From IMG/VR virus record IMGVR_UViG_3300025769_000240, positions 1 to 43,012 of that record: DNA of 43,012 bases. One strand, given 5' to 3'. Under the pieces are notes generated by a model, which saw only the letters and a program-made list of their open reading frames with translations, was not told the origin of the DNA and did not search any database. Numbering within the stretch: the stretch's first letter is position 1; the number at the start of each line of letters is the position of its first letter. This document shows positions 1 to 43,012 of the stretch, piece after piece. The stretch is from a virus. Position numbers and translations under genes: made by a program.

Positions 1-1360
1 CAGTTGATTGGGGTATACCTAATTGTTCTGATAATCTTAGATTTGTATCAACAGCTACTTGTTTTAGTTGTAAAAGTAGATCAGATAAGTATCCTGCAGA
101 TGCAGTATTTAATAATTCATTATCCATGATACCTGTAAGAGAAACACCAAGAAGTCTTTCTTCTTCTGTATTATCTTTCCATATCTTTCTAAGGTATTTT
201 AAATCGGTTAAAGTAGATTGTATTGTACCAAGAATTGTAGCTAACTCAATCTTTCTTTCTAAATCCACTATCTTATCATCTGCTCTAACAACTACTTCTG
301 TTAAATTACAAAACTGATATGGCCTTAATATAATCTCAGAGCATGGGTTAGTACCAAAATCATAGTCTGGATTTCTTCTACCATTCTCTAATGACTTTTC
401 TACTGCAGATTGTCTATTGTATATACCACGTTCACCTGACTTAGAGTTATATAAAGTAAGCCACTCTCTCATAAAGATACCTATAGGTGGTTTTTCTTTA
501 TAACATACAGAGTTATTAGCCAATGCTCTTTGACCTTCATTATTCCACCACTCACCAGATTTAGCTAAAGCCATTTCCTGGTCTTGTAAATCAGATAAAC
601 TAATAAGTGCAGAACGTCTTACTCCACCTACTACTACAACTGAACCTATCTTACACATGATGTCATGGCATTCTATAGATTTTAATTTTCTTCCTGCCGC
701 ACCTTTAAATATATTTACAGTAAATCTAAATAGATCATCTAAAGGATCAGGACCACTTGATCTACCGCCAAATGTTTTAAGCCTTGCACCTGCAGGTCTT
801 AGTTTAGATAAATCCCAGGTAGGTATCTGACCAGAATATAATAAATGAATTAATTCTTTATATCCTTTAGCCCATCCTGTTTTGCTGTCACCGACTACAA
901 TAGTTGTTTCACTATCTTCAAAAGATTCATTAACTGTGGGTAATTGTTTAGTATACTTTCTTTCTACAGAAAAACCTACACCCGTTCCACACATAAGTAT
1001 ATATAAACATTCATCAAAAGATCTAACACTGTCTACAGGTAGGTAAGAACAATTATATGCAGCCACATGACATCTTTCTAAAGCAACACCTGCTGTCATT
1101 AATGCTCTCATAGAAGGCATAATCTCTAGGTTAAGAACAGCATCCTGTAATTCTTTTCTTTTTTCCACAGACAAACTAAAGTTATTATTTTCTTTAGTAT
1201 GTTTTTCTAAGTAATTAAAATACCTATTGACTGTTTCTTCCCAGGTTTCTCTTCTGTTTTCTTCTTCAATCCATCTAGCATATCTAGAAACGTGAATAAA
1301 GCTTTGATAATCTGTGGGTAAACTTACACTATTGCTTTTTGTTAAATCATATACTCCCAT
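1..1360 (-). CDS. nrdJ: Adenosylcobalamin-dependent (class II) ribonucleotide reductase, N-terminal part
   Basis: Converts ribonucleotides to deoxyribonucleotides for phage DNA synthesis with a B12-derived radical. I translated this open frame from the ATG at 1360, which has AAAGGAAAGAAG just upstream. It runs off the window with about 453 codons visible and no stop, so the C-terminus is missing. The asparagine-cysteine-glutamate triad is visible as N338-P-C340-S-E342 (radical cysteine C340, glutamate E342). The redox cysteine pair fits C104 (NCSYLPVD) and C351 (QFCNL). The NPCSEI...QFCNLTE arrangement is typical of the monomeric RTPR-like class II enzymes common in marine phages, not of NrdA. 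It is the last visible gene of the replication operon. Its start overlaps the end of the upstream RMF-like gene by 14 bases. No intein or frameshift is seen. Confidence 0.93.
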   Translation of the reverse strand, partial: MGVYDLTKSNSVSLPTDYQSFIHVSRYARWIEEENRRETWEETVNRYFNYLEKHTKENNNFSLSVEKRKELQDAVLNLEIMPSMRALMTAGVALERCHVAAYNCSYLPVDSVRSFDECLYILMCGTGVGFSVERKYTKQLPTVNESFEDSETTIVVGDSKTGWAKGYKELIHLLYSGQIPTWDLSKLRPAGARLKTFGGRSSGPDPLDDLFRFTVNIFKGAAGRKLKSIECHDIMCKIGSVVVVGGVRRSALISLSDLQDQEMALAKSGEWWNNEGQRALANNSVCYKEKPPIGIFMREWLTLYNSKSGERGIYNRQSAVEKSLENGRRNPDYDFGTNPCSEIILRPYQFCNLTEVVVRADDKIVDLERKIELATILGTIQSTLTDLKYLRKIWKDNTEEERLLGVSLTGIMDNELLNTASAGYLSDLLLQLKQVAVDTNLRLSEQLGIPQST

Positions 1361-1604
1361 TCTTCTTTCCTTTTAATTTATTTTTGTTATCAAAATAGGC
1401 TGTGTTCCAACCTCGTAGCCATTCCTTATGGCGTACATTATTTTCTCCATAAGGGTTTTTTAATATTCCTCGTGAAAAAGCTCTAAAGCCCTCATCGAAC
1501 TGAATACGAAGGGGAGGCCATTGTCCTTTTCGAGGTCTTGATCTTCTCGACTTCGATCCCTTCGATGTCGTAGAACGAGTCTCGTATGATCTGTTCGATC
1601 TCAT
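1347..1604 (-). CDS. Ribosome modulation factor (RMF)-like small protein
   Basis: An 85-residue frame whose C-terminal half resembles RMF, the factor that dimerises and silences ribosomes. The pattern is EGFRAF...G...NPYG........WLRGWNTAY; E. coli RMF has RGYQAG...CPYQ......WLGGW. The N-terminal 35 residues are Ser/Arg/Lys-rich, have no family resemblance, and are read from the same DNA as the end of the upstream gene (113-base overlap, different frame). The true start could therefore be a non-ATG codon nearer residue 30. Its stop overlaps the reductase start. Ribosome control by the phage is an inference; the RMF-like motif is what can be seen. Confidence 0.6.
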   Translation of the reverse strand: MRSNRSYETRSTTSKGSKSRRSRPRKGQWPPLRIQFDEGFRAFSRGILKNPYGENNVRHKEWLRGWNTAYFDNKNKLKGKKNGSI

Positions 1605-1680
1605 CTCTTACATCTCCATCTATAGGTAGTGGGTATTCTTCTGGGTTAATCTCTAAACTAATCGTTAAATTTAATCTCAT
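1492..1680 (-). CDS. Small conserved-looking hypothetical protein, 62 aa
   Basis: An N-terminal beta-like strand (MRLNLTISLEI) is followed by an acidic segment and a helix-strand pair (EIEQIIRDSFYDIEGIEVEKIK). The layout recalls a widespread family of tiny phage proteins placed next to DUF3310 genes; no function is known to me. The start overlaps the upstream DUF3310 gene by 23 bases and the end overlaps the RMF-like frame by 113 bases. One of the two overlapping frames may therefore have a wrongly extended end. This one has the more protein-like composition inside the overlap. Confidence 0.55.
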   Translation of the reverse strand: MRLNLTISLEINPEEYPLPIDGDVRDEIEQIIRDSFYDIEGIEVEKIKTSKRTMASPSYSVR

Positions 1681-1924
1681 CTTTTAAGTCTGCATCCAAA
1701 CGGACAATGCCTATTAGCTTGTCCAAATACCAACGTGCTTTTTGTAAATCTTCTAAAGCACGATCCTTATAGGTATATCTCCAAATGTATTTTAAGATTG
1801 CTCCCTTTAAATACCCTCGAAATTCTTTTTCTCCCATAGATGCTTCGATAGCTTCTATAGCTTCTACTTTACCATTGTTATAATGAGAAGGATAATTTAC
1901 TGGATCATCTTTTTTAGTCATCAT
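1658..1924 (-). CDS. DUF3310 family protein
   Basis: An 88-residue protein. After a short leader come DPVNYPSHYNNGKVEAIEAIEA, then KGAILKYIWRYTYKDRALEDLQKARWYLDKLI, the standard core of DUF3310. That family is common in tailed phages and sometimes annotated as a nucleotide kinase from a single characterised relative; I would not assert that activity. The translation can begin at either of two adjacent ATGs (1924 or 1921). The start overlaps the upstream gene by 11 bases, as expected for coupled translation in this operon. Confidence 0.85.
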   Translation of the reverse strand: MMTKKDDPVNYPSHYNNGKVEAIEAIEASMGEKEFRGYLKGAILKYIWRYTYKDRALEDLQKARWYLDKLIGIVRLDADLKDEIKFND

Positions 1925-2228
1925 TACCCCATTGATTAAAATAAATTACGTTATCTTTTTTTACTGTTTTTTCTTTTTGTTCTGCAGGTTCTTTAATAAG
2001 TTTATAGAAATATGCAGCATACTCAACAATTTCTTCATTATCTCCACAGTAACTAAAACCAACCATAGCACGAGCAAGATCACTAACTGCATCAACCATA
2101 CCATAAGAGTCATCATATTTTTTAGGAAAATGTATATTTGTTGAGTGATTCCAATCTCCTTCTGCACTCTTACGAGGTCTTAATAATATTACTACTTCTT
2201 CGTCATCAACTTCAAGTATTCTTTTCAT
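1914..2228 (-). CDS. Hypothetical protein, 104 aa
   Basis: A soluble, mildly acidic small protein that I do not recognise. It starts with MKRILEVDDEEVVILLRPRK, suggesting a beta hairpin, then a helix around VDAVSDLARAMVGF and another around EIVEYAAYFYKLIKE. It overlaps the exonuclease gene upstream by 17 bases and the DUF3310 gene downstream by 11, so it is firmly inside the replication operon. Its position suggests a DNA-metabolism accessory role, but nothing in the sequence proves one. Confidence 0.7.
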   Translation of the reverse strand: MKRILEVDDEEVVILLRPRKSAEGDWNHSTNIHFPKKYDDSYGMVDAVSDLARAMVGFSYCGDNEEIVEYAAYFYKLIKEPAEQKEKTVKKDNVIYFNQWGNDD

Positions 2229-3069
2229 CTACAACCTCATCTTCATTCGTGTAATAGAACCATCTTGGCTCTCTGGCTGAGGATGCTTCTTGAGGTTTGT
2301 ATTCTAAATTAGGCCAACAGCTAAATTTATAATCACACCAATAGCATTCTTCACCTAAAACTCTTTTACCTGTAGGTACTTTACGAAACTTTTCTTCTAT
2401 AGAGTCAAAACATCTTTTAAAAGGTACATCAGATTCTAGTTTTTTTATTTTATCTAAAGCCTGATCTACAGTTTCTTGTACTTCTTCTTCGGTAGACTCA
2501 TCATCCAGGTAAGATATTTCTCCGCTAGACTTATTAACTGCCCACCAACCACCAACTTTTTTCTTAGCTCCTTTAGAGTAGAGATGTAGTTGTGTAAGAT
2601 AGCCGAAACTATCGTGAGACTTTAATCCTTCAAAGCTTAAAAACTTATTTCTAAAAGCCCAGGGACTACAAGATTTAATATCATCTACTTTATCATCTAC
2701 ATATAAATCAGTTTCACCTGTTAAGTTTTCAGTGATCTCTATGTTGTCACCTTCTTTGTAATCAACTCCAGATGATTTTAGTATGGCTTTTAGTATAGCT
2801 TCTATTGCATCACCAAATGTAACAATCATTTTAAAGGTATAAGGTTTGTCTTCTGCTCTTGCTCCTGCTTTCGCTAATTGCAGTTGACATAAAGGTTTTC
2901 CTAAATTAGAAGGTCTTGGTTTAAAAGAAAAATCTTGAGGAGTAAATTGTTTTTTAAGAGCCTGTTTAAAATCTTCGGCAGCTTGGTCAATTATCTCCTC
3001 AGACATTGATACCTCTCCTCTATTAGCAGACTCAAGGTAAGCTATTACTCTAGCTAAATTATCATTCAT
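2212..3069 (-). CDS. PD-(D/E)XK exonuclease with probable Fe-S cluster (Cas4/AddB-like)
   Basis: Probably degrades or resects DNA during replication or host DNA breakdown. The 285-residue protein shows the nuclease core GETD121...D130-I-K132 and a downstream Q160-LHL-Y164 (QxxxY) motif, as in RecB-type nucleases. C61, together with C242-x2-C245-x5-C251 near the C-terminus, forms the one-plus-three cysteine arrangement that holds a 4Fe-4S cluster in AddB and Cas4 nucleases. The start codon shares its A with the stop of the preceding gene (TAATG at 3069). HMO-2011-type phages carry an exonuclease at this operon position. Fe-S binding is inferred from cysteine spacing. Confidence 0.83.
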   Translation of the reverse strand: MNDNLARVIAYLESANRGEVSMSEEIIDQAAEDFKQALKKQFTPQDFSFKPRPSNLGKPLCQLQLAKAGARAEDKPYTFKMIVTFGDAIEAILKAILKSSGVDYKEGDNIEITENLTGETDLYVDDKVDDIKSCSPWAFRNKFLSFEGLKSHDSFGYLTQLHLYSKGAKKKVGGWWAVNKSSGEISYLDDESTEEEVQETVDQALDKIKKLESDVPFKRCFDSIEEKFRKVPTGKRVLGEECYWCDYKFSCWPNLEYKPQEASSAREPRWFYYTNEDEVVDEKNT

Positions 3070-3965
3070 TATTCAGGTAACGTATCAGTAACTTCAATAA
3101 AATCGTTATCAATAACTTTAGCGTCTATATCACTTGTATAACGCTTTGCTTCATAAGACCTAGCACGGATGTTATCATTATGTCCTGTAACATATGTTAA
3201 GAAAGATCTATTAACTTCCATGTCAGCATCTGTAAAAGGCACAGCCTCAGAGGTGATAGTAGGTGTCACTACATACCAAGATATAGCACCAGATTGTTCT
3301 AATTTAAAATTAAGTTTTACTTCATGTTTAAAAGGCATCTTCTTAGTTTTATAAAACTGAGACATAACATCTCCAAAGTTTTTATATGTTCCTCTATTAG
3401 ATATCTGAAACATAATAGGAAGGTTATCAAAGTTTACAGGATCTTTACCTTCTCCTACAAAACCTTTTTCTACTCGAAGTAAACCAAATACTACACGATA
3501 TCTTTTAGCACCTCTCCACCAATTCTTACGGTCTTCTGAAAGGTTATCCCAATCGTCTACTTTAAACTTACCACAATTTACACCACCCTCTTCATCAAGA
3601 GCTTCTTCACTAGGATGTTTAACAAATACAGATTTATTAACATAACGGCCTTTTAAATCATTACCATCTTTGTCTTGCCAGATAGCATTCTCATCATACC
3701 TTTGATAAAAAAATCTTTGTTGAAATATTCTTATATATGCGTCTTCAGCATATACAACACCATGCTCTGGGTGATATACTTTTATAGTACCATCAGGTAT
3801 CTTATTACCTTCTGCATCTCTTGCTTTATTATTTACAGTTACACGAGGAAATCCTGGTGCATTTGCAGCAGACTGTTCTGCTTCGTTTACAAAACCAAAC
3901 TCTCCGGCTATTTGATCGTAAGGTAAATTATCTATATCTTTTATTGTTAGTGCATTCTCTGTCAT
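3069..3965 (-). CDS. Possible single-stranded-DNA-binding or recombination accessory protein
   Basis: A 298-residue soluble protein that I cannot place in a family by motif. It is rich in aromatic and charged residues (IFQQRFFYQRYDENAIW, DRKNWWRGAKRYRVVFGLLRV) and ends in an acidic tail (DNDFIEVTDTLPE). Acidic tails are usual in phage ssDNA-binding proteins. It lies between the DNA polymerase and the exonuclease, where related podoviruses place ssDNA-binding proteins. It overlaps the polymerase gene by 4 bases (ATGA) and the exonuclease start by 1. The assignment rests on position and general character only. Confidence 0.5.
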   Translation of the reverse strand: MTENALTIKDIDNLPYDQIAGEFGFVNEAEQSAANAPGFPRVTVNNKARDAEGNKIPDGTIKVYHPEHGVVYAEDAYIRIFQQRFFYQRYDENAIWQDKDGNDLKGRYVNKSVFVKHPSEEALDEEGGVNCGKFKVDDWDNLSEDRKNWWRGAKRYRVVFGLLRVEKGFVGEGKDPVNFDNLPIMFQISNRGTYKNFGDVMSQFYKTKKMPFKHEVKLNFKLEQSGAISWYVVTPTITSEAVPFTDADMEVNRSFLTYVTGHNDNIRARSYEAKRYTSDIDAKVIDNDFIEVTDTLPE

Positions 3966-6091
3966 GCTATTCTCCTGTCTATATTGTTATCTGTTATATC
4001 CAAATTCGTTAGTTTGTCAACATCTATTTCCGTCATTTCAAACCAATCATCACCTATTTTTAACTCTACTTCCATAGGCACATCTAAGGTTAGATTAAAT
4101 ATTTTATCCATTGCAGGTCCAACACCCATCATAGCTTTATAAATAAGTTTAGGTACTATTTCTAATTCGTCTGGATGTATATCAATTACTATAGAATCAT
4201 GTACTGTGTTTATAAATTTACTCTTTAAATTCATAGACTTAGTAATGTTATTATAAAGCACACAAGATAGGGGTACAAGGTCAGCAGTTGCTCCACTTTG
4301 CACAGGATAATTTTTTATCTTAGTTGCTTCGGTAACACCATTACGTAATCGTTTAACTTCTGGAAAAGCAAATTGTCTACCTGTTACTGTAGTTATTTTT
4401 TTATGTAGCATAACTTCTTCTTGAAGATCGGTATGCCATTTAGCTATACCACTATACTTTTTCATAAACGATTTGTTGTATTCCATTTCAGCAGCAGATC
4501 CTTTTACACCACCATATAGAGGCCTAAATGTTCTAGCCTTAGCATCTTGTCTTGAAGTCTTTTGACCTGCTTGTGTAAGAACCTTAGAGGTATAGGCATG
4601 TACATCAAAGCCTTCATCTATTTCTTTACGACCTGTAGCATCGTCACTCATCCATACAGCTATTCTAAATTCTAGTTGACCAAAGTCAGCTTCTAATATT
4701 TTACCGCCAGGAAAACGAGATACCACTGCTTTTCTTACTGTAGCTGTACCACCACGAGGTAAGTTTTGGAAGTTAGGATTAGATGAAGATAGTCTACCTG
4801 TGCCTGTTCTTACTTGAGATACCTGGGGATGAAGAATACCATTGATTACATTCTTGCGAATGCCTTTGCAAAACGAATTGATATAAGTATCTAGTGCATT
4901 AATACGTTGCATATTAGTTAAAAACTGATGAGCAACTTCCAGGTTGTGCTGTTTAGCAATGACTGCCAAGCCTGCTAACGTAGTTTTATCTGTTGCAAAA
5001 CCATGTGACATTACTTGTTGCACATGTGTTGGTGAAAATTTAAAGCCTGCTACATCCGAGGTGGCATCATAAACATAGCCAGTACCAATGCAATGCTTAC
5101 ACATAGGCTGAATTTTGTATGGAGATCCATCTTTCTTTACCTTATATTGTTTTCCTGTACCTTTACATTCAGGACATTTTCTTACAGTTGTCTTACTTAC
5201 AATCTTAGTCTGTTTTTTAACTTGTCTTTGAAACTCTTGTTTAGGCATCCTAGGGCGATACTTTTTTTTACCACTAGCTGTAGTACCTATATTAAAAGTC
5301 TCAGCCCAAAGCTCTTTATCTACAACACTTCTGGACCATATGATTTCAGAAAGCTGCTCAGGTGATGATAGATTATAAGGCCTATCTCCCATAACACATT
5401 TAATTATCTTTGTATTTTGAATAGCTTTGTCTTTTCTTTCCTGCTCGTAATCAGACTGTACCTTATCAAGTATATCCATATTAATACATATACCATTACG
5501 TTCTATATCAATAAGCACATCAGTCATATCATTAGTTAACTCAACAATATTTTTCATACTACAATGGTCATCATCCTGGAGCATCTTATATTGGGTAGTA
5601 AACAAATCACCACAAGAAAGTAAATCATATAAATTATATTCTTCTACAATGTCTTTAGGTATTGCTTCAAAGCCTGTACCACTTTTAAATAATTCTTCTA
5701 CTAATTCTGATTTCTTTTCAGTTACTCCCCAACGCTTACAAGATTCAGATAAAGATAGAGCAATCTTTTGACCACGAGCATACAAGTATTCAACAATCAT
5801 TGTGTCCCACAATTTACCATCGTATGTAAAACCACATTCTCTAAGCCAAGACAAATCAAATTTTACATTGTGTGCAATAAGTAGTGTAGTCTTATCTAAA
5901 ATATCTTGTAATTCTTTATGAGACTTTTTTATATCTATGTTTGGTAATTCATTGTGATTAAACCAAATAACTTTTTTTTTATCAGGTTCGTCTACAGGCA
6001 TAACGCCAACACATACCATATAGTTATCTGGTTTATAAGGGGAGGGACTTTTGTTTGTTACTGTTGTTTCTATATCTAATACTAATTTCAT
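3962..6091 (-). CDS. polA: Family A DNA polymerase with DnaJ-type zinc insertion (HMO-2011 type)
   Basis: The replicative polymerase, 709 residues. An N-terminal 3'-5' proofreading domain has D6-I-E8 (Exo I), HNVKFD near residue 97 (Exo II) and YNLYD near 152 (Exo III). A central insertion then holds two DnaJ-like zinc repeats, C306-x2-C309-KGTG and C331-x2-C334-IGTG. The polymerase domain has motif A at D469 (ADFGQLEFR), motif B R-x3-K-x3-F522-x3-YGG and motif C H631-D632. The residue matching E. coli Pol I position 762 is Phe (F522). A partial DnaJ domain inside the polymerase is the known hallmark of the HMO-2011 phage group. The start has AAGGTAAAAGA just upstream. No 5'-3' exonuclease domain is present. 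Confidence 0.96.
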   Translation of the reverse strand: MKLVLDIETTVTNKSPSPYKPDNYMVCVGVMPVDEPDKKKVIWFNHNELPNIDIKKSHKELQDILDKTTLLIAHNVKFDLSWLRECGFTYDGKLWDTMIVEYLYARGQKIALSLSESCKRWGVTEKKSELVEELFKSGTGFEAIPKDIVEEYNLYDLLSCGDLFTTQYKMLQDDDHCSMKNIVELTNDMTDVLIDIERNGICINMDILDKVQSDYEQERKDKAIQNTKIIKCVMGDRPYNLSSPEQLSEIIWSRSVVDKELWAETFNIGTTASGKKKYRPRMPKQEFQRQVKKQTKIVSKTTVRKCPECKGTGKQYKVKKDGSPYKIQPMCKHCIGTGYVYDATSDVAGFKFSPTHVQQVMSHGFATDKTTLAGLAVIAKQHNLEVAHQFLTNMQRINALDTYINSFCKGIRKNVINGILHPQVSQVRTGTGRLSSSNPNFQNLPRGGTATVRKAVVSRFPGGKILEADFGQLEFRIAVWMSDDATGRKEIDEGFDVHAYTSKVLTQAGQKTSRQDAKARTFRPLYGGVKGSAAEMEYNKSFMKKYSGIAKWHTDLQEEVMLHKKITTVTGRQFAFPEVKRLRNGVTEATKIKNYPVQSGATADLVPLSCVLYNNITKSMNLKSKFINTVHDSIVIDIHPDELEIVPKLIYKAMMGVGPAMDKIFNLTLDVPMEVELKIGDDWFEMTEIDVDKLTNLDITDNNIDRRIA

Positions 6092-6108
6092 TCTTTTACC
6101 TTATGTGT

Positions 6109-6150
6109 GGAAGGTAGGCAATAAAATAGGAATAAAACCACCTACCTTCC
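6109..6150 (-). promoter_or_regulatory. 10-bp hairpin in the leader of the DNA polymerase gene
   Basis: GGAAGGTAGG (6109-6118) and CCTACCTTCC (6141-6150) are perfect inverted copies around a 22-base AT-rich loop. They lie in the 77-base gap between the DUF3102-like gene and the polymerase start. No T-run follows on the minus strand, so it does not look like a terminator. It may be an RNA-processing or regulatory stem setting polymerase level within the operon. Confidence 0.6.
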
Positions 6151-6168
6151 GAGCCATCGGATAGAGGA

Positions 6169-6936
6169 CTAAAGTTTAATCTGAGCCTGCTTTAAAGCAT
6201 GTTCAAGTTTCTTAACCGTATGTAAACAAGACTCTATATATAGATTTTTCTCCTTGGCATTAAGAGGCGAAACTACCGTGAAGATTTCATCTATAATGTC
6301 TACGACTTGATCACCAGAAAAGTTACTTAAACCACTAACAACATTACTCCATACAGCAACACTGCTTAAAGGCTTAGACTTAGCTTCTATTGTAATATCA
6401 GCCTGTTCTCCGACAATGTCAACTTTCTGCTCAGGTATTTCTGGTGAAGAAGGCGGCAGGATAAAACCGTCATCATTATCTTCAAACGCAGAAAACTCTG
6501 CTAGAGCATCATCGTTGACGTTTAAGTCTTCGATACAAGGTAAGTTATTGGGGGGGACAGTACCTTCATCTAGACTTAAATCATTTTGTGGTTCTTCGAT
6601 AACCACTTTTGTTTTACGCAATCTTTTTAAAGCTTCTGAAATAGATTTAACATTATCAGTTTCAACCCATTCCATAACTTGTTCTTTAGCAACTGCAATC
6701 TTTCTATAGTTGTGTGCCATTTGTCTACTAAATGGTAAATTTTCTGTAACCCAAAACTTCCATCTGACACCATTTAAACTGCAATGATCTTGTGCTTCAA
6801 TAAGTAAGTCACCAATTTCAATAGCAGTTACTAATGTATTTCTAACCAGGACTTTCATAGTCATAGCTTTTTCTTCTATTTCTTTTCCATATGCATTTAA
6901 CACAGGATCTACTTTTATAGGTATTGATTGATTCAT
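6169..6936 (-). CDS. DUF3102-like protein
   Basis: A 255-residue protein. The N-terminal 110 residues carry the pattern AIEIGDLLIEAQ...GVRWKFWVTENLPFSRQMAHNYRKIA, matching DUF3102-type domains found in phages and plasmids, which look ParB/HTH-like. The middle (about 115-190) is acidic, rich in Asp, Glu and Pro and probably disordered. The last 60 residues (VVSGLSNFSGDQVVDIIDEIF...) look helical. It sits between the helicase and polymerase genes and starts 9 bases after the helicase stop. A role in DNA binding at replication is suggested by domain type and position but is not shown. Confidence 0.6.
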   Translation of the reverse strand: MNQSIPIKVDPVLNAYGKEIEEKAMTMKVLVRNTLVTAIEIGDLLIEAQDHCSLNGVRWKFWVTENLPFSRQMAHNYRKIAVAKEQVMEWVETDNVKSISEALKRLRKTKVVIEEPQNDLSLDEGTVPPNNLPCIEDLNVNDDALAEFSAFEDNDDGFILPPSSPEIPEQKVDIVGEQADITIEAKSKPLSSVAVWSNVVSGLSNFSGDQVVDIIDEIFTVVSPLNAKEKNLYIESCLHTVKKLEHALKQAQIKL

Positions 6937-6945
6937 AATTTCCTC

Positions 6946-8178
6946 CTAATCTCTGAACCGTGCAGTGTCTGAATCGACAACGCATACCCAACGATCTTGA
7001 ACACCATTAATTTTATTCTTAACAACATTTACCCACCGTTGGTTAGTGTCACCCTCTTCAATATTTTCTTTACCAAAGAGGACTATTAAATCAGCTTCAC
7101 CTGCTTTACCTGTTTTAGAACCAGACATCATGCCATAATGTAGCATTGTCTTACCTTCAGCATCAGCAGATAACTGATTAAATCCTAAGAATACACAATC
7201 ATATCTTTTAGCAATAGATCTTGCTTGGCCATACAATTCTGTTAAACGTAAATCTTCACGAGCAAATGAGCCTGACATAGGTACTTTATCAAGTATATCA
7301 ACACATACAATATCAGGTTTTTCCTGCTCTATTTTCATTTCAATCTGACCAAGCGTCATCTGGTCACCATCAAGTACAATTAGTTTGTCACCAACTTTCT
7401 TCCATACTTCTTTTAACTTTTCATTTTGACCTTTTAACTCACGAGTTACAATACCAGATGCAGCAGATAGCATTCTATGGGTATGTCGCTTTGGTAATTC
7501 TTCATTTGTAATACATAATACTTTAGCACCTTGATCTAGGAATCCTCCTGGACCTGCAACAGAGTAATGCCAAAACATGGATTTACCTACATTAGGCCTA
7601 GCACCACATATAGCTAACATTCCTCTTTCAATTCCAGGTACTCTAGCGTCTAACGAGGGGAGGTTGAATGCAAAAGAGTACCCTTCATCCATGCCACTTA
7701 GTAATGAGTCAACATCTAAATTTAGTTCTCGCTTATCACTATTGTCTGTAGATGCATGGATAACTTTTAATTCTTCTAATTGTCTTATTACAGGATAAGG
7801 ATCATAATGCTCACCCTGTACAATCTTAATTGCTTCTTGAGCTACTTCTCTAGCTGACTGTTGTATAGATAGTTTACGAACCATATCTCTAGCTACATCT
7901 ACACCAATGTCTTCTACTTTCGATAAAGCATTAAAGGTAGCTTGTACCTGGGCAGACTTAGCTGAAGAAAGATCTGGATGAGATGCAAGGTAATGCTTCT
8001 CTACTTCTGTTATGGTTAAATCTCTATCGTAAGAATCGTAAGCTGAATAGATAGCATCTTTAATTGCTTTTGTTCCATTCAAGAATACACTATCTGATAC
8101 ATCTTTTACTTCTCTAGCAAAAGTTCTATCGGTTACAATCTTCTTTAGAAGTTCTCTATATACATCTGTTGTACTCAT
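6946..8178 (-). CDS. dnaB: Replicative DNA helicase, DnaB/RecA-fold
   Basis: Hexameric helicase that should unwind phage DNA ahead of the polymerase. Of 410 residues, the first ~140 are helical (the primase-interacting region of DnaB-like helicases). The RecA-like core has Walker A G192-ARPNVGKS200, Walker B IVCVD294, the glutamine-containing segment FLGFNQLSAD near 330-340, and C-terminal ADLIVLF...WVNVVKNKING with the basic tail that completes the neighbouring subunit's site. It lies directly after the separate primase gene (6 bases between), so primase and helicase are separate proteins here, unlike T7 gp4. Confidence 0.92.
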   Translation of the reverse strand: MSTTDVYRELLKKIVTDRTFAREVKDVSDSVFLNGTKAIKDAIYSAYDSYDRDLTITEVEKHYLASHPDLSSAKSAQVQATFNALSKVEDIGVDVARDMVRKLSIQQSAREVAQEAIKIVQGEHYDPYPVIRQLEELKVIHASTDNSDKRELNLDVDSLLSGMDEGYSFAFNLPSLDARVPGIERGMLAICGARPNVGKSMFWHYSVAGPGGFLDQGAKVLCITNEELPKRHTHRMLSAASGIVTRELKGQNEKLKEVWKKVGDKLIVLDGDQMTLGQIEMKIEQEKPDIVCVDILDKVPMSGSFAREDLRLTELYGQARSIAKRYDCVFLGFNQLSADAEGKTMLHYGMMSGSKTGKAGEADLIVLFGKENIEEGDTNQRWVNVVKNKINGVQDRWVCVVDSDTARFRD

Positions 8179-8184
8179 ATCCTA

Positions 8185-8976
8185 TTATCCTATTTGTAAT
8201 TCATTCATTGCTTGTTCTTTATTAAAATATTTTAAATCGTCTCTAATTAATGCGATCCTACAATTCGTGTATACACTTAAAGTCTTTTGGATGTCAAATG
8301 ATTTCGCATAAGCATCTGGATCAAGTGCAACAATTAATGTCTCATATTGTTTTAAAATATCCATATAACTATCCAACAATGATGTTCCTAATAAAGCAAT
8401 GCCTGTACAAAAAGGTGCAACTGTAGTTGCTGATGTAGCATCTTCTACAATTACTCCTGTTGTGCCACTGCCGATTATAAAAGGGTGTGCAGCATTATCA
8501 TATCTATACCACTTAGGTTGTTGTTTAGAGTTCAATGCTCTACCCACTGCTCCTACTACTTCGTCTTCATGCACAATAGTAAATACTGCTCTATGCATTT
8601 TAACATCATAGTAAAATCTATCTTTATCTAATAAATAACCTTCTAAACAATTAAACTTCTCCAGGTAATTCATAGTTTCTTTAGAACGATTAGCTTCAAT
8701 GAAGTATTCTGGTAACACAAAAGGTAGCTTCTCATCATTTATGTCAAATGTATTTGACACAATTCGTGATAAGTCTTCTACACTTAGATCCTCTTCAGTA
8801 TTACCTTTAGCTTTACATGAAGCACTAAAACAATTCCACAATAAAAAACCCCTCCGTTTGGTTACCGAAAGGGTTTTAGTATGGCCACAGAAGATACAAT
8901 CTATTCTTTTGTTTGTACCTTCATCTAAATCTAGTTCTTTAATTCTTTCTAATTGATTATATAATCCATTTTGCAT
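8185..8976 (-). CDS. DNA primase (zinc-binding and Toprim)
   Basis: Makes RNA primers for replication. The 263-residue protein begins with a zinc-binding region C27-x2-C30-x18-C49-x4-C54 of the CHC2-like kind. It is followed by a linker and a Toprim fold: VIVEDA (E178) then LIVALDPDA (D219-x-D221), the acidic residues that bind metal. The ribosome site is weak (CAGATAG before the ATG), but no better start exists. Codons 75-80 contain the 18-bp palindrome described separately. The first gene of the replication block after the terminator/promoter region is a small ORF at 9051-9227; this primase follows. Confidence 0.9.
   Translation of the reverse strand: MQNGLYNQLERIKELDLDEGTNKRIDCIFCGHTKTLSVTKRRGFLLWNCFSASCKAKGNTEEDLSVEDLSRIVSNTFDINDEKLPFVLPEYFIEANRSKETMNYLEKFNCLEGYLLDKDRFYYDVKMHRAVFTIVHEDEVVGAVGRALNSKQQPKWYRYDNAAHPFIIGSGTTGVIVEDATSATTVAPFCTGIALLGTSLLDSYMDILKQYETLIVALDPDAYAKSFDIQKTLSVYTNCRIALIRDDLKYFNKEQAMNELQIG
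8742..8759. repeat. 18-bp palindrome, copy 1 (inside primase gene)
   Basis: TGTCAAATGTATTTGACA is an 8-bp perfect inverted repeat with a 2-base centre. The identical 18 bases occur again at 32130-32147 before the capsid gene; flanking bases differ. A third, degenerate copy (TGTCAAATGATTTCGCA) starts at 8292 in the same gene. This looks like a dimeric-protein operator, but the two sites could also be a recombination or processing signal. Confidence 0.6.
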
Positions 8977-9050
8977 ATCTATCTGGGGCAGGTTTTATAT
9001 ATACCCCCTCTACCACGTTGGTAGTAGTTATATCTATGAAATTAGATCTG

Positions 9051-9227
9051 TCAACTAAATTTTGAAATTTTATTATTTGCAAGGCTAATGTTTCGCATTG
9101 AAGTATTTATATGTTCTAAACATTCTAATTCAACTTTGCCTTCTAATTCATCTGAGTACACAAGCTTACTTTGTATAGACTCCATATCTTGAAATACTCT
9201 TCTGAGATCATTTAATATATTTTCCAT
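9051..9227 (-). CDS. Small hypothetical protein, 58 aa
   Basis: The frame starts at an ATG preceded by GAAGGAGAATAAA, one of the best ribosome sites in this arm, and ends in TGA at 9051. The product (MENILNDLRRVFQDMESIQSK...) looks like a single amphipathic helical hairpin, possibly a short coiled coil. I do not recognise it. It is the first strong frame after the candidate promoter at 9371-9398 and is followed by the primase 74 bases later. Confidence 0.65.
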   Translation of the reverse strand: MENILNDLRRVFQDMESIQSKLVYSDELEGKVELECLEHINTSMRNISLANNKISKFS

Positions 9228-9370
9228 TTTATTCTCCTTCTATATCTATCTCACTGGTGTAATGTTTTTGTACACCTCTTCTTGTAGTTTTACCATGAAC
9301 AAGTTGTATCGTAATGTCCTCTCCTACCAGAGACAACCCTGAACAATATATTACGAATACTAAATTAGTT

Positions 9371-9398
9371 ATAATAGCTTTTCATATATTCGACACAA
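9371..9398 (-). promoter_or_regulatory. Candidate sigma-70-type promoter for the replication genes
   Basis: On the minus strand TTGTGT (9398-9393) is followed after 16 bases by TATTAT (9376-9371). It sits just after the terminator at 9409-9447 and before the primase/helicase/polymerase block, where a restart of transcription would be expected. The region is AT-rich, so a chance match is possible. Confidence 0.42.
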
Positions 9399-9408
9399 CA
9401 AACCCCAT

Positions 9409-9447
9409 AAAAAAACATGGCAACTAAGTTTTATTTTAATTGCCATG
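9409..9447 (-). terminator. Rho-independent terminator ending the early small-gene transcript
   Basis: On the minus strand CATGGCAATTAA pairs with TTAGTTGCCATG (12 bp with one U-G wobble) around an 8-base loop, followed at once by seven T (the run of A at 9409-9415 on the plus strand). This is a classic intrinsic terminator for transcripts coming from 17.6 kb down. The polarity is clear because no T-run follows on the plus strand. Confidence 0.82.
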
Positions 9448-9523
9448 CCTACACATATAAGGATGTTCTTACATATATACGTAAACTTTTTGTAAAAACA
9501 ATCTTGACATTACGATTTTTATT

Positions 9524-9631
9524 CTAGCAAACACTAGTAACTGCACTTGCTAAATTAGATTTATAGGCCATGATGTACATCACAAACATTATTAAAAACA
9601 ATACCTTACCTATAATATTAACTATTTCCAT
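9524..9631 (-). CDS. Single-span membrane microprotein, 35 aa
   Basis: The frame starts at an ATG with GGGAGATTGAT upstream and overlaps the previous gene by 14 bases. Nearly the whole product is one hydrophobic helix (IIGKVLFLIMFVMYIMAY), so it should sit in the inner membrane. It has no recognisable family and is too short for default gene callers. The real-gene claim rests on the ribosome site, the overlap with its neighbour and the membrane helix. Confidence 0.55.
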   Translation of the reverse strand: MEIVNIIGKVLFLIMFVMYIMAYKSNLASAVTSVC

Positions 9632-9746
9632 TATCAATCTCCCTTTTCTCTTTTTTTCTGTTATACTTCTTTTTATTAGAAACTACCCTGGTATAAGTAT
9701 TTTGTTTCTCTCTTATCACTCTGGGTTTACTAATTTCTTTTTTCAT
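9618..9746 (-). CDS. Small basic protein, 42 aa
   Basis: The frame runs from ATG 9746 to TAA at 9618. The product is strongly basic (MKKEISKPRVIREKQNTYTR, then SNKKKYNRKKEKR). Small proteins with a TYTRVVSNKKKYNRKKEK-like core recur in marine phages in my recollection, but no function is known. It begins 2 bases beyond the upstream stop and overlaps the membrane microprotein downstream. Confidence 0.6.
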   Translation of the reverse strand: MKKEISKPRVIREKQNTYTRVVSNKKKYNRKKEKREIDNGNS

Positions 9747-9747
9747 T

Positions 9748-9942
9748 TTACCAATGCCTAAGCACTCCTGCCACTATAAAAAAACAAGTTGCCCAGGCTA
9801 CAAACTTTTCAATTAACTTTATGTATAATCCTACCTTAGCTTGTTTTTGCCGCAGGATCGCAGTCTTAGGTGTATCATCATCTGTTTCACCTATAGGATA
9901 ATCAATAGCTCTTGCAATTATTTTTTCTAACGAAGTGTACAT
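9748..9942 (-). CDS. Small protein with C-terminal membrane anchor, 64 aa
   Basis: A hydrophilic N-terminal 40 residues (MYTSLEKIIARAIDYPIGE...) precede a hydrophobic segment near residues 46-61 (FVAWATCFFIVAGVL), giving a tail-anchored topology. The start codon shares its A with the upstream stop (TAATG at 9942). I do not recognise it. Confidence 0.65.
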   Translation of the reverse strand: MYTSLEKIIARAIDYPIGETDDDTPKTAILRQKQAKVGLYIKLIEKFVAWATCFFIVAGVLRHW

Positions 9943-10265
9943 TAATTTAAATCCCTTGGATCTATAGGCTCATCATTTTCTAACTGTACCTTCTCTAAAT
10001 CTTTTAACACTTCTTGTACTTCTGGAAACATCACTTGCATAGTAGGAAAGTTGTTCCAATCTTGTTGTTCAAACTGTTCTACAAGTTTCATAAAGTCTTT
10101 ATGGTTAGTGTGTGTTCTCCATACAGTAAGTCCTAAGAATATAAATAGACTAGCTACATCCATAGGATGAACGTCTTTCCGGTTTAGGTTTATAACTGCA
10201 TTAATAAATTCTAAACTTATTTCTTTTACATCTTCATCTGATAAGTCATCACTTTTTGTAAACAT
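9942..10265 (-). CDS. Hypothetical protein, 107 aa
   Basis: A soluble helical protein with an acidic N-terminus (SDDLSDEDVKEISLEFINAVINL), a hydrophobic centre (MDVASLFIFLGLTVWRTH) and an acidic C-terminal tail. No family is recognised. It is tightly packed: its ATG overlaps the stop of the membrane microprotein upstream and its stop overlaps the ATG of the gene downstream. Confidence 0.65.
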   Translation of the reverse strand: MFTKSDDLSDEDVKEISLEFINAVINLNRKDVHPMDVASLFIFLGLTVWRTHTNHKDFMKLVEQFEQQDWNNFPTMQVMFPEVQEVLKDLEKVQLENDEPIDPRDLN

Positions 10266-10375
10266 TATTTAACTCCCTCTGTTTTTAAAAATATATAAAT
10301 TACAAGTAAGGCTGTAAACAAAAGTATAAACGAACAACTCCACCCAAATATTAAAGACACTTTAACTATGTCCAT
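10265..10375 (-). CDS. Single-span membrane microprotein, 36 aa
   Basis: ATG at 10375 with a strong AAGGAGAAATTAAA ribosome site, ending in a TAA that overlaps the next ATG (TAATG at 10265). The product is almost entirely a membrane helix (VSLIFGWSCSFILLFTALL) with a short basic end. No family is recognised. Confidence 0.58.
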   Translation of the reverse strand: MDIVKVSLIFGWSCSFILLFTALLVIYIFLKTEGVK

Positions 10376-10497
10376 TTTAATTTCTCCTTCCTTAATAATT
10401 CCTCTTTAAACTTTTTCCACTGTGGAGTTGTCGTGTCTACACGATCTACCTTTTTTTGTACAGGGGTAAAATTAAATTCATGTTGTGGGTTAGTCAT
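10366..10497 (-). CDS. Small hypothetical protein, 43 aa
   Basis: Starts immediately after the methyltransferase stop and runs to TAG at 10366. The product MTNPQHEFNFTPVQKK... ends in a basic helix (FKEELLRKEKLKW). Its last codons encode the ribosome site of the membrane microprotein that follows, a packing style shared across this operon. Confidence 0.55.
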   Translation of the reverse strand: MTNPQHEFNFTPVQKKVDRVDTTTPQWKKFKEELLRKEKLKWT

Positions 10498-12126
10498 TTA
10501 TACCTCCATGTTTTTTAGTATGTGTTCAATAACTCTTACAGTAAATCCATTGCCAAGCATTTTGTATCGTTGGGTATTTGATACTCCCTCAGTGTAGTTA
10601 TCTGGTACAGTTTGTAACCTCTCGCATTCTAATGGTGTAAGCTTACGCCAATGTAATTCATCAACACTATCCCACTCATGCCTGTCATAAGATAGTCTGC
10701 CACCAGATCTAACTGTTTTAGATTTATCTCTGATTTTACTTATCTGTATTGTATGTTGTTTAGAAGTATTAGCAGTTATGGTATTAGATTTATCATCTTT
10801 TCTTTCTACTAAATGTCTCATATGTCTAGGCGACCAATCCTTACCTGTCTTTTTCTTATGTTCTCGTCTTATCTTATTAGCTTCTGGTGTTCTCACCTCA
10901 GTCATAGATTTAACAGCAACTTTAGGTTCTCTGTTACCACCTCCCATTGAGTTAAGTGTAGGTGATTTACCATCCTCTGAATACACTCGCTTTAATATAT
11001 CATGGCCATTTATTTCTTTAGCAGTGCCAACTTGTTTCGGTGTATTGTAAGTTTCAATATATTGTTCTTTATTACTAGAAGTTAATGTAGGTGATTTACC
11101 ATTCTCTGAATAAACTCTTTGTTTAGTTTCATACACTCCATCCCTGTACTCAAACTCCATAATCTGTTTATCAAAGACATCAGTTTCAATACCTAATATA
11201 TCTTTAAGTTTAAACCAAATGTCATCACCAGGAATAGCGAAGCTAGTATCAGTTCTAAACCAATGCTCTACTTTAGTAACAGGCATATCAGTTTCTGTTG
11301 CTATCTGTTTATTTGTTTTTCCAGATTGTTCTTTCATAGACCTAAGTAAATATTGTAAACCTTTTATATCTACCTCATGCTTTCTAACTTTCACTTCTTC
11401 TACATTCATTCCTACTTTTTTAGGTGTGTTATAAGTTTCCAAAGGCACTAGTGTCATACCATTGTTGCCTGCACCTTTATACATAATAGCCGTACAAGTT
11501 AAAGATTTTTCATCAGGAAATTTAGTATGTTTTAAATTTCTTTCTGTATTCTTAGTTGGTTTTTCATTAGTATCTACTTCCAACACATCTCTCAATACAA
11601 TACCAAGATCTTTAGGCTGTTCAATTCCTGGTATGTTGGTCCAATACAATCTGTTTCTATTCTGTGCCGAAAGTAATGCAGAGTTAATCAGAATAGGCTC
11701 GATACCAAATAACCCACCACTTGTATACTCAGGGTATATGTTAGATACTTGTTCTGATATTACAGCTTGAAACTCTTTCTTCATACGAACATTCTCAAGC
11801 AAGAAGTATTTAGGTTTAACTTCTTTTAATATTCTAACAAACTCAAAGAACAATGCAGACCTAGGATCATCGAATGCTAATTGCTTACCTGCAAAACTAA
11901 ATCCTTGGCAAGGGCTACCTGCAACAATTAAATCAATCTCAGGTAAATCTTTACCTTTAATATCCTTAACATCTCCAAGTTGTATAGTATCTGGAAAATT
12001 CTTTTGTGCTATTTGTATTCCATATTTGTCTATCTCACTTGCATAATAAGTATCAACCTTGATACCTAAGTTCTTTAATGCAATTTGAGTACATGACATT
12101 CCGTCAAATAAACTAAGTACTTTCAT
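10498..12126 (-). CDS. DNA cytosine-5 methyltransferase with a long recognition region containing an HTH-like insert
   Basis: Adds a methyl group to cytosine C5, probably protecting phage DNA from restriction. Of 542 residues, the N-terminal part has motif I (LSLFDGMSC), the catalytic PCQ loop (GSPCQGFSF, Cys73), ENV near 112 and QNRNR near 157. The C-terminal LGNGF near 525 closes the fold. Between them lies a recognition region of about 320 residues, far longer than usual. It contains a helix-turn-helix-like stretch (about 252-315), two copies of RVYSE-(N/D)-GKSPTL (338 and 380) and repeated YNTPK-(K/Q)-VG. I chose the ATG at 12126 (GGAGAG upstream) over the GTG three bases earlier. No cognate restriction enzyme is seen, so it is an orphan enzyme here. 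Confidence 0.92.
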   Translation of the reverse strand: MKVLSLFDGMSCTQIALKNLGIKVDTYYASEIDKYGIQIAQKNFPDTIQLGDVKDIKGKDLPEIDLIVAGSPCQGFSFAGKQLAFDDPRSALFFEFVRILKEVKPKYFLLENVRMKKEFQAVISEQVSNIYPEYTSGGLFGIEPILINSALLSAQNRNRLYWTNIPGIEQPKDLGIVLRDVLEVDTNEKPTKNTERNLKHTKFPDEKSLTCTAIMYKGAGNNGMTLVPLETYNTPKKVGMNVEEVKVRKHEVDIKGLQYLLRSMKEQSGKTNKQIATETDMPVTKVEHWFRTDTSFAIPGDDIWFKLKDILGIETDVFDKQIMEFEYRDGVYETKQRVYSENGKSPTLTSSNKEQYIETYNTPKQVGTAKEINGHDILKRVYSEDGKSPTLNSMGGGNREPKVAVKSMTEVRTPEANKIRREHKKKTGKDWSPRHMRHLVERKDDKSNTITANTSKQHTIQISKIRDKSKTVRSGGRLSYDRHEWDSVDELHWRKLTPLECERLQTVPDNYTEGVSNTQRYKMLGNGFTVRVIEHILKNMEV

Positions 12127-12135
12127 CACTCTCTC

Positions 12136-12369
12136 CTATTTTAATTCTACTGTAACACCATTATTATCAGTATATAAGTATTTGGTTTTACTATTTTTAA
12201 ATAAAAGTATACTGCGTAAATCTTCAGCAGATATTGAAGTTAGTATTCTTTCAGCACCTGCTCTAAGTTCATCGTCTGTTTGACAAGTATCAAAATCTAA
12301 TTGATGTTTGTTGATGATGATAGTTGTTTCTACTTTTACTTCTATTGTTTCTTCTAATATTGCATTCAT
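12136..12369 (-). CDS. Hypothetical protein, 77 aa
   Basis: Small acidic protein with a beta-rich start (IEVKVETTIIINKHQLDF), a central helix (DDELRAGAERILTSISAEDLRSILL) and a C-terminal hairpin. Not recognised. Its ATG overlaps the upstream TAA, and the methyltransferase follows after 9 bases, so the two are probably co-translated. Confidence 0.68.
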   Translation of the reverse strand: MNAILEETIEVKVETTIIINKHQLDFDTCQTDDELRAGAERILTSISAEDLRSILLFKNSKTKYLYTDNNGVTVELK

Positions 12370-12509
12370 TAGTTACCTCCATTTGTATATAACAATATTT
12401 CTACTACACCGAATGCTATTATAAGTAAACTACCTATAAAAGGTACTAATAAAATTTTCAATGTAGTTATATTTATTTTATAGTTCTGTTCTTTAGTTAG
12501 TTTCTTCAT
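12369..12509 (-). CDS. Single-span membrane microprotein, 46 aa
   Basis: ATG at 12509 with a GGAGAATA ribosome site, ending in a TAA that shares its A with the next ATG. After MKKLTKEQNYKIN comes one membrane helix (LKILLVPFIGSLLIIAFGVV). No family is recognised; one of several tiny membrane proteins in this arm. Confidence 0.6.
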   Translation of the reverse strand: MKKLTKEQNYKINITTLKILLVPFIGSLLIIAFGVVEILLYTNGGN

Positions 12510-12661
12510 TATTCTCCCTCCAGGATTTCAGGTTTTTTATACCACTTACGAGTTACCTCATCAAAGTATACATTCTCTAAAGGCCTACTGTTGCCACCTG
12601 TATGCGACATCTTCTTGCCTTTGCTTTTTCTATTCTTACCTTTAATTAATTCTTTAGCCAT
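12509..12661 (-). CDS. Small basic hypothetical protein, 50 aa
   Basis: The longer frame opens at 12709, but the ATG at 12661 is preferred because ATGGAGAAATATA places a clear ribosome site before it and removes an unlikely hydrophobic leader. The product MAKELIKGKNRKSKGKK... is strongly basic in its first half and has an aromatic C-terminus (YFDEVTRKWYKKP). Not recognised. Confidence 0.62.
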   Translation of the reverse strand: MAKELIKGKNRKSKGKKMSHTGGNSRPLENVYFDEVTRKWYKKPEILEGE

Positions 12662-12986
12662 TATATTTCTCCATATGTTTAAGTATAAATTTAATATTAT
12701 TAGTAACAAATTTTAAATCTTTTTCTAACACAGCTATTCGATCTTCTAACAATTCTTTTTCAAAAGATGCATCAGAAAAATTTCGTAACCTACCAAGTAC
12801 ATCATCCTTATAATATCCTTTATTGTAGGCATCATCACCAAAAGCTATCTCGAATACTTCCTCGATAAATTTTTGATCTGTCATAGTTCCTCTCCATTCA
12901 AACATTTGTTTTAAATTCATATTAGATTTTTTATCGTTTAGTTCTTTTATCTTTTTAAGACCTATTATGTTTAGGGGATCAGTCAT
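12654..12986 (-). CDS. Hypothetical coiled-coil protein, 110 aa
   Basis: The ATG at 12986 overlaps the upstream stop as ATGA and has GGAGGG in front, so it is preferred over the in-frame ATG at 13007. The protein is charged and helical. The C-terminal 45 residues (LLEDRIAVLEKDLKFVTNNIKFILKHMEK) have the heptad pattern of a short coiled coil. Not recognised. Confidence 0.68.
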   Translation of the reverse strand: MTDPLNIIGLKKIKELNDKKSNMNLKQMFEWRGTMTDQKFIEEVFEIAFGDDAYNKGYYKDDVLGRLRNFSDASFEKELLEDRIAVLEKDLKFVTNNIKFILKHMEKYNG

Positions 12987-13234
12987 TTTACCCTCCATAT
13001 ACGCCATTGATTATCACCAACCTTTCTACTCACATACTTGTGACCAGAATTACTTCTTTTGGCACGAGTAAATGCATGAGATAGAAAAGCTTTTACTAAC
13101 TTATAGTCTTTTACTAATATAGAATCATTAACTTCAAATTCTAACTCGTGAAAACCATATTTACTTAGTTGTGGTCTACCTTGTCCTGTATCTTTAGGCA
13201 TAGGTATGTCTTTTTCTACTTTTAGTTCAGTCAT
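12983..13234 (-). CDS. Hypothetical small phage protein, 83 aa
   Basis: The product has GRPQLSKYGFHELEFEVNDSILVKDYKLVKAFLSHAFTRAKRSNSGHKYVSRKVGDNQWRIWRVK in its body (residues 19-82). This beta-helix-beta layout, ending in a basic W-R-I-W-R-V strand, recurs in uncharacterised phage proteins. A nucleic-acid-binding role is possible given the basic helix, but this is a guess. It overlaps both neighbours by 4-8 bases. Confidence 0.68.
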   Translation of the reverse strand: MTELKVEKDIPMPKDTGQGRPQLSKYGFHELEFEVNDSILVKDYKLVKAFLSHAFTRAKRSNSGHKYVSRKVGDNQWRIWRVK

Positions 13235-13673
13235 TTTTAATCTCCTCTAAAATTGTTTCTATACATTCTTTTGCATAGCCATAATTGTTATTATCAATAT
13301 GCATTTTAGCCATTCTCAACATATGAGTTACTCTATCTCCAATACCTGCTTTGATACTAGATTTTCTAATAGTTTCTTGATATTCACTAATCATTTTTTG
13401 ATATAATTCAATAGTCTTTTTATACCCTGCATTATAATAAGGCTCTACATCCAGGTAAATTCTCCAATCACTTGCGTGTTCTTTCGGAATATCTCTCCAA
13501 TAAGTGCTAGAAGGTTTACCTGTAATCTTGGCTACCTCAGAAGCTTTACCAGATGGTCTTACTAATAACTTATAGCTATCTTTATTAAGATATTTTTTAA
13601 GATTTTCTAGTGTAGTATTACCTTCTTCATTGTTAGGTATCTTAGCTATAAATCTTGTAGTTCTTTTACTCAT
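13227..13673 (-). CDS. Hypothetical protein, 148 aa
   Basis: The ATG at 13673 is chosen because AAAGGAGAAGAACT precedes it; the in-frame ATG at 13697 has no ribosome site. The start MSKRTTRFIAKIPNNEEG is basic, the middle resembles a small alpha-beta fold (YKLLVRPSGKASEVAKITGKP) and the last 70 residues are helical. Not recognised. It overlaps the genes on both sides by 8 bases. Confidence 0.66.
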   Translation of the reverse strand: MSKRTTRFIAKIPNNEEGNTTLENLKKYLNKDSYKLLVRPSGKASEVAKITGKPSSTYWRDIPKEHASDWRIYLDVEPYYNAGYKKTIELYQKMISEYQETIRKSSIKAGIGDRVTHMLRMAKMHIDNNNYGYAKECIETILEEIKND

Positions 13674-13800
13674 AGTTCTTCTCCTTTTTGGTATCATGGT
13701 TTAATAAATATAATGCTGTGTGATACCAATTCAACAGCTTATATGTTCTCTTATATTCTCTGCAATACTGCAGGAATTTTGGATTATGGGTTACACTCAT
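13666..13800 (-). CDS. Small aromatic basic protein, 44 aa
   Basis: ATG at 13800 with AGAGAGGAGAATAGATA in front; ends in TAA at 13666, overlapping the next gene by 8 bases. The product MSVTHNPKFLQYCREYKR... is rich in Tyr, Lys and His and would form one amphipathic helix. Not recognised; support is the ribosome site and the overlap pattern. Confidence 0.58.
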   Translation of the reverse strand: MSVTHNPKFLQYCREYKRTYKLLNWYHTALYLLNHDTKKEKNYE

Positions 13801-13817
13801 TATCTATTCTCCTCTCT

Positions 13818-14009
13818 TTACCAAATACAAATTTGCTTATCACTAGCAAAATCTTGTAGTTCTAATCTTTCCTTCTCTTCCATTACATCATGGTCAAGAA
13901 TTGTTACTTCAATAGTTTCAGCTAAATGTTTTTCTTCAGGTGTATCACCACTTGCATAAACAAAATCTAATACACCACCACTTATTTCAACTGTAATTTT
14001 AATTGCCAT
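13818..14009 (-). CDS. Hypothetical protein, 63 aa
   Basis: Small acidic protein with an initial beta strand (MAIKITVEISGGVLDFVYA) then an acidic helix region. The start has GGAGAATATATA upstream and shares its A with the previous stop (TAATG). Not recognised. Confidence 0.62.
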   Translation of the reverse strand: MAIKITVEISGGVLDFVYASGDTPEEKHLAETIEVTILDHDVMEEKERLELQDFASDKQICIW

Positions 14010-14158
14010 TATATATTCTCCATAAATAATTCAAATAAAGTATCTTCACTTAGGCCTTCTGCATTGATACCTTTTGTCTTTAGGTACTCAATTTGTTTTG
14101 ACCTGGTATCACCACTTTCAGTCATGTCGTGAAACCAAGTATCAAATAGTTTACTCAT
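14009..14158 (-). CDS. Small hypothetical protein, 49 aa
   Basis: ATG at 14158, overlapping the upstream gene's end by 8 bases, with GGAGATTTATG in front; ends in the TAA overlapping the next ATG. The product MSKLFDTWFHDMTESGDTRS... is an acidic helical peptide. Not recognised. Confidence 0.56.
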   Translation of the reverse strand: MSKLFDTWFHDMTESGDTRSKQIEYLKTKGINAEGLSEDTLFELFMENI

Positions 14159-14630
14159 CATAAATCTCCAAATCATTTTCAAGATATCCTGTAAAACCCA
14201 TACCGTCTTCTCGGTAGTGCCATTGGATACCTAGATCATCGTTTTTCTTAAAATTAAATTTCCAATCTAGTTTTTCAAGAATGCCTAGAGGTGGCGACCA
14301 TGCAGTATCAAAACGATATGTTACATAATCTCCCTCATCTTCTACTTCGACATAATCAGGATCTAATTCCCACTTAGTACCCCAATGCAGGTTTTTCCAA
14401 TCATACCAATTATCTGCACCATATTCTATTTTCCATAACTTAGAGTTAGCTTTCTGCTCATCCGATTTTAAATCTTCAGAGCCACTTACAGTTCCCTCTA
14501 ATTCTTTAGGCATAGGATATATTTTATTAAAATCAAACTTACTTTTTTTAGATGAAACAAATTTGATAAACTCTTTTACTTTCTTTTCGTCACCACTTAC
14601 TGTGACTTCATTTTGACACCAATTAGGCAT
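14151..14630 (-). CDS. Api92/DUF1281-like ferredoxin-fold protein
   Basis: A 159-residue protein with the two signatures of this phage and plasmid family: MPNWCQNEVTVSG at the N-terminus, and a central YGADNWYDWKNLHWGTKWE followed by FDTAWSPPLGILEKL. It should adopt the ferredoxin-like fold assigned to Api92-type proteins; biological function is unknown to me. It overlaps both neighbours by 8 bases. Confidence 0.83.
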   Translation of the reverse strand: MPNWCQNEVTVSGDEKKVKEFIKFVSSKKSKFDFNKIYPMPKELEGTVSGSEDLKSDEQKANSKLWKIEYGADNWYDWKNLHWGTKWELDPDYVEVEDEGDYVTYRFDTAWSPPLGILEKLDWKFNFKKNDDLGIQWHYREDGMGFTGYLENDLEIYDE

Positions 14631-14844
14631 TGTCTTCTCCTTCTTTTACGATTCCTACAAATTCTGGAATCTCATAGTTATAATTAGGTTTAGCTTGTTT
14701 GTACTCAACCTCGCTTAGTTTGTTATATGCACTTAATAAATCTTTATCTACATCCTCATCAAATAGTCCTTCGGTATAAGGTTTAACTACTTGAATAAGT
14801 TCGTACACTTCTTCTATCGTTAGCTTTAATTCATTTATGTGCAT
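14623..14844 (-). CDS. Hypothetical protein, 73 aa
   Basis: Acidic helical protein (INELKLTIEEVYELIQVVKPYTEG...). The ATG shares its A with the upstream stop (TAATG) and has AGGAGAGC in front. Not recognised. Confidence 0.62.
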   Translation of the reverse strand: MHINELKLTIEEVYELIQVVKPYTEGLFDEDVDKDLLSAYNKLSEVEYKQAKPNYNYEIPEFVGIVKEGEDNA

Positions 14845-15182
14845 TATGCTCTCCTCATTGTAGTTGTACTTACCAAGTGTGGTCTGTACTCCAGGTTTAA
14901 TATAACAGTATTATGACTGTCACTTATTGATTGAATGCCATTTAAGATAAGCTGTCTTTTACCTTTAAGAGTAGGTGATTTACCTAGTTTCTCATAAACA
15001 TCAAAGACAATATTATCTTTAGCAGTTCTATCTTTTTCGTTGGTAAAGTCTTTTTCTTTACCTTCAAATTTACCCCAATAGTTTTTTCTCTCACCATTTA
15101 AAGTGTAGTATACTATTGAAACAAATCTACCACCGAATGTTTTATGTATCTCGGTGCGGATACCTTTTGTATTTACTTTCAT
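14844..15182 (-). CDS. Hypothetical protein, 112 aa
   Basis: Basic alpha-beta protein: an N-terminal beta-sheet-like part (GGRFVSIVYYTLNGERKNYWGKF) and a middle VYEKLGKSPTLKGKR that shares the GKSPTL motif with the methyltransferase repeats. The start lies directly after the upstream stop in a GGAGGACTAAATG junction that is repeated at the next two gene boundaries upstream. Not recognised. Confidence 0.65.
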   Translation of the reverse strand: MKVNTKGIRTEIHKTFGGRFVSIVYYTLNGERKNYWGKFEGKEKDFTNEKDRTAKDNIVFDVYEKLGKSPTLKGKRQLILNGIQSISDSHNTVILNLEYRPHLVSTTTMRRA

Positions 15183-15368
15183 TTAGTCCTCCTCTGGTGC
15201 ATCTTGAATATATAGTAACTCACAAATTGTGTCATAAGCTTCTTGACCACTTGATGACATTCGATCATATTCAAAATCTAAATCAGCAATTAAATTTATT
15301 ACTTGTTGTGATACTTTCCAACCATTAGGTAAAGTAGCCATCGTTTCTTTAGTAGTTTGTTCAGTCAT
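15183..15368 (-). CDS. Hypothetical protein, 61 aa
   Basis: Small acidic helical protein (PNGWKVSQQVINLIADLDFEYD...), ending in PEED whose codons supply the ribosome site of the next gene. Its own start follows the upstream stop directly (TAAATG). Not recognised. Confidence 0.62.
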   Translation of the reverse strand: MTEQTTKETMATLPNGWKVSQQVINLIADLDFEYDRMSSSGQEAYDTICELLYIQDAPEED

Positions 15369-15530
15369 TTAGTCCTCCATAAATTGATTAACTTCATTAG
15401 CACATTGACCGCAAACATATCCTTCCTCAATGTACTCATCCTTATTATTCATGATGTATCTAGGGTAGCGATCAATAAACCCAACGCTACCCCAACTACA
15501 ATCTTGATTACAATCTAAGCATAAATCCAT
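15369..15530 (-). CDS. Small cysteine-rich, probably zinc-binding protein, 53 aa
   Basis: ATG at 15530 directly after the upstream TAA, with GGAGGAC in front. The product has MDLCLDCNQDC at the start and YVCGQCANEV near the end. C4-x2-C7 and C-x2-C about 33 residues later would hold one zinc ion (treble-clef or ribbon-like). No family is recognised. It is too short for default gene callers. Confidence 0.66.
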   Translation of the reverse strand: MDLCLDCNQDCSWGSVGFIDRYPRYIMNNKDEYIEEGYVCGQCANEVNQFMED

Positions 15531-15752
15531 TTAGTCCTCCTGTGGATTCATAACTGCTATGATATCGTCTACATAAACGCTTCCGCACTCATCAAACAAC
15601 CCTATCTCAGATGCTTTAACATCAACAAGTAAAGTCTTTTTAAATCCCTTACCTTGTCTGATACTTTCCATAGCTATTGCTCTAGTGGGGATACCTAATT
15701 GTTTAGTATACAATTCAGTACCTTTCTTTATGTTTTTAAAACCTTTAATCAT
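15531..15752 (-). CDS. Hypothetical protein, 73 aa
   Basis: Small alpha-beta protein (MIKGFKNIKKGTELYTKQLG ... GSVYVDDIIAVMNPQED) with a clear AGGAGATC ribosome site. It ends in QED, whose GAGGAC codons form the ribosome site of the following gene. Not recognised. Confidence 0.64.
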   Translation of the reverse strand: MIKGFKNIKKGTELYTKQLGIPTRAIAMESIRQGKGFKKTLLVDVKASEIGLFDECGSVYVDDIIAVMNPQED

Positions 15753-15781
15753 TTTTGATCTCCTATTTTATTTTATCCGAA

Positions 15782-16435
15782 TTAATGAAAAGGATATGCA
15801 ACATCGGATATATTGCTATCCCAACACTTACGACAATCTAGACATGCACCACCTTGTTTTTGTGCAGGACATGACCAAGAATTGCCTAAGAATTTTTTAT
15901 CAGTTATTACGCTTGATGTATTTTTGAAAGTCTCATTCCTTAGCTTACCATTTTTCATAGGTGCTGAAACTCTGAACACAATGTTATCAGGCATATTTAA
16001 CCTTTCTTTTTTAGCTTGAGTTATAAACTCAATCTCTCGTGTAGGTATCCAAAATTTGGTATCAGGTGATAACTTAGCAACCTCCACGATATTTTTTAGA
16101 TGCTCATAACTTTGTAAATCACCACTTGAGTGAAACCTCATATATTTTACTTTGTAATGTTTCATCTGATAAGCCATACCTTCAACCCATTTAGGATTAG
16201 ATAAACTCTCTAAATGTTTCTTATGAGATTTACCTACACTTCCATTTTTATATCGTAAGTAATTACCTTTTTGAGCATAGCAACCTTGACAAGTTGAACC
16301 TTCAACCTGGACAAGCTTAGAACCTGTTATGCAATCCCAAGCTGATGTATCGTAATTATATTCAGGCATTTTTCTATTTTGTTTAGTAATGCCACCGCCT
16401 GTTACTTCCTTAGCTTCTTTAAGTGTTGTAATCAT
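15782..16435 (-). CDS. Gp88-like phage protein
   Basis: A 217-residue protein with the marks of the mycobacteriophage gene-product-88 family. These are an N-terminal STCQGCYAQKGNY cysteine motif (near 48-58), MRFHSSGDLQSYEHL and FWIPTRE in the middle, and a C-terminal SCPAQKQGG-A-CLDCRKCW cluster. The cysteines probably bind metal and the layout looks TIM-barrel-like, but no enzymatic reaction is established to my knowledge. It begins 4 bases after the previous stop with GGAGGTGAAAAA in front. It is one of the largest proteins of the early block. Confidence 0.75.
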   Translation of the reverse strand: MITTLKEAKEVTGGGITKQNRKMPEYNYDTSAWDCITGSKLVQVEGSTCQGCYAQKGNYLRYKNGSVGKSHKKHLESLSNPKWVEGMAYQMKHYKVKYMRFHSSGDLQSYEHLKNIVEVAKLSPDTKFWIPTREIEFITQAKKERLNMPDNIVFRVSAPMKNGKLRNETFKNTSSVITDKKFLGNSWSCPAQKQGGACLDCRKCWDSNISDVAYPFH

Positions 16436-16439
16436 TTTT

Positions 16440-16724
16440 TCACCTCCAAAGTTTTCTTACTTCATAATTAGTTATTTTAACTGAATTTTTATAATGGTTA
16501 TTGATTTTTTCAGATACTTTTACAATATCTTCTAAAACATAACCTTTATAATCGTATGTAATATTATTAATTTTCAATACATCATTATTAAAAATGCTTA
16601 TATCTTCAAATTTCTTTTGAGATATATTATATATTTTATCATTAATAATTTTATATACATTGTCGCAATTAGAAAAAAATCTTCCTTTAGTTGCTTGTTT
16701 TAATATTTCGATATCAATAACCAT
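16440..16724 (-). CDS. Hypothetical protein, 94 aa
   Basis: Beta-rich, Asn/Ile/Lys-rich protein (GRFFSNCDNVYKIINDKIYNI ...), more AT-rich in codon use than most neighbours. The start has AAGGATTTTTAAT in front. Not recognised. Confidence 0.58.
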   Translation of the reverse strand: MVIDIEILKQATKGRFFSNCDNVYKIINDKIYNISQKKFEDISIFNNDVLKINNITYDYKGYVLEDIVKVSEKINNHYKNSVKITNYEVRKLWR

Positions 16725-16741
16725 TATTAAAAATCCTTATG

Positions 16742-16996
16742 TTATAGATCACAATCTAAAAGATTTACTAATCTTGTGCTTTGCTTATCTAGAAAGCTAA
16801 GTAATTCTTTTTTATCGTTATCATTTACCTTATCAGTTAGAATATTAAGATCGTTTAATTCTGATATTAAATTTTCTTTTATTCTCAATAAGTCCATTTT
16901 AACCCTTATTTTTAACAGCGTTTTAGCTACTTTATTTGGGGTTGAATATACCTTTATTGTTTTACCATTTTCTAGTTTTGCTTCATATTTTAACAT
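16742..16996 (-). CDS. Hypothetical protein, 84 aa
   Basis: I take the ATG at 16996 with AGGTG 7 bases upstream; that same GTG (17005) could serve as an earlier start. The product begins MLKYEAKLENGKTIKVYS, two beta strands, followed by basic and then acidic helices. Not recognised. The gene follows a terminator (17021-17056), so it needs either read-through or its own promoter. Confidence 0.58.
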   Translation of the reverse strand: MLKYEAKLENGKTIKVYSTPNKVAKTLLKIRVKMDLLRIKENLISELNDLNILTDKVNDNDKKELLSFLDKQSTRLVNLLDCDL

Positions 16997-17020
16997 TTTT
17001 TTCACCTATTTTTTAAAGTT

Positions 17021-17056
17021 AATAAAAAAGGACTGATGATAGTTTCATCAATCCTT
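17021..17056 (-). terminator. Rho-independent terminator after the first leftward gene
   Basis: On the minus strand AAGGATTGATGA pairs with TCATCAGTCCTT (12 bp including one U-G wobble) around a 5-base loop and runs into six T (A at 17024-17029 on the plus strand). It lies between the stop at 17141 and the start at 16996. It could end or attenuate the first leftward transcript. Confidence 0.72.
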
Positions 17057-17110
17057 CACTTGCATTCTATCCATAGCTAAAAGCTTTGAATAAAATTCTT
17101 TGTAAGATAC

Positions 17111-17130
17111 TCACAATGCGGAATATCTAT
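17111..17130 (-). repeat. Duplicated 20-base leader element, copy A
   Basis: The plus strand reads TCACAATGCGGAATATCTAT; the partner at 17605-17624 reads TCACAAATCGGAACATCTAT. The two share 17 of 20 bases. Each lies upstream of a leftward gene start, one before the gene at 16996 and the other before 17578. It is probably a regulatory or transcript-leader element of the leftward arm. Confidence 0.45.
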
Positions 17131-17140
17131 AATTTAAAAT

Positions 17141-17578
17141 CTAATCAGATTGATTAGATATATTATGAAAGTTATCAATAGTATTCTTATAAGCTTTCAA
17201 AGTCTTTTTATTTCTCATTCGTTCGTCATGAGTTTGATGTTTAACGCCTAAGCCTTTAAAATCAATTTTAGGTAAATTAGTAGTAACATAAAAAGTTGAT
17301 ATCCATTTTCCTTTTGAATTATAATAACCACTTTCAATACTTGCTTTTTCTAATTGCTTGCCAAGTGGTGCAATATTACGAAAGGGTTTATCTTCTTTTA
17401 AAGTATCTTTAATTAATTGATAAATAGTATTATTATCAGTTTTACTAGTGCCATAATTAGTAGCTGTATTAACTATGTCTTTTCTTTGCTTATCACTCAA
17501 ACTAGCATTATAAAATCTCATGATTTGATTATCAATTATTTTACTAGCATGACGATTACACTTTTGCGATTTTCTCAT
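17141..17578 (-). CDS. Hypothetical basic protein, first gene of the leftward arm, 145 aa
   Basis: The ATG at 17578 is chosen for its AAAAGGTGATAAG ribosome site; the longer frame from 17620 adds an unlikely leader that overlaps the repeated element. The protein is basic (MRKSQKCNRHASKIIDNQ... RMRNKKTLKAYKNTIDN) and helical. As the first leftward gene it is likely expressed earliest. Not recognised; a host take-over role is only inferred from position. Confidence 0.65.
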   Translation of the reverse strand: MRKSQKCNRHASKIIDNQIMRFYNASLSDKQRKDIVNTATNYGTSKTDNNTIYQLIKDTLKEDKPFRNIAPLGKQLEKASIESGYYNSKGKWISTFYVTTNLPKIDFKGLGVKHQTHDERMRNKKTLKAYKNTIDNFHNISNQSD

Positions 17579-18272
17579 CTTATCACCTTTTAATATTGAG
17601 ACATTCACAAATCGGAACATCTATCTAATATATGAGAGACTAATCTATTTTTTATAATTAGTATAATTATTTATATAAATAGTAAAACTTTGTAATATTT
17701 ATTATATAAATAGTAAGAACAATATTAGAACAAATTAAAATAAAAGATTTTAAATAGTAGTATATTCAAAATACTAAAAAGCTTTCTATGGGCTTTAAAA
17801 TCGTTTTAAAGGCTATGTTGCATAATTGAAACACTTTTAAGCTATTTGGTGTATATATACATTATAAATATCATTTTCAAAATGGGGGGGTGTAGTATTT
17901 AAACAACAGTTAAGGGATAGGGTTTTTAATTGTTGCTAATTGGTAACAGTTGCTTAAAAGCTACATAAAAAATAGATACATATTTACAACACCTATACGG
18001 CCTCAGTCAGCTAGTGTTATTTATGCAACACCTGGCAAAAAGTTTATAAAAGGTGTGTAATATGTGTATCCAGGTTGGTAACAAGTGTGTATCAAGTGCA
18101 TAACGCTGTACACACACAGTTTCAGTAAGTTACACACATAGGGGTACATATGAGCCACCGCCCCCCACCACGTACGTATATACCTATCTTACATAAAATT
18201 TGGTATTTCGGATGTTAAGCAGTTCATACCTACGTATTTGTAATAATTTTAGGGAATATGTTGTTAACTAAG
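17579..18272. other. AT-rich divergent control region, possible origin
   Basis: About 700 bases without a convincing gene separate the two arms. The left part is extremely AT-rich. It has TATATAAATAGTA at 17672-17684 and 17703-17715, a shorter copy (TAAATAGTA) at 17751-17759, and a palindrome TGTATATATACA at 17850-17861. The right part (about 17985-18145) has repeated AACACCT and GTGTGTA/TACACAC words, a G7 run at about 17884 and a C6 run at about 18160. Divergent promoters and perhaps a replication origin belong here. No start point can be fixed from sequence alone. Confidence 0.45.
17605..17624 (-). repeat. Duplicated 20-base leader element, copy B
   Basis: TCACAAATCGGAACATCTAT on the plus strand, 17 of 20 identical to 17111-17130. 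It lies 27 bases upstream of the ATG at 17578. Confidence 0.45.
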
Positions 18273-18301
18273 TTGACACTACATGCAAATCAACTTACAA
18301 T
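18273..18301 (+). promoter_or_regulatory. Strong sigma-70-type promoter for the rightward arm
   Basis: TTGACA (18273-18278), a 17-base spacer and TACAAT (18296-18301) form an almost ideal bacterial promoter, the best match I found in the window. It stands exactly at the left end of the rightward gene set. Transcription would start near 18308, only a couple of bases before the ATG at 18310. Confidence 0.78.
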
Positions 18302-18309
18302 ATGTATTC

Positions 18310-18846
18310 ATGACGAATGGGAAAGCTGAGTATTTAAAGAATTGGCATAAGAAAAGAATGAATGCTGATCCTATTGAATACAAATTAGATACAATGTTGA
18401 GGGGTGCTAAGAATAGAGCACGAACTAAGAGACTTAGGTTTAATCTGCATATAGACTATGTGAGAACTATAGCCAAAGAATACTGTCCCTACTTTCCAGA
18501 GATTAAATTAGCTTATAAGACTGATAAAAGAAAAGGTTGGAATCTAAGCTCACCATCCCTGGATAGAATAATACCTGAAAAAGGTTATGTTGAGGGTAAT
18601 GTAGAGATTATATCTATGAAAGCTAACTTAATTAAATCAAGTGCAGCATCAATAGATCTCTATAGAGTGGCTGATAGGTTATATGAGTTTGAAAGGGATA
18701 ATGAAGTGCTGTCCATCTTACCTAGTGAATCACTAGATGAATATAAACAGAGGGTAGGGTATTATAACCCCACCAACTTAGTTGGATACAGTTATACACG
18801 GTTTCTCAGATTTGTCAACAACAAAATTTTAAGGGGTTTGAAATGA
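18310..18846 (+). CDS. HNH-fold endonuclease-like protein, first rightward gene
   Basis: The frame is open from ATG 18283, but that lies inside the promoter spacer, so I take the ATG at 18310 (178 aa). No ribosome site precedes it, and translation may be leaderless. The core S-LDRI-x4-KGYVEGNVEIIS-x2-ANLIKSS (about residues 88-118) is the pattern of a family of small phage proteins related to HNH nucleases. The N-terminal half is basic (KKRMNADPIEYKLD...NRARTKRLRF). A classical His-Asn-His triad is not obvious, so catalysis is uncertain. It overlaps the next gene as ATGA. Confidence 0.6.
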   Translation: MTNGKAEYLKNWHKKRMNADPIEYKLDTMLRGAKNRARTKRLRFNLHIDYVRTIAKEYCPYFPEIKLAYKTDKRKGWNLSSPSLDRIIPEKGYVEGNVEIISMKANLIKSSAASIDLYRVADRLYEFERDNEVLSILPSESLDEYKQRVGYYNPTNLVGYSYTRFLRFVNNKILRGLK

Positions 18847-19187
18847 CTGAAAAGTATCCAGTAAACTTGATTGGTAAAAGATATAGGAATAAACTTGACA
18901 AAACGCAAAAAAAAGATATGTATGTTAACTTACTAGAGAAGTTTTACAGGCACTTAATAAAAGGTGGAAGGGGAACAGGCATTCATCTACCTCATTCCAG
19001 AGTTTTTTATATTAGGGCTGCAATGCGTGAGGACAAAGATTTTATTGCTAAGTTGGGTAGAGTGCCTACCCTCCAGGAAGTTGAAGAAGCATTAGATAAA
19101 GAAATCGGTAGTTATTGGAGTACTAGTGAAGTACCTGAATGGTTTGCCCAGAAGTATGATTTTATCAAAGATAAAGAAAAACCATAG
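18843..19187 (+). CDS. Hypothetical protein, 114 aa
   Basis: Basic N-terminal half (YPVNLIGKRYRNKLDKTQKKDMYVNLLEKFYRHLIKGGRGTG) followed by a helical region with PTLQEVEEALDKEIGSYW. Small uncharacterised proteins with this order occur in marine podoviruses, but I know no function. Start overlaps the upstream stop (ATGA). Confidence 0.7.
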   Translation: MTEKYPVNLIGKRYRNKLDKTQKKDMYVNLLEKFYRHLIKGGRGTGIHLPHSRVFYIRAAMREDKDFIAKLGRVPTLQEVEEALDKEIGSYWSTSEVPEWFAQKYDFIKDKEKP

Positions 19188-19342
19188 TCCCTCTACTCAT
19201 TGGCCTTATTCTTGCGAGGTTCGTGTCAATAGTAATTTGTTTGAGATCCAGTGATTCCACTAGGAAGATGACTGAATCAGATAAATGAGACTTCTGGGTA
19301 CGAGGGTGTGGATATACTCTGCACCCTCACACAGGATAAAGG
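19188..19342 (+). promoter_or_regulatory. Structured non-coding gap with 7-bp GC-rich hairpin
   Basis: A 155-base gap in an otherwise packed arm. GAGGGTG (19302-19308) pairs with CACCCTC (19322-19328) around 13 bases; an alternative stem can form between GGTGTG and CACAC in the same stretch. No T-run follows, so it is not a plain terminator. AGTG-ATTC-CACT (about 19248-19261) forms a smaller stem upstream. It may be an RNA-processing site or switch before the small basic protein genes. Confidence 0.45.
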
Positions 19343-19519
19343 ATGTATGAAGCGTTTAAGATTACTGCGTGCATACTTGGTGTAGCAAGTTTATACATTG
19401 GGTTAGTAGCGTTAATAGAAAATAAAGGGGATTTGTTTTTTTATGTATTACCATTTAACGTATTATTTATTTGGTGGTATACTAAAAGGCAACTAAGATA
19501 TGGCAAGAAAGAAAGCTAA
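19343..19519 (+). CDS. Small two-span membrane protein, 58 aa
   Basis: ATG at 19343, preceded by AGGATAAAGG, runs to TAA at 19519 and overlaps the next gene by 20 bases. Two hydrophobic helices are visible (ITACILGVASLYIGLVALI and LFFYVLPFNVLFIWWY), then a basic tail. No family is recognised. Holin-like size and topology are possible, but the location is not near lysis genes. Confidence 0.6.
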   Translation: MYEAFKITACILGVASLYIGLVALIENKGDLFFYVLPFNVLFIWWYTKRQLRYGKKES

Positions 19520-19799
19520 AGCAATACCTAAAACTACGAAAGGCAAAGGGGCTAACTATAGACCTACTAAGTCTGGAGCAGGTATGACAAAGAAGGGGGT
19601 AGCTGCGTATCGTAAAGCTAACCCTGGTTCTAAATTAAAGACAGCAGTTACTGGCAAAGTTAAAAAAGGTAGTAAAGCTGCAAAAAGAAGGAAGTCTTAT
19701 TGTGCAAGATCATTAGGACAACTGAAGAGAAGTTCAGCAAAAACAAGAAACAATCCGAACTCTCGTATTAGACAAGCTAGAAGAAGGTGGAAATGCTAA
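19500..19799 (+). CDS. Highly basic small protein, DUF6321-like, 99 aa
   Basis: Contains TTKGKGANYRPTKSGAGMTKKGVAAYRKANPGSKLKTAVT, the recognisable core of a family seen in many marine phages (DUF6321 by my recollection). The protein has many Lys/Arg and no Asp or Glu, and ends in RQARRRWKC. Such a charge suggests binding to DNA, RNA or the particle interior. The function is not known. Confidence 0.72.
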   Translation: MARKKAKAIPKTTKGKGANYRPTKSGAGMTKKGVAAYRKANPGSKLKTAVTGKVKKGSKAAKRRKSYCARSLGQLKRSSAKTRNNPNSRIRQARRRWKC

Positions 19800-19978
19800 T
19801 GGAAAGAATACACAAAACAAATTTAAAAACTATTAAATATCCTCTAGTTGACATAAGAAAAGGTCTTCAAAAAAGATACAGAGGTACTGAATACAAAATT
19901 AACAGAACAAGAACTAAAGTTAGTTATAGACAAGGTTCTTACAGAGGAGTAGAACAACTACTTCGTAGGTATAACTAA
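19799..19978 (+). CDS. Basic small protein, 59 aa
   Basis: Starts at the ATG sharing its A with the previous stop; the frame also offers a GTG at 19787. The product MERIHKTNLKTIKYPLVD... RYRGTEYKINRTRTKVSYRQGSYRG is rich in Arg, Lys and Tyr, with a beta-rich look. Not recognised; it ends with TAATG into the next gene. Confidence 0.62.
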   Translation: MERIHKTNLKTIKYPLVDIRKGLQKRYRGTEYKINRTRTKVSYRQGSYRGVEQLLRRYN

Positions 19979-20151
19979 TGGCAGCTAAAAAAAAGAAAAC
20001 TAAAAAGAAAAAAGGTGCTACACCTACTAACCCTGCATTATACGCAAGAGTGAAAGCAGAAGCTAAAAAGAAATTTAAAGTATATCCTTCTGCGTATGCT
20101 AACGGATGGTTAGTGCGTACATATAAAAAACGTGGTGGTGGTTATAGGTAA
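19978..20151 (+). CDS. Basic small protein of a marine phage/algal virus type, 57 aa
   Basis: After a Lys-rich start (AAKKKKTKKKKG) comes NPALYARVKAEAKKKFKVYPSAYANGWLVRTYKKRGG, a pattern I recognise from small domains in marine phages and large DNA viruses (a DUF label I cannot pin down, possibly DUF5824). It shares bases with both neighbouring stop/start codons (TAATG). Function unknown. Too short for default gene callers. Confidence 0.7.
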   Translation: MAAKKKKTKKKKGATPTNPALYARVKAEAKKKFKVYPSAYANGWLVRTYKKRGGGYR

Positions 20152-20456
20152 TGGCTAAACCAAAGGGAGGACTAACAGCCTGGTTTGGTAAAGGACCTAA
20201 AGGAGATTGGGTTGACATAGGTGCACCCAAGAAGAAAGGTAAGTTTCAAGCTTGTGGTAGAAAGTCTGCAAGTAAAAGTAAAAGATCTTACCCTAAATGT
20301 GTACCGAGATCTAAAGCTAAAAGTATGACAGCTGCACAAAGAAAGAGTGCAGTGTCTAGAAAAAGATCTAAAGCACAAGGTGTAGGTGGTAAACCCACTA
20401 ACGTAAAAACTATAGTAAGAAAGAAAAAAACTACTAGAAGGAGAAAAAAGAAATGA
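20151..20456 (+). CDS. Highly basic small protein, DUF5872-like, 101 aa
   Basis: The N-terminal part (GLTAWFGKGPKGDWVDIGAPKKKGKFQACGRKS) resembles the short domain I know as DUF5872, often found beside the previous protein's domain and sometimes fused with it. The rest is Lys/Arg/Ser-rich and ends in a run of basic residues (KKTTRRRKKK). Cys35 and Cys50 are the only cysteines. Function unknown; nucleic-acid binding is an inference from charge. Confidence 0.66.
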   Translation: MAKPKGGLTAWFGKGPKGDWVDIGAPKKKGKFQACGRKSASKSKRSYPKCVPRSKAKSMTAAQRKSAVSRKRSKAQGVGGKPTNVKTIVRKKKTTRRRKKK

Positions 20457-20719
20457 AGAAAGTACCTGCAGGCAGTAAAGGTAAAGGTCTTAGTAAACTA
20501 CCTAAGACTGTTAGAAATAAAATGGGTTACATGAAGAAAGGTGGAACAGCTATGAAAAAAGCCAAAGGTTATAAAAAAGGCGGATCAGCCATGAAGAAAG
20601 CTAAAGGCTACAAAAAAGGTGGAGTCGCTACTAAAAAAGCTAAGGGATATAGCAAAGGCGGAGTACCTAGAAAAGCAAAAGGAATGAAAAGGGGTGGGGT
20701 AAAGACTAGGGGAAAATAG
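20453..20719 (+). CDS. Lys/Gly repeat protein, 88 aa
   Basis: A repeat protein with 28 Lys and 4 Arg among 88 residues and no Asp or Glu. From residue 28 a 13-residue unit KKGG-x-A-(M/T)-KKAKGY repeats three times, then twice in shorter, decayed form. It looks like an extended, disordered polycation. It could condense DNA or coat the capsid interior; nothing in the sequence decides this. The KGG motif also recurs in the 1442-residue virion protein. Confidence 0.7.
   Translation: MKKVPAGSKGKGLSKLPKTVRNKMGYMKKGGTAMKKAKGYKKGGSAMKKAKGYKKGGVATKKAKGYSKGGVPRKAKGMKRGGVKTRGK
20534..20716 (+). repeat. Tandem 39-base coding repeat
   Basis: Three well-kept 39-base units followed by two degenerate ones, matching the 13-residue Lys/Gly repeat of the protein above. 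The copies differ at third codon positions, so selection has kept the peptide more than the DNA. Confidence 0.75.
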
Positions 20720-20722
20720 TCT

Positions 20723-21385
20723 ATGCCACATCTTATATCGAATGTACCCTATTTTAAAGTGTGGGTAAGAAAAGAGTTTACAGCTAATCACCAGGATTAC
20801 CATGGTGAATTTCTACATGGATTAGTAATAGCAGTAAATTGTATACCAGATAGATCACTATCTTTTCAGATTGTATTTACTGGTTGTGAAGCTGAAGATG
20901 ATGAGCCTAATGTACATGGTGGTGCTATGTGGGCTCGGATGCCAATACAAGGTCTAGTTGCTGACATACCACTAGATGAATGGCCTGACAGAATGGAAAA
21001 TCATTTATGTCAACCTTGGGATTGTATGTCAAGACAACACTCAGTTGTCGTACTGGATAGAACATCATCATCTCCTTGGTATGCCAAGATAGATGGGGAA
21101 TTTTATTTAGCTAAGTATATCTTTACTGTAGATTATACAGAAGATGAAATAGCTGATAGTCCGGACCAACATAAACAAAGTCATGTATTATACTTGACTG
21201 AAGGTCAATGGAAAGGGAATATAGTAGCGTTACCAAACAATAGAGTAAGAGTTACTAATCCTGCATTATGGGTTACTGGAGAGGGAGCTCCTGATTTTGC
21301 TCCTAGTCAATGGACTCACAGTAGCGAAGAACATGAAAGTTATACTGATCCACATATAACTTTTAATAATTTGTATAAGGACTAG
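20723..21385 (+). CDS. Conserved marine phage protein of unknown function, 220 aa
   Basis: The product MPHLISNVPYFKVWVRKEFT... contains HGGAMWARMPIQGLVADIPLDEWP and AQPWDC-like segments (CQPWDCMSRQHSVVV). I have seen these in proteins placed between small basic genes and terminase in marine podo- and myoviruses. It is soluble and rich in Trp, His and Asp, with possible metal-binding residues, but no catalytic family is recognised. Confidence 0.72.
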   Translation: MPHLISNVPYFKVWVRKEFTANHQDYHGEFLHGLVIAVNCIPDRSLSFQIVFTGCEAEDDEPNVHGGAMWARMPIQGLVADIPLDEWPDRMENHLCQPWDCMSRQHSVVVLDRTSSSPWYAKIDGEFYLAKYIFTVDYTEDEIADSPDQHKQSHVLYLTEGQWKGNIVALPNNRVRVTNPALWVTGEGAPDFAPSQWTHSSEEHESYTDPHITFNNLYKD

Positions 21386-21386
21386 T

Positions 21387-21650
21387 ATGGCTAGAAACTA
21401 TAAAAAGGAATATAAAAATTACCAAGGTAAAGATGATCAAAAGAAAAAGAGAGCATCTAGAAACAAGGTAAGAAGAGCTGCTCTACGTAAAGGTAAAGTA
21501 ACTAAAGGTGATAAGAAAGATATAGATCACAAAGATGGTAATCCTAAGAACAACAAGAAAAGTAATCTTAGGGTAGTATCAAGAAGTAAGAATAGATCCT
21601 TTCCTCGTAATAAAAAAGCAGGAAAGAAAACTGTAAGGAGAAAGAAATGA
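21387..21650 (+). CDS. Small basic HNH-motif protein, 87 aa
   Basis: After a Lys/Arg-rich N-terminus (MARNYKKEYKNYQGKDDQKKKRASRNKVRRAAL), residues near 48-70 read DIDHKDGNPKNNKKSNLRVVSRSKNRSF, the core of small HNH proteins (DH...N...NL). HNH nucleases beside terminase genes can assist packaging in some phages. Whether this compact, very basic version cuts DNA is open. Confidence 0.7.
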   Translation: MARNYKKEYKNYQGKDDQKKKRASRNKVRRAALRKGKVTKGDKKDIDHKDGNPKNNKKSNLRVVSRSKNRSFPRNKKAGKKTVRRKK

Positions 21651-21784
21651 AAAATTTAATAATTGTATTTGTATTAAGTTTAAGTTTAATAGGTTGTGCT
21701 GCGTCACAAATATCTTTAACAGCGTCTGCACCAAAAGGTAAAGACCTAGATATTACTATTAAAACTAAAGAAAAAACTGAGTAA
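21647..21784 (+). CDS. Small lipoprotein, 45 aa
   Basis: ATG at 21647 overlaps the previous stop, with AAGGAGAAAG in front. It has a short basic start, a hydrophobic stretch (IIVFVLSLSLIGC) ending in a lipobox LIGC at Cys17, then a short soluble tail (SQISLTASAPKGKDLD...). It should be lipid-anchored in the envelope. An outer-membrane spanin (Rz1-like) is conceivable, but no partner inner spanin is seen nearby and the sequence lacks a proline-rich tail. Confidence 0.72.
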   Translation: MKNLIIVFVLSLSLIGCAASQISLTASAPKGKDLDITIKTKEKTE

Positions 21785-21796
21785 AGGAGAAACACC

Positions 21797-21970
21797 ATGC
21801 CAATGGTTGGAGATAAAAAGTTTTCTTATACTGACGAAGGTAAGAGAAAAGCTAAAGCACATGCTACCAGTACAGGACAAACTATGCATGTTGGTTATAG
21901 AAAAGGTGGTGGAGCTTTGAAAGTAGACTCTCCTACTGGTAAGAAATGTTTATTTGGTATTAAAAAATAA
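21797..21970 (+). CDS. Small basic hypothetical protein, 57 aa
   Basis: ATG at 21797 with AAAGGAGAAACACC in front; ends in a TAA directly followed by the next ATG. The product MPMVGDKKFSYTDEGKRKAK... contains GYRKGGGALKVDSPTGKKC and resembles short marine-phage proteins with a FxYTxEGxxxAK start. Function unknown. Confidence 0.64.
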   Translation: MPMVGDKKFSYTDEGKRKAKAHATSTGQTMHVGYRKGGGALKVDSPTGKKCLFGIKK

Positions 21971-22312
21971 ATGGCTATACCTACATTTAAATCACAGTCA
22001 GTAGCATTATCTACTACGAATAGGACAACTATTTATACAACTCCTAGTTTATCTCGTGCTGTTATTACTTCAATAATGATAGCAAATGTAGATGCATCTT
22101 CTGCTGCTACAGTTAAGTTAGAGTTTTATGATGCATCAGCTACTACTCACTTTGCACTTACAGGAGCTAAAAGTATAGCTGCAAATGATTTTTTAGTTAT
22201 ATCTGATTCTCCTATTTACTTTGATACAGGAGATCTTTTATCAGCAACAGCAGGTACAGCTGACGATATAACAGTTACTGCTTTCGTAGAAGAGTATTCA
22301 ACAGGATTCTAA
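21971..22312 (+). CDS. Probable virion protein (beta-rich), 113 aa
   Basis: Thr/Ser/Ala-rich beta-sandwich-like protein (VALSTTNRTTIYTTPSLSRAVITSIMIANVDASSAATVKLEFYDAS...), a composition usual for phage decoration or tail-spike-associated proteins. It starts right after the upstream stop and ends one base before the terminase small subunit. Confidence 0.62.
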   Translation: MAIPTFKSQSVALSTTNRTTIYTTPSLSRAVITSIMIANVDASSAATVKLEFYDASATTHFALTGAKSIAANDFLVISDSPIYFDTGDLLSATAGTADDITVTAFVEEYSTGF

Positions 22313-22693
22313 ATGTCAAAAGAACTAACAGAAAAACAGAAAAAATTTATAGATGCTTTATTTGGTGAAGCAATGGGTGATCATAGACTAGCAATGGACA
22401 TAGCAGGCTATAGTCCTAACACTACCTGGAGAGATGTTACAGCTAATCTTAACGAAGAAATATTACAAGCTTCAAAAGAATATTTATCCATGCATGCACC
22501 TAAAGCAGCAGTTGCAATAACAGGTATCATTGATGATCCTACTGAGTTAGGTAATAGGGATAAACTTACTGCAGCAAAAGATGTATTGGATAGAGCAGGC
22601 GTAGTAAAGCAAGAGAAGATAGAAGTAAACACTCCATCTGGTTTGTTTATACTGCCTTCTAAAAATGAAGAAGAAGAAGTAGATGGAAATTGA
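22313..22693 (+). CDS. terS: Terminase small subunit-like protein
   Basis: A 126-residue protein beginning LTEKQKKFIDALFGEAMGDHRLAMDIAGYSPNT, the helix-turn-helix layout of small terminases, with a helical middle and acidic tail (NEEEEVDGN). It recognises phage DNA and hands it to the large subunit. The large subunit gene starts 216 bases further on, with one extra gene overlapping both. Confidence 0.72.
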   Translation: MSKELTEKQKKFIDALFGEAMGDHRLAMDIAGYSPNTTWRDVTANLNEEILQASKEYLSMHAPKAAVAITGIIDDPTELGNRDKLTAAKDVLDRAGVVKQEKIEVNTPSGLFILPSKNEEEEVDGN

Positions 22694-23042
22694 ATATAAA
22701 AGAAAACTAGGTTCTACTGTTCCGTTTGGTTGGGAACTTGTAGAAAACTCAAAAGACTTATTAAGAAGCATACCAGAACAACAAGAACTATTAGATATAG
22801 CGAAACAACATGCTAAAACATCTAGTCTACGTGAAGTAGCTAAATGGTTATCAGCGAAAAGCGGTAGATCTATATCACATGTTGCTCTATTTAAAATGCT
22901 AAAGAAGGATGAAAGTGAACGAAATAAAAAAGCAGCAACTATTAGATGGGAACGAGTTAAAGCCAAGACAAGGGCAGAGACGCAAGAAGACCTCATCAAA
23001 GAAGCAGAAAATTATTCGAGCCAAAAGGAAGCCACCAGTTAG
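22683..23042 (+). CDS. HTH-containing small protein between terminase subunits, 119 aa
   Basis: Contains SLREVAKWLSAKSGRSISHVALFKMLKK (residues about 56-83), a resolvase-like helix-turn-helix with preceding helices. It overlaps the small terminase by 11 bases and the large terminase frame by 134 bases in another frame. It may be a packaging accessory or the real DNA-recognition component; this is an inference. Confidence 0.62.
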   Translation: MEIEYKRKLGSTVPFGWELVENSKDLLRSIPEQQELLDIAKQHAKTSSLREVAKWLSAKSGRSISHVALFKMLKKDESERNKKAATIRWERVKAKTRAETQEDLIKEAENYSSQKEATS

Positions 23043-24492
23043 AGCTAATATAGTCGAGACTGATGATGATCTACAAGTTATCGAAGAAGAAAGAGATATT
23101 GTATTTCAACCTAACAGTGGTCCACAGACAGACTTCTTAGCATCGAATGAAAAAGAAGTTTTATATGGTGGTGCGGCAGGTGGAGGTAAATCCTACGCTT
23201 TACTAGCAGATGTGTTGCGATATTGCAACCATCCTAACCATAGTGCTCTTCTACTTAGAAGAACAAATGATGAGTTAAGAGAGCTAGTGCAGAAGAGTCA
23301 GGAATTATATCCAAGAGTATTTCCTGGTGCTAAGTGGAGTGAAAGAAAGTCTTTATGGACATTTCCCTCTGGTGCTAGAATATGGATGACATATCTTGAA
23401 CAAGATAAAGACGTTTTAAGATACCAAGGACAAGCTTTTACTTGGATAGGTGTAGATGAGCTTACTCAGTATGGTACACCATATGCTTGGAACTATTTAC
23501 GTTCTCGTTTACGTACTGTGAATGCTGATTTGCCAACGTATATGAGAGGAACTACAAACCCAGGTGGACCAGGACATTTATGGGTTAAGAAAATGTTTAT
23601 TGATCCTGCCCCTTACAACTCATCGTTTTGGGCAACAGATATAGAAAACGGAGAAGTGCTAACTTATCCTAGTGGCCATAATAAAGCAGGAAAGCCACTA
23701 TTTAAAAGAAGGTTTATACCTGCTAAACTTACAGACAATCCTTACCTCGCTGAGGCAGGAGAGTATGAAGCAAACTTGTTATCTTTACCTGAAGTACAAA
23801 GACAACAATTATTAGAAGGTTCTTGGGATATAGCAGAAGGTGCTGCCTTCACAGAGTTTAATAGAGATATACATGTAGTAGAACCTTATAGTGTACCTGC
23901 TTCATGGAAAAGATTTAGAACATGTGACTATGGGTATTCAAGTTGGTCAGCATGTTTATGGGTAGCAGTAAGGCCAGATAATAAATTAATTGTATATAGA
24001 GAACTTTATGTACAGAAAAAAACAGCAGAGGAGTTAGCAGACTTGATACTAACTATTGAAAGAGAGAACGATGATAAGATTTGGTATGGTGTTCTTGACT
24101 CGTCTTGTTGGCACAACAGAGGACAAACAGGTCCTTCGATTGCAGAAACAATGATATTAAGAGGGTGTCGATGGAGACAGTCCGATAGAAGTAAAGGAAG
24201 TAGAGTAGCAGGTAAAAATGAGCTACATAGATTATTAAGAGTAGATGAAGAAACAGGAGAAGCAGGGGTTGAATTTTTTTCAAATTGTGTTAAACTTATA
24301 TCAGAATTACCACAAATACCTTTAGATAAAAATAATCCTGAAGATGTGAATACTAAAATAGACTACGACCACGGATATGATGCACTACGTTATGGTATTA
24401 TGTCCAGACCAACTCCTAGAGGGTTGTATGACTTTTCCAACACCGATTGGAAAAAACCTTGGAAACCTGCTGATCAGGTATTTGGATATTAA
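22909..24492 (+). CDS. terL: Terminase large subunit (packaging ATPase and nuclease)
   Basis: Drives DNA into the capsid and cuts it. Of 527 residues: a Lys/Arg-rich N-tail (about 1-60), Walker A GGAAGGGKS (87-95), Walker B GV-D183-E184 after FTWI, and the C-terminal RNase H-like nuclease with D340 (CDYGY), D397 (VLDSS) and D491 (YDHGYDALRYG). The annotated ATG lies 134 bases inside the preceding gene. No later ATG precedes the ATPase core, so the start may instead be a non-ATG codon or the N-tail may be made by frameshifting. Confidence 0.93.
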   Translation: MKVNEIKKQQLLDGNELKPRQGQRRKKTSSKKQKIIRAKRKPPVRANIVETDDDLQVIEEERDIVFQPNSGPQTDFLASNEKEVLYGGAAGGGKSYALLADVLRYCNHPNHSALLLRRTNDELRELVQKSQELYPRVFPGAKWSERKSLWTFPSGARIWMTYLEQDKDVLRYQGQAFTWIGVDELTQYGTPYAWNYLRSRLRTVNADLPTYMRGTTNPGGPGHLWVKKMFIDPAPYNSSFWATDIENGEVLTYPSGHNKAGKPLFKRRFIPAKLTDNPYLAEAGEYEANLLSLPEVQRQQLLEGSWDIAEGAAFTEFNRDIHVVEPYSVPASWKRFRTCDYGYSSWSACLWVAVRPDNKLIVYRELYVQKKTAEELADLILTIERENDDKIWYGVLDSSCWHNRGQTGPSIAETMILRGCRWRQSDRSKGSRVAGKNELHRLLRVDEETGEAGVEFFSNCVKLISELPQIPLDKNNPEDVNTKIDYDHGYDALRYGIMSRPTPRGLYDFSNTDWKKPWKPADQVFGY

Positions 24493-24494
24493 AC

Positions 24495-26570
24495 ATGGCT
24501 GAAGAAAAAACTACAGAAACAGAACTAGAAATGGAATTAGAAGATAGTCAAAAAATGACATTATCTTCTTATATTAGAGATAAATTTAATTACTCATATG
24601 ACTCTCGTTACTCTCAAGAAGATAGATGGATGACAGCGTATAGAAACTATAGAGGTATCTATGGTTCAGAAACACAATTTACAGAAACAGAAAAAAGTCA
24701 AGTATTTTTAAAAGTTACAAAAACAAAAGTAACTGCTGCTTATGGTCAGATTATTGATGTATTATTTGCAGGACAAAAATTTCCATTAGGAGTTGATGCA
24801 ACAAGATTACCAGATGGTGTAGAAGAATCTGTACACTTTGATCCTAAGAATCCAACTCAACCACAAGATGATCCTAACCAAGGTAGTTTATTTCCACCAG
24901 GTTCTAAAGAAGAAGAGTTAGAGTTAGGAGCATTAAAAGAATTAGCAGATGATTTAGAATTAAAAGAAGGTGCAGGTGTTACTCCTACATCTATTACGTA
25001 TCATCCTGCAGAAGAAGCAGCTCGTGCTATGGAAAAAAAGATACTTGATCAATTAGAAGAATCTTCAGCTTCTAAACATTTAAGATCAGCAGCATTTGAA
25101 ATGTCCTTATTTGGTACAGGAATACTAAAAGGACCATTTGCTCAAGACAAAGAATACCCTAGATGGGAACAAGATGAAGAAGGTAATGGTACATATACAC
25201 CTGAAATCAAAACAGTTCCTAGACTAGAGTTTGTTTCTTGTTGGGATTTCTATCCTGATCCTGCAGCTAATAATATGGATGAGGTAGAATATGTGATTCA
25301 GCGACATAAATTAAACCATGCTGATATGAGGGCACTAAAGAATCGCCCTCTGTTTGACGAAGATGCCCTAGACGAATGTATCGAAATGGGCACTAATTAC
25401 ACCAGACAATGGTGGGAGGATGATTTAGATGACTACGATTCGACAAATGTTAGCGTTGATCGCTACGAAGTCCTTGAGTTTTGGGGCAACATTGATAGAA
25501 CAGTTGCAGAAGACGCAGGCTTGGATATACCTAGAGAATACTCAGACGTGGATTTGGTTCAAATCAACGCTTGGGTTTGTAACGACAAAATTTTACGGTT
25601 GGCGTTTAATCCTTTTATGCCTATCCGTATTCCTTATTTTGCTGCTCCTTATGAGTTAAACCCTTACTCTTTCTTTGGAGTAGGACTAGCAGAAAACATG
25701 GTAGACACACAACAGCTAATGAATGGCTTTATGCGAATGGCTGTTGATAATGCTGTTCTATCGGGTAACCTGATATTTGAGATTGATGAAACAAATCTCG
25801 TACCAGGTCAAGACCTAGAAGTATACCCTGGTAAGATATTTAGGAGACAAGGTGGAGCACCTGGTCAAGCACTATTTGCTACACAGTATCCTAATGTATC
25901 TTCTCAGAATTTGATGATGTTTGATAAAGCAAGAGCCTTGTCCGATGAATCTACAGGCATTCCGTCTTTCTCACATGGTCAGACTGGAATACAAGGAACC
26001 GGTAGAACAGCGGCAGGGATATCTATGCTAATGGGTGCAGCTCAGATATCTATTAAAACAGTGGTTAAAAATATAGATGACTATCTATTACAACCACTAG
26101 GTGAATCTTTCTATGCCTTTAATCAGCAATTTGATTTTGATCCTGATGTACAAGGCGATATAGAAATAAAAGCTAGAGGTACAGAAAGCCTTATGCGTAA
26201 CGAAGTAAGAAGTCAAAGACTATTACAACTTATGCAAATTGGTTCTAATCCTGCACTAGCACCTTTTGTAAAGTTCCCAGTAATATTAAGAGAGATAGCA
26301 CACTCATTTGATCTTGATGCTGAGAAGTTTGTAAATGATGAAAGAGAAGCTTTAAGACAAGCTAAAGTTATGCAAGCATCTGGAATGATGCAAGGACCAC
26401 CACAACAACCACCAGGGGCAGGAGCACCACCTCCACCAGAAGGAGGAGGAACAGTTCCACCAACTAGTCCTGCAGGTACAGGCAATAGTCAGATAGGTCC
26501 TGGAGGAGCACCTGAACCAGGAATGCCAGGATTTTCAGGAAGGCCACCTAGTGAAGGAGAAATACAGTGA
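24495..26570 (+). CDS. Portal protein (head-to-tail, podovirus type)
   Basis: A 691-residue protein forming the ring through which DNA enters. It has an acidic N-terminus, then RDKFNYSYDSRYSQEDRWMTAYRNYRGIYG and VTKTKVTAAYGQIIDVLF, typical of large podoviral portals. The long crown/stem body continues to the hinge region with DESTGIPSFSHGQTGIQGTGRTAAGISMLMGAA, a conserved portal segment. The last 60 residues are Pro/Gly-rich and probably disordered. It follows terminase by two bases and overlaps the next gene by 4. Confidence 0.9.
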   Translation: MAEEKTTETELEMELEDSQKMTLSSYIRDKFNYSYDSRYSQEDRWMTAYRNYRGIYGSETQFTETEKSQVFLKVTKTKVTAAYGQIIDVLFAGQKFPLGVDATRLPDGVEESVHFDPKNPTQPQDDPNQGSLFPPGSKEEELELGALKELADDLELKEGAGVTPTSITYHPAEEAARAMEKKILDQLEESSASKHLRSAAFEMSLFGTGILKGPFAQDKEYPRWEQDEEGNGTYTPEIKTVPRLEFVSCWDFYPDPAANNMDEVEYVIQRHKLNHADMRALKNRPLFDEDALDECIEMGTNYTRQWWEDDLDDYDSTNVSVDRYEVLEFWGNIDRTVAEDAGLDIPREYSDVDLVQINAWVCNDKILRLAFNPFMPIRIPYFAAPYELNPYSFFGVGLAENMVDTQQLMNGFMRMAVDNAVLSGNLIFEIDETNLVPGQDLEVYPGKIFRRQGGAPGQALFATQYPNVSSQNLMMFDKARALSDESTGIPSFSHGQTGIQGTGRTAAGISMLMGAAQISIKTVVKNIDDYLLQPLGESFYAFNQQFDFDPDVQGDIEIKARGTESLMRNEVRSQRLLQLMQIGSNPALAPFVKFPVILREIAHSFDLDAEKFVNDEREALRQAKVMQASGMMQGPPQQPPGAGAPPPPEGGGTVPPTSPAGTGNSQIGPGGAPEPGMPGFSGRPPSEGEIQ

Positions 26571-26809
26571 GTCCAGAAGTAGCTAGAAAATTATTAGTAG
26601 TAGCTAATAATAAACAATCTATAGATGCTTTATTTGATTACGCAGAAGAAAGAATTAAATCTCATGTAAAAAATCTTATAAGAGAAACAGACCATAACAA
26701 GATAATACAAATACAAGGTAGCATACATGAGTTACAAAGATTTGCTACGTTCAGAGATGAAGTAATACAAAAAGCTAAAGAGGGGAAAAATGGAACAGGT
26801 ATTAGCTAA
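26567..26809 (+). CDS. Small helical protein after portal, 80 aa
   Basis: Starts at a GTG that overlaps the portal stop (GTGA), with GGAGAAATACA in front; no ATG is available. Helical and charged (ALFDYAEERIKSHVKNLIRETDHNKIIQIQGSIHELQRF), coiled-coil-like. It resembles small portal-adjacent proteins of unknown role. Ends 20 bases inside the next gene. Confidence 0.7.
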   Translation: MSPEVARKLLVVANNKQSIDALFDYAEERIKSHVKNLIRETDHNKIIQIQGSIHELQRFATFRDEVIQKAKEGKNGTGIS

Positions 26810-29800
26810 TACGAATGAACAAACTGATTCTGTTTTATCAAGAGCAAAACAAAATTTTGTACCTAGTAGTAAACAGTTAATAAAAGATACAGTAGAAATG
26901 ATAACAAACCCAGTACAGACTGCTAAAAGTTTGTATGAGTTAGGATCAGGAATAGTACAGTTAGCAATACCAGGTGAGCAAGGAAATGAAGACATGGCAA
27001 GAGCTGTCGGTCAACATTTTGCAGATAGGTATGGTAGTATTGAAAAAGCTAAAGAAACATTTGCAACAGATCCTGCAGGATTTGCAGTAGATGCTTTAGG
27101 TGTAATTACAGGTGGTGCTTCTTTAGGTGTTGGTGTTGCTAAAGCAGGAGCTAAGGCAGTTAATAAAGTAGGAAAAAACATAAATAATACGGATATACTT
27201 AAAACTGCACCTATGACAACAGTAGATCAAATGGCAGAATTAACAGCTAGTGTTAAAGTCAAAGATGATGTTATTACTAATCAAATAAAAGAATTTAATA
27301 AAGGTAAAAATTTAAAATCTAATAAATGGACAGAACCTTTATGGTATCATGGAACAGGACAGGGTAATTTAAAATCTCTTCAAAGTAAACCTGACATGAG
27401 ATATGATCCAGAGCAGGGAACTGCTTTTGGTACATATTTAACTCCAGATATTTATGATGCATCTACTTATGGTCCTTATTTGTACACAGTAAGAGTAAAA
27501 AAAGATTTAAAAGTATGGGGCGGAGAAAATGCAAAAAAAAATAAGAGGGTTAGAACTAATCCTAGAGGTGATGAAGATATGCTTTATAAGCCTATTGAGA
27601 TAGGAAAAATTGATACTAATGTAACTCCATCTATGCTTAAAGAATACGAAAAAAGTTTAATATCCTATTATAGAGGATCTAGTAATATGATTCCTGATAT
27701 GCTAGAGGATTTTAAAAAAACAGGTCGTTTAAAATATGGATTACCTCCTGAAGATATGACAAGTATTTTAAGAAAAGGTGGTTATCAAGCAGTTACAAGT
27801 GGCAGTGGCAATCATTTAATAATGCTTAACCCTAAAAAAGATATAAAAATTGAAGGTGTGGCTGATAATTCTAATGTTGCTGTAAATGTAGGTACACATA
27901 TGGGACATGAGTCTAAGTTAATACAAGCAGAAAGAATGGCACCATTAGACCAAGCTATGCAGTCTAAAAGACCTAAGTTTACTCGTTATGATGATGAATT
28001 TGGTGGTGACAACACTACATATAAAAAGTTAGATATTAACACTGAAGGTTTGCCTGAAATAGATCCAACTAAAGAAGCACGTATAAATTCTTTAACATCT
28101 ATATTAAATCAAGGAGATTTAACTAGAAAAGAAACAGCAGGAGTTATAGAAAAATTAAGATCGTTAGGAGTACCTAATTTAGCAAAAGGAGGAACAGTTA
28201 TGGGATTAGCAACAGGGGGCACAATAGTAGGTAAAGGAGAGGGTGACGGTTTAAAAGATCCGTCTATATTAGATCCAAAAACATCTAAAGAAAAAGCTAA
28301 AGATAAAGATATTAAGAAAAAAGTTAGTGGTGTTGCAAAAAAACCACAGTCAAGTAATACTAACATTCAAACAGCTATGTTACTAGAGCCTGAAAAACTA
28401 TTAAAAAAATATGAAAAACCTATTATGGCTAACGAAGGTGCAATACCTGTAACTGAAGAAGAATTTACACCTAGTGATTACTTTAAAACTGAAATGATGG
28501 GGCAATGGTTATTTGCTGAAGGTAGCACAGGTGATAAAGATGGCCAAGAAACTAATCAAGCATTTAAAGGAATACATATAGATTCTTATCCAGAGTTTGC
28601 TGAAGAAATAAAACAAGGCACATTAACAGACGAACAAGTAGCAGAAATTATGTATAGACAATATACAGGTCAAAATGTTTCAGATGATAAGCCTAGTAAA
28701 TTTAGAAATTTAAGCCAATTAGAAACTGTAAGTCCTGAAGCTGCTAAATTATTATTTATGGATGCAGGATACACAGGACAAAATGCAGGAGCTATTAAAG
28801 ACTTACAAAAATATTTAGTATCTAAAAATAAAAAAATTGAAGTAGATGGTTTATTAGGAGAAAAAACATTAGAAGTCATGAATGATTTTGATGCAGAGGA
28901 ATATAGAAAGTATTTAGGAACATTAGATAGATACTCAGGTGAAAAAGGTAGTAAAGTATACAATAGATTTTTTACTGAAGAAGAAAGACAGCAATTAGGT
29001 TTATATGAAAAAGAATTAACTACTATGGCTAAAGGCGGTTCTATAGATATACAAAAATTTATGGAAGGTGGCCTAGCAGATAATGCTGATGATACACCAG
29101 GTGCTACAGAAAGTGAAGTAGCTGATGATATACCTGCTATGATATCTGAAGGTGAACTAGTAGTTCCTGCTAATGTAGTTCGTTACCATGGTTTATCTAA
29201 ATATGAGAACATGCGTAAAACAGCATTAAACGCTTTAGATGAACTAGAAGATAATGGGCAGATAAGACCTGTTGATGAAGATGGTACACCTATAGTTAAA
29301 GATGTAAAAAAACAAACAGATGAAGTAATGGCCAGTAAAGGTGCTACTGTAGCTAGATATAATGAGGGTGGTTCTCCTACAGTAGAAGAAGAACCTAAAA
29401 CAAATTTTCCAAGAAGAGATGAAAAAATAATAGGTAGACCTGTTGATCCTGTTGGTCCTAGAGTAACCACTAGAGAAGGACAAACAATAACACCTGACGA
29501 TAGTGGTAATAAAGCAACACTTACAACACCAGAAGGTAGAAACTATAGAGTAACTAATCCTAATACAAAGATAACAGCCACAGGTCCAAGAACTACAGGC
29601 ATTGTAGGTGGTAATTATACAGGCGTTGATTTAGAAAATATGCCAGGCTTTGGCGTAGATAGATCAGGTAGCACTCCACCAAAACCAAGTACCACAGAAC
29701 AACTATTATCAGGCGTTGCAACAGTTGCAGCATTAGATAAATTATTTCTTGATGGTGCAATAACAGAATCAGTTTTTAATTGGGCTAAAAACAATATATT

Positions 29801-31118
29801 TGATCCTGTAGGAAAATTTTTAGGATTTGATAAAGCTGCTGCTGCTAATGCAGGTATTTTAACAAGTGCATCTACGGCTGCTATGACAGGTACAAGTATT
29901 ACAGTAGGCAACACTATAGTTCCTATTGGTTCAACTGTTACACCTATAGGTAAAGCAGCAGAAGCAGGAGGAATAATTCCATTTAGAGGATCACCTGGAT
30001 CTGCTTTTACAACAGTAGTAGACGGAAAAACTATTCAATTAACACCAGGAGAAGCTTATATAGTTTCTGGAGGAAAACAAGGTGTTTATGATGGTAATTT
30101 AACTAATGTAAACACTTCTGGTAGTGCATCTACTAAAACAGGAGCAGATCTTACAGGCGAAGCTCCTATGTCAAGTAATGGTGTATGGAATTGGAAAACA
30201 GGTTTAGCTGCAGTAGGTGCAGGATTATCACTATATGATATTATAGAAAATGGACCTAGTGTTGGTAATGTTGCAGGACTAGGCTACTCAACAGGTGTGT
30301 TAGCACAAGGTGGACTACTTGGTGCAGGAGCTAAAGCAGCAACTACAGGTACAGCTTTAGGTAGTGCGGTTTCAGTACTAGGTTACGTAGCACTAGCTGC
30401 AGGTGTAATAAGTTTATTTAAAGGTCCTCCTAGTACTTACGTAGGAGAAGCAGCGATTGATTTTGATAAAGATGTATATAGTCCTGATGATATTATAGTA
30501 GGTGGTTTTACAGGATCTAAATTTTCTCAAGAAAATAGAGATGGAGCAGAGGCTTTAATAAATACTGCAGGAGGTTACGTAGCAGCCTTAGAAGAGTCTC
30601 TAGAAATAAATATAGGCGGAGAGTTATTTATAGATGTAGGTAATGAGTTTGGCTTACGATATGGTTACGTAGATGGTTATGATGAACTAGGTATGTATAA
30701 ATATCACGAAAAAGATTTAGATTATAAATTACTTCATGGTCAAGGACAAGTAGGTAAAGGTTTACGAGGAGACGATGCAGCAGAAAAAATGATGAACAAA
30801 ATTAATGACGATATAAATGTTGTTACTATGTTTGCATTAGCAGATAAAGCTGCAGGAGGAGAAGGTTATGCAACATTTGATAAAATGGGTGAATATCGTA
30901 AAAAAATATCTGTTTTGTCTACTTATAGACCAGGTATGGCAGGAGCAGGCAGTCAAGCAGTACTAACAGACTATGAAAGAAATCTTTTAGATGGATTTCA
31001 AAAGAAAGAATTTGCTCAAGTTACAGGAGAAGAACTTGCAGCATTAATGCCTATCTATGACAAGATAGCACCAGTGCAACAACAGAATAGTTTTAATTTT
31101 AACTCATTAGCTATGTAA
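26790..31118 (+). CDS. Large multidomain virion protein, probably injected with the DNA (1442 aa)
   Basis: Visible in order: a helical N-terminus with a glycine-rich hydrophobic segment (92-118); an ADP-ribosyltransferase-like segment, LWYH187GTG then GTYLTPD (214-220), ending GYQAVTSGSGNHLIMLNP (about 331-350); short KGG/EGG spacers (about 467, 745, 858); a GH108 muramidase-like segment with its peptidoglycan-binding half (about 540-700: LTDEQVAEIMYRQY, DLQKYL...VDGLLGEKTLEVM); IPAMISEGELVVPANVVRYHG (about 780-800), common in marine phage virion proteins; and a glycine-zipper membrane-like segment (about 1155-1210). The sum suggests an ejected internal or lytic protein. Catalytic residues of both enzyme-like parts are uncertain; the usual Glu of the last transferase strand is replaced by Asn/His. 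Confidence 0.72.
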   Translation: MEQVLANTNEQTDSVLSRAKQNFVPSSKQLIKDTVEMITNPVQTAKSLYELGSGIVQLAIPGEQGNEDMARAVGQHFADRYGSIEKAKETFATDPAGFAVDALGVITGGASLGVGVAKAGAKAVNKVGKNINNTDILKTAPMTTVDQMAELTASVKVKDDVITNQIKEFNKGKNLKSNKWTEPLWYHGTGQGNLKSLQSKPDMRYDPEQGTAFGTYLTPDIYDASTYGPYLYTVRVKKDLKVWGGENAKKNKRVRTNPRGDEDMLYKPIEIGKIDTNVTPSMLKEYEKSLISYYRGSSNMIPDMLEDFKKTGRLKYGLPPEDMTSILRKGGYQAVTSGSGNHLIMLNPKKDIKIEGVADNSNVAVNVGTHMGHESKLIQAERMAPLDQAMQSKRPKFTRYDDEFGGDNTTYKKLDINTEGLPEIDPTKEARINSLTSILNQGDLTRKETAGVIEKLRSLGVPNLAKGGTVMGLATGGTIVGKGEGDGLKDPSILDPKTSKEKAKDKDIKKKVSGVAKKPQSSNTNIQTAMLLEPEKLLKKYEKPIMANEGAIPVTEEEFTPSDYFKTEMMGQWLFAEGSTGDKDGQETNQAFKGIHIDSYPEFAEEIKQGTLTDEQVAEIMYRQYTGQNVSDDKPSKFRNLSQLETVSPEAAKLLFMDAGYTGQNAGAIKDLQKYLVSKNKKIEVDGLLGEKTLEVMNDFDAEEYRKYLGTLDRYSGEKGSKVYNRFFTEEERQQLGLYEKELTTMAKGGSIDIQKFMEGGLADNADDTPGATESEVADDIPAMISEGELVVPANVVRYHGLSKYENMRKTALNALDELEDNGQIRPVDEDGTPIVKDVKKQTDEVMASKGATVARYNEGGSPTVEEEPKTNFPRRDEKIIGRPVDPVGPRVTTREGQTITPDDSGNKATLTTPEGRNYRVTNPNTKITATGPRTTGIVGGNYTGVDLENMPGFGVDRSGSTPPKPSTTEQLLSGVATVAALDKLFLDGAITESVFNWAKNNIFDPVGKFLGFDKAAAANAGILTSASTAAMTGTSITVGNTIVPIGSTVTPIGKAAEAGGIIPFRGSPGSAFTTVVDGKTIQLTPGEAYIVSGGKQGVYDGNLTNVNTSGSASTKTGADLTGEAPMSSNGVWNWKTGLAAVGAGLSLYDIIENGPSVGNVAGLGYSTGVLAQGGLLGAGAKAATTGTALGSAVSVLGYVALAAGVISLFKGPPSTYVGEAAIDFDKDVYSPDDIIVGGFTGSKFSQENRDGAEALINTAGGYVAALEESLEINIGGELFIDVGNEFGLRYGYVDGYDELGMYKYHEKDLDYKLLHGQGQVGKGLRGDDAAEKMMNKINDDINVVTMFALADKAAGGEGYATFDKMGEYRKKISVLSTYRPGMAGAGSQAVLTDYERNLLDGFQKKEFAQVTGEELAALMPIYDKIAPVQQQNSFNFNSLAM

Positions 31119-31130
31119 GCACTGTTTAAT

Positions 31131-31170
31131 GGCTACCTACTAACCCCTAGCAATAGGCAACTGAGTAGCC
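31131..31170 (+). promoter_or_regulatory. Nested hairpin in the scaffold gene leader
   Basis: Outer stem GGCTAC (31131-31136) with GTAGCC (31165-31170); inner stem CCTA-GCAA-TAGG (31146-31157) closed by a GNRA-type GCAA tetraloop. No T-run follows. It lies between the 1442-residue gene and the scaffold start (AAAGGAGAAATAA before the ATG) and may set scaffold translation or mark an RNA cut site. Confidence 0.5.
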
Positions 31171-31187
31171 CCATAAAGGAGAAATAA

Positions 31188-32060
31188 ATGTCAGAAGAAG
31201 TACAAGTAAAAAAAGATGAAGCCACAGGCGATACAATTATGAAAAAGCCTGTAAGGTACAAAAGAGCAGAACCAACTATGCAAGAGTTAGCTGCTGAAGA
31301 AGAATTAAAAGCAAGAGAAGGTTCTACAGAAGAAACAACTGAAGAAACTACAGAAGAACCTGCTAATGCTGAAGAAGCATCATTTAAAAAAAGATATGGT
31401 GATTTAAGAAGACATGCTCAAAAAGTTGCAGATGAAAAAGATGCAGAGCTTGAAAAAGTTAAAAAACAGTTAGCAGAAGCTACTAAGAAACAAATAAAGC
31501 TTCCTAAAACAGATGAAGAACTAGAAGCATGGTCTGCTGAATATCCGGATGTAGCAAGAATAATAGAAACTATTGCTATTAAAAAATCAAAAGAAATGAA
31601 TGCATCTATTGAAGAACGATTAGAATCTATTGCTGTAAAAGAACAAAAGTCAGCAAAACAAATAGCAGAAGCAGAGCTATTAAGATTACATCCTGATTTT
31701 GAAGACATTAGAAATGATGTTAAATTTCATGATTGGGCTGAAGAACAACCTGAGTATATTCAAAAAGCTTTATACGATAACGAAACAGATGCTAAAGCTG
31801 CATCTCGTGCTATTGATTTATATAAAGCAGATATGGGTATTACAGGTAAGAAAAAAGCAAAGTCTACAGATGCTGCAAAAGCAGTAAAAACAAAAGGTGG
31901 TTCTACCCCTTCAGACACTGCTAGTTCTTCAGATATCATAAAAGAGTCTGATGTTGCAAGAATGACATCACAAGAATATTCAGCAAATGAAGAAGCTATT
32001 GCTAATGCAATACGTTCTGGAAACTTTGAATATGATGTTAGTGGAGCAGCTAGACAGTAA
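31188..32060 (+). CDS. Capsid scaffolding protein
   Basis: Guides capsid assembly and is later lost. The 290-residue protein is highly charged and helical. An acidic Glu/Thr-rich region (about 40-70, TEETTEETTEEPANAEE) precedes a long coiled coil (FKKRYGDLRRHAQKVADEKDAELEKVKKQLAEATKKQ). A C-terminal low-complexity linker and a short end (SANEEAIANAIRSGNFEYD) would contact the capsid protein. Position right before the capsid gene fits. Confidence 0.85.
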   Translation: MSEEVQVKKDEATGDTIMKKPVRYKRAEPTMQELAAEEELKAREGSTEETTEETTEEPANAEEASFKKRYGDLRRHAQKVADEKDAELEKVKKQLAEATKKQIKLPKTDEELEAWSAEYPDVARIIETIAIKKSKEMNASIEERLESIAVKEQKSAKQIAEAELLRLHPDFEDIRNDVKFHDWAEEQPEYIQKALYDNETDAKAASRAIDLYKADMGITGKKKAKSTDAAKAVKTKGGSTPSDTASSSDIIKESDVARMTSQEYSANEEAIANAIRSGNFEYDVSGAARQ

Positions 32061-32061
32061 T

Positions 32062-32086
32062 AATAGGTTGACAAAACCTATTTTTT
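32062..32086 (+). terminator. Rho-independent terminator between scaffold and capsid genes
   Basis: AATAGGTT (32062-32069), a 5-base loop and AACCTATT (32075-32082), running into six T. It follows the scaffold stop by one base. Its loop side also spells TTGACA (32068-32073), which with TATGTA 16 bases later could be the -35/-10 of a weak capsid promoter, so terminator and promoter would overlap. Confidence 0.75.
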
Positions 32087-32120
32087 GTATATGTATGTAA
32101 CATATACTACAATCGTAGTA
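32087..32120 (+). repeat. Two overlapping inverted repeats before the capsid gene
   Basis: GTATATG (32087-32093) with CATATAC (32101-32107), and TACTAC (32105-32110) with GTAGTA (32115-32120). They share bases and so exclude each other as stems. Either could be a binding site or an RNA switch. Confidence 0.4.
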
Positions 32121-32129
32121 GGCCGAAAG

Positions 32130-32147
32130 TGTCAAATGTATTTGACA
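32130..32147. repeat. 18-bp palindrome, copy 2 (capsid leader)
   Basis: TGTCAAATGTATTTGACA, base-for-base identical to 8742-8759 and in the same orientation. It lies 145 bases before the capsid ATG, in non-coding DNA, where an operator or processing signal is plausible. Confidence 0.65.
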
Positions 32148-32169
32148 TCTATCCCACCCTACACTTACC

Positions 32170-32261
32170 AAACGAAATTCACTCAGGCTACCTGATGTTA
32201 TGGCCTCTAGGCATAGACACCCATTTTCAGCATCAGCCCTTACGAAGTGAGGTTATCGTTT
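32170..32261 (+). ncRNA. Folded leader RNA before the capsid gene
   Basis: Complementary blocks nest around one axis: AAACGA (32170-32175) with TCGTTT (32256-32261), TCACT (32179-32183) with AGTGA (32246-32250), and CTGATG (32192-32197) with CATCAG (32231-32236). A small hairpin lies inside (ATGGCCTCTAGGCAT, 32200-32214). The capsid ribosome site starts 18 bases after the outer stem. The fold is read by eye; it could act in mRNA stability or translation, or be a separate small RNA. Confidence 0.5.
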
Positions 32262-32292
32262 GTTGGCCTCTAATATAAAAAGGAGAAAACAG

Positions 32293-33366
32293 ATGGCTTT
32301 TAAAGTAGCGTCAGGTTATACTAACCTACCTAATGGTAATTTCTCTCCAGTTATTTACAGTCAAAAGGTTCAACAAGCTTTTCGTAAGAGTTCCGTTGCT
32401 GAATCTATTACTAACAATGACTACTTTGGAGAAATTGCAAACTTTGGTGATACAGTTCGTATTATTAAAGAGCCAGAAATAACAGTGAAAGCTTATTCTC
32501 GTGGTACTACAGTCACACCGCAAGACTTAGACGATGAGGATTTCAGCCTAGTTGTTGATCAGGCAAACTACTTTGCTTTTAAAATGGATGATATTGAGGA
32601 AGCTCACTCTCATGTTAATTTTGAAAGCATGGCATCAGATAGAGCAGGCTATAGACTTCGTGATCAATACGATCAAGAAGTTCTTGGTTACCTATCTGGT
32701 TTTAAACAATCAGCTTTAAGTTCAGTTGCTGATACTGCTAATGACACAGTATCAGGCACTAAAGCTGTAAGCACAGCAGGAAGTAATGAATTATTATCCT
32801 CAATGATCTTGAAAAAAGGTGATTTTGGTAACATTACAACTGGTTCAGCAGGCGATCATTCTATCCCTCTAGCAGTAAGAATGCCTGGAGCAACAGCAGC
32901 AGCGACAGCTACTGCAACACCGCTTCAAGTAGTAGCTAGAATGGCTAGATTGTTGAATCAACAACAAGTTGATACAGCAGGTCGTTGGCTAGTAGTTGAT
33001 CCTGTATTCATGGAACTATTATCAGATGAAGATTCTAGACTATTAAACAATGACACCGCAGATAAAGGTGGACTTGTAAATGGTATTTCAATCGGTAATC
33101 TACATGGTTTCGATGTATATGTTTCTAGTAACTTACCTTCAGTTGGTACTGGTTCTGCAACCTCTGGTTCAGCTAACCAAAATACTAACTATGGTCTTAT
33201 TGTTGCAGGACATAGTTCAGCAGTAGCAACTGCTTCTCAGATCAATAAAGTTGAATCTTACCGTGATCCTGAATCATTCGCTGACATAGTCAGAGGAATG
33301 CAGATGTACGGAAGAAAAATCCTAAGACCTGAAGGCATTGTGACAGCTAAATATAACGCAGCGTAA
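32293..33366 (+). CDS. Major capsid protein
   Basis: A 357-residue shell protein in the expected place after scaffold. I take the ATG at 32293 with AAAAAGGAGAAAACAG before it; the frame is open further back only with TTG. The body has features of HK97-fold podoviral capsids: VIYSQKVQQAFRKSSVAESITNNDYFGEIANFGDTVRI at the N-terminal region, MDDIEEAHSHVNF, and WLVVDPVFMELLSDEDSRLLN near the P-domain. G+C and codon use look more balanced than in the early genes, as in highly expressed genes. Confidence 0.88.
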   Translation: MAFKVASGYTNLPNGNFSPVIYSQKVQQAFRKSSVAESITNNDYFGEIANFGDTVRIIKEPEITVKAYSRGTTVTPQDLDDEDFSLVVDQANYFAFKMDDIEEAHSHVNFESMASDRAGYRLRDQYDQEVLGYLSGFKQSALSSVADTANDTVSGTKAVSTAGSNELLSSMILKKGDFGNITTGSAGDHSIPLAVRMPGATAAATATATPLQVVARMARLLNQQQVDTAGRWLVVDPVFMELLSDEDSRLLNNDTADKGGLVNGISIGNLHGFDVYVSSNLPSVGTGSATSGSANQNTNYGLIVAGHSSAVATASQINKVESYRDPESFADIVRGMQMYGRKILRPEGIVTAKYNAA

Positions 33367-33378
33367 GGGAGATAAAAC

Positions 33379-33912
33379 ATGGCAACTTATGATTTAACAG
33401 CTAAATCCACTACAGGCGTTAGTTCTGACTCAACAGCAACTCTACCAGGTAATCGTAGAGGAGCATATGTAATTGAAAAAGAGTTAGACGTTGCTAAACT
33501 AGTATCAGAAGGAACATTTTCTAATGTTGCTAGTGGCGATATTTTTCAATTACTAGAAGTTCCTGCTAATACTATTGTTATTGCGGCAGGTGCTGAAGTT
33601 ACTACAGCTTTTACAGGTGGCTCTGCCACTGCTGATATTGACTTTGCAGCAGGCGATGACATTGTAGACGGTGGTGATTTATCATCAACTGGCTACCTTG
33701 CAGCAGGCACTAATGGTCAAGCTAATATTGTGAACACAGGAGCAGCAAATACTTATACAGCTTTAATATCTACAGCAGATACTATTGATGTAAAAATTGC
33801 AGCAACTGATACAGCATGCGTTAGTGGCGTACTTAGAGTTTATGCAGTCCTAGCTGACATTTCTTCTCAACAAACAGGAAGAACTGTAGCAGATAGAGAT
33901 CTATTAGCATAA
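33379..33912 (+). CDS. Probable capsid decoration/stabilising protein
   Basis: A 177-residue Ala/Thr/Ser/Asp-rich protein of beta type (IFQLLEVPANTIVIAAGAEVTTAFTGGSATADIDFAAGDDIVDGG...). This pattern is common for small virion proteins encoded right after the capsid gene in marine podoviruses. GGGAGATAAAAC precedes the start. Function as decoration is inferred from place and composition. Confidence 0.65.
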   Translation: MATYDLTAKSTTGVSSDSTATLPGNRRGAYVIEKELDVAKLVSEGTFSNVASGDIFQLLEVPANTIVIAAGAEVTTAFTGGSATADIDFAAGDDIVDGGDLSSTGYLAAGTNGQANIVNTGAANTYTALISTADTIDVKIAATDTACVSGVLRVYAVLADISSQQTGRTVADRDLLA

Positions 33913-33925
33913 ATATTTTTCTAGG

Positions 33926-33960
33926 AGTAGGAGGGATAAGTATTTCTTGTCCTTCCTACT
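33926..33960 (+). terminator. 15-bp hairpin between head and tail genes
   Basis: AGTAGGAGGGATAAG (33926-33940) and CTTGTCCTTCCTACT (33946-33960) pair over 15 bp (two G-U wobbles) around the loop TATTT, followed by ATTTATTATATGG. The tail is only moderately T-rich and holds the next start codon 9 bases later, so it may be an attenuator, an RNase III site or a translation gate instead of a full terminator. The only good ribosome-site sequence (AGGAGG, 33929-33934) is buried in the stem. Confidence 0.68.
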
Positions 33961-33969
33961 ATTTATTAT

Positions 33970-34671
33970 ATGGCATATACATATTTATCAACAACAAATG
34001 AAGTACTAAGAAGGTTGAACGAAGTTGAATTAACATCGTCAACTTTTCCTACTGCTACAGGAATACAAAAATTAGCACAAGATGCTATAAACAATTCACA
34101 AAGAGATATTTTTATGTCTGAACAAGAGTGGCCTTTTGCTTATGCTACAACTAGTCAGACATTAACCGCAGGAACAAATGAGTACAGTATAACATCAGGA
34201 CATTTAAGTATAGATATTGATACTGTACTAATAGATAGAGACGATACACTTAATGTAGAAGAAACACATTTAATACCTCTTTCTTATCAAGAATACGTAG
34301 ACAGGTATAAAGAAAGAGATGAACAAAGAGATTCAGGAGATTACGATACTCCTATATACGTATATTTAACTCCAGACTATAAGATAGGTGTAAGCCCTAC
34401 ACCAGATAAAGCATATGTATTGAAATATACATATTTTAAAACAGCTACCGAACTTGATTTACATGGGGATGTACCAGAAACACCGAATCAATATAAAAAT
34501 GTATTAATAGATGGGGCTGTATATCATCTTTATATGATGAGAGATAATGTAGAATTAGCATCTTTAAGTAAAAAACTATTTACAGACGGAATAGAAAAGA
34601 TGCGTCAGATACTGATTAATCGTTATATAAGGATAAGAGACACTCGTGTTTCTAATGTAATAAATGACTGA
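33970..34671 (+). CDS. Head-tail connector (tail tubular protein A-like)
   Basis: A 233-residue protein beginning YLSTTNEVLRRLNEVELTSSTFPTATGIQKLAQDAINNSQRDIFMSEQEWPFA, the recognisable start of podoviral tail-tube/adaptor proteins. A beta-rich centre and a helical C-terminus (LASLSKKLFTDGIEKMRQILINRYIRIRD) follow. It should sit beneath the portal. It overlaps the next gene by 8 bases. A strong hairpin precedes its start. Confidence 0.78.
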   Translation: MAYTYLSTTNEVLRRLNEVELTSSTFPTATGIQKLAQDAINNSQRDIFMSEQEWPFAYATTSQTLTAGTNEYSITSGHLSIDIDTVLIDRDDTLNVEETHLIPLSYQEYVDRYKERDEQRDSGDYDTPIYVYLTPDYKIGVSPTPDKAYVLKYTYFKTATELDLHGDVPETPNQYKNVLIDGAVYHLYMMRDNVELASLSKKLFTDGIEKMRQILINRYIRIRDTRVSNVIND

Positions 34672-36229
34672 TAGGCTTGCAACACTTAAAATACCATGCA
34701 GAGGAGGATTATACACTAACGAAGATTTTTTAACTCTTAGTGATAATCTACCTGGAGCAGCAACTAGATTAGTTAATTTTGAAGTATCACCTTTTGGTGG
34801 TTATAGAAGAATAAGTGGTTACAAGTATATAGATGCTACATACAATAGACCTGCAGGAACAGGAGCTATTTTAGGTTTGTTTATATATAATGATGTAATA
34901 TATGCAGCAAGAAAAAAATCATCAGGAACAGATTATGATGTTCTTAAATATGTTGCAGGTGCAGGGTGGTCAAGCGTCAGTTTAACTGCAGGACAATCTG
35001 CTACTAACGTAGTTAGAATTAGAGGACTAAATCATTCTGTAACAGGAAATAAAAGTTTAATATTAACAGATGGTATTAATTATCCAATGAGGTTAGTTGA
35101 TACTTCTTGGACTAAATTAAATGGTTCAACAGATGTAGATAATGCTAGTTTTGCAGAAGCATTTAAAAATAGAATATTTTTTGCAGGAATGAGTCAATCA
35201 CCTCAATTATTAGTATTTACTGCACCAAATAGCGATAGTGATTTTACAGCAGCAAGTGGTGCAGGTAGTGTTAATGTTGGTTTTGACATTACAGGAATAA
35301 AAAGATTTAGAGATAATTTATATATATTTGGTAAAAACGATATAAGAAGATTATCTGGAGACAGCATAAATTCTTTTGTAATACAAGAAGTATCTAATAG
35401 TGTAGGTTGTGTTGCAAGTGATAGCATTCAAGAAATAGGTGGTGATGTTATATTTCTTGCTCCAGATGGTATAAGAACAGTACAAGGAACAGAAAGAATA
35501 GGTGACGTTGAGTTAGCAACTATATCAAAACCAATACAACAAGTACTAAACTTATATGATATTAACTTTACAAATGAACAATTATGTAGTACTGTTGTAA
35601 GAGAGAAATCTCAATTCAGATATATGTTTGGTAAGGCTACTCTTACTGCAGTAAACACATCAGGATTTTTAGGAGGTTTACGTACCTCAGATCAAAGAAC
35701 AGGTTGGGAATTTAGCGAGTTAAGAGGTATACAAGCTAATTGTGCTGTTAGTGGTTTTGTAGGAGATGATGAATACGTACTTCATGGAGATCATAGCGGA
35801 TACGTATATAGACAAGAACAAGGTGGTACATTTCAAGACGATAATGTTTATGCAACATATGTATCTCCGTTTTTAGATTTTGGTAATACAGAAAAAAGAA
35901 AAGTGTTTTCACAGGTTACTGTATTTACTAGGCCAGAAGGTGATAATAATTTTATTGTGACAGCAGATTATGATTGGTTAGATTCTGATTATGCAAGTCC
36001 TAATGATTATACAATAGCATCAACTGGTGGTTATGCTGAATATAGAGATACCGAAACAGCATATAATACAGCAGGGTTTGTTTATGGTGGTGCTACTAAA
36101 CCGGTTATAAGACAAGCCATACAAGGATCAGGGCATGCTATACAATTTAAATTTGTTACAGTGTCAAGTGCTAACCCATATACCATACATGGGTTTGCAG
36201 TACAATTTGGAGAGGCAGGAGTAAGATAA
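34664..36229 (+). CDS. Tail nozzle/stopper protein (tail tubular protein B-like)
   Basis: A 521-residue beta-rich protein (LKIPCRGGLYTNEDFLTLSDNLPGAATRLVNFEVSPFGGYRRISGYKYID...) with repeated strands such as FLAPDGIRTVQGT and DSIQEIGGDVIFLAPDGI. This fits the beta-propeller type nozzle proteins of podoviruses. It closes the tail until infection. It starts 8 bases inside the connector gene and shares one base with the tail fibre start. Confidence 0.75.
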   Translation: MTDRLATLKIPCRGGLYTNEDFLTLSDNLPGAATRLVNFEVSPFGGYRRISGYKYIDATYNRPAGTGAILGLFIYNDVIYAARKKSSGTDYDVLKYVAGAGWSSVSLTAGQSATNVVRIRGLNHSVTGNKSLILTDGINYPMRLVDTSWTKLNGSTDVDNASFAEAFKNRIFFAGMSQSPQLLVFTAPNSDSDFTAASGAGSVNVGFDITGIKRFRDNLYIFGKNDIRRLSGDSINSFVIQEVSNSVGCVASDSIQEIGGDVIFLAPDGIRTVQGTERIGDVELATISKPIQQVLNLYDINFTNEQLCSTVVREKSQFRYMFGKATLTAVNTSGFLGGLRTSDQRTGWEFSELRGIQANCAVSGFVGDDEYVLHGDHSGYVYRQEQGGTFQDDNVYATYVSPFLDFGNTEKRKVFSQVTVFTRPEGDNNFIVTADYDWLDSDYASPNDYTIASTGGYAEYRDTETAYNTAGFVYGGATKPVIRQAIQGSGHAIQFKFVTVSSANPYTIHGFAVQFGEAGVR

Positions 36230-39200
36230 TGACAGGATACGCAAGACAAAGTTCTAGTAGTATACAAGATGGGGAAACAATTACAGCAGCCCCACTTAAC
36301 AGTGAGTTTGATGCAATACTAGCAGCATTTGCATTTAGTGGAGGCCATAATCATGATGGTTCTTCTACTGAAGGTGCATATGTAGGTTTAATAGCTGACG
36401 TAGATGCATTAAATAAAATAGTTGTTGACACATCTAATAATAGACATGGTTTCTTTGTAGAAGTATCTTCTTCTGCTGTAGAACAAATAAGAATACAAGA
36501 TGGAGCAATCGTTCCTGTAACAGATAGTGATATTGATTTAGGAACTAGCTCACTAGAATTTAAAGATCTTTATATTGATGGAACTGCTTATGTAGATACT
36601 CTTGAAATACATGTAGGTGCTACATTATCTGCAGGTGTATTATCTTTACCAGACGGATCAGCTTCTGCTCCAGTTATTACAAACACAGGTGATACAAACC
36701 AAGGTCTATACTTCTCAGGCACAGATGAAATGTCATTTACTGCAGGAGGCACTGCTCAAGTTACTTTTGCTGATGGTGCTATTAAACCTGTAACTGATAA
36801 TGATATCGACTTAGGTACATCATCTTTAGAGTTTAAAAACTTATATATTGATGGCACAGCTAATATAGATACACTTGCTGCTACAACAATGAGTGGCGAT
36901 CTAGCTATGGGTAGTAACAAAGTAACCGGTCTTGCTGCACCTACTGCCGATGGAGATGCTGCAAGAAAAGCATATGTAGATGATTCTATTTCTACTGCTG
37001 AAGGTCTTACACAATTAGCAGGTAATATAAATGTAAATGGTTTTCACTTCTTTGGTAGTTCTGGAGAAGATATTAAATTTAAACCTGTAGGCAGTGCTTC
37101 TTTATTAGCTACACAAGACAATGATGGAGAGTTTGTAGCTCTTGTTCTTAGAAACGAAAGTGATGCTGCTGACACAACAGGCATAGCTTCTCTTAGATTT
37201 GATTTAGAAGATACAGGCGGTAACACAGTAGATGCTGCTAAGATAGCAGTTAAAAAAGAACAATCATTTACTGCGACTGCATCAACACAAGATTCTAAAA
37301 TTGTTTTATCTACATCATTAAATGGTACATTAACAGAATACTTAGAATTAACTAGTGCAGGTGCATTAGTTCCTGTAACTGACAATACAGTAGATATTGG
37401 CACATCTTCTAAAGAAATAAAAGACATATATGTAGATGGCACAGCCTATTTAGATGCAATAGGTTTTGGTAGCACTTCTATGACATTACCTACATCAGAT
37501 GGATCAGCTAATCAGGTTCTTAAAACAGATGGCTCTGGCACTCTATCATTTGGTTCTGGAACTACGATAAACAATGCTACAGAAAATGAACTTGTAACTG
37601 TAGCCTCAACAACCACACAATTAGACGGTGAAGCAAATCTTACATTTGATGGCACTACACTTACTTTAAATGGTAAGTTAGCTATGGCTTCTAACACTGC
37701 AGGTAAACTTCTTATTGCAGATGGTACAGATTTTGAGCCTACTGCTGTTGGAGATTTAGCCGAAATAAGTAGTATTGCTAATGATGATGTTTTATTAGCT
37801 GTAGATACTTCTGGTGGTGGGTTGAAAAAAGTAGCTAGATCTACTTTAGTATCAGGTCTCGCTACATCAAGTGCTATATCTAATGTTGTAGAAGATACAA
37901 CTCCACAACTAGGTGGTGATTTAGATGCACAAGGAAAAGACATAACAGATGTAGGTATATTATTTGCAGATGCTTCAGCAGGTATATATGGTCCTACAGG
38001 AAGTCCAGTAGTATTTACTGTTACTGTAGCTTCTAAAACTTCTGCACATCCATATAACGGAGATGGTAGTTCTAGTGGATACTTCTTAAATGGCGTAGAA
38101 TCTCCTGCTCTTGAATTACATGGTGCAGATAGTGTTACATCTTCTACAGAGTATTTTTATAAATTTGACCAAGCAGATTCTAGTAATAGTGGACACCCAT
38201 TAAGATTTTATTTAGATGCTGCTAAAACTATAGCTTATACAACTGGTGTTACAACTAGTGGTACACCTGGTACTGCAGGTGCTCACACAACTATAGCAGT
38301 TACAAATCAAACTCCAAGCACATTATATTATCAATGTTCTTCTCATGGTTATATGGGTAATTATGCTGTTGTAGCTTCCTCTGCTAATATAACATCTAGT
38401 GGTGCAGTAAGTATAGACGCAGTAGGTGATGTTACTATAGATGCAGATGGTGGAGATATATTATTTAAAGATGCAGGTACTACATTCGGTAGTGCAACTA
38501 ACACTTCAGGTAACTTAATTATTAAATCAGGTACTACAACTGCTTTAACCTTTGATGGTGCTAATGTTGCGGTAGCAGGTGATCTTACTGTTAACGGAAC
38601 TACAACAACTGTAAACTCTACAACAGTAACTATAGATGATCCTATCTTTACATTAGGTGGAGATTCTGCACCAGGCTCTGATGACAACAAAGATAGAGGT
38701 ATTGAATTTAGATACCATACAGGTTCTGCAGCTAAAGTAGGTTTCTTTGGTTATGATGATTCTGCAAGTGCATTTACATTTATACCAGATGCTACAAACT
38801 CTTCAGAAGTATTTAGTGGCACAGCAGGTAATGTAGTTTTTGGTAACATTGCAGGTACATTAACAACTGCCGCACAAACAAACATAACTTCTGTAGGTGC
38901 TTTAGATGGTGGTTCTATAACTTCAGGATTTGGTGCTATTGACAATGGTACTTCTGGAATTAGGACAAATACATTTACAGCAGAAACTTCTATTGTACCT
39001 GATGCTTCAGGTGGTGCTGATATAGGTAGTACATCTCTTGAATGGGGTGACTTATATATTGCAGATGATAAGAAAATTTATCTTGGTTCAGATCAAGATG
39101 TAAGCATTGAGTATGACGAAGATGGTAATGATACTACAGCAGTTGTAGCTGCAGGTGGTATTAGCTTTGCTCCGCATGGTACAGGTACAGGAAATGGTAC

Positions 39201-42200
39201 AGAACTTAGATTCCAAGAGTTAGCAGCTAATGGTGCAAACTATGTAGGGTTTAAAGCTCCAGATGCTATATCTTCTAATGAAGTATGGGTATTACCTAAT
39301 GCAGATGGTAGTGCAGATCAAGTTCTTAAAACAGATGGTTCTAATACTTTATCTTGGGCTGATGCAGGAGGCGGTGGCACTGTAGACATGGTTGCAGATG
39401 GTGATATAGCTATTAGAAAACCAGTTATACGAACTGCTGCAGGTAAGGCAAAACAAATTGCTGAAACTACAACAGTAGCTTCTGATCCATCTACAAAACT
39501 AGCAGACCTAGACGGCTCAGATACTACCAATAGTACAGTTATGACAGCATACGAACCTACTTCTGGAAAGTTTGTTATGTTATATAAAGATACTTCTAAT
39601 AGTAGTTATCCTACTATAGTAGCAGGAACATGGGATGATAATAACACAGGCTCTATAACATGGGGTACTCCAGAAGTTTTAAATTCTGCAGCAACAATAG
39701 GAAGTGGATTGGCTGTTACTGCAGGTAATGGTCGTATACACGCTACATACCAAGCAGGCTCTGCAGGAAGTGGTAATTTAAATTTAAGAACTGCTACAAT
39801 AGGTTCTGATCTTACATTTAGCGGTTTTAGCACAGCAGTAGATACTTTTGGTGAGGACCAATCAGGAACATATAGTGGTACAATACAACTAGCTTTTGAT
39901 ACAAGCACTAATTATCTAATAGCAACATATTCAGATGCTACAGATGGAACTGGTAATTTTTATGCTATACCAATACATATTAACGGAACAACATATACTA
40001 CAGGTAGTGCTTCTACAATATGTTCAGGTAATCCTGCAAATTATAGAGTAGGTTTAGTTTTTGATCCAGATACTAATAGAACAATTTTAGCATATAAAGA
40101 TAATTCTAATAGTGGATATACTACTGTTAATGTTATACAATCAGCAGGAACTTCAGGTTCTCCTTCTTTAACAGTAGGCTCTGATGTTGTTGTAGATAGT
40201 GGAGATGCAGGTGGTACTACATCTTTAACTTATGATACTACAAATAACAAAGTATTTTTAGCTTATGAAAATTCAGCAGATACAGAATTAAAAGGAGCTA
40301 TAGGTACTGTAAATTCAGGAACTAACTCTATATCTTTTACAACTCCTGCTAGTATTAAAAATACAAGTGCTAATTATGAATATTTTGATATGGTTTATTT
40401 TGAAGATCAAAATAAAATATATTTTGTTTATAAAGATAACGATGATGGAGATGATTTAACTTATCTACTTATTACTCCAGGTGCTTCTTCATTTAGTGTA
40501 GGTAGTGCTGTAGAGGTATCTGCTAATGAACATGAAGTAAGACCAGGTAGTGCTTCTGCAGGTGTAGGTAAAGGTGTTTTGTTTGGTTTACAAGATAGTG
40601 ATGATAGCAGTAAAGTTGCCTATCTTAGTTTTTATAATGCTTCAACTACAACAACTGTCCTAACTAAAGCTAATTATTTAGGAGTATCTGCGGCAGCTAT
40701 ATCAGATGGTGCTACAGGTAAAATAGTTATACCTGGTGGTATATCTGAGGGACACTCTTCTCTTACTGTAGGTTCTAGGCTATTTACAAATGGTGCAGGC
40801 ACTATAGGTTTAGCAGGAAATGCAAGAGGTTTTGAATTTATAGGTAAAGCTATATCTGCTACTCAAATACAATTACAAGATAGAGAGTTTGAGTTTTATG
40901 CAGAAGCAGATGGTGCTGTTACTAAAGGTGCTCCTATTGATGTAGCGTCAGGTAAAATTAAAGCTATTGTTGGTAATAGTATAGGTCTAGGAAGTGCTAC
41001 TACTCTTTCAGGAACTAACACCACACAACAACTTGATTCTGTGTATGATACAGGTTCAGATAGAACTGTAGTTATTTATAAAGACACAGCTAATTCAAAT
41101 TATGGTACTGCAGTAGTTTTACAATCAGGTACAGATAGTGTTACTGCAGGAACTCCTGTAGTCTTTCATTCAGGTGTTACTACAGTAGCACAATACCAAT
41201 CTCCTAATTCTATAGTTTATGATCCTGATACTAATAGAATTATAGTTTTATTTGTAGGACCAAGTGATTATCTATATTCCGTTGTAGGCTCAATAACCGC
41301 AGGAACAAATGCTTCTTCTTGGGGAAGTGTTCAAACAATAGATAGTTCAAAAGGTTATCAAAGTCCTGCCATTTCTTATGATCTTGGTGTAGACCGAGTT
41401 CTTATAATGGGAAGACAACAAACTAATAGTGGAAAAATTGGTTCGTGGGTTGGGACAGTTAATGGTGGAACTACTAATAATATTACACTTGGTAGTGAAG
41501 CCTATATGGAAGGTAGTGGAGATTCAAAAAGAATTTTTGGGGTACTTTATGATACTACTAACGACAAACATATTATAAATTATTCTAATTATAGTAATAG
41601 TTCTGTTAGGTTTACTGTAGCAACTGTAACTGGAGGAACAACTAATACTGTTGCTTGGGTAACTACAGACGCTTTTGCAGGAGGTTCAGGAGGATATGAT
41701 AATGTTAGAAATGGTTGTATTTCTTTTGATCCAGATAGAACAACTTCTGGAGAAACTGTATTTGCTTATGTTTGGTCTGCGGCTAATGATTCTAATAAAA
41801 CACAAGCAGCAAGAGTAAATGTTACATCTACAGGAGCTAGTGCAAGTACGCTGAGAAAATCTACTATTATTGAACCTGGGCATGATAACCTTCCTGAAGG
41901 ATATGGAGGTATGGATTTAACATATGATACTTCAACAGATACTCATGTTTATGCTGCAGGAAATGCAGATGGATTAAAACTTGCTGCATTTACTTTAACT
42001 GGTGATGGTGGTGTAACAGGTGCAATAACAGTTTCTGGTTTTACGGATAATGTAATGACTGCAGCAGCTCAAACATCAGGTGCTACTCTTGCTTTTGATT
42101 CTGATACAAATAAAATGATTTTATCGTATCAAGATGAAGATAATGATTATGCTAAAGCCAAGATGATAACTTCACCTGCCGTAGCTAGTACTAAAGCAAA

Positions 42201-42408
42201 TTTTGATGGTTTTGCACAATTTGCTGCGTCAGATGGAAATATAGTGGCTGCAAAACTTGATTATAGTATAGATACTAATCAATCTGGGTTAACTGCAGGA
42301 AGCACTTATTATTTAGACGATGAGACAGCTCTTACAACAACCTCTAGCGGTAATCAAAAAGTAGGTGTAGCTTTAACAGACACCGATTTGCAAATAGTTA
42401 AGACATAA
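36229..42408 (+). CDS. Giant tail fibre with cupredoxin-like domain and propeller-like repeats (2059 aa)
   Basis: Host-binding fibre. Start MTGYARQSSSSIQDGETITAAPLNSEFDAILAAF and GGHNHDGSSTEGA are typical of marine podoviral fibres. Four copies of V-P-V-TD-x2-(I/V)-D-(L/I)-GTSS-(L/K)-E-x3-DLYIDGTA lie near residues 95, 185, 381 and 922. A segment at about 592-712 looks like a cupredoxin (His656 in SGHPLRF, Cys703-x2-His706-x2-Met709 in YQCSSHGYMG). From about 1080 to 2000 there are roughly nine units with (D)-x-(D/S)-T-N-x2-(I/V)-x2-(Y/A)-Y, propeller-like. The C-terminus (SGLTAGSTYYLDD...VGVALTDTDLQIV) is a common fibre end, and a partner copy lies near 1500. No frameshift seen. Confidence 0.85.
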   Translation: MTGYARQSSSSIQDGETITAAPLNSEFDAILAAFAFSGGHNHDGSSTEGAYVGLIADVDALNKIVVDTSNNRHGFFVEVSSSAVEQIRIQDGAIVPVTDSDIDLGTSSLEFKDLYIDGTAYVDTLEIHVGATLSAGVLSLPDGSASAPVITNTGDTNQGLYFSGTDEMSFTAGGTAQVTFADGAIKPVTDNDIDLGTSSLEFKNLYIDGTANIDTLAATTMSGDLAMGSNKVTGLAAPTADGDAARKAYVDDSISTAEGLTQLAGNINVNGFHFFGSSGEDIKFKPVGSASLLATQDNDGEFVALVLRNESDAADTTGIASLRFDLEDTGGNTVDAAKIAVKKEQSFTATASTQDSKIVLSTSLNGTLTEYLELTSAGALVPVTDNTVDIGTSSKEIKDIYVDGTAYLDAIGFGSTSMTLPTSDGSANQVLKTDGSGTLSFGSGTTINNATENELVTVASTTTQLDGEANLTFDGTTLTLNGKLAMASNTAGKLLIADGTDFEPTAVGDLAEISSIANDDVLLAVDTSGGGLKKVARSTLVSGLATSSAISNVVEDTTPQLGGDLDAQGKDITDVGILFADASAGIYGPTGSPVVFTVTVASKTSAHPYNGDGSSSGYFLNGVESPALELHGADSVTSSTEYFYKFDQADSSNSGHPLRFYLDAAKTIAYTTGVTTSGTPGTAGAHTTIAVTNQTPSTLYYQCSSHGYMGNYAVVASSANITSSGAVSIDAVGDVTIDADGGDILFKDAGTTFGSATNTSGNLIIKSGTTTALTFDGANVAVAGDLTVNGTTTTVNSTTVTIDDPIFTLGGDSAPGSDDNKDRGIEFRYHTGSAAKVGFFGYDDSASAFTFIPDATNSSEVFSGTAGNVVFGNIAGTLTTAAQTNITSVGALDGGSITSGFGAIDNGTSGIRTNTFTAETSIVPDASGGADIGSTSLEWGDLYIADDKKIYLGSDQDVSIEYDEDGNDTTAVVAAGGISFAPHGTGTGNGTELRFQELAANGANYVGFKAPDAISSNEVWVLPNADGSADQVLKTDGSNTLSWADAGGGGTVDMVADGDIAIRKPVIRTAAGKAKQIAETTTVASDPSTKLADLDGSDTTNSTVMTAYEPTSGKFVMLYKDTSNSSYPTIVAGTWDDNNTGSITWGTPEVLNSAATIGSGLAVTAGNGRIHATYQAGSAGSGNLNLRTATIGSDLTFSGFSTAVDTFGEDQSGTYSGTIQLAFDTSTNYLIATYSDATDGTGNFYAIPIHINGTTYTTGSASTICSGNPANYRVGLVFDPDTNRTILAYKDNSNSGYTTVNVIQSAGTSGSPSLTVGSDVVVDSGDAGGTTSLTYDTTNNKVFLAYENSADTELKGAIGTVNSGTNSISFTTPASIKNTSANYEYFDMVYFEDQNKIYFVYKDNDDGDDLTYLLITPGASSFSVGSAVEVSANEHEVRPGSASAGVGKGVLFGLQDSDDSSKVAYLSFYNASTTTTVLTKANYLGVSAAAISDGATGKIVIPGGISEGHSSLTVGSRLFTNGAGTIGLAGNARGFEFIGKAISATQIQLQDREFEFYAEADGAVTKGAPIDVASGKIKAIVGNSIGLGSATTLSGTNTTQQLDSVYDTGSDRTVVIYKDTANSNYGTAVVLQSGTDSVTAGTPVVFHSGVTTVAQYQSPNSIVYDPDTNRIIVLFVGPSDYLYSVVGSITAGTNASSWGSVQTIDSSKGYQSPAISYDLGVDRVLIMGRQQTNSGKIGSWVGTVNGGTTNNITLGSEAYMEGSGDSKRIFGVLYDTTNDKHIINYSNYSNSSVRFTVATVTGGTTNTVAWVTTDAFAGGSGGYDNVRNGCISFDPDRTTSGETVFAYVWSAANDSNKTQAARVNVTSTGASASTLRKSTIIEPGHDNLPEGYGGMDLTYDTSTDTHVYAAGNADGLKLAAFTLTGDGGVTGAITVSGFTDNVMTAAAQTSGATLAFDSDTNKMILSYQDEDNDYAKAKMITSPAVASTKANFDGFAQFAASDGNIVAAKLDYSIDTNQSGLTAGSTYYLDDETALTTTSSGNQKVGVALTDTDLQIVKT

Positions 42409-42420
42409 AGGAGAAAACAA

Positions 42421-42876
42421 ATGCAAACAATAGTAAGAAATGGAACTAATATAAGTCTTTATTATTTAGAAGATAGTAAAACTGTAGATATTGGTTCTGA
42501 CCAAACAACAATTAGTGTAGGCGGTACACCTGAATTAATTATTGCAGATTGCGATTCAAGCAACGCAACATTACATACAGGCGTAGATGCACAGGCTACT
42601 TGGTGGGGTGGAAAATACAAACATGATGGTTCTTCATGGTCAGTTAATACAGATTATAAAGGTGTAAATGACCTTACATCTGATATTAATGATTCTATAA
42701 ACCAAATTCCTGTCGGTAATACAAACCCATTTACAACATCTGGCACTGTGCAAATAGGTAATGAAAAGATTACTTATACTGGAGTTGATGGAACAAATCT
42801 TATAGGTTGCACTAGAGGGGCTGCATCGACAAGTGCTGCAAGTCATATCTATGGCGATTCTGTAACACAAATATAA
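42421..42876 (+). CDS. Tail-associated protein, 151 aa
   Basis: Beta-rich protein that ends with NPFTTSGTVQIGNEKITYTGVDGTNLIGCTRGAASTSAASH, a short domain repeated in many phage tail proteins and known from its IGxExIxYTG...CTRG core. AAAGGAGAAAACAA precedes the start. It probably joins the tail or fibre; a chaperone role is possible. Confidence 0.66.
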   Translation: MQTIVRNGTNISLYYLEDSKTVDIGSDQTTISVGGTPELIIADCDSSNATLHTGVDAQATWWGGKYKHDGSSWSVNTDYKGVNDLTSDINDSINQIPVGNTNPFTTSGTVQIGNEKITYTGVDGTNLIGCTRGAASTSAASHIYGDSVTQI

Positions 42877-42889
42877 CTAAGGAGCAAAC

Positions 42890-43012
42890 ATGTCTAAACC
42901 TACTGCAAGCCTAGTAAATCAAAAGATAGACGATCATGTGGATGCATGTACGAGTAGATATGAAGCTATAGACAAACGACTGTATAGAATAGAAGCAATA
43001 CTTATAGGAGCA
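42890..43012 (+). CDS. Partial coiled-coil protein at the window end
   Basis: The frame starts at 42890 (AAGGAGCAAAC before the ATG) and has no stop in the window. The visible 41 residues MSKPTASLVNQKIDDHVDAC... form a charged helix (YEAIDKRLYRIEAILIGA). Small proteins with a helix followed by a membrane span sit here in many phages (holin or XhlA-like). The membrane span would lie beyond the edge, so identity is open. Confidence 0.5.
   Translation, partial: MSKPTASLVNQKIDDHVDACTSRYEAIDKRLYRIEAILIGA

Follow-up and report, generated by a model that had tools for sequence, protein, structure and literature searches.

An 18-bp palindrome conserved in the primase gene and the capsid leader of a lineage of HMO-2011-type phages, a possible site for a dimeric DNA-binding protein

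The DNA analyzed here (the window) is a stretch of 43,012 nucleotides, IMG/VR record IMGVR_UViG_3300025769_000240, from a phage of the HMO-2011 type, one of the dominant virus groups of the ocean (PMC9038755). It was assigned to this group from its HMO-2011-like capsid, its primase and the hallmark sought, a DNA polymerase that contains part of a DnaJ (CXXCXGXG) domain. The polymerase (DNA_pol_A, E 8e-49) carries a DnaJ-like insert (PF00684, residues 300-342) that scores below the cut-off and lies in the expected position. The primase gene is the first of a run that continues with a helicase, a 255-aa protein and the DNA polymerase. A terminator-like hairpin (32062-32082) is followed by the capsid leader, which extends over 232 nt to the capsid ATG [Table 1].

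An earlier sequence-only reading had reported that an 18-bp palindrome (hereafter, the dyad) occurs twice, exactly and in the same orientation, with unlike flanks and with perfect 8-bp arms around a 2-base centre, and this description was confirmed in full. The first copy falls within the primase gene, close to its start, and the second inside the capsid leader; they are the sole identical pair among the window palindromes with arms of at least 8 bp. Since the window holds another exact 18-bp repeat, in the tail genes (34163/41294), the repetition alone is unremarkable; the pair stands out through the perfect palindromic form of the two copies and through their conservation. A search of 257 Gb of prokaryote genomes returned just 20 exact occurrences of the 18-mer, or ~8e-11 per base, and on this yardstick the chance of a further copy in 43 kb is therefore ~3e-6. 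The same reading had also placed a third, degenerate copy near 8292; this was not supported, as we found there a single half-site whose GACA has become GATA in primases 64% identical to that of the window, and which is probably not functional.

Table 1. Coordinates of the genes and sequence features considered in the window.
Feature	Position	Strand	Remarks
Candidate binder, 255 aa, weakly DUF3102-like	6169..6936	-	clade-specific; invariant blocks; predicted helix-turn-helix
Block LPFSRQMAHNYRKIA of candidate binder	residues 67-81, 6694-6738	-	invariant at 38% overall identity
Block VKSISEALKRLRK of candidate binder	residues 96-108	-	invariant at 38% overall identity
DNA primase gene, contains first dyad	8185..8976	-	38% identity to annotated HMO-2011 and HTVC033P primases
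Single half-site TGTCAAAT	8292..8299	+	GACA to GATA in 64%-identical primases; probably not functional
18-bp dyad, primase copy	8742..8759		exact; TGTCAAATGTATTTGACA on +, TGTCAAATACATTTGACA on primase sense strand; kept in clade primases
Non-coding structured capsid leader	32061..32292	+	fold z -3.9; core stem covaries across 28 leaders; no Rfam family
Leader RNA hairpin domain	32118..32162	+	outer stem UAGG/CCUA, CC / CCAC internal loop, dyad as apical helix
18-bp dyad, capsid-leader copy	32130..32147		exact TGTCAAATGTATTTGACA; kept in capsid-linked leaders
Leader core stem	CUGAUG 32192-32197 with CAUCAG 32231-32236	+	covariation, 28 leaders
Major capsid (coat) protein gene	32293..33366	+	Phage_capsid_4; 72% identity to CRP-1 coat protein, 70% to HMO-2011

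Both window dyads lie inside transcription units, and promoter scans yielded no promoter-like sequence overlapping either of them. The TTGACA motif was considered as a promoter -35 element and rejected, there being no fitting -10. An intrinsic terminator was likewise discarded on account of the A+T-rich arms, the lack of a T run after either dyad and the absence of both from terminator scans, and a site for a host regulator was dismissed because the 20 prokaryote matches are scattered over unrelated phyla. Neither the 18-mer nor the dyad of CRP-1 was found in the literature searched, and the papers on HMO-2011-type phages that we searched say nothing about promoters, repressors or palindromes.

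To determine whether related phages keep the palindrome, as the sequence-only reading had proposed to check, we searched IMG/VR and found it retained at both the primase and the capsid-leader places. The exact 18-mer was present in 31 contigs, 28 of which carry it at one of these two homologous places (14 in the capsid leader and 14 in the primase), the other three (L004, L008 and L009) having it in an unrelated gene family whose N-terminus it forms, at the start codons. A scan with the variant pattern YGTCAAATACRTTTGACA returned 52 stretches, 45 of them in the phage lineage (23 leader, 20 primase and 2 at a third site), the other 7 being unrelated. So that the argument would not be circular, we also looked for leaders with a pattern devoid of the dyad, TAGGCCGA-N15-45-CCCACCCTA, and the dyad was present in all 25 capsid-linked leaders recovered in this way, capsid relatives being those among the matches listed. 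Primases were similarly gathered by protein similarity and not by the dyad, which occupied the same codons in 22 of the 22 clade primases recovered, the most divergent of them at 64% identity; two of the 22 (L226 and L227) differ from the rest by a single arm base; two primases at 35% identity were without it. The sister contig G001 has both sites, and no more than these two copies, its leader centre reading AT instead of GT. G014, a 58-kb contig with a primase 64% and a capsid 86% identical, has three: one in the primase, one in the leader with a single base changed, and a near-exact third site, CGTCAAATACATTTGACA, located between two late genes directly before a Shine-Dalgarno sequence. The chance of this third copy is ~2.5e-4 on the same genome-count yardstick with one mismatch allowed, and a 36-kb contig has leader and third sites as in G014. 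Both the reality of the dyads and their non-random, conserved occurrence at homologous places are shown by these data.

The manner in which the sequence is conserved is suggestive of a dimeric protein binding to double-stranded DNA and not of an RNA hairpin, because the arms are kept, the centre varies and both orientations occur. Across 17 distinct 42-bp contexts from the three loci, the arms GTCAAA/TTTGAC showed a single departure, of one base in one context, whereas the flanks and the four central positions varied; the asymmetric centre was seen as TACG in some contexts and as CGTA in others, which amounts to the same site reversed. Conserved arms, a tolerant centre and freedom of orientation are the traits of a symmetric operator. 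A protein reading an RNA hairpin is expected to keep the loop and leave the stem free to covary, and here the stem is near-invariant and the loop varies. When the window primase was aligned with those 64% identical to it, the longest identical run was the 18-nt dyad itself, the flanks diverging immediately, although codon constraint alone makes this identity only mildly improbable.

These observations weigh against the unlikely alternative that the palindrome acts as a hairpin in the primase and capsid mRNAs, where it would be read by an RNA-binding protein or a nuclease. Every site is transcribed, the copy in the leader belongs to a structured RNA domain, the window primase dyad also folds well (-14.3 kcal/mol, z -4.3), and the third copy directly precedes a Shine-Dalgarno sequence, all of which would suit such an element. 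Kept arms around a variable loop are, however, the opposite of the trace that a hairpin-loop reader leaves; the flanks by which the window primase hairpin is extended are not the same in other primases, folding at the third site is not significant (z -0.5), and neither window dyad lies near a ribosome-binding site. That the two RNAs pair with each other in trans is more improbable by far: with the window primase on the minus strand, its mRNA is perfectly complementary to the capsid leader across 18 bases, but this complementarity is lost through centre mismatches in both G001 (leader AT vs primase AC) and G014 (leader ACG vs primase ACA).

The capsid-leader RNA deserves description in its own right. 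Neither the window nor any of 18 related loci gave an Rfam match, and the covarying capsid-leader RNA of HMO-2011-type phages is apparently undescribed. The capsid copy of the dyad forms the apical helix of a structured domain in this leader, a feature that the sequence-only reading had missed. A similar fold of the hairpin domain was obtained for the window, G014 and L035. In the last of these, a contig whose leader is without the dyad despite a 96% identical capsid, the domain is built with a different helix. The RNA domain thus does not need the dyad sequence, and it follows from its folding in L035 that the dyad in the other leaders is conserved for something else. This last point bears on the possibility that the match between the two copies is a coincidence, the primase copy being held by the peptide SNTFD and the leader copy by RNA pairing after a chance ancestral resemblance. 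The unrelated gene family with the same 18-mer at its start codons and the mild effect of codon constraint noted above both lend it something; we nonetheless regard it as improbable given the ~3e-6 for the ancestral match, the third near-exact copy in G014 and an arm sequence that RNA pairing, judging from L035, does not require.

Palindromes of a similar kind are found in other members of the group. CRP-1, HMO-2011, G008, G012 and G009 all have integrases together with several early-region dyads of GTC...GAC type, for instance TGTCCAACGTTGGACA in CRP-1 and TAGTCCGACAGCGGACTA in HMO-2011. Like the window dyads, these are palindromes (of 16-19 bp, mostly GTC...GAC) present several times per genome, inside and between genes; unlike them, they have other cores, cluster in the early region and are absent from the capsid leader. 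Identity with these multi-copy palindromes, real as they are, was accordingly rejected, their sequences and places being different. The same differences count against the window dyads being a relic or variant of such operators whose repressor has been lost, as do their strict conservation over 64% primase divergence and our failure to find a CRP-1/HMO-2011-type integrase homologue in the window, G001 or G014. We hold little probability for this origin.

The proposal that the palindrome is a recombination or processing site, also made from the sequence alone, was not supported. A clade-specific HNH/endonuclease VII-like protein is encoded at 18283-18846 and one dyad lies in the replication cassette, as might befit a recombination, nuclease or replication site on DNA with no part in gene control. 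Two or three dispersed 8+2+8 sites would, however, be out of keeping with both a single origin and a tyrosine recombinase core, and no rearrangement between the sites was seen in the relatives read, which renders this function very improbable.

Among the closest known systems are the stoperators of Cluster A mycobacteriophages such as L5 and Bxb1, short protein-binding sites located off promoters, within or between genes, at which the bound immunity repressor blocks elongation; they are asymmetric, numerous and mostly in one orientation relative to transcription, and their sequence specificity varies between relatives (PMC6550527, PMC9283540). The dyads similarly lie within transcription units and away from promoters. 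In contrast to stoperators, they are symmetric, with asymmetric centres in both orientations, they are few (two copies in the window and G001, three in G014), and neither an integrase nor a repressor was identified here. Since stoperators are asymmetric and numerous, the dyad is not a member of that system. The operators of lambda CI and 434 have two-fold symmetric arms, a tolerant centre and a length of about 14-18 bp, and are clustered at early promoters; the dyad shares their symmetry and their tolerance at the centre and differs in residing in a coding region and in leaders. Sites of the parS and KorB type resemble the dyad in being palindromic, orientation-free and often located in genes, and the ParB-family proteins that bind them have a helix-turn-helix, as is predicted for the candidate considered below.

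What protein might bind the dyad was approached by comparing gene contents. Several genes are private to the dyad-bearing genomes, one of which, in the replication cassette, encodes the 255-aa protein, whose DUF3102 match falls just below the threshold. It gave no ParB-family match (DUF3102 only, below the cut-off), ParA was not found among the proteins scanned, and no clear transcription factor emerged when most proteins of the early and middle genome were compared with Pfam, PHROGs and NCBIfam. Homologues of the 255-aa protein were present in 22 contigs, and almost every one of these contigs was also recovered by way of its dyad-bearing primase; because protein and dyad are both confined to one lineage, this co-occurrence is not independent evidence. 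One of the two patterns used to scan for homologues was FSRQMAH, which partly biases the comparison of block invariance, the six-genome alignment of the protein having preceded that scan. In the AlphaFold model (mean pLDDT 59, about 80-90 in the N-terminal domain), the first invariant block forms a helix after a short turn, with helices at residues 59-66 and 71-82. Foldseek found nothing in the PDB with E under 1, the top VIA-align Z score (4.3, to sigma-factor chains) is at noise level, and the best viral structure matches were DUF3102 proteins with weak E-values. With its putative helix-turn-helix invariant, this clade-specific protein appears to be the best candidate binder, and it may, at odds well short of even, bind the dyad.

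Our preferred reading, to which we assign a probability of about one half, is that the dyad is a sequence-specific double-stranded DNA site, TGTCAAA-N4-TTTGACA, which would be bound by a dimeric and probably phage-encoded protein. Several observations speak against it: the sites are transcribed and lie away from recognizable promoters, codon constraint leaves the primase identity only mildly improbable, one arm base is broken in L226 and in L227, the dyad is missing from the L035 leader, and the candidate binder gave no solved-structure match. The sequence-only reading had suggested a phage repressor or activator linking replication with capsid expression; this was supported in part, namely for a site common to both that is conserved for its own sequence, any repressing or activating role being putative. 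Both sites sit where transcription enters a gene block, one near the start of the primase gene, at the entry of the replication run, and the other in the capsid leader. A bound dimer could act inside the transcription units, either as an elongation roadblock or as a local repressor or activator, such that access to the replication block and to the structural block would be gated jointly. The most economical mechanism would be a dimer blocking or modulating elongation, functionally like the mycobacteriophage stoperators.

The fuller proposal, in which the DUF3102-like phage protein occupies two or three TGTCAAA-N4-TTTGACA sites within transcription units to coordinate replication and capsid expression, the capsid-leader bases also building a structured RNA, is more doubtful. 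If true, a protein would recognize the sequence in its DNA form while the leader fold would make use of the same sequence as RNA, and a function would be assigned to a protein family that is without one. A site common to the replication and capsid genes would, moreover, provide a testable handle on the timing of infection in HMO-2011-type phages.

The capsid gene of many HMO-2011-type phages is preceded by a structured RNA. The core stem of this RNA, CUNNN/NNNAG, covaries, with 78 of 84 pairs as compared to 53.8 ± 3.2 in shuffles. Several of the hairpins of the RNA share a CC / NNAC internal loop. No Rfam match to the RNA was returned for the window or for 18 related loci. In the leader of L035, a related locus whose capsid protein is 96% identical to that of the window, another hairpin helix (AGAAU..AUUCU) occupies the place of the 18-bp palindrome, hereafter the dyad, with the frame of the RNA unchanged. 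In Rhizobium phage RHph_N3_13, too, motifs resembling those of the leader RNA are visible 5′ of the capsid gene.

Features of the window and of related phage loci (coordinates are those of the window unless another locus is named)
Feature	Position	Strand	Remark
Structured stretch holding the hairpin below	9228-9560	-	z -4.9
Terminator-like hairpin, 5′ of primase	9413-9450		15-bp
Terminator-like segment in zinc-finger part of primase gene	8836-8876	-	AAAACCC ... GGGGTTTTTT
C5-cytosine DNA methyltransferase	10498-12129	-	543 aa
HNH/endonuclease VII-like protein	18283-18846	+	first gene of rightward operon
Capsid-leader RNA	32061-32292; leaders of L034-L113; CRP-1 and HMO-2011 leaders (L136, L137)		
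L035 leader	L035 800-1075		
Gene 3′ of third dyad	L159-L161 (G014) 39719-40693		product Asn/Thr-rich

In the primase genes of L226 and L227, a single arm base of the dyad is broken (TGTCAAATACAGTTGACA) because of a Phe-to-Val change. The exact 18-mer also begins an unrelated gene in L004, L008 and L009 (ATG TCA AAT GTA TTT GAC ...), apparently by coincidence. Where the primase gene encodes its zinc finger, the run GGGGTTTTTTATTGTGG (17 nt) is identical between primases sharing 64% identity, and the AAAACCC ... GGGGTTTTTT segment looks like an intrinsic terminator within the coding region. The stretch upstream of the gene is strongly structured.

Elsewhere in the window, the methyltransferase has a middle that is unusually long relative to the profile, and the HNH/endonuclease VII-like protein was detected in the dyad-bearing genomes and in none of the other relatives compared. 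The protein encoded after the third dyad, in the 58-kb relative G014, carries a hydrophobic stretch at its N-terminus and is without assigned function.

Six relatives, namely G008, G009, G011, G012, CRP-1 (L269, L270) and HMO-2011 (L271, L272), each have a multi-copy palindrome of their own. Mostly of the form GTC...GAC and found mainly in the early region, these palindromes occur in 4 to 11 copies, as illustrated by those of G008 (TTGTCCAAGCTTGGACAA, seven copies) and G012 (TGTCGGACCGTCCGACA, 11 copies). An integrase is present in five of the six, and the multi-copy palindromes of these relatives are possibly immunity operators.

Follow-up and report, generated by a model that had tools for sequence, protein, structure and literature searches.

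Structured mRNA leaders are already known. The leader of gene 10 of phage T7 is short, is served by the phage polymerase, is trimmed by RNase III and is thought to raise expression. The HK022 put RNA and the Bacillus EAR element are structured RNAs located just after a promoter. The dimer initiation site of retroviruses acts through kissing loops, and phi29 pRNA, GOLLD and ROOL are phage-associated structured RNAs with loops able to join copies. Comparative work revealed the manA and wcaG RNAs, two structured elements in the 5' UTRs of marine phage genes (Weinberg 2010, PMC2864571). HMO-2011-type phages constitute a dominant, broadly distributed marine viral group (PMC9038755). The locus described here was found in a stretch of 43,012 nucleotides from such a phage (IMG/VR virus record IMGVR_UViG_3300025769_000240, positions 1 to 43,012; hereafter the window), in which the capsid gene is preceded by an untranslated leader. 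In these phages, a conserved promoter-like element is followed by a sense-strand RNA with a fold under selection, and this RNA occurs once per genome and only 5' of the capsid gene.

What distinguishes the capsid leader from the systems above? Its architecture appears to be new. Like the T7 gene 10 leader, it precedes the most abundant virion protein, but it has an elaborate conserved arm, repeated C-rich loops and a putative sigma70-type promoter. Like put and EAR, it is a structured RNA just after a (putative) promoter, whereas it is a single capsid-specific site per genome, and a role in antitermination would be hypothetical. The apical loops of its relatives, of about 6 nt, resemble the retroviral dimer initiation site in that a palindrome of 4–6 nt is kept through sequence change; here, however, the RNA is the mRNA of a dsDNA phage, the dimer is a prediction, and the window is without the long arm. 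Unlike phi29 pRNA, GOLLD and ROOL, the leader is strictly in cis, lies 5' of the capsid gene and has no Rfam match, and it is much smaller than GOLLD and ROOL. The manA and wcaG RNAs, in contrast, stand on metabolic and exopolysaccharide genes, and the capsid leader showed no sequence or structure match to them by cmscan.

Searches of Rfam 15 at the gathering score gave 0 matches in the window and 20 relatives, and permissive scans gave hits at chance level only. The families of a 2017 survey (224 candidate RNAs), carried out by the same group as the 2010 survey of structured RNAs, are presumably included in Rfam 15. The 2010 survey itself (PMC2864571) contains no capsid motif, and the main genome paper on HMO-2011-type phages was searched and does not mention promoter, intergenic or non-coding features. 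No paper describing the element was found in a literature search that covered few subscription papers. A preliminary description of the window had proposed an undescribed structured RNA at this position, and this proposal is borne out by strong covariation in related leaders, by the lack of an Rfam family and by the occurrence of the core only 5' of the capsid gene.

The capsid locus and its leader among relatives

The major capsid protein gene (32293–33366, + strand, ATG at 32293; Pfam Phage_capsid_4, E 1e-7) encodes a protein that shares 70–72% identity with its counterparts, the coat proteins of CRP-1 (a Roseobacter phage) and HMO-2011 (a Puniceispirillum phage); the window was therefore assigned to an HMO-2011-type podovirus. 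The capsid gene has a Shine-Dalgarno sequence AAGGAG (32280–32285, + strand, read from the sequence) and is separated from the gene in the scaffold position (31188–32060) by a gap of 232 nt (32061–32292). It is followed by a small gene (33379–33912, + strand), predicted as an ORF, whose product is probably a decoration or head protein as judged from position only, and for which a Pfam search found no family. An intrinsic terminator-like hairpin with a 15-pair stem and a T run (33926–33960, + strand) lies at the apparent end of the capsid transcription unit. Terminator-like sites, lying at a median of 518 nt past the capsid stop, were also observed 3' of the capsid unit in 61 of 231 relatives; among control stretches, 9 of 280 had such a site. 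These sites, in the window and in relatives, suggest a dedicated capsid transcription unit. The late genes had been described as tightly packed with two exceptions. This holds for the neighbouring gaps, which are small, and the exceptions measure about 70 nt (5' of the scaffold-position gene) and 57 nt (after 33379–33912). Elsewhere in the window, an ORF on the − strand (10498–12129) resembles, as judged from its translation, a cytosine-5 DNA methyltransferase with a long insert.

The leader was compared across 80 capsid-encoding IMG/VR contigs and annotated isolates. An untranslated stretch 5' of the capsid start, usually of 190–330 nt, was found wherever the contig reaches far enough, and a leader of 155–330 nt is present in almost every relative that was studied, whether a marine contig or Sinorhizobium phage phiM6. 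Among the annotated HMO-2011-type and rhizobial records, the shortest leaders are those of RHph_N3_13 (155 nt) and Manatee Spring phage (MW202701.1; 116 nt). In the latter, an ORF for a PacI-like HNH endonuclease lies at 1815–2384, between the scaffold-position and capsid genes, and the remaining 116-nt leader still fits the core model described below with 43.9 bits. The leader of CRP-13 (2172–2500) is 328 nt long; an additional 70 nt or so separate its core from the ribosome site, a stretch that in others totals about 59 nt. Homologues without a leader, named in the preliminary description as an observation that would tell against its proposal, were found only in distant form, in the Pelagibacter phages HTVC115P (58-nt gap) and HTVC033P (31 nt), with capsid identity of about 40%. 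A megablast search of the leader region against phage records gave no match, and comparison of proteins and structures was therefore needed. In bacterial genomes, the only capsid relatives found were phage contigs binned into MAGs.

A conserved RNA fold 5' of the capsid gene

The conserved core of the leader occupies 32185–32241 (+ strand) in the window, where a descriptor parse and a covariance model place AGG-CUAC-CUGAUG-UU-AUGG-CC-UCUA-GGCA-UAGA-CAC-CCAU-...-CAUCAG-CC-CUU. Its repeating unit is a module of two helices separated by an asymmetric C-rich internal loop, in which CC stands opposite (C)UAC or CAC. The core is a single arm with two such modules in opposite orientation, in the order T3'-CUAC-S3'-junction-S2-CC-T2 ... 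T2'-CAC-S2'-junction-S3-CC-T3. In the window, loop 3 is formed by 32188–32191 with 32237–32238 and loop 2 by 32204–32205 with 32218–32220 (both + strand). Across 173 leaders, with few exceptions, the loops stand 12–15 nt apart on the 5' strand side and 13–17 nt apart on the 3' side, and the way in which this near-fixed spacing is divided among S3, junction and S2 varies. The end of the core lies at a median of 59 nt from the capsid ATG. A further copy of the loop motif is often present in an upstream hairpin (P1). Soil relatives of Sinorhizobium phage phiM6 share the layout of the core with entirely different helix sequences.

The repeated CC/CUAC internal loop, overlooked in the preliminary description, is the real signature of the leader. 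A descriptor search found 117 loop motifs in 74 distinct leaders, against a mean of about 10 in dinucleotide shuffles and 4 on the reverse complement; the descriptor was drawn up by eye from the same leaders, and the parse rates are therefore descriptive. This strand bias indicates that RNA, not DNA, is conserved. Within the 43-kb window, the maximum of three loop motifs was reached only by tiles over the capsid leader.

The fold was also recovered without the window. RNAalifold, given a plain MAFFT alignment of 26 leaders from which the window and its clade had been left out, predicted the core unprompted, with 16 pairs, 13 of which show two-sided changes. For the core pairs, 85.6% of alignment cells are paired, compared with 68.9% after shuffling, and the covariation score is 0.454, compared with 0.174 for shuffled and 0.05–0.10 for slid controls. 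When 94 sources were searched with a covariance model built from this alignment, 75 matches were obtained, of which only one was not on the sense strand in a capsid leader. Among 60 distinct leaders aligned by covariance model, two-sided changes were found in 22 of 23 pairs and the covariation score was 0.533 against 0.170, in an alignment that is fitted to the structure and hence biased toward it. All of these statistics, being based on shuffles, are inflated by shared ancestry, but ancestry is unlikely to explain everything, to judge from the slid control and from the distinct helices of the soil phages. Compensatory changes, whose absence had been named beforehand as evidence against a structured leader, are present beyond both the shuffled and the slid controls. 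With filters off on 501 nt, the covariance model (R1), for which neither the window nor its clade had been used, placed the core of the window at 32182–32244 (23.9 bits, E 3.8e-6) and also matched the P1 hairpin weakly. The search with default filters missed the core of the window, the inner arm of which is short.

The position of the core was examined by a scan blind to the capsid gene, in which a DNA pattern derived from the core was run against 2.9 million IMG/VR viral contigs. In the fetched loci, all 153 occurrences with a capsid gene in view lie on the same strand as this gene, 100–220 nt upstream of its start, and the sole other occurrence is 77 nt from a contig end. Whole isolate genomes each contain a single clear copy of the core. 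This constant strand and position relative to one gene, together with the single copy, identify the core as a cis element of the capsid gene.

Elements of the leader in the window

Inspection of the sequence located every element that the preliminary description had listed within 32061–32292. The whole leader folds at −60.2 kcal/mol (z −4.0), a value reached by none of 200 dinucleotide shuffles, which gave −42.9 ± 4.3. At its 5' end, a terminator-like hairpin followed by a T run (32062–32086, + strand; AATAGGTT-GACAA-AACCTATT, then TTTT) folds alone at −7.6 kcal/mol (z −4.27) and contains the TTGACA of the candidate promoter. The reported terminator is thus real as a hairpin of the window, but it is lineage-specific: sister leaders of the L004 type retain TTGACA without the hairpin, and the hairpin was rejected as a conserved part of the leader.

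The promoter-like element comprises the −35 box TTGACA (32068–32073, + strand), which is invariant in the window's clade, and a degenerate candidate −10 box TATGTA (32090–32095, + strand), which has three of six consensus letters and was located from the spacing of 16 nt seen in relatives. In 53 of 74 leaders, TATAAC or TATAAT stands exactly 16 nt after TTGACA or a near form of it, and in one more the spacing is 17 nt. Most relatives have TATAAC where the window's clade, which retains TTGACA, has the degraded TATGTA at the same spacing of 16. We infer the promoter, its start site and the status of the RNA as the 5' end of the capsid mRNA. Three more TTGACA-N16-TATAAC sites were observed in the window, at 18818, 9054 and 4020 (− strand), one of which precedes the start of the primase gene by about 78 nt. 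Their spacing is that of the capsid leaders of relatives, and they probably represent a phage-wide promoter class.

The inverted repeat a:b (GTATATGT/ACATATAC; 32087–32107, + strand) overlaps the candidate −10 box, and strand a would therefore be present only in read-through transcripts. Its complementarity is retained despite altered letters in two sub-lineages (TGTGTAT/ATACACA). A small inverted repeat, P0 (CTAC/GTAG; 32107–32118, + strand), overlaps both a:b and P1 and is retained as TACTAC/GTAGTA or TACAC/GTGTA in most of 13 clade variants. The overlapping and mutually exclusive 5' repeats of the preliminary description do persist: in both sub-lineages of the clade, the strands are complementary as a:b, b:c and c:d with different letters.

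The hairpin P1 (32119–32161, + strand), with its apical helix at 32130–32147, contains the loop motif once (as UAGG-CC-GA ... UC-CCAC-CCUA) and folds alone as drawn. Two forms of P1 exist in the clade, one with UAGG/CCUA and one with UAGA/UCUA, and they differ in their apical helix; three of its pairs show two-sided changes among 13 sequences. The top of P1 is an 18-mer, TGTCAAATGTATTTGACA (32130–32147), which has one other exact copy at 8742–8759, in the primase gene on the − strand; counting both strands, there are 4 matches, compared with 0.13 expected. Among leaders with the 18-mer, its arms do not change and its 4-nt centre varies (TGTA, TACG, TACA, CGTA), a pattern that makes a DNA operator possible.

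The three nested tiers of complementary blocks reported earlier are present as an arm at 32169–32262 (+ strand), ending 17 bases before AAGGAG (32280–32285). Tier 1 pairs CAAACGA with TCGTTTG (32169–32175 with 32256–32262, + strand), tier 2 pairs TTCAC with GTGAG (32178–32182 with 32247–32251, + strand), and tier 3, which is the conserved core, pairs CTGATG with CATCAG. In the alignment of the window's clade (13 distinct leaders), 97.4% of cells are paired over all helices of P0, P1 and the three tiers, and RNAalifold predicted the same tiers. The two-sided changes of the clade lie in P1 and T2. Since variation in the clade is limited, tiers 1 and 2 are supported mostly by persistence and wobble changes.

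Possible functions of the leader

We lean, if only slightly, towards reading the interval as the promoter and structured 5' leader of an HMO-2011-type capsid mRNA that sets capsid yield. The promoter, the leader, the capsid gene and the next small gene would form a high-output unit ending at the terminator at 33926–33960. The C-rich loops may give rise to a compact tertiary fold or to a platform for protein binding, and the leader would determine how much capsid protein is made, either because it protects the mRNA, because it keeps the start site productive, or both. The suggestion in the preliminary description that the leader boosts or times capsid expression is plausible. Such stabilisation or support of translation was ranked first because demand is greatest for the capsid protein and because a search for conserved occlusion of the ribosome site found none. 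Counted against this reading are the weak −10 box of the window, a slightly lower predicted accessibility of the ribosome site, and the distant Pelagibacter relatives that have no leader.

A translational operator was ranked next because the invariant loops, their opposite orientation and their fixed spacing resemble a binding site. Here, the inverted loops would be the target of an RNA-binding protein from phage or host, probably a dimer, that throttles or times capsid translation, as in autoregulation by coat or scaffold protein or in the manner of ribosomal proteins. The layout expected of a symmetric binder, two opposed copies at fixed spacing with invariant loop letters and variable helices, is indeed present, and the leader is restricted to the most highly needed structural gene. 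However, the core does not cover the start codon, from which it is separated by about 59 nt, and pairing between core and Shine-Dalgarno sequence is not conserved; overall, an operator seems unlikely, though well worth considering. The preliminary description had also named a switch. On this view, mutually exclusive pairings of a riboswitch-like or attenuator-like RNA would alter capsid expression with the stage of infection. This idea retains the alternative pairings of strands a, b, c and d, which are kept in both sub-lineages with changed letters, and any switch formed by them would be local. In the RNAalifold prediction for CRP-type leaders, moreover, GGAGG at the ribosome site is paired with CCUCU from the core, but these pairs never vary, and sequestration of the ribosome site by the core was rejected, as its complementarity (11.49) is no better than that of swapped leaders (11.36 ± 0.11). 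The long-range AGGCC/GGCCU pairing preferred by the single-sequence fold was likewise rejected, since it shows no covariation and is broken in half of the clade. Opening of the ribosome site by the leader was rejected as well: predicted accessibility in relatives is slightly lower, at 0.20 compared with 0.27 for shuffled upstream sequence (p 0.018). Nor is there a conserved leader peptide: the longest ORFs have a median of 20 codons, compared with 21.5 in shuffled sequence, and are not common to sister leaders, which have either a cut version of the window's 49-codon GTG ORF or none at all. A search for the expression platform of a riboswitch revealed no conserved terminator-like hairpin and no pairing to the ribosome site beyond that of swapped leaders; as for a ligand pocket, the loop letters are conserved, and neither a ligand nor a metabolic gene is implied. 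A switch is accordingly regarded as quite improbable.

Antitermination of the put or EAR kind, in which the nascent leader would modify RNA polymerase to read past the post-capsid terminators into the tail genes, appears a little less probable again. A strongly structured RNA right after the putative promoter and terminator-like sites downstream would suit it, whereas the element stands at one gene only, 170 of 231 relatives have no terminator by the rule used, and the put sites of lambdoid phages act at early promoters, unlike a capsid-only leader. The palindromic apical loops of most relatives could drive the assembly of oligomers, as expected of a trans-acting or packaging RNA of the pRNA kind processed from the capsid mRNA. 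The element is, however, always on the sense strand immediately 5' of the capsid gene and absent elsewhere in the genomes, and relatives without a leader still package their DNA; we therefore consider this very unlikely. An AT-rich spacer with chance hairpins, or with operators acting only as DNA, would accommodate the second copy of the 18-mer palindrome in the primase gene and the overlap of hairpin and −10 box, which could act on DNA. It is contradicted by covariation, that is, by compensatory changes around fixed loop letters, and by the strand-specific motif and conserved spacing, so that the absence of a functional RNA has a barely appreciable probability.

A conserved folded RNA 5' of the capsid gene would mean control of capsid output at the RNA level in very common ocean viruses, and the leader adds a recurrent internal-loop module for work on RNA structure. 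Since phiM6 grows on Sinorhizobium meliloti 1021, the leader offers an assayable system.

The apical loops raise a further question, that of RNA–RNA pairing between phage messages. Most relatives have a long T2 arm with an apical loop containing a four-letter palindrome (GGCC, GCGC, GATC, AGCT, CTAG or GTAC), as found in 117 of 135 distinct arms. Examples are HMO-2011, CRP-9 and CRP-1; exceptions among relatives are UGGCAA and a few others. When loop letters were shuffled, a mean of 11.8 and a maximum of 22 palindromic loops were obtained, compared with 32 of 44 distinct apical loops observed. Palindromes containing A and U often extend to six letters (UGAUCA, UAGCUA, UCUAGA, UGUACA). The window (loop GGCA) and most rhizobial phages have a short arm without a palindrome, so that an apical loop kept self-complementary across sequence change, as expected of kissing loops, is found in relatives and not in the window. 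The simplest reading of the palindromic loops suggests that identical loops could pair, giving a kissing dimer of two leaders. As a tentative and rather doubtful extension, most HMO-2011-type capsid leaders might self-dimerise through these loops, with the inverted C-rich loops as a docking platform; the paired capsid mRNAs would concentrate or control synthesis, and the window's lineage would have lost the arm. By parsimony, the palindrome class changed 42 times on the capsid tree, 15 of these changes being to or from 'none', which leaves at least about 27 exchanges of one palindrome for another; exchange of arms by recombination may be part of this turnover.
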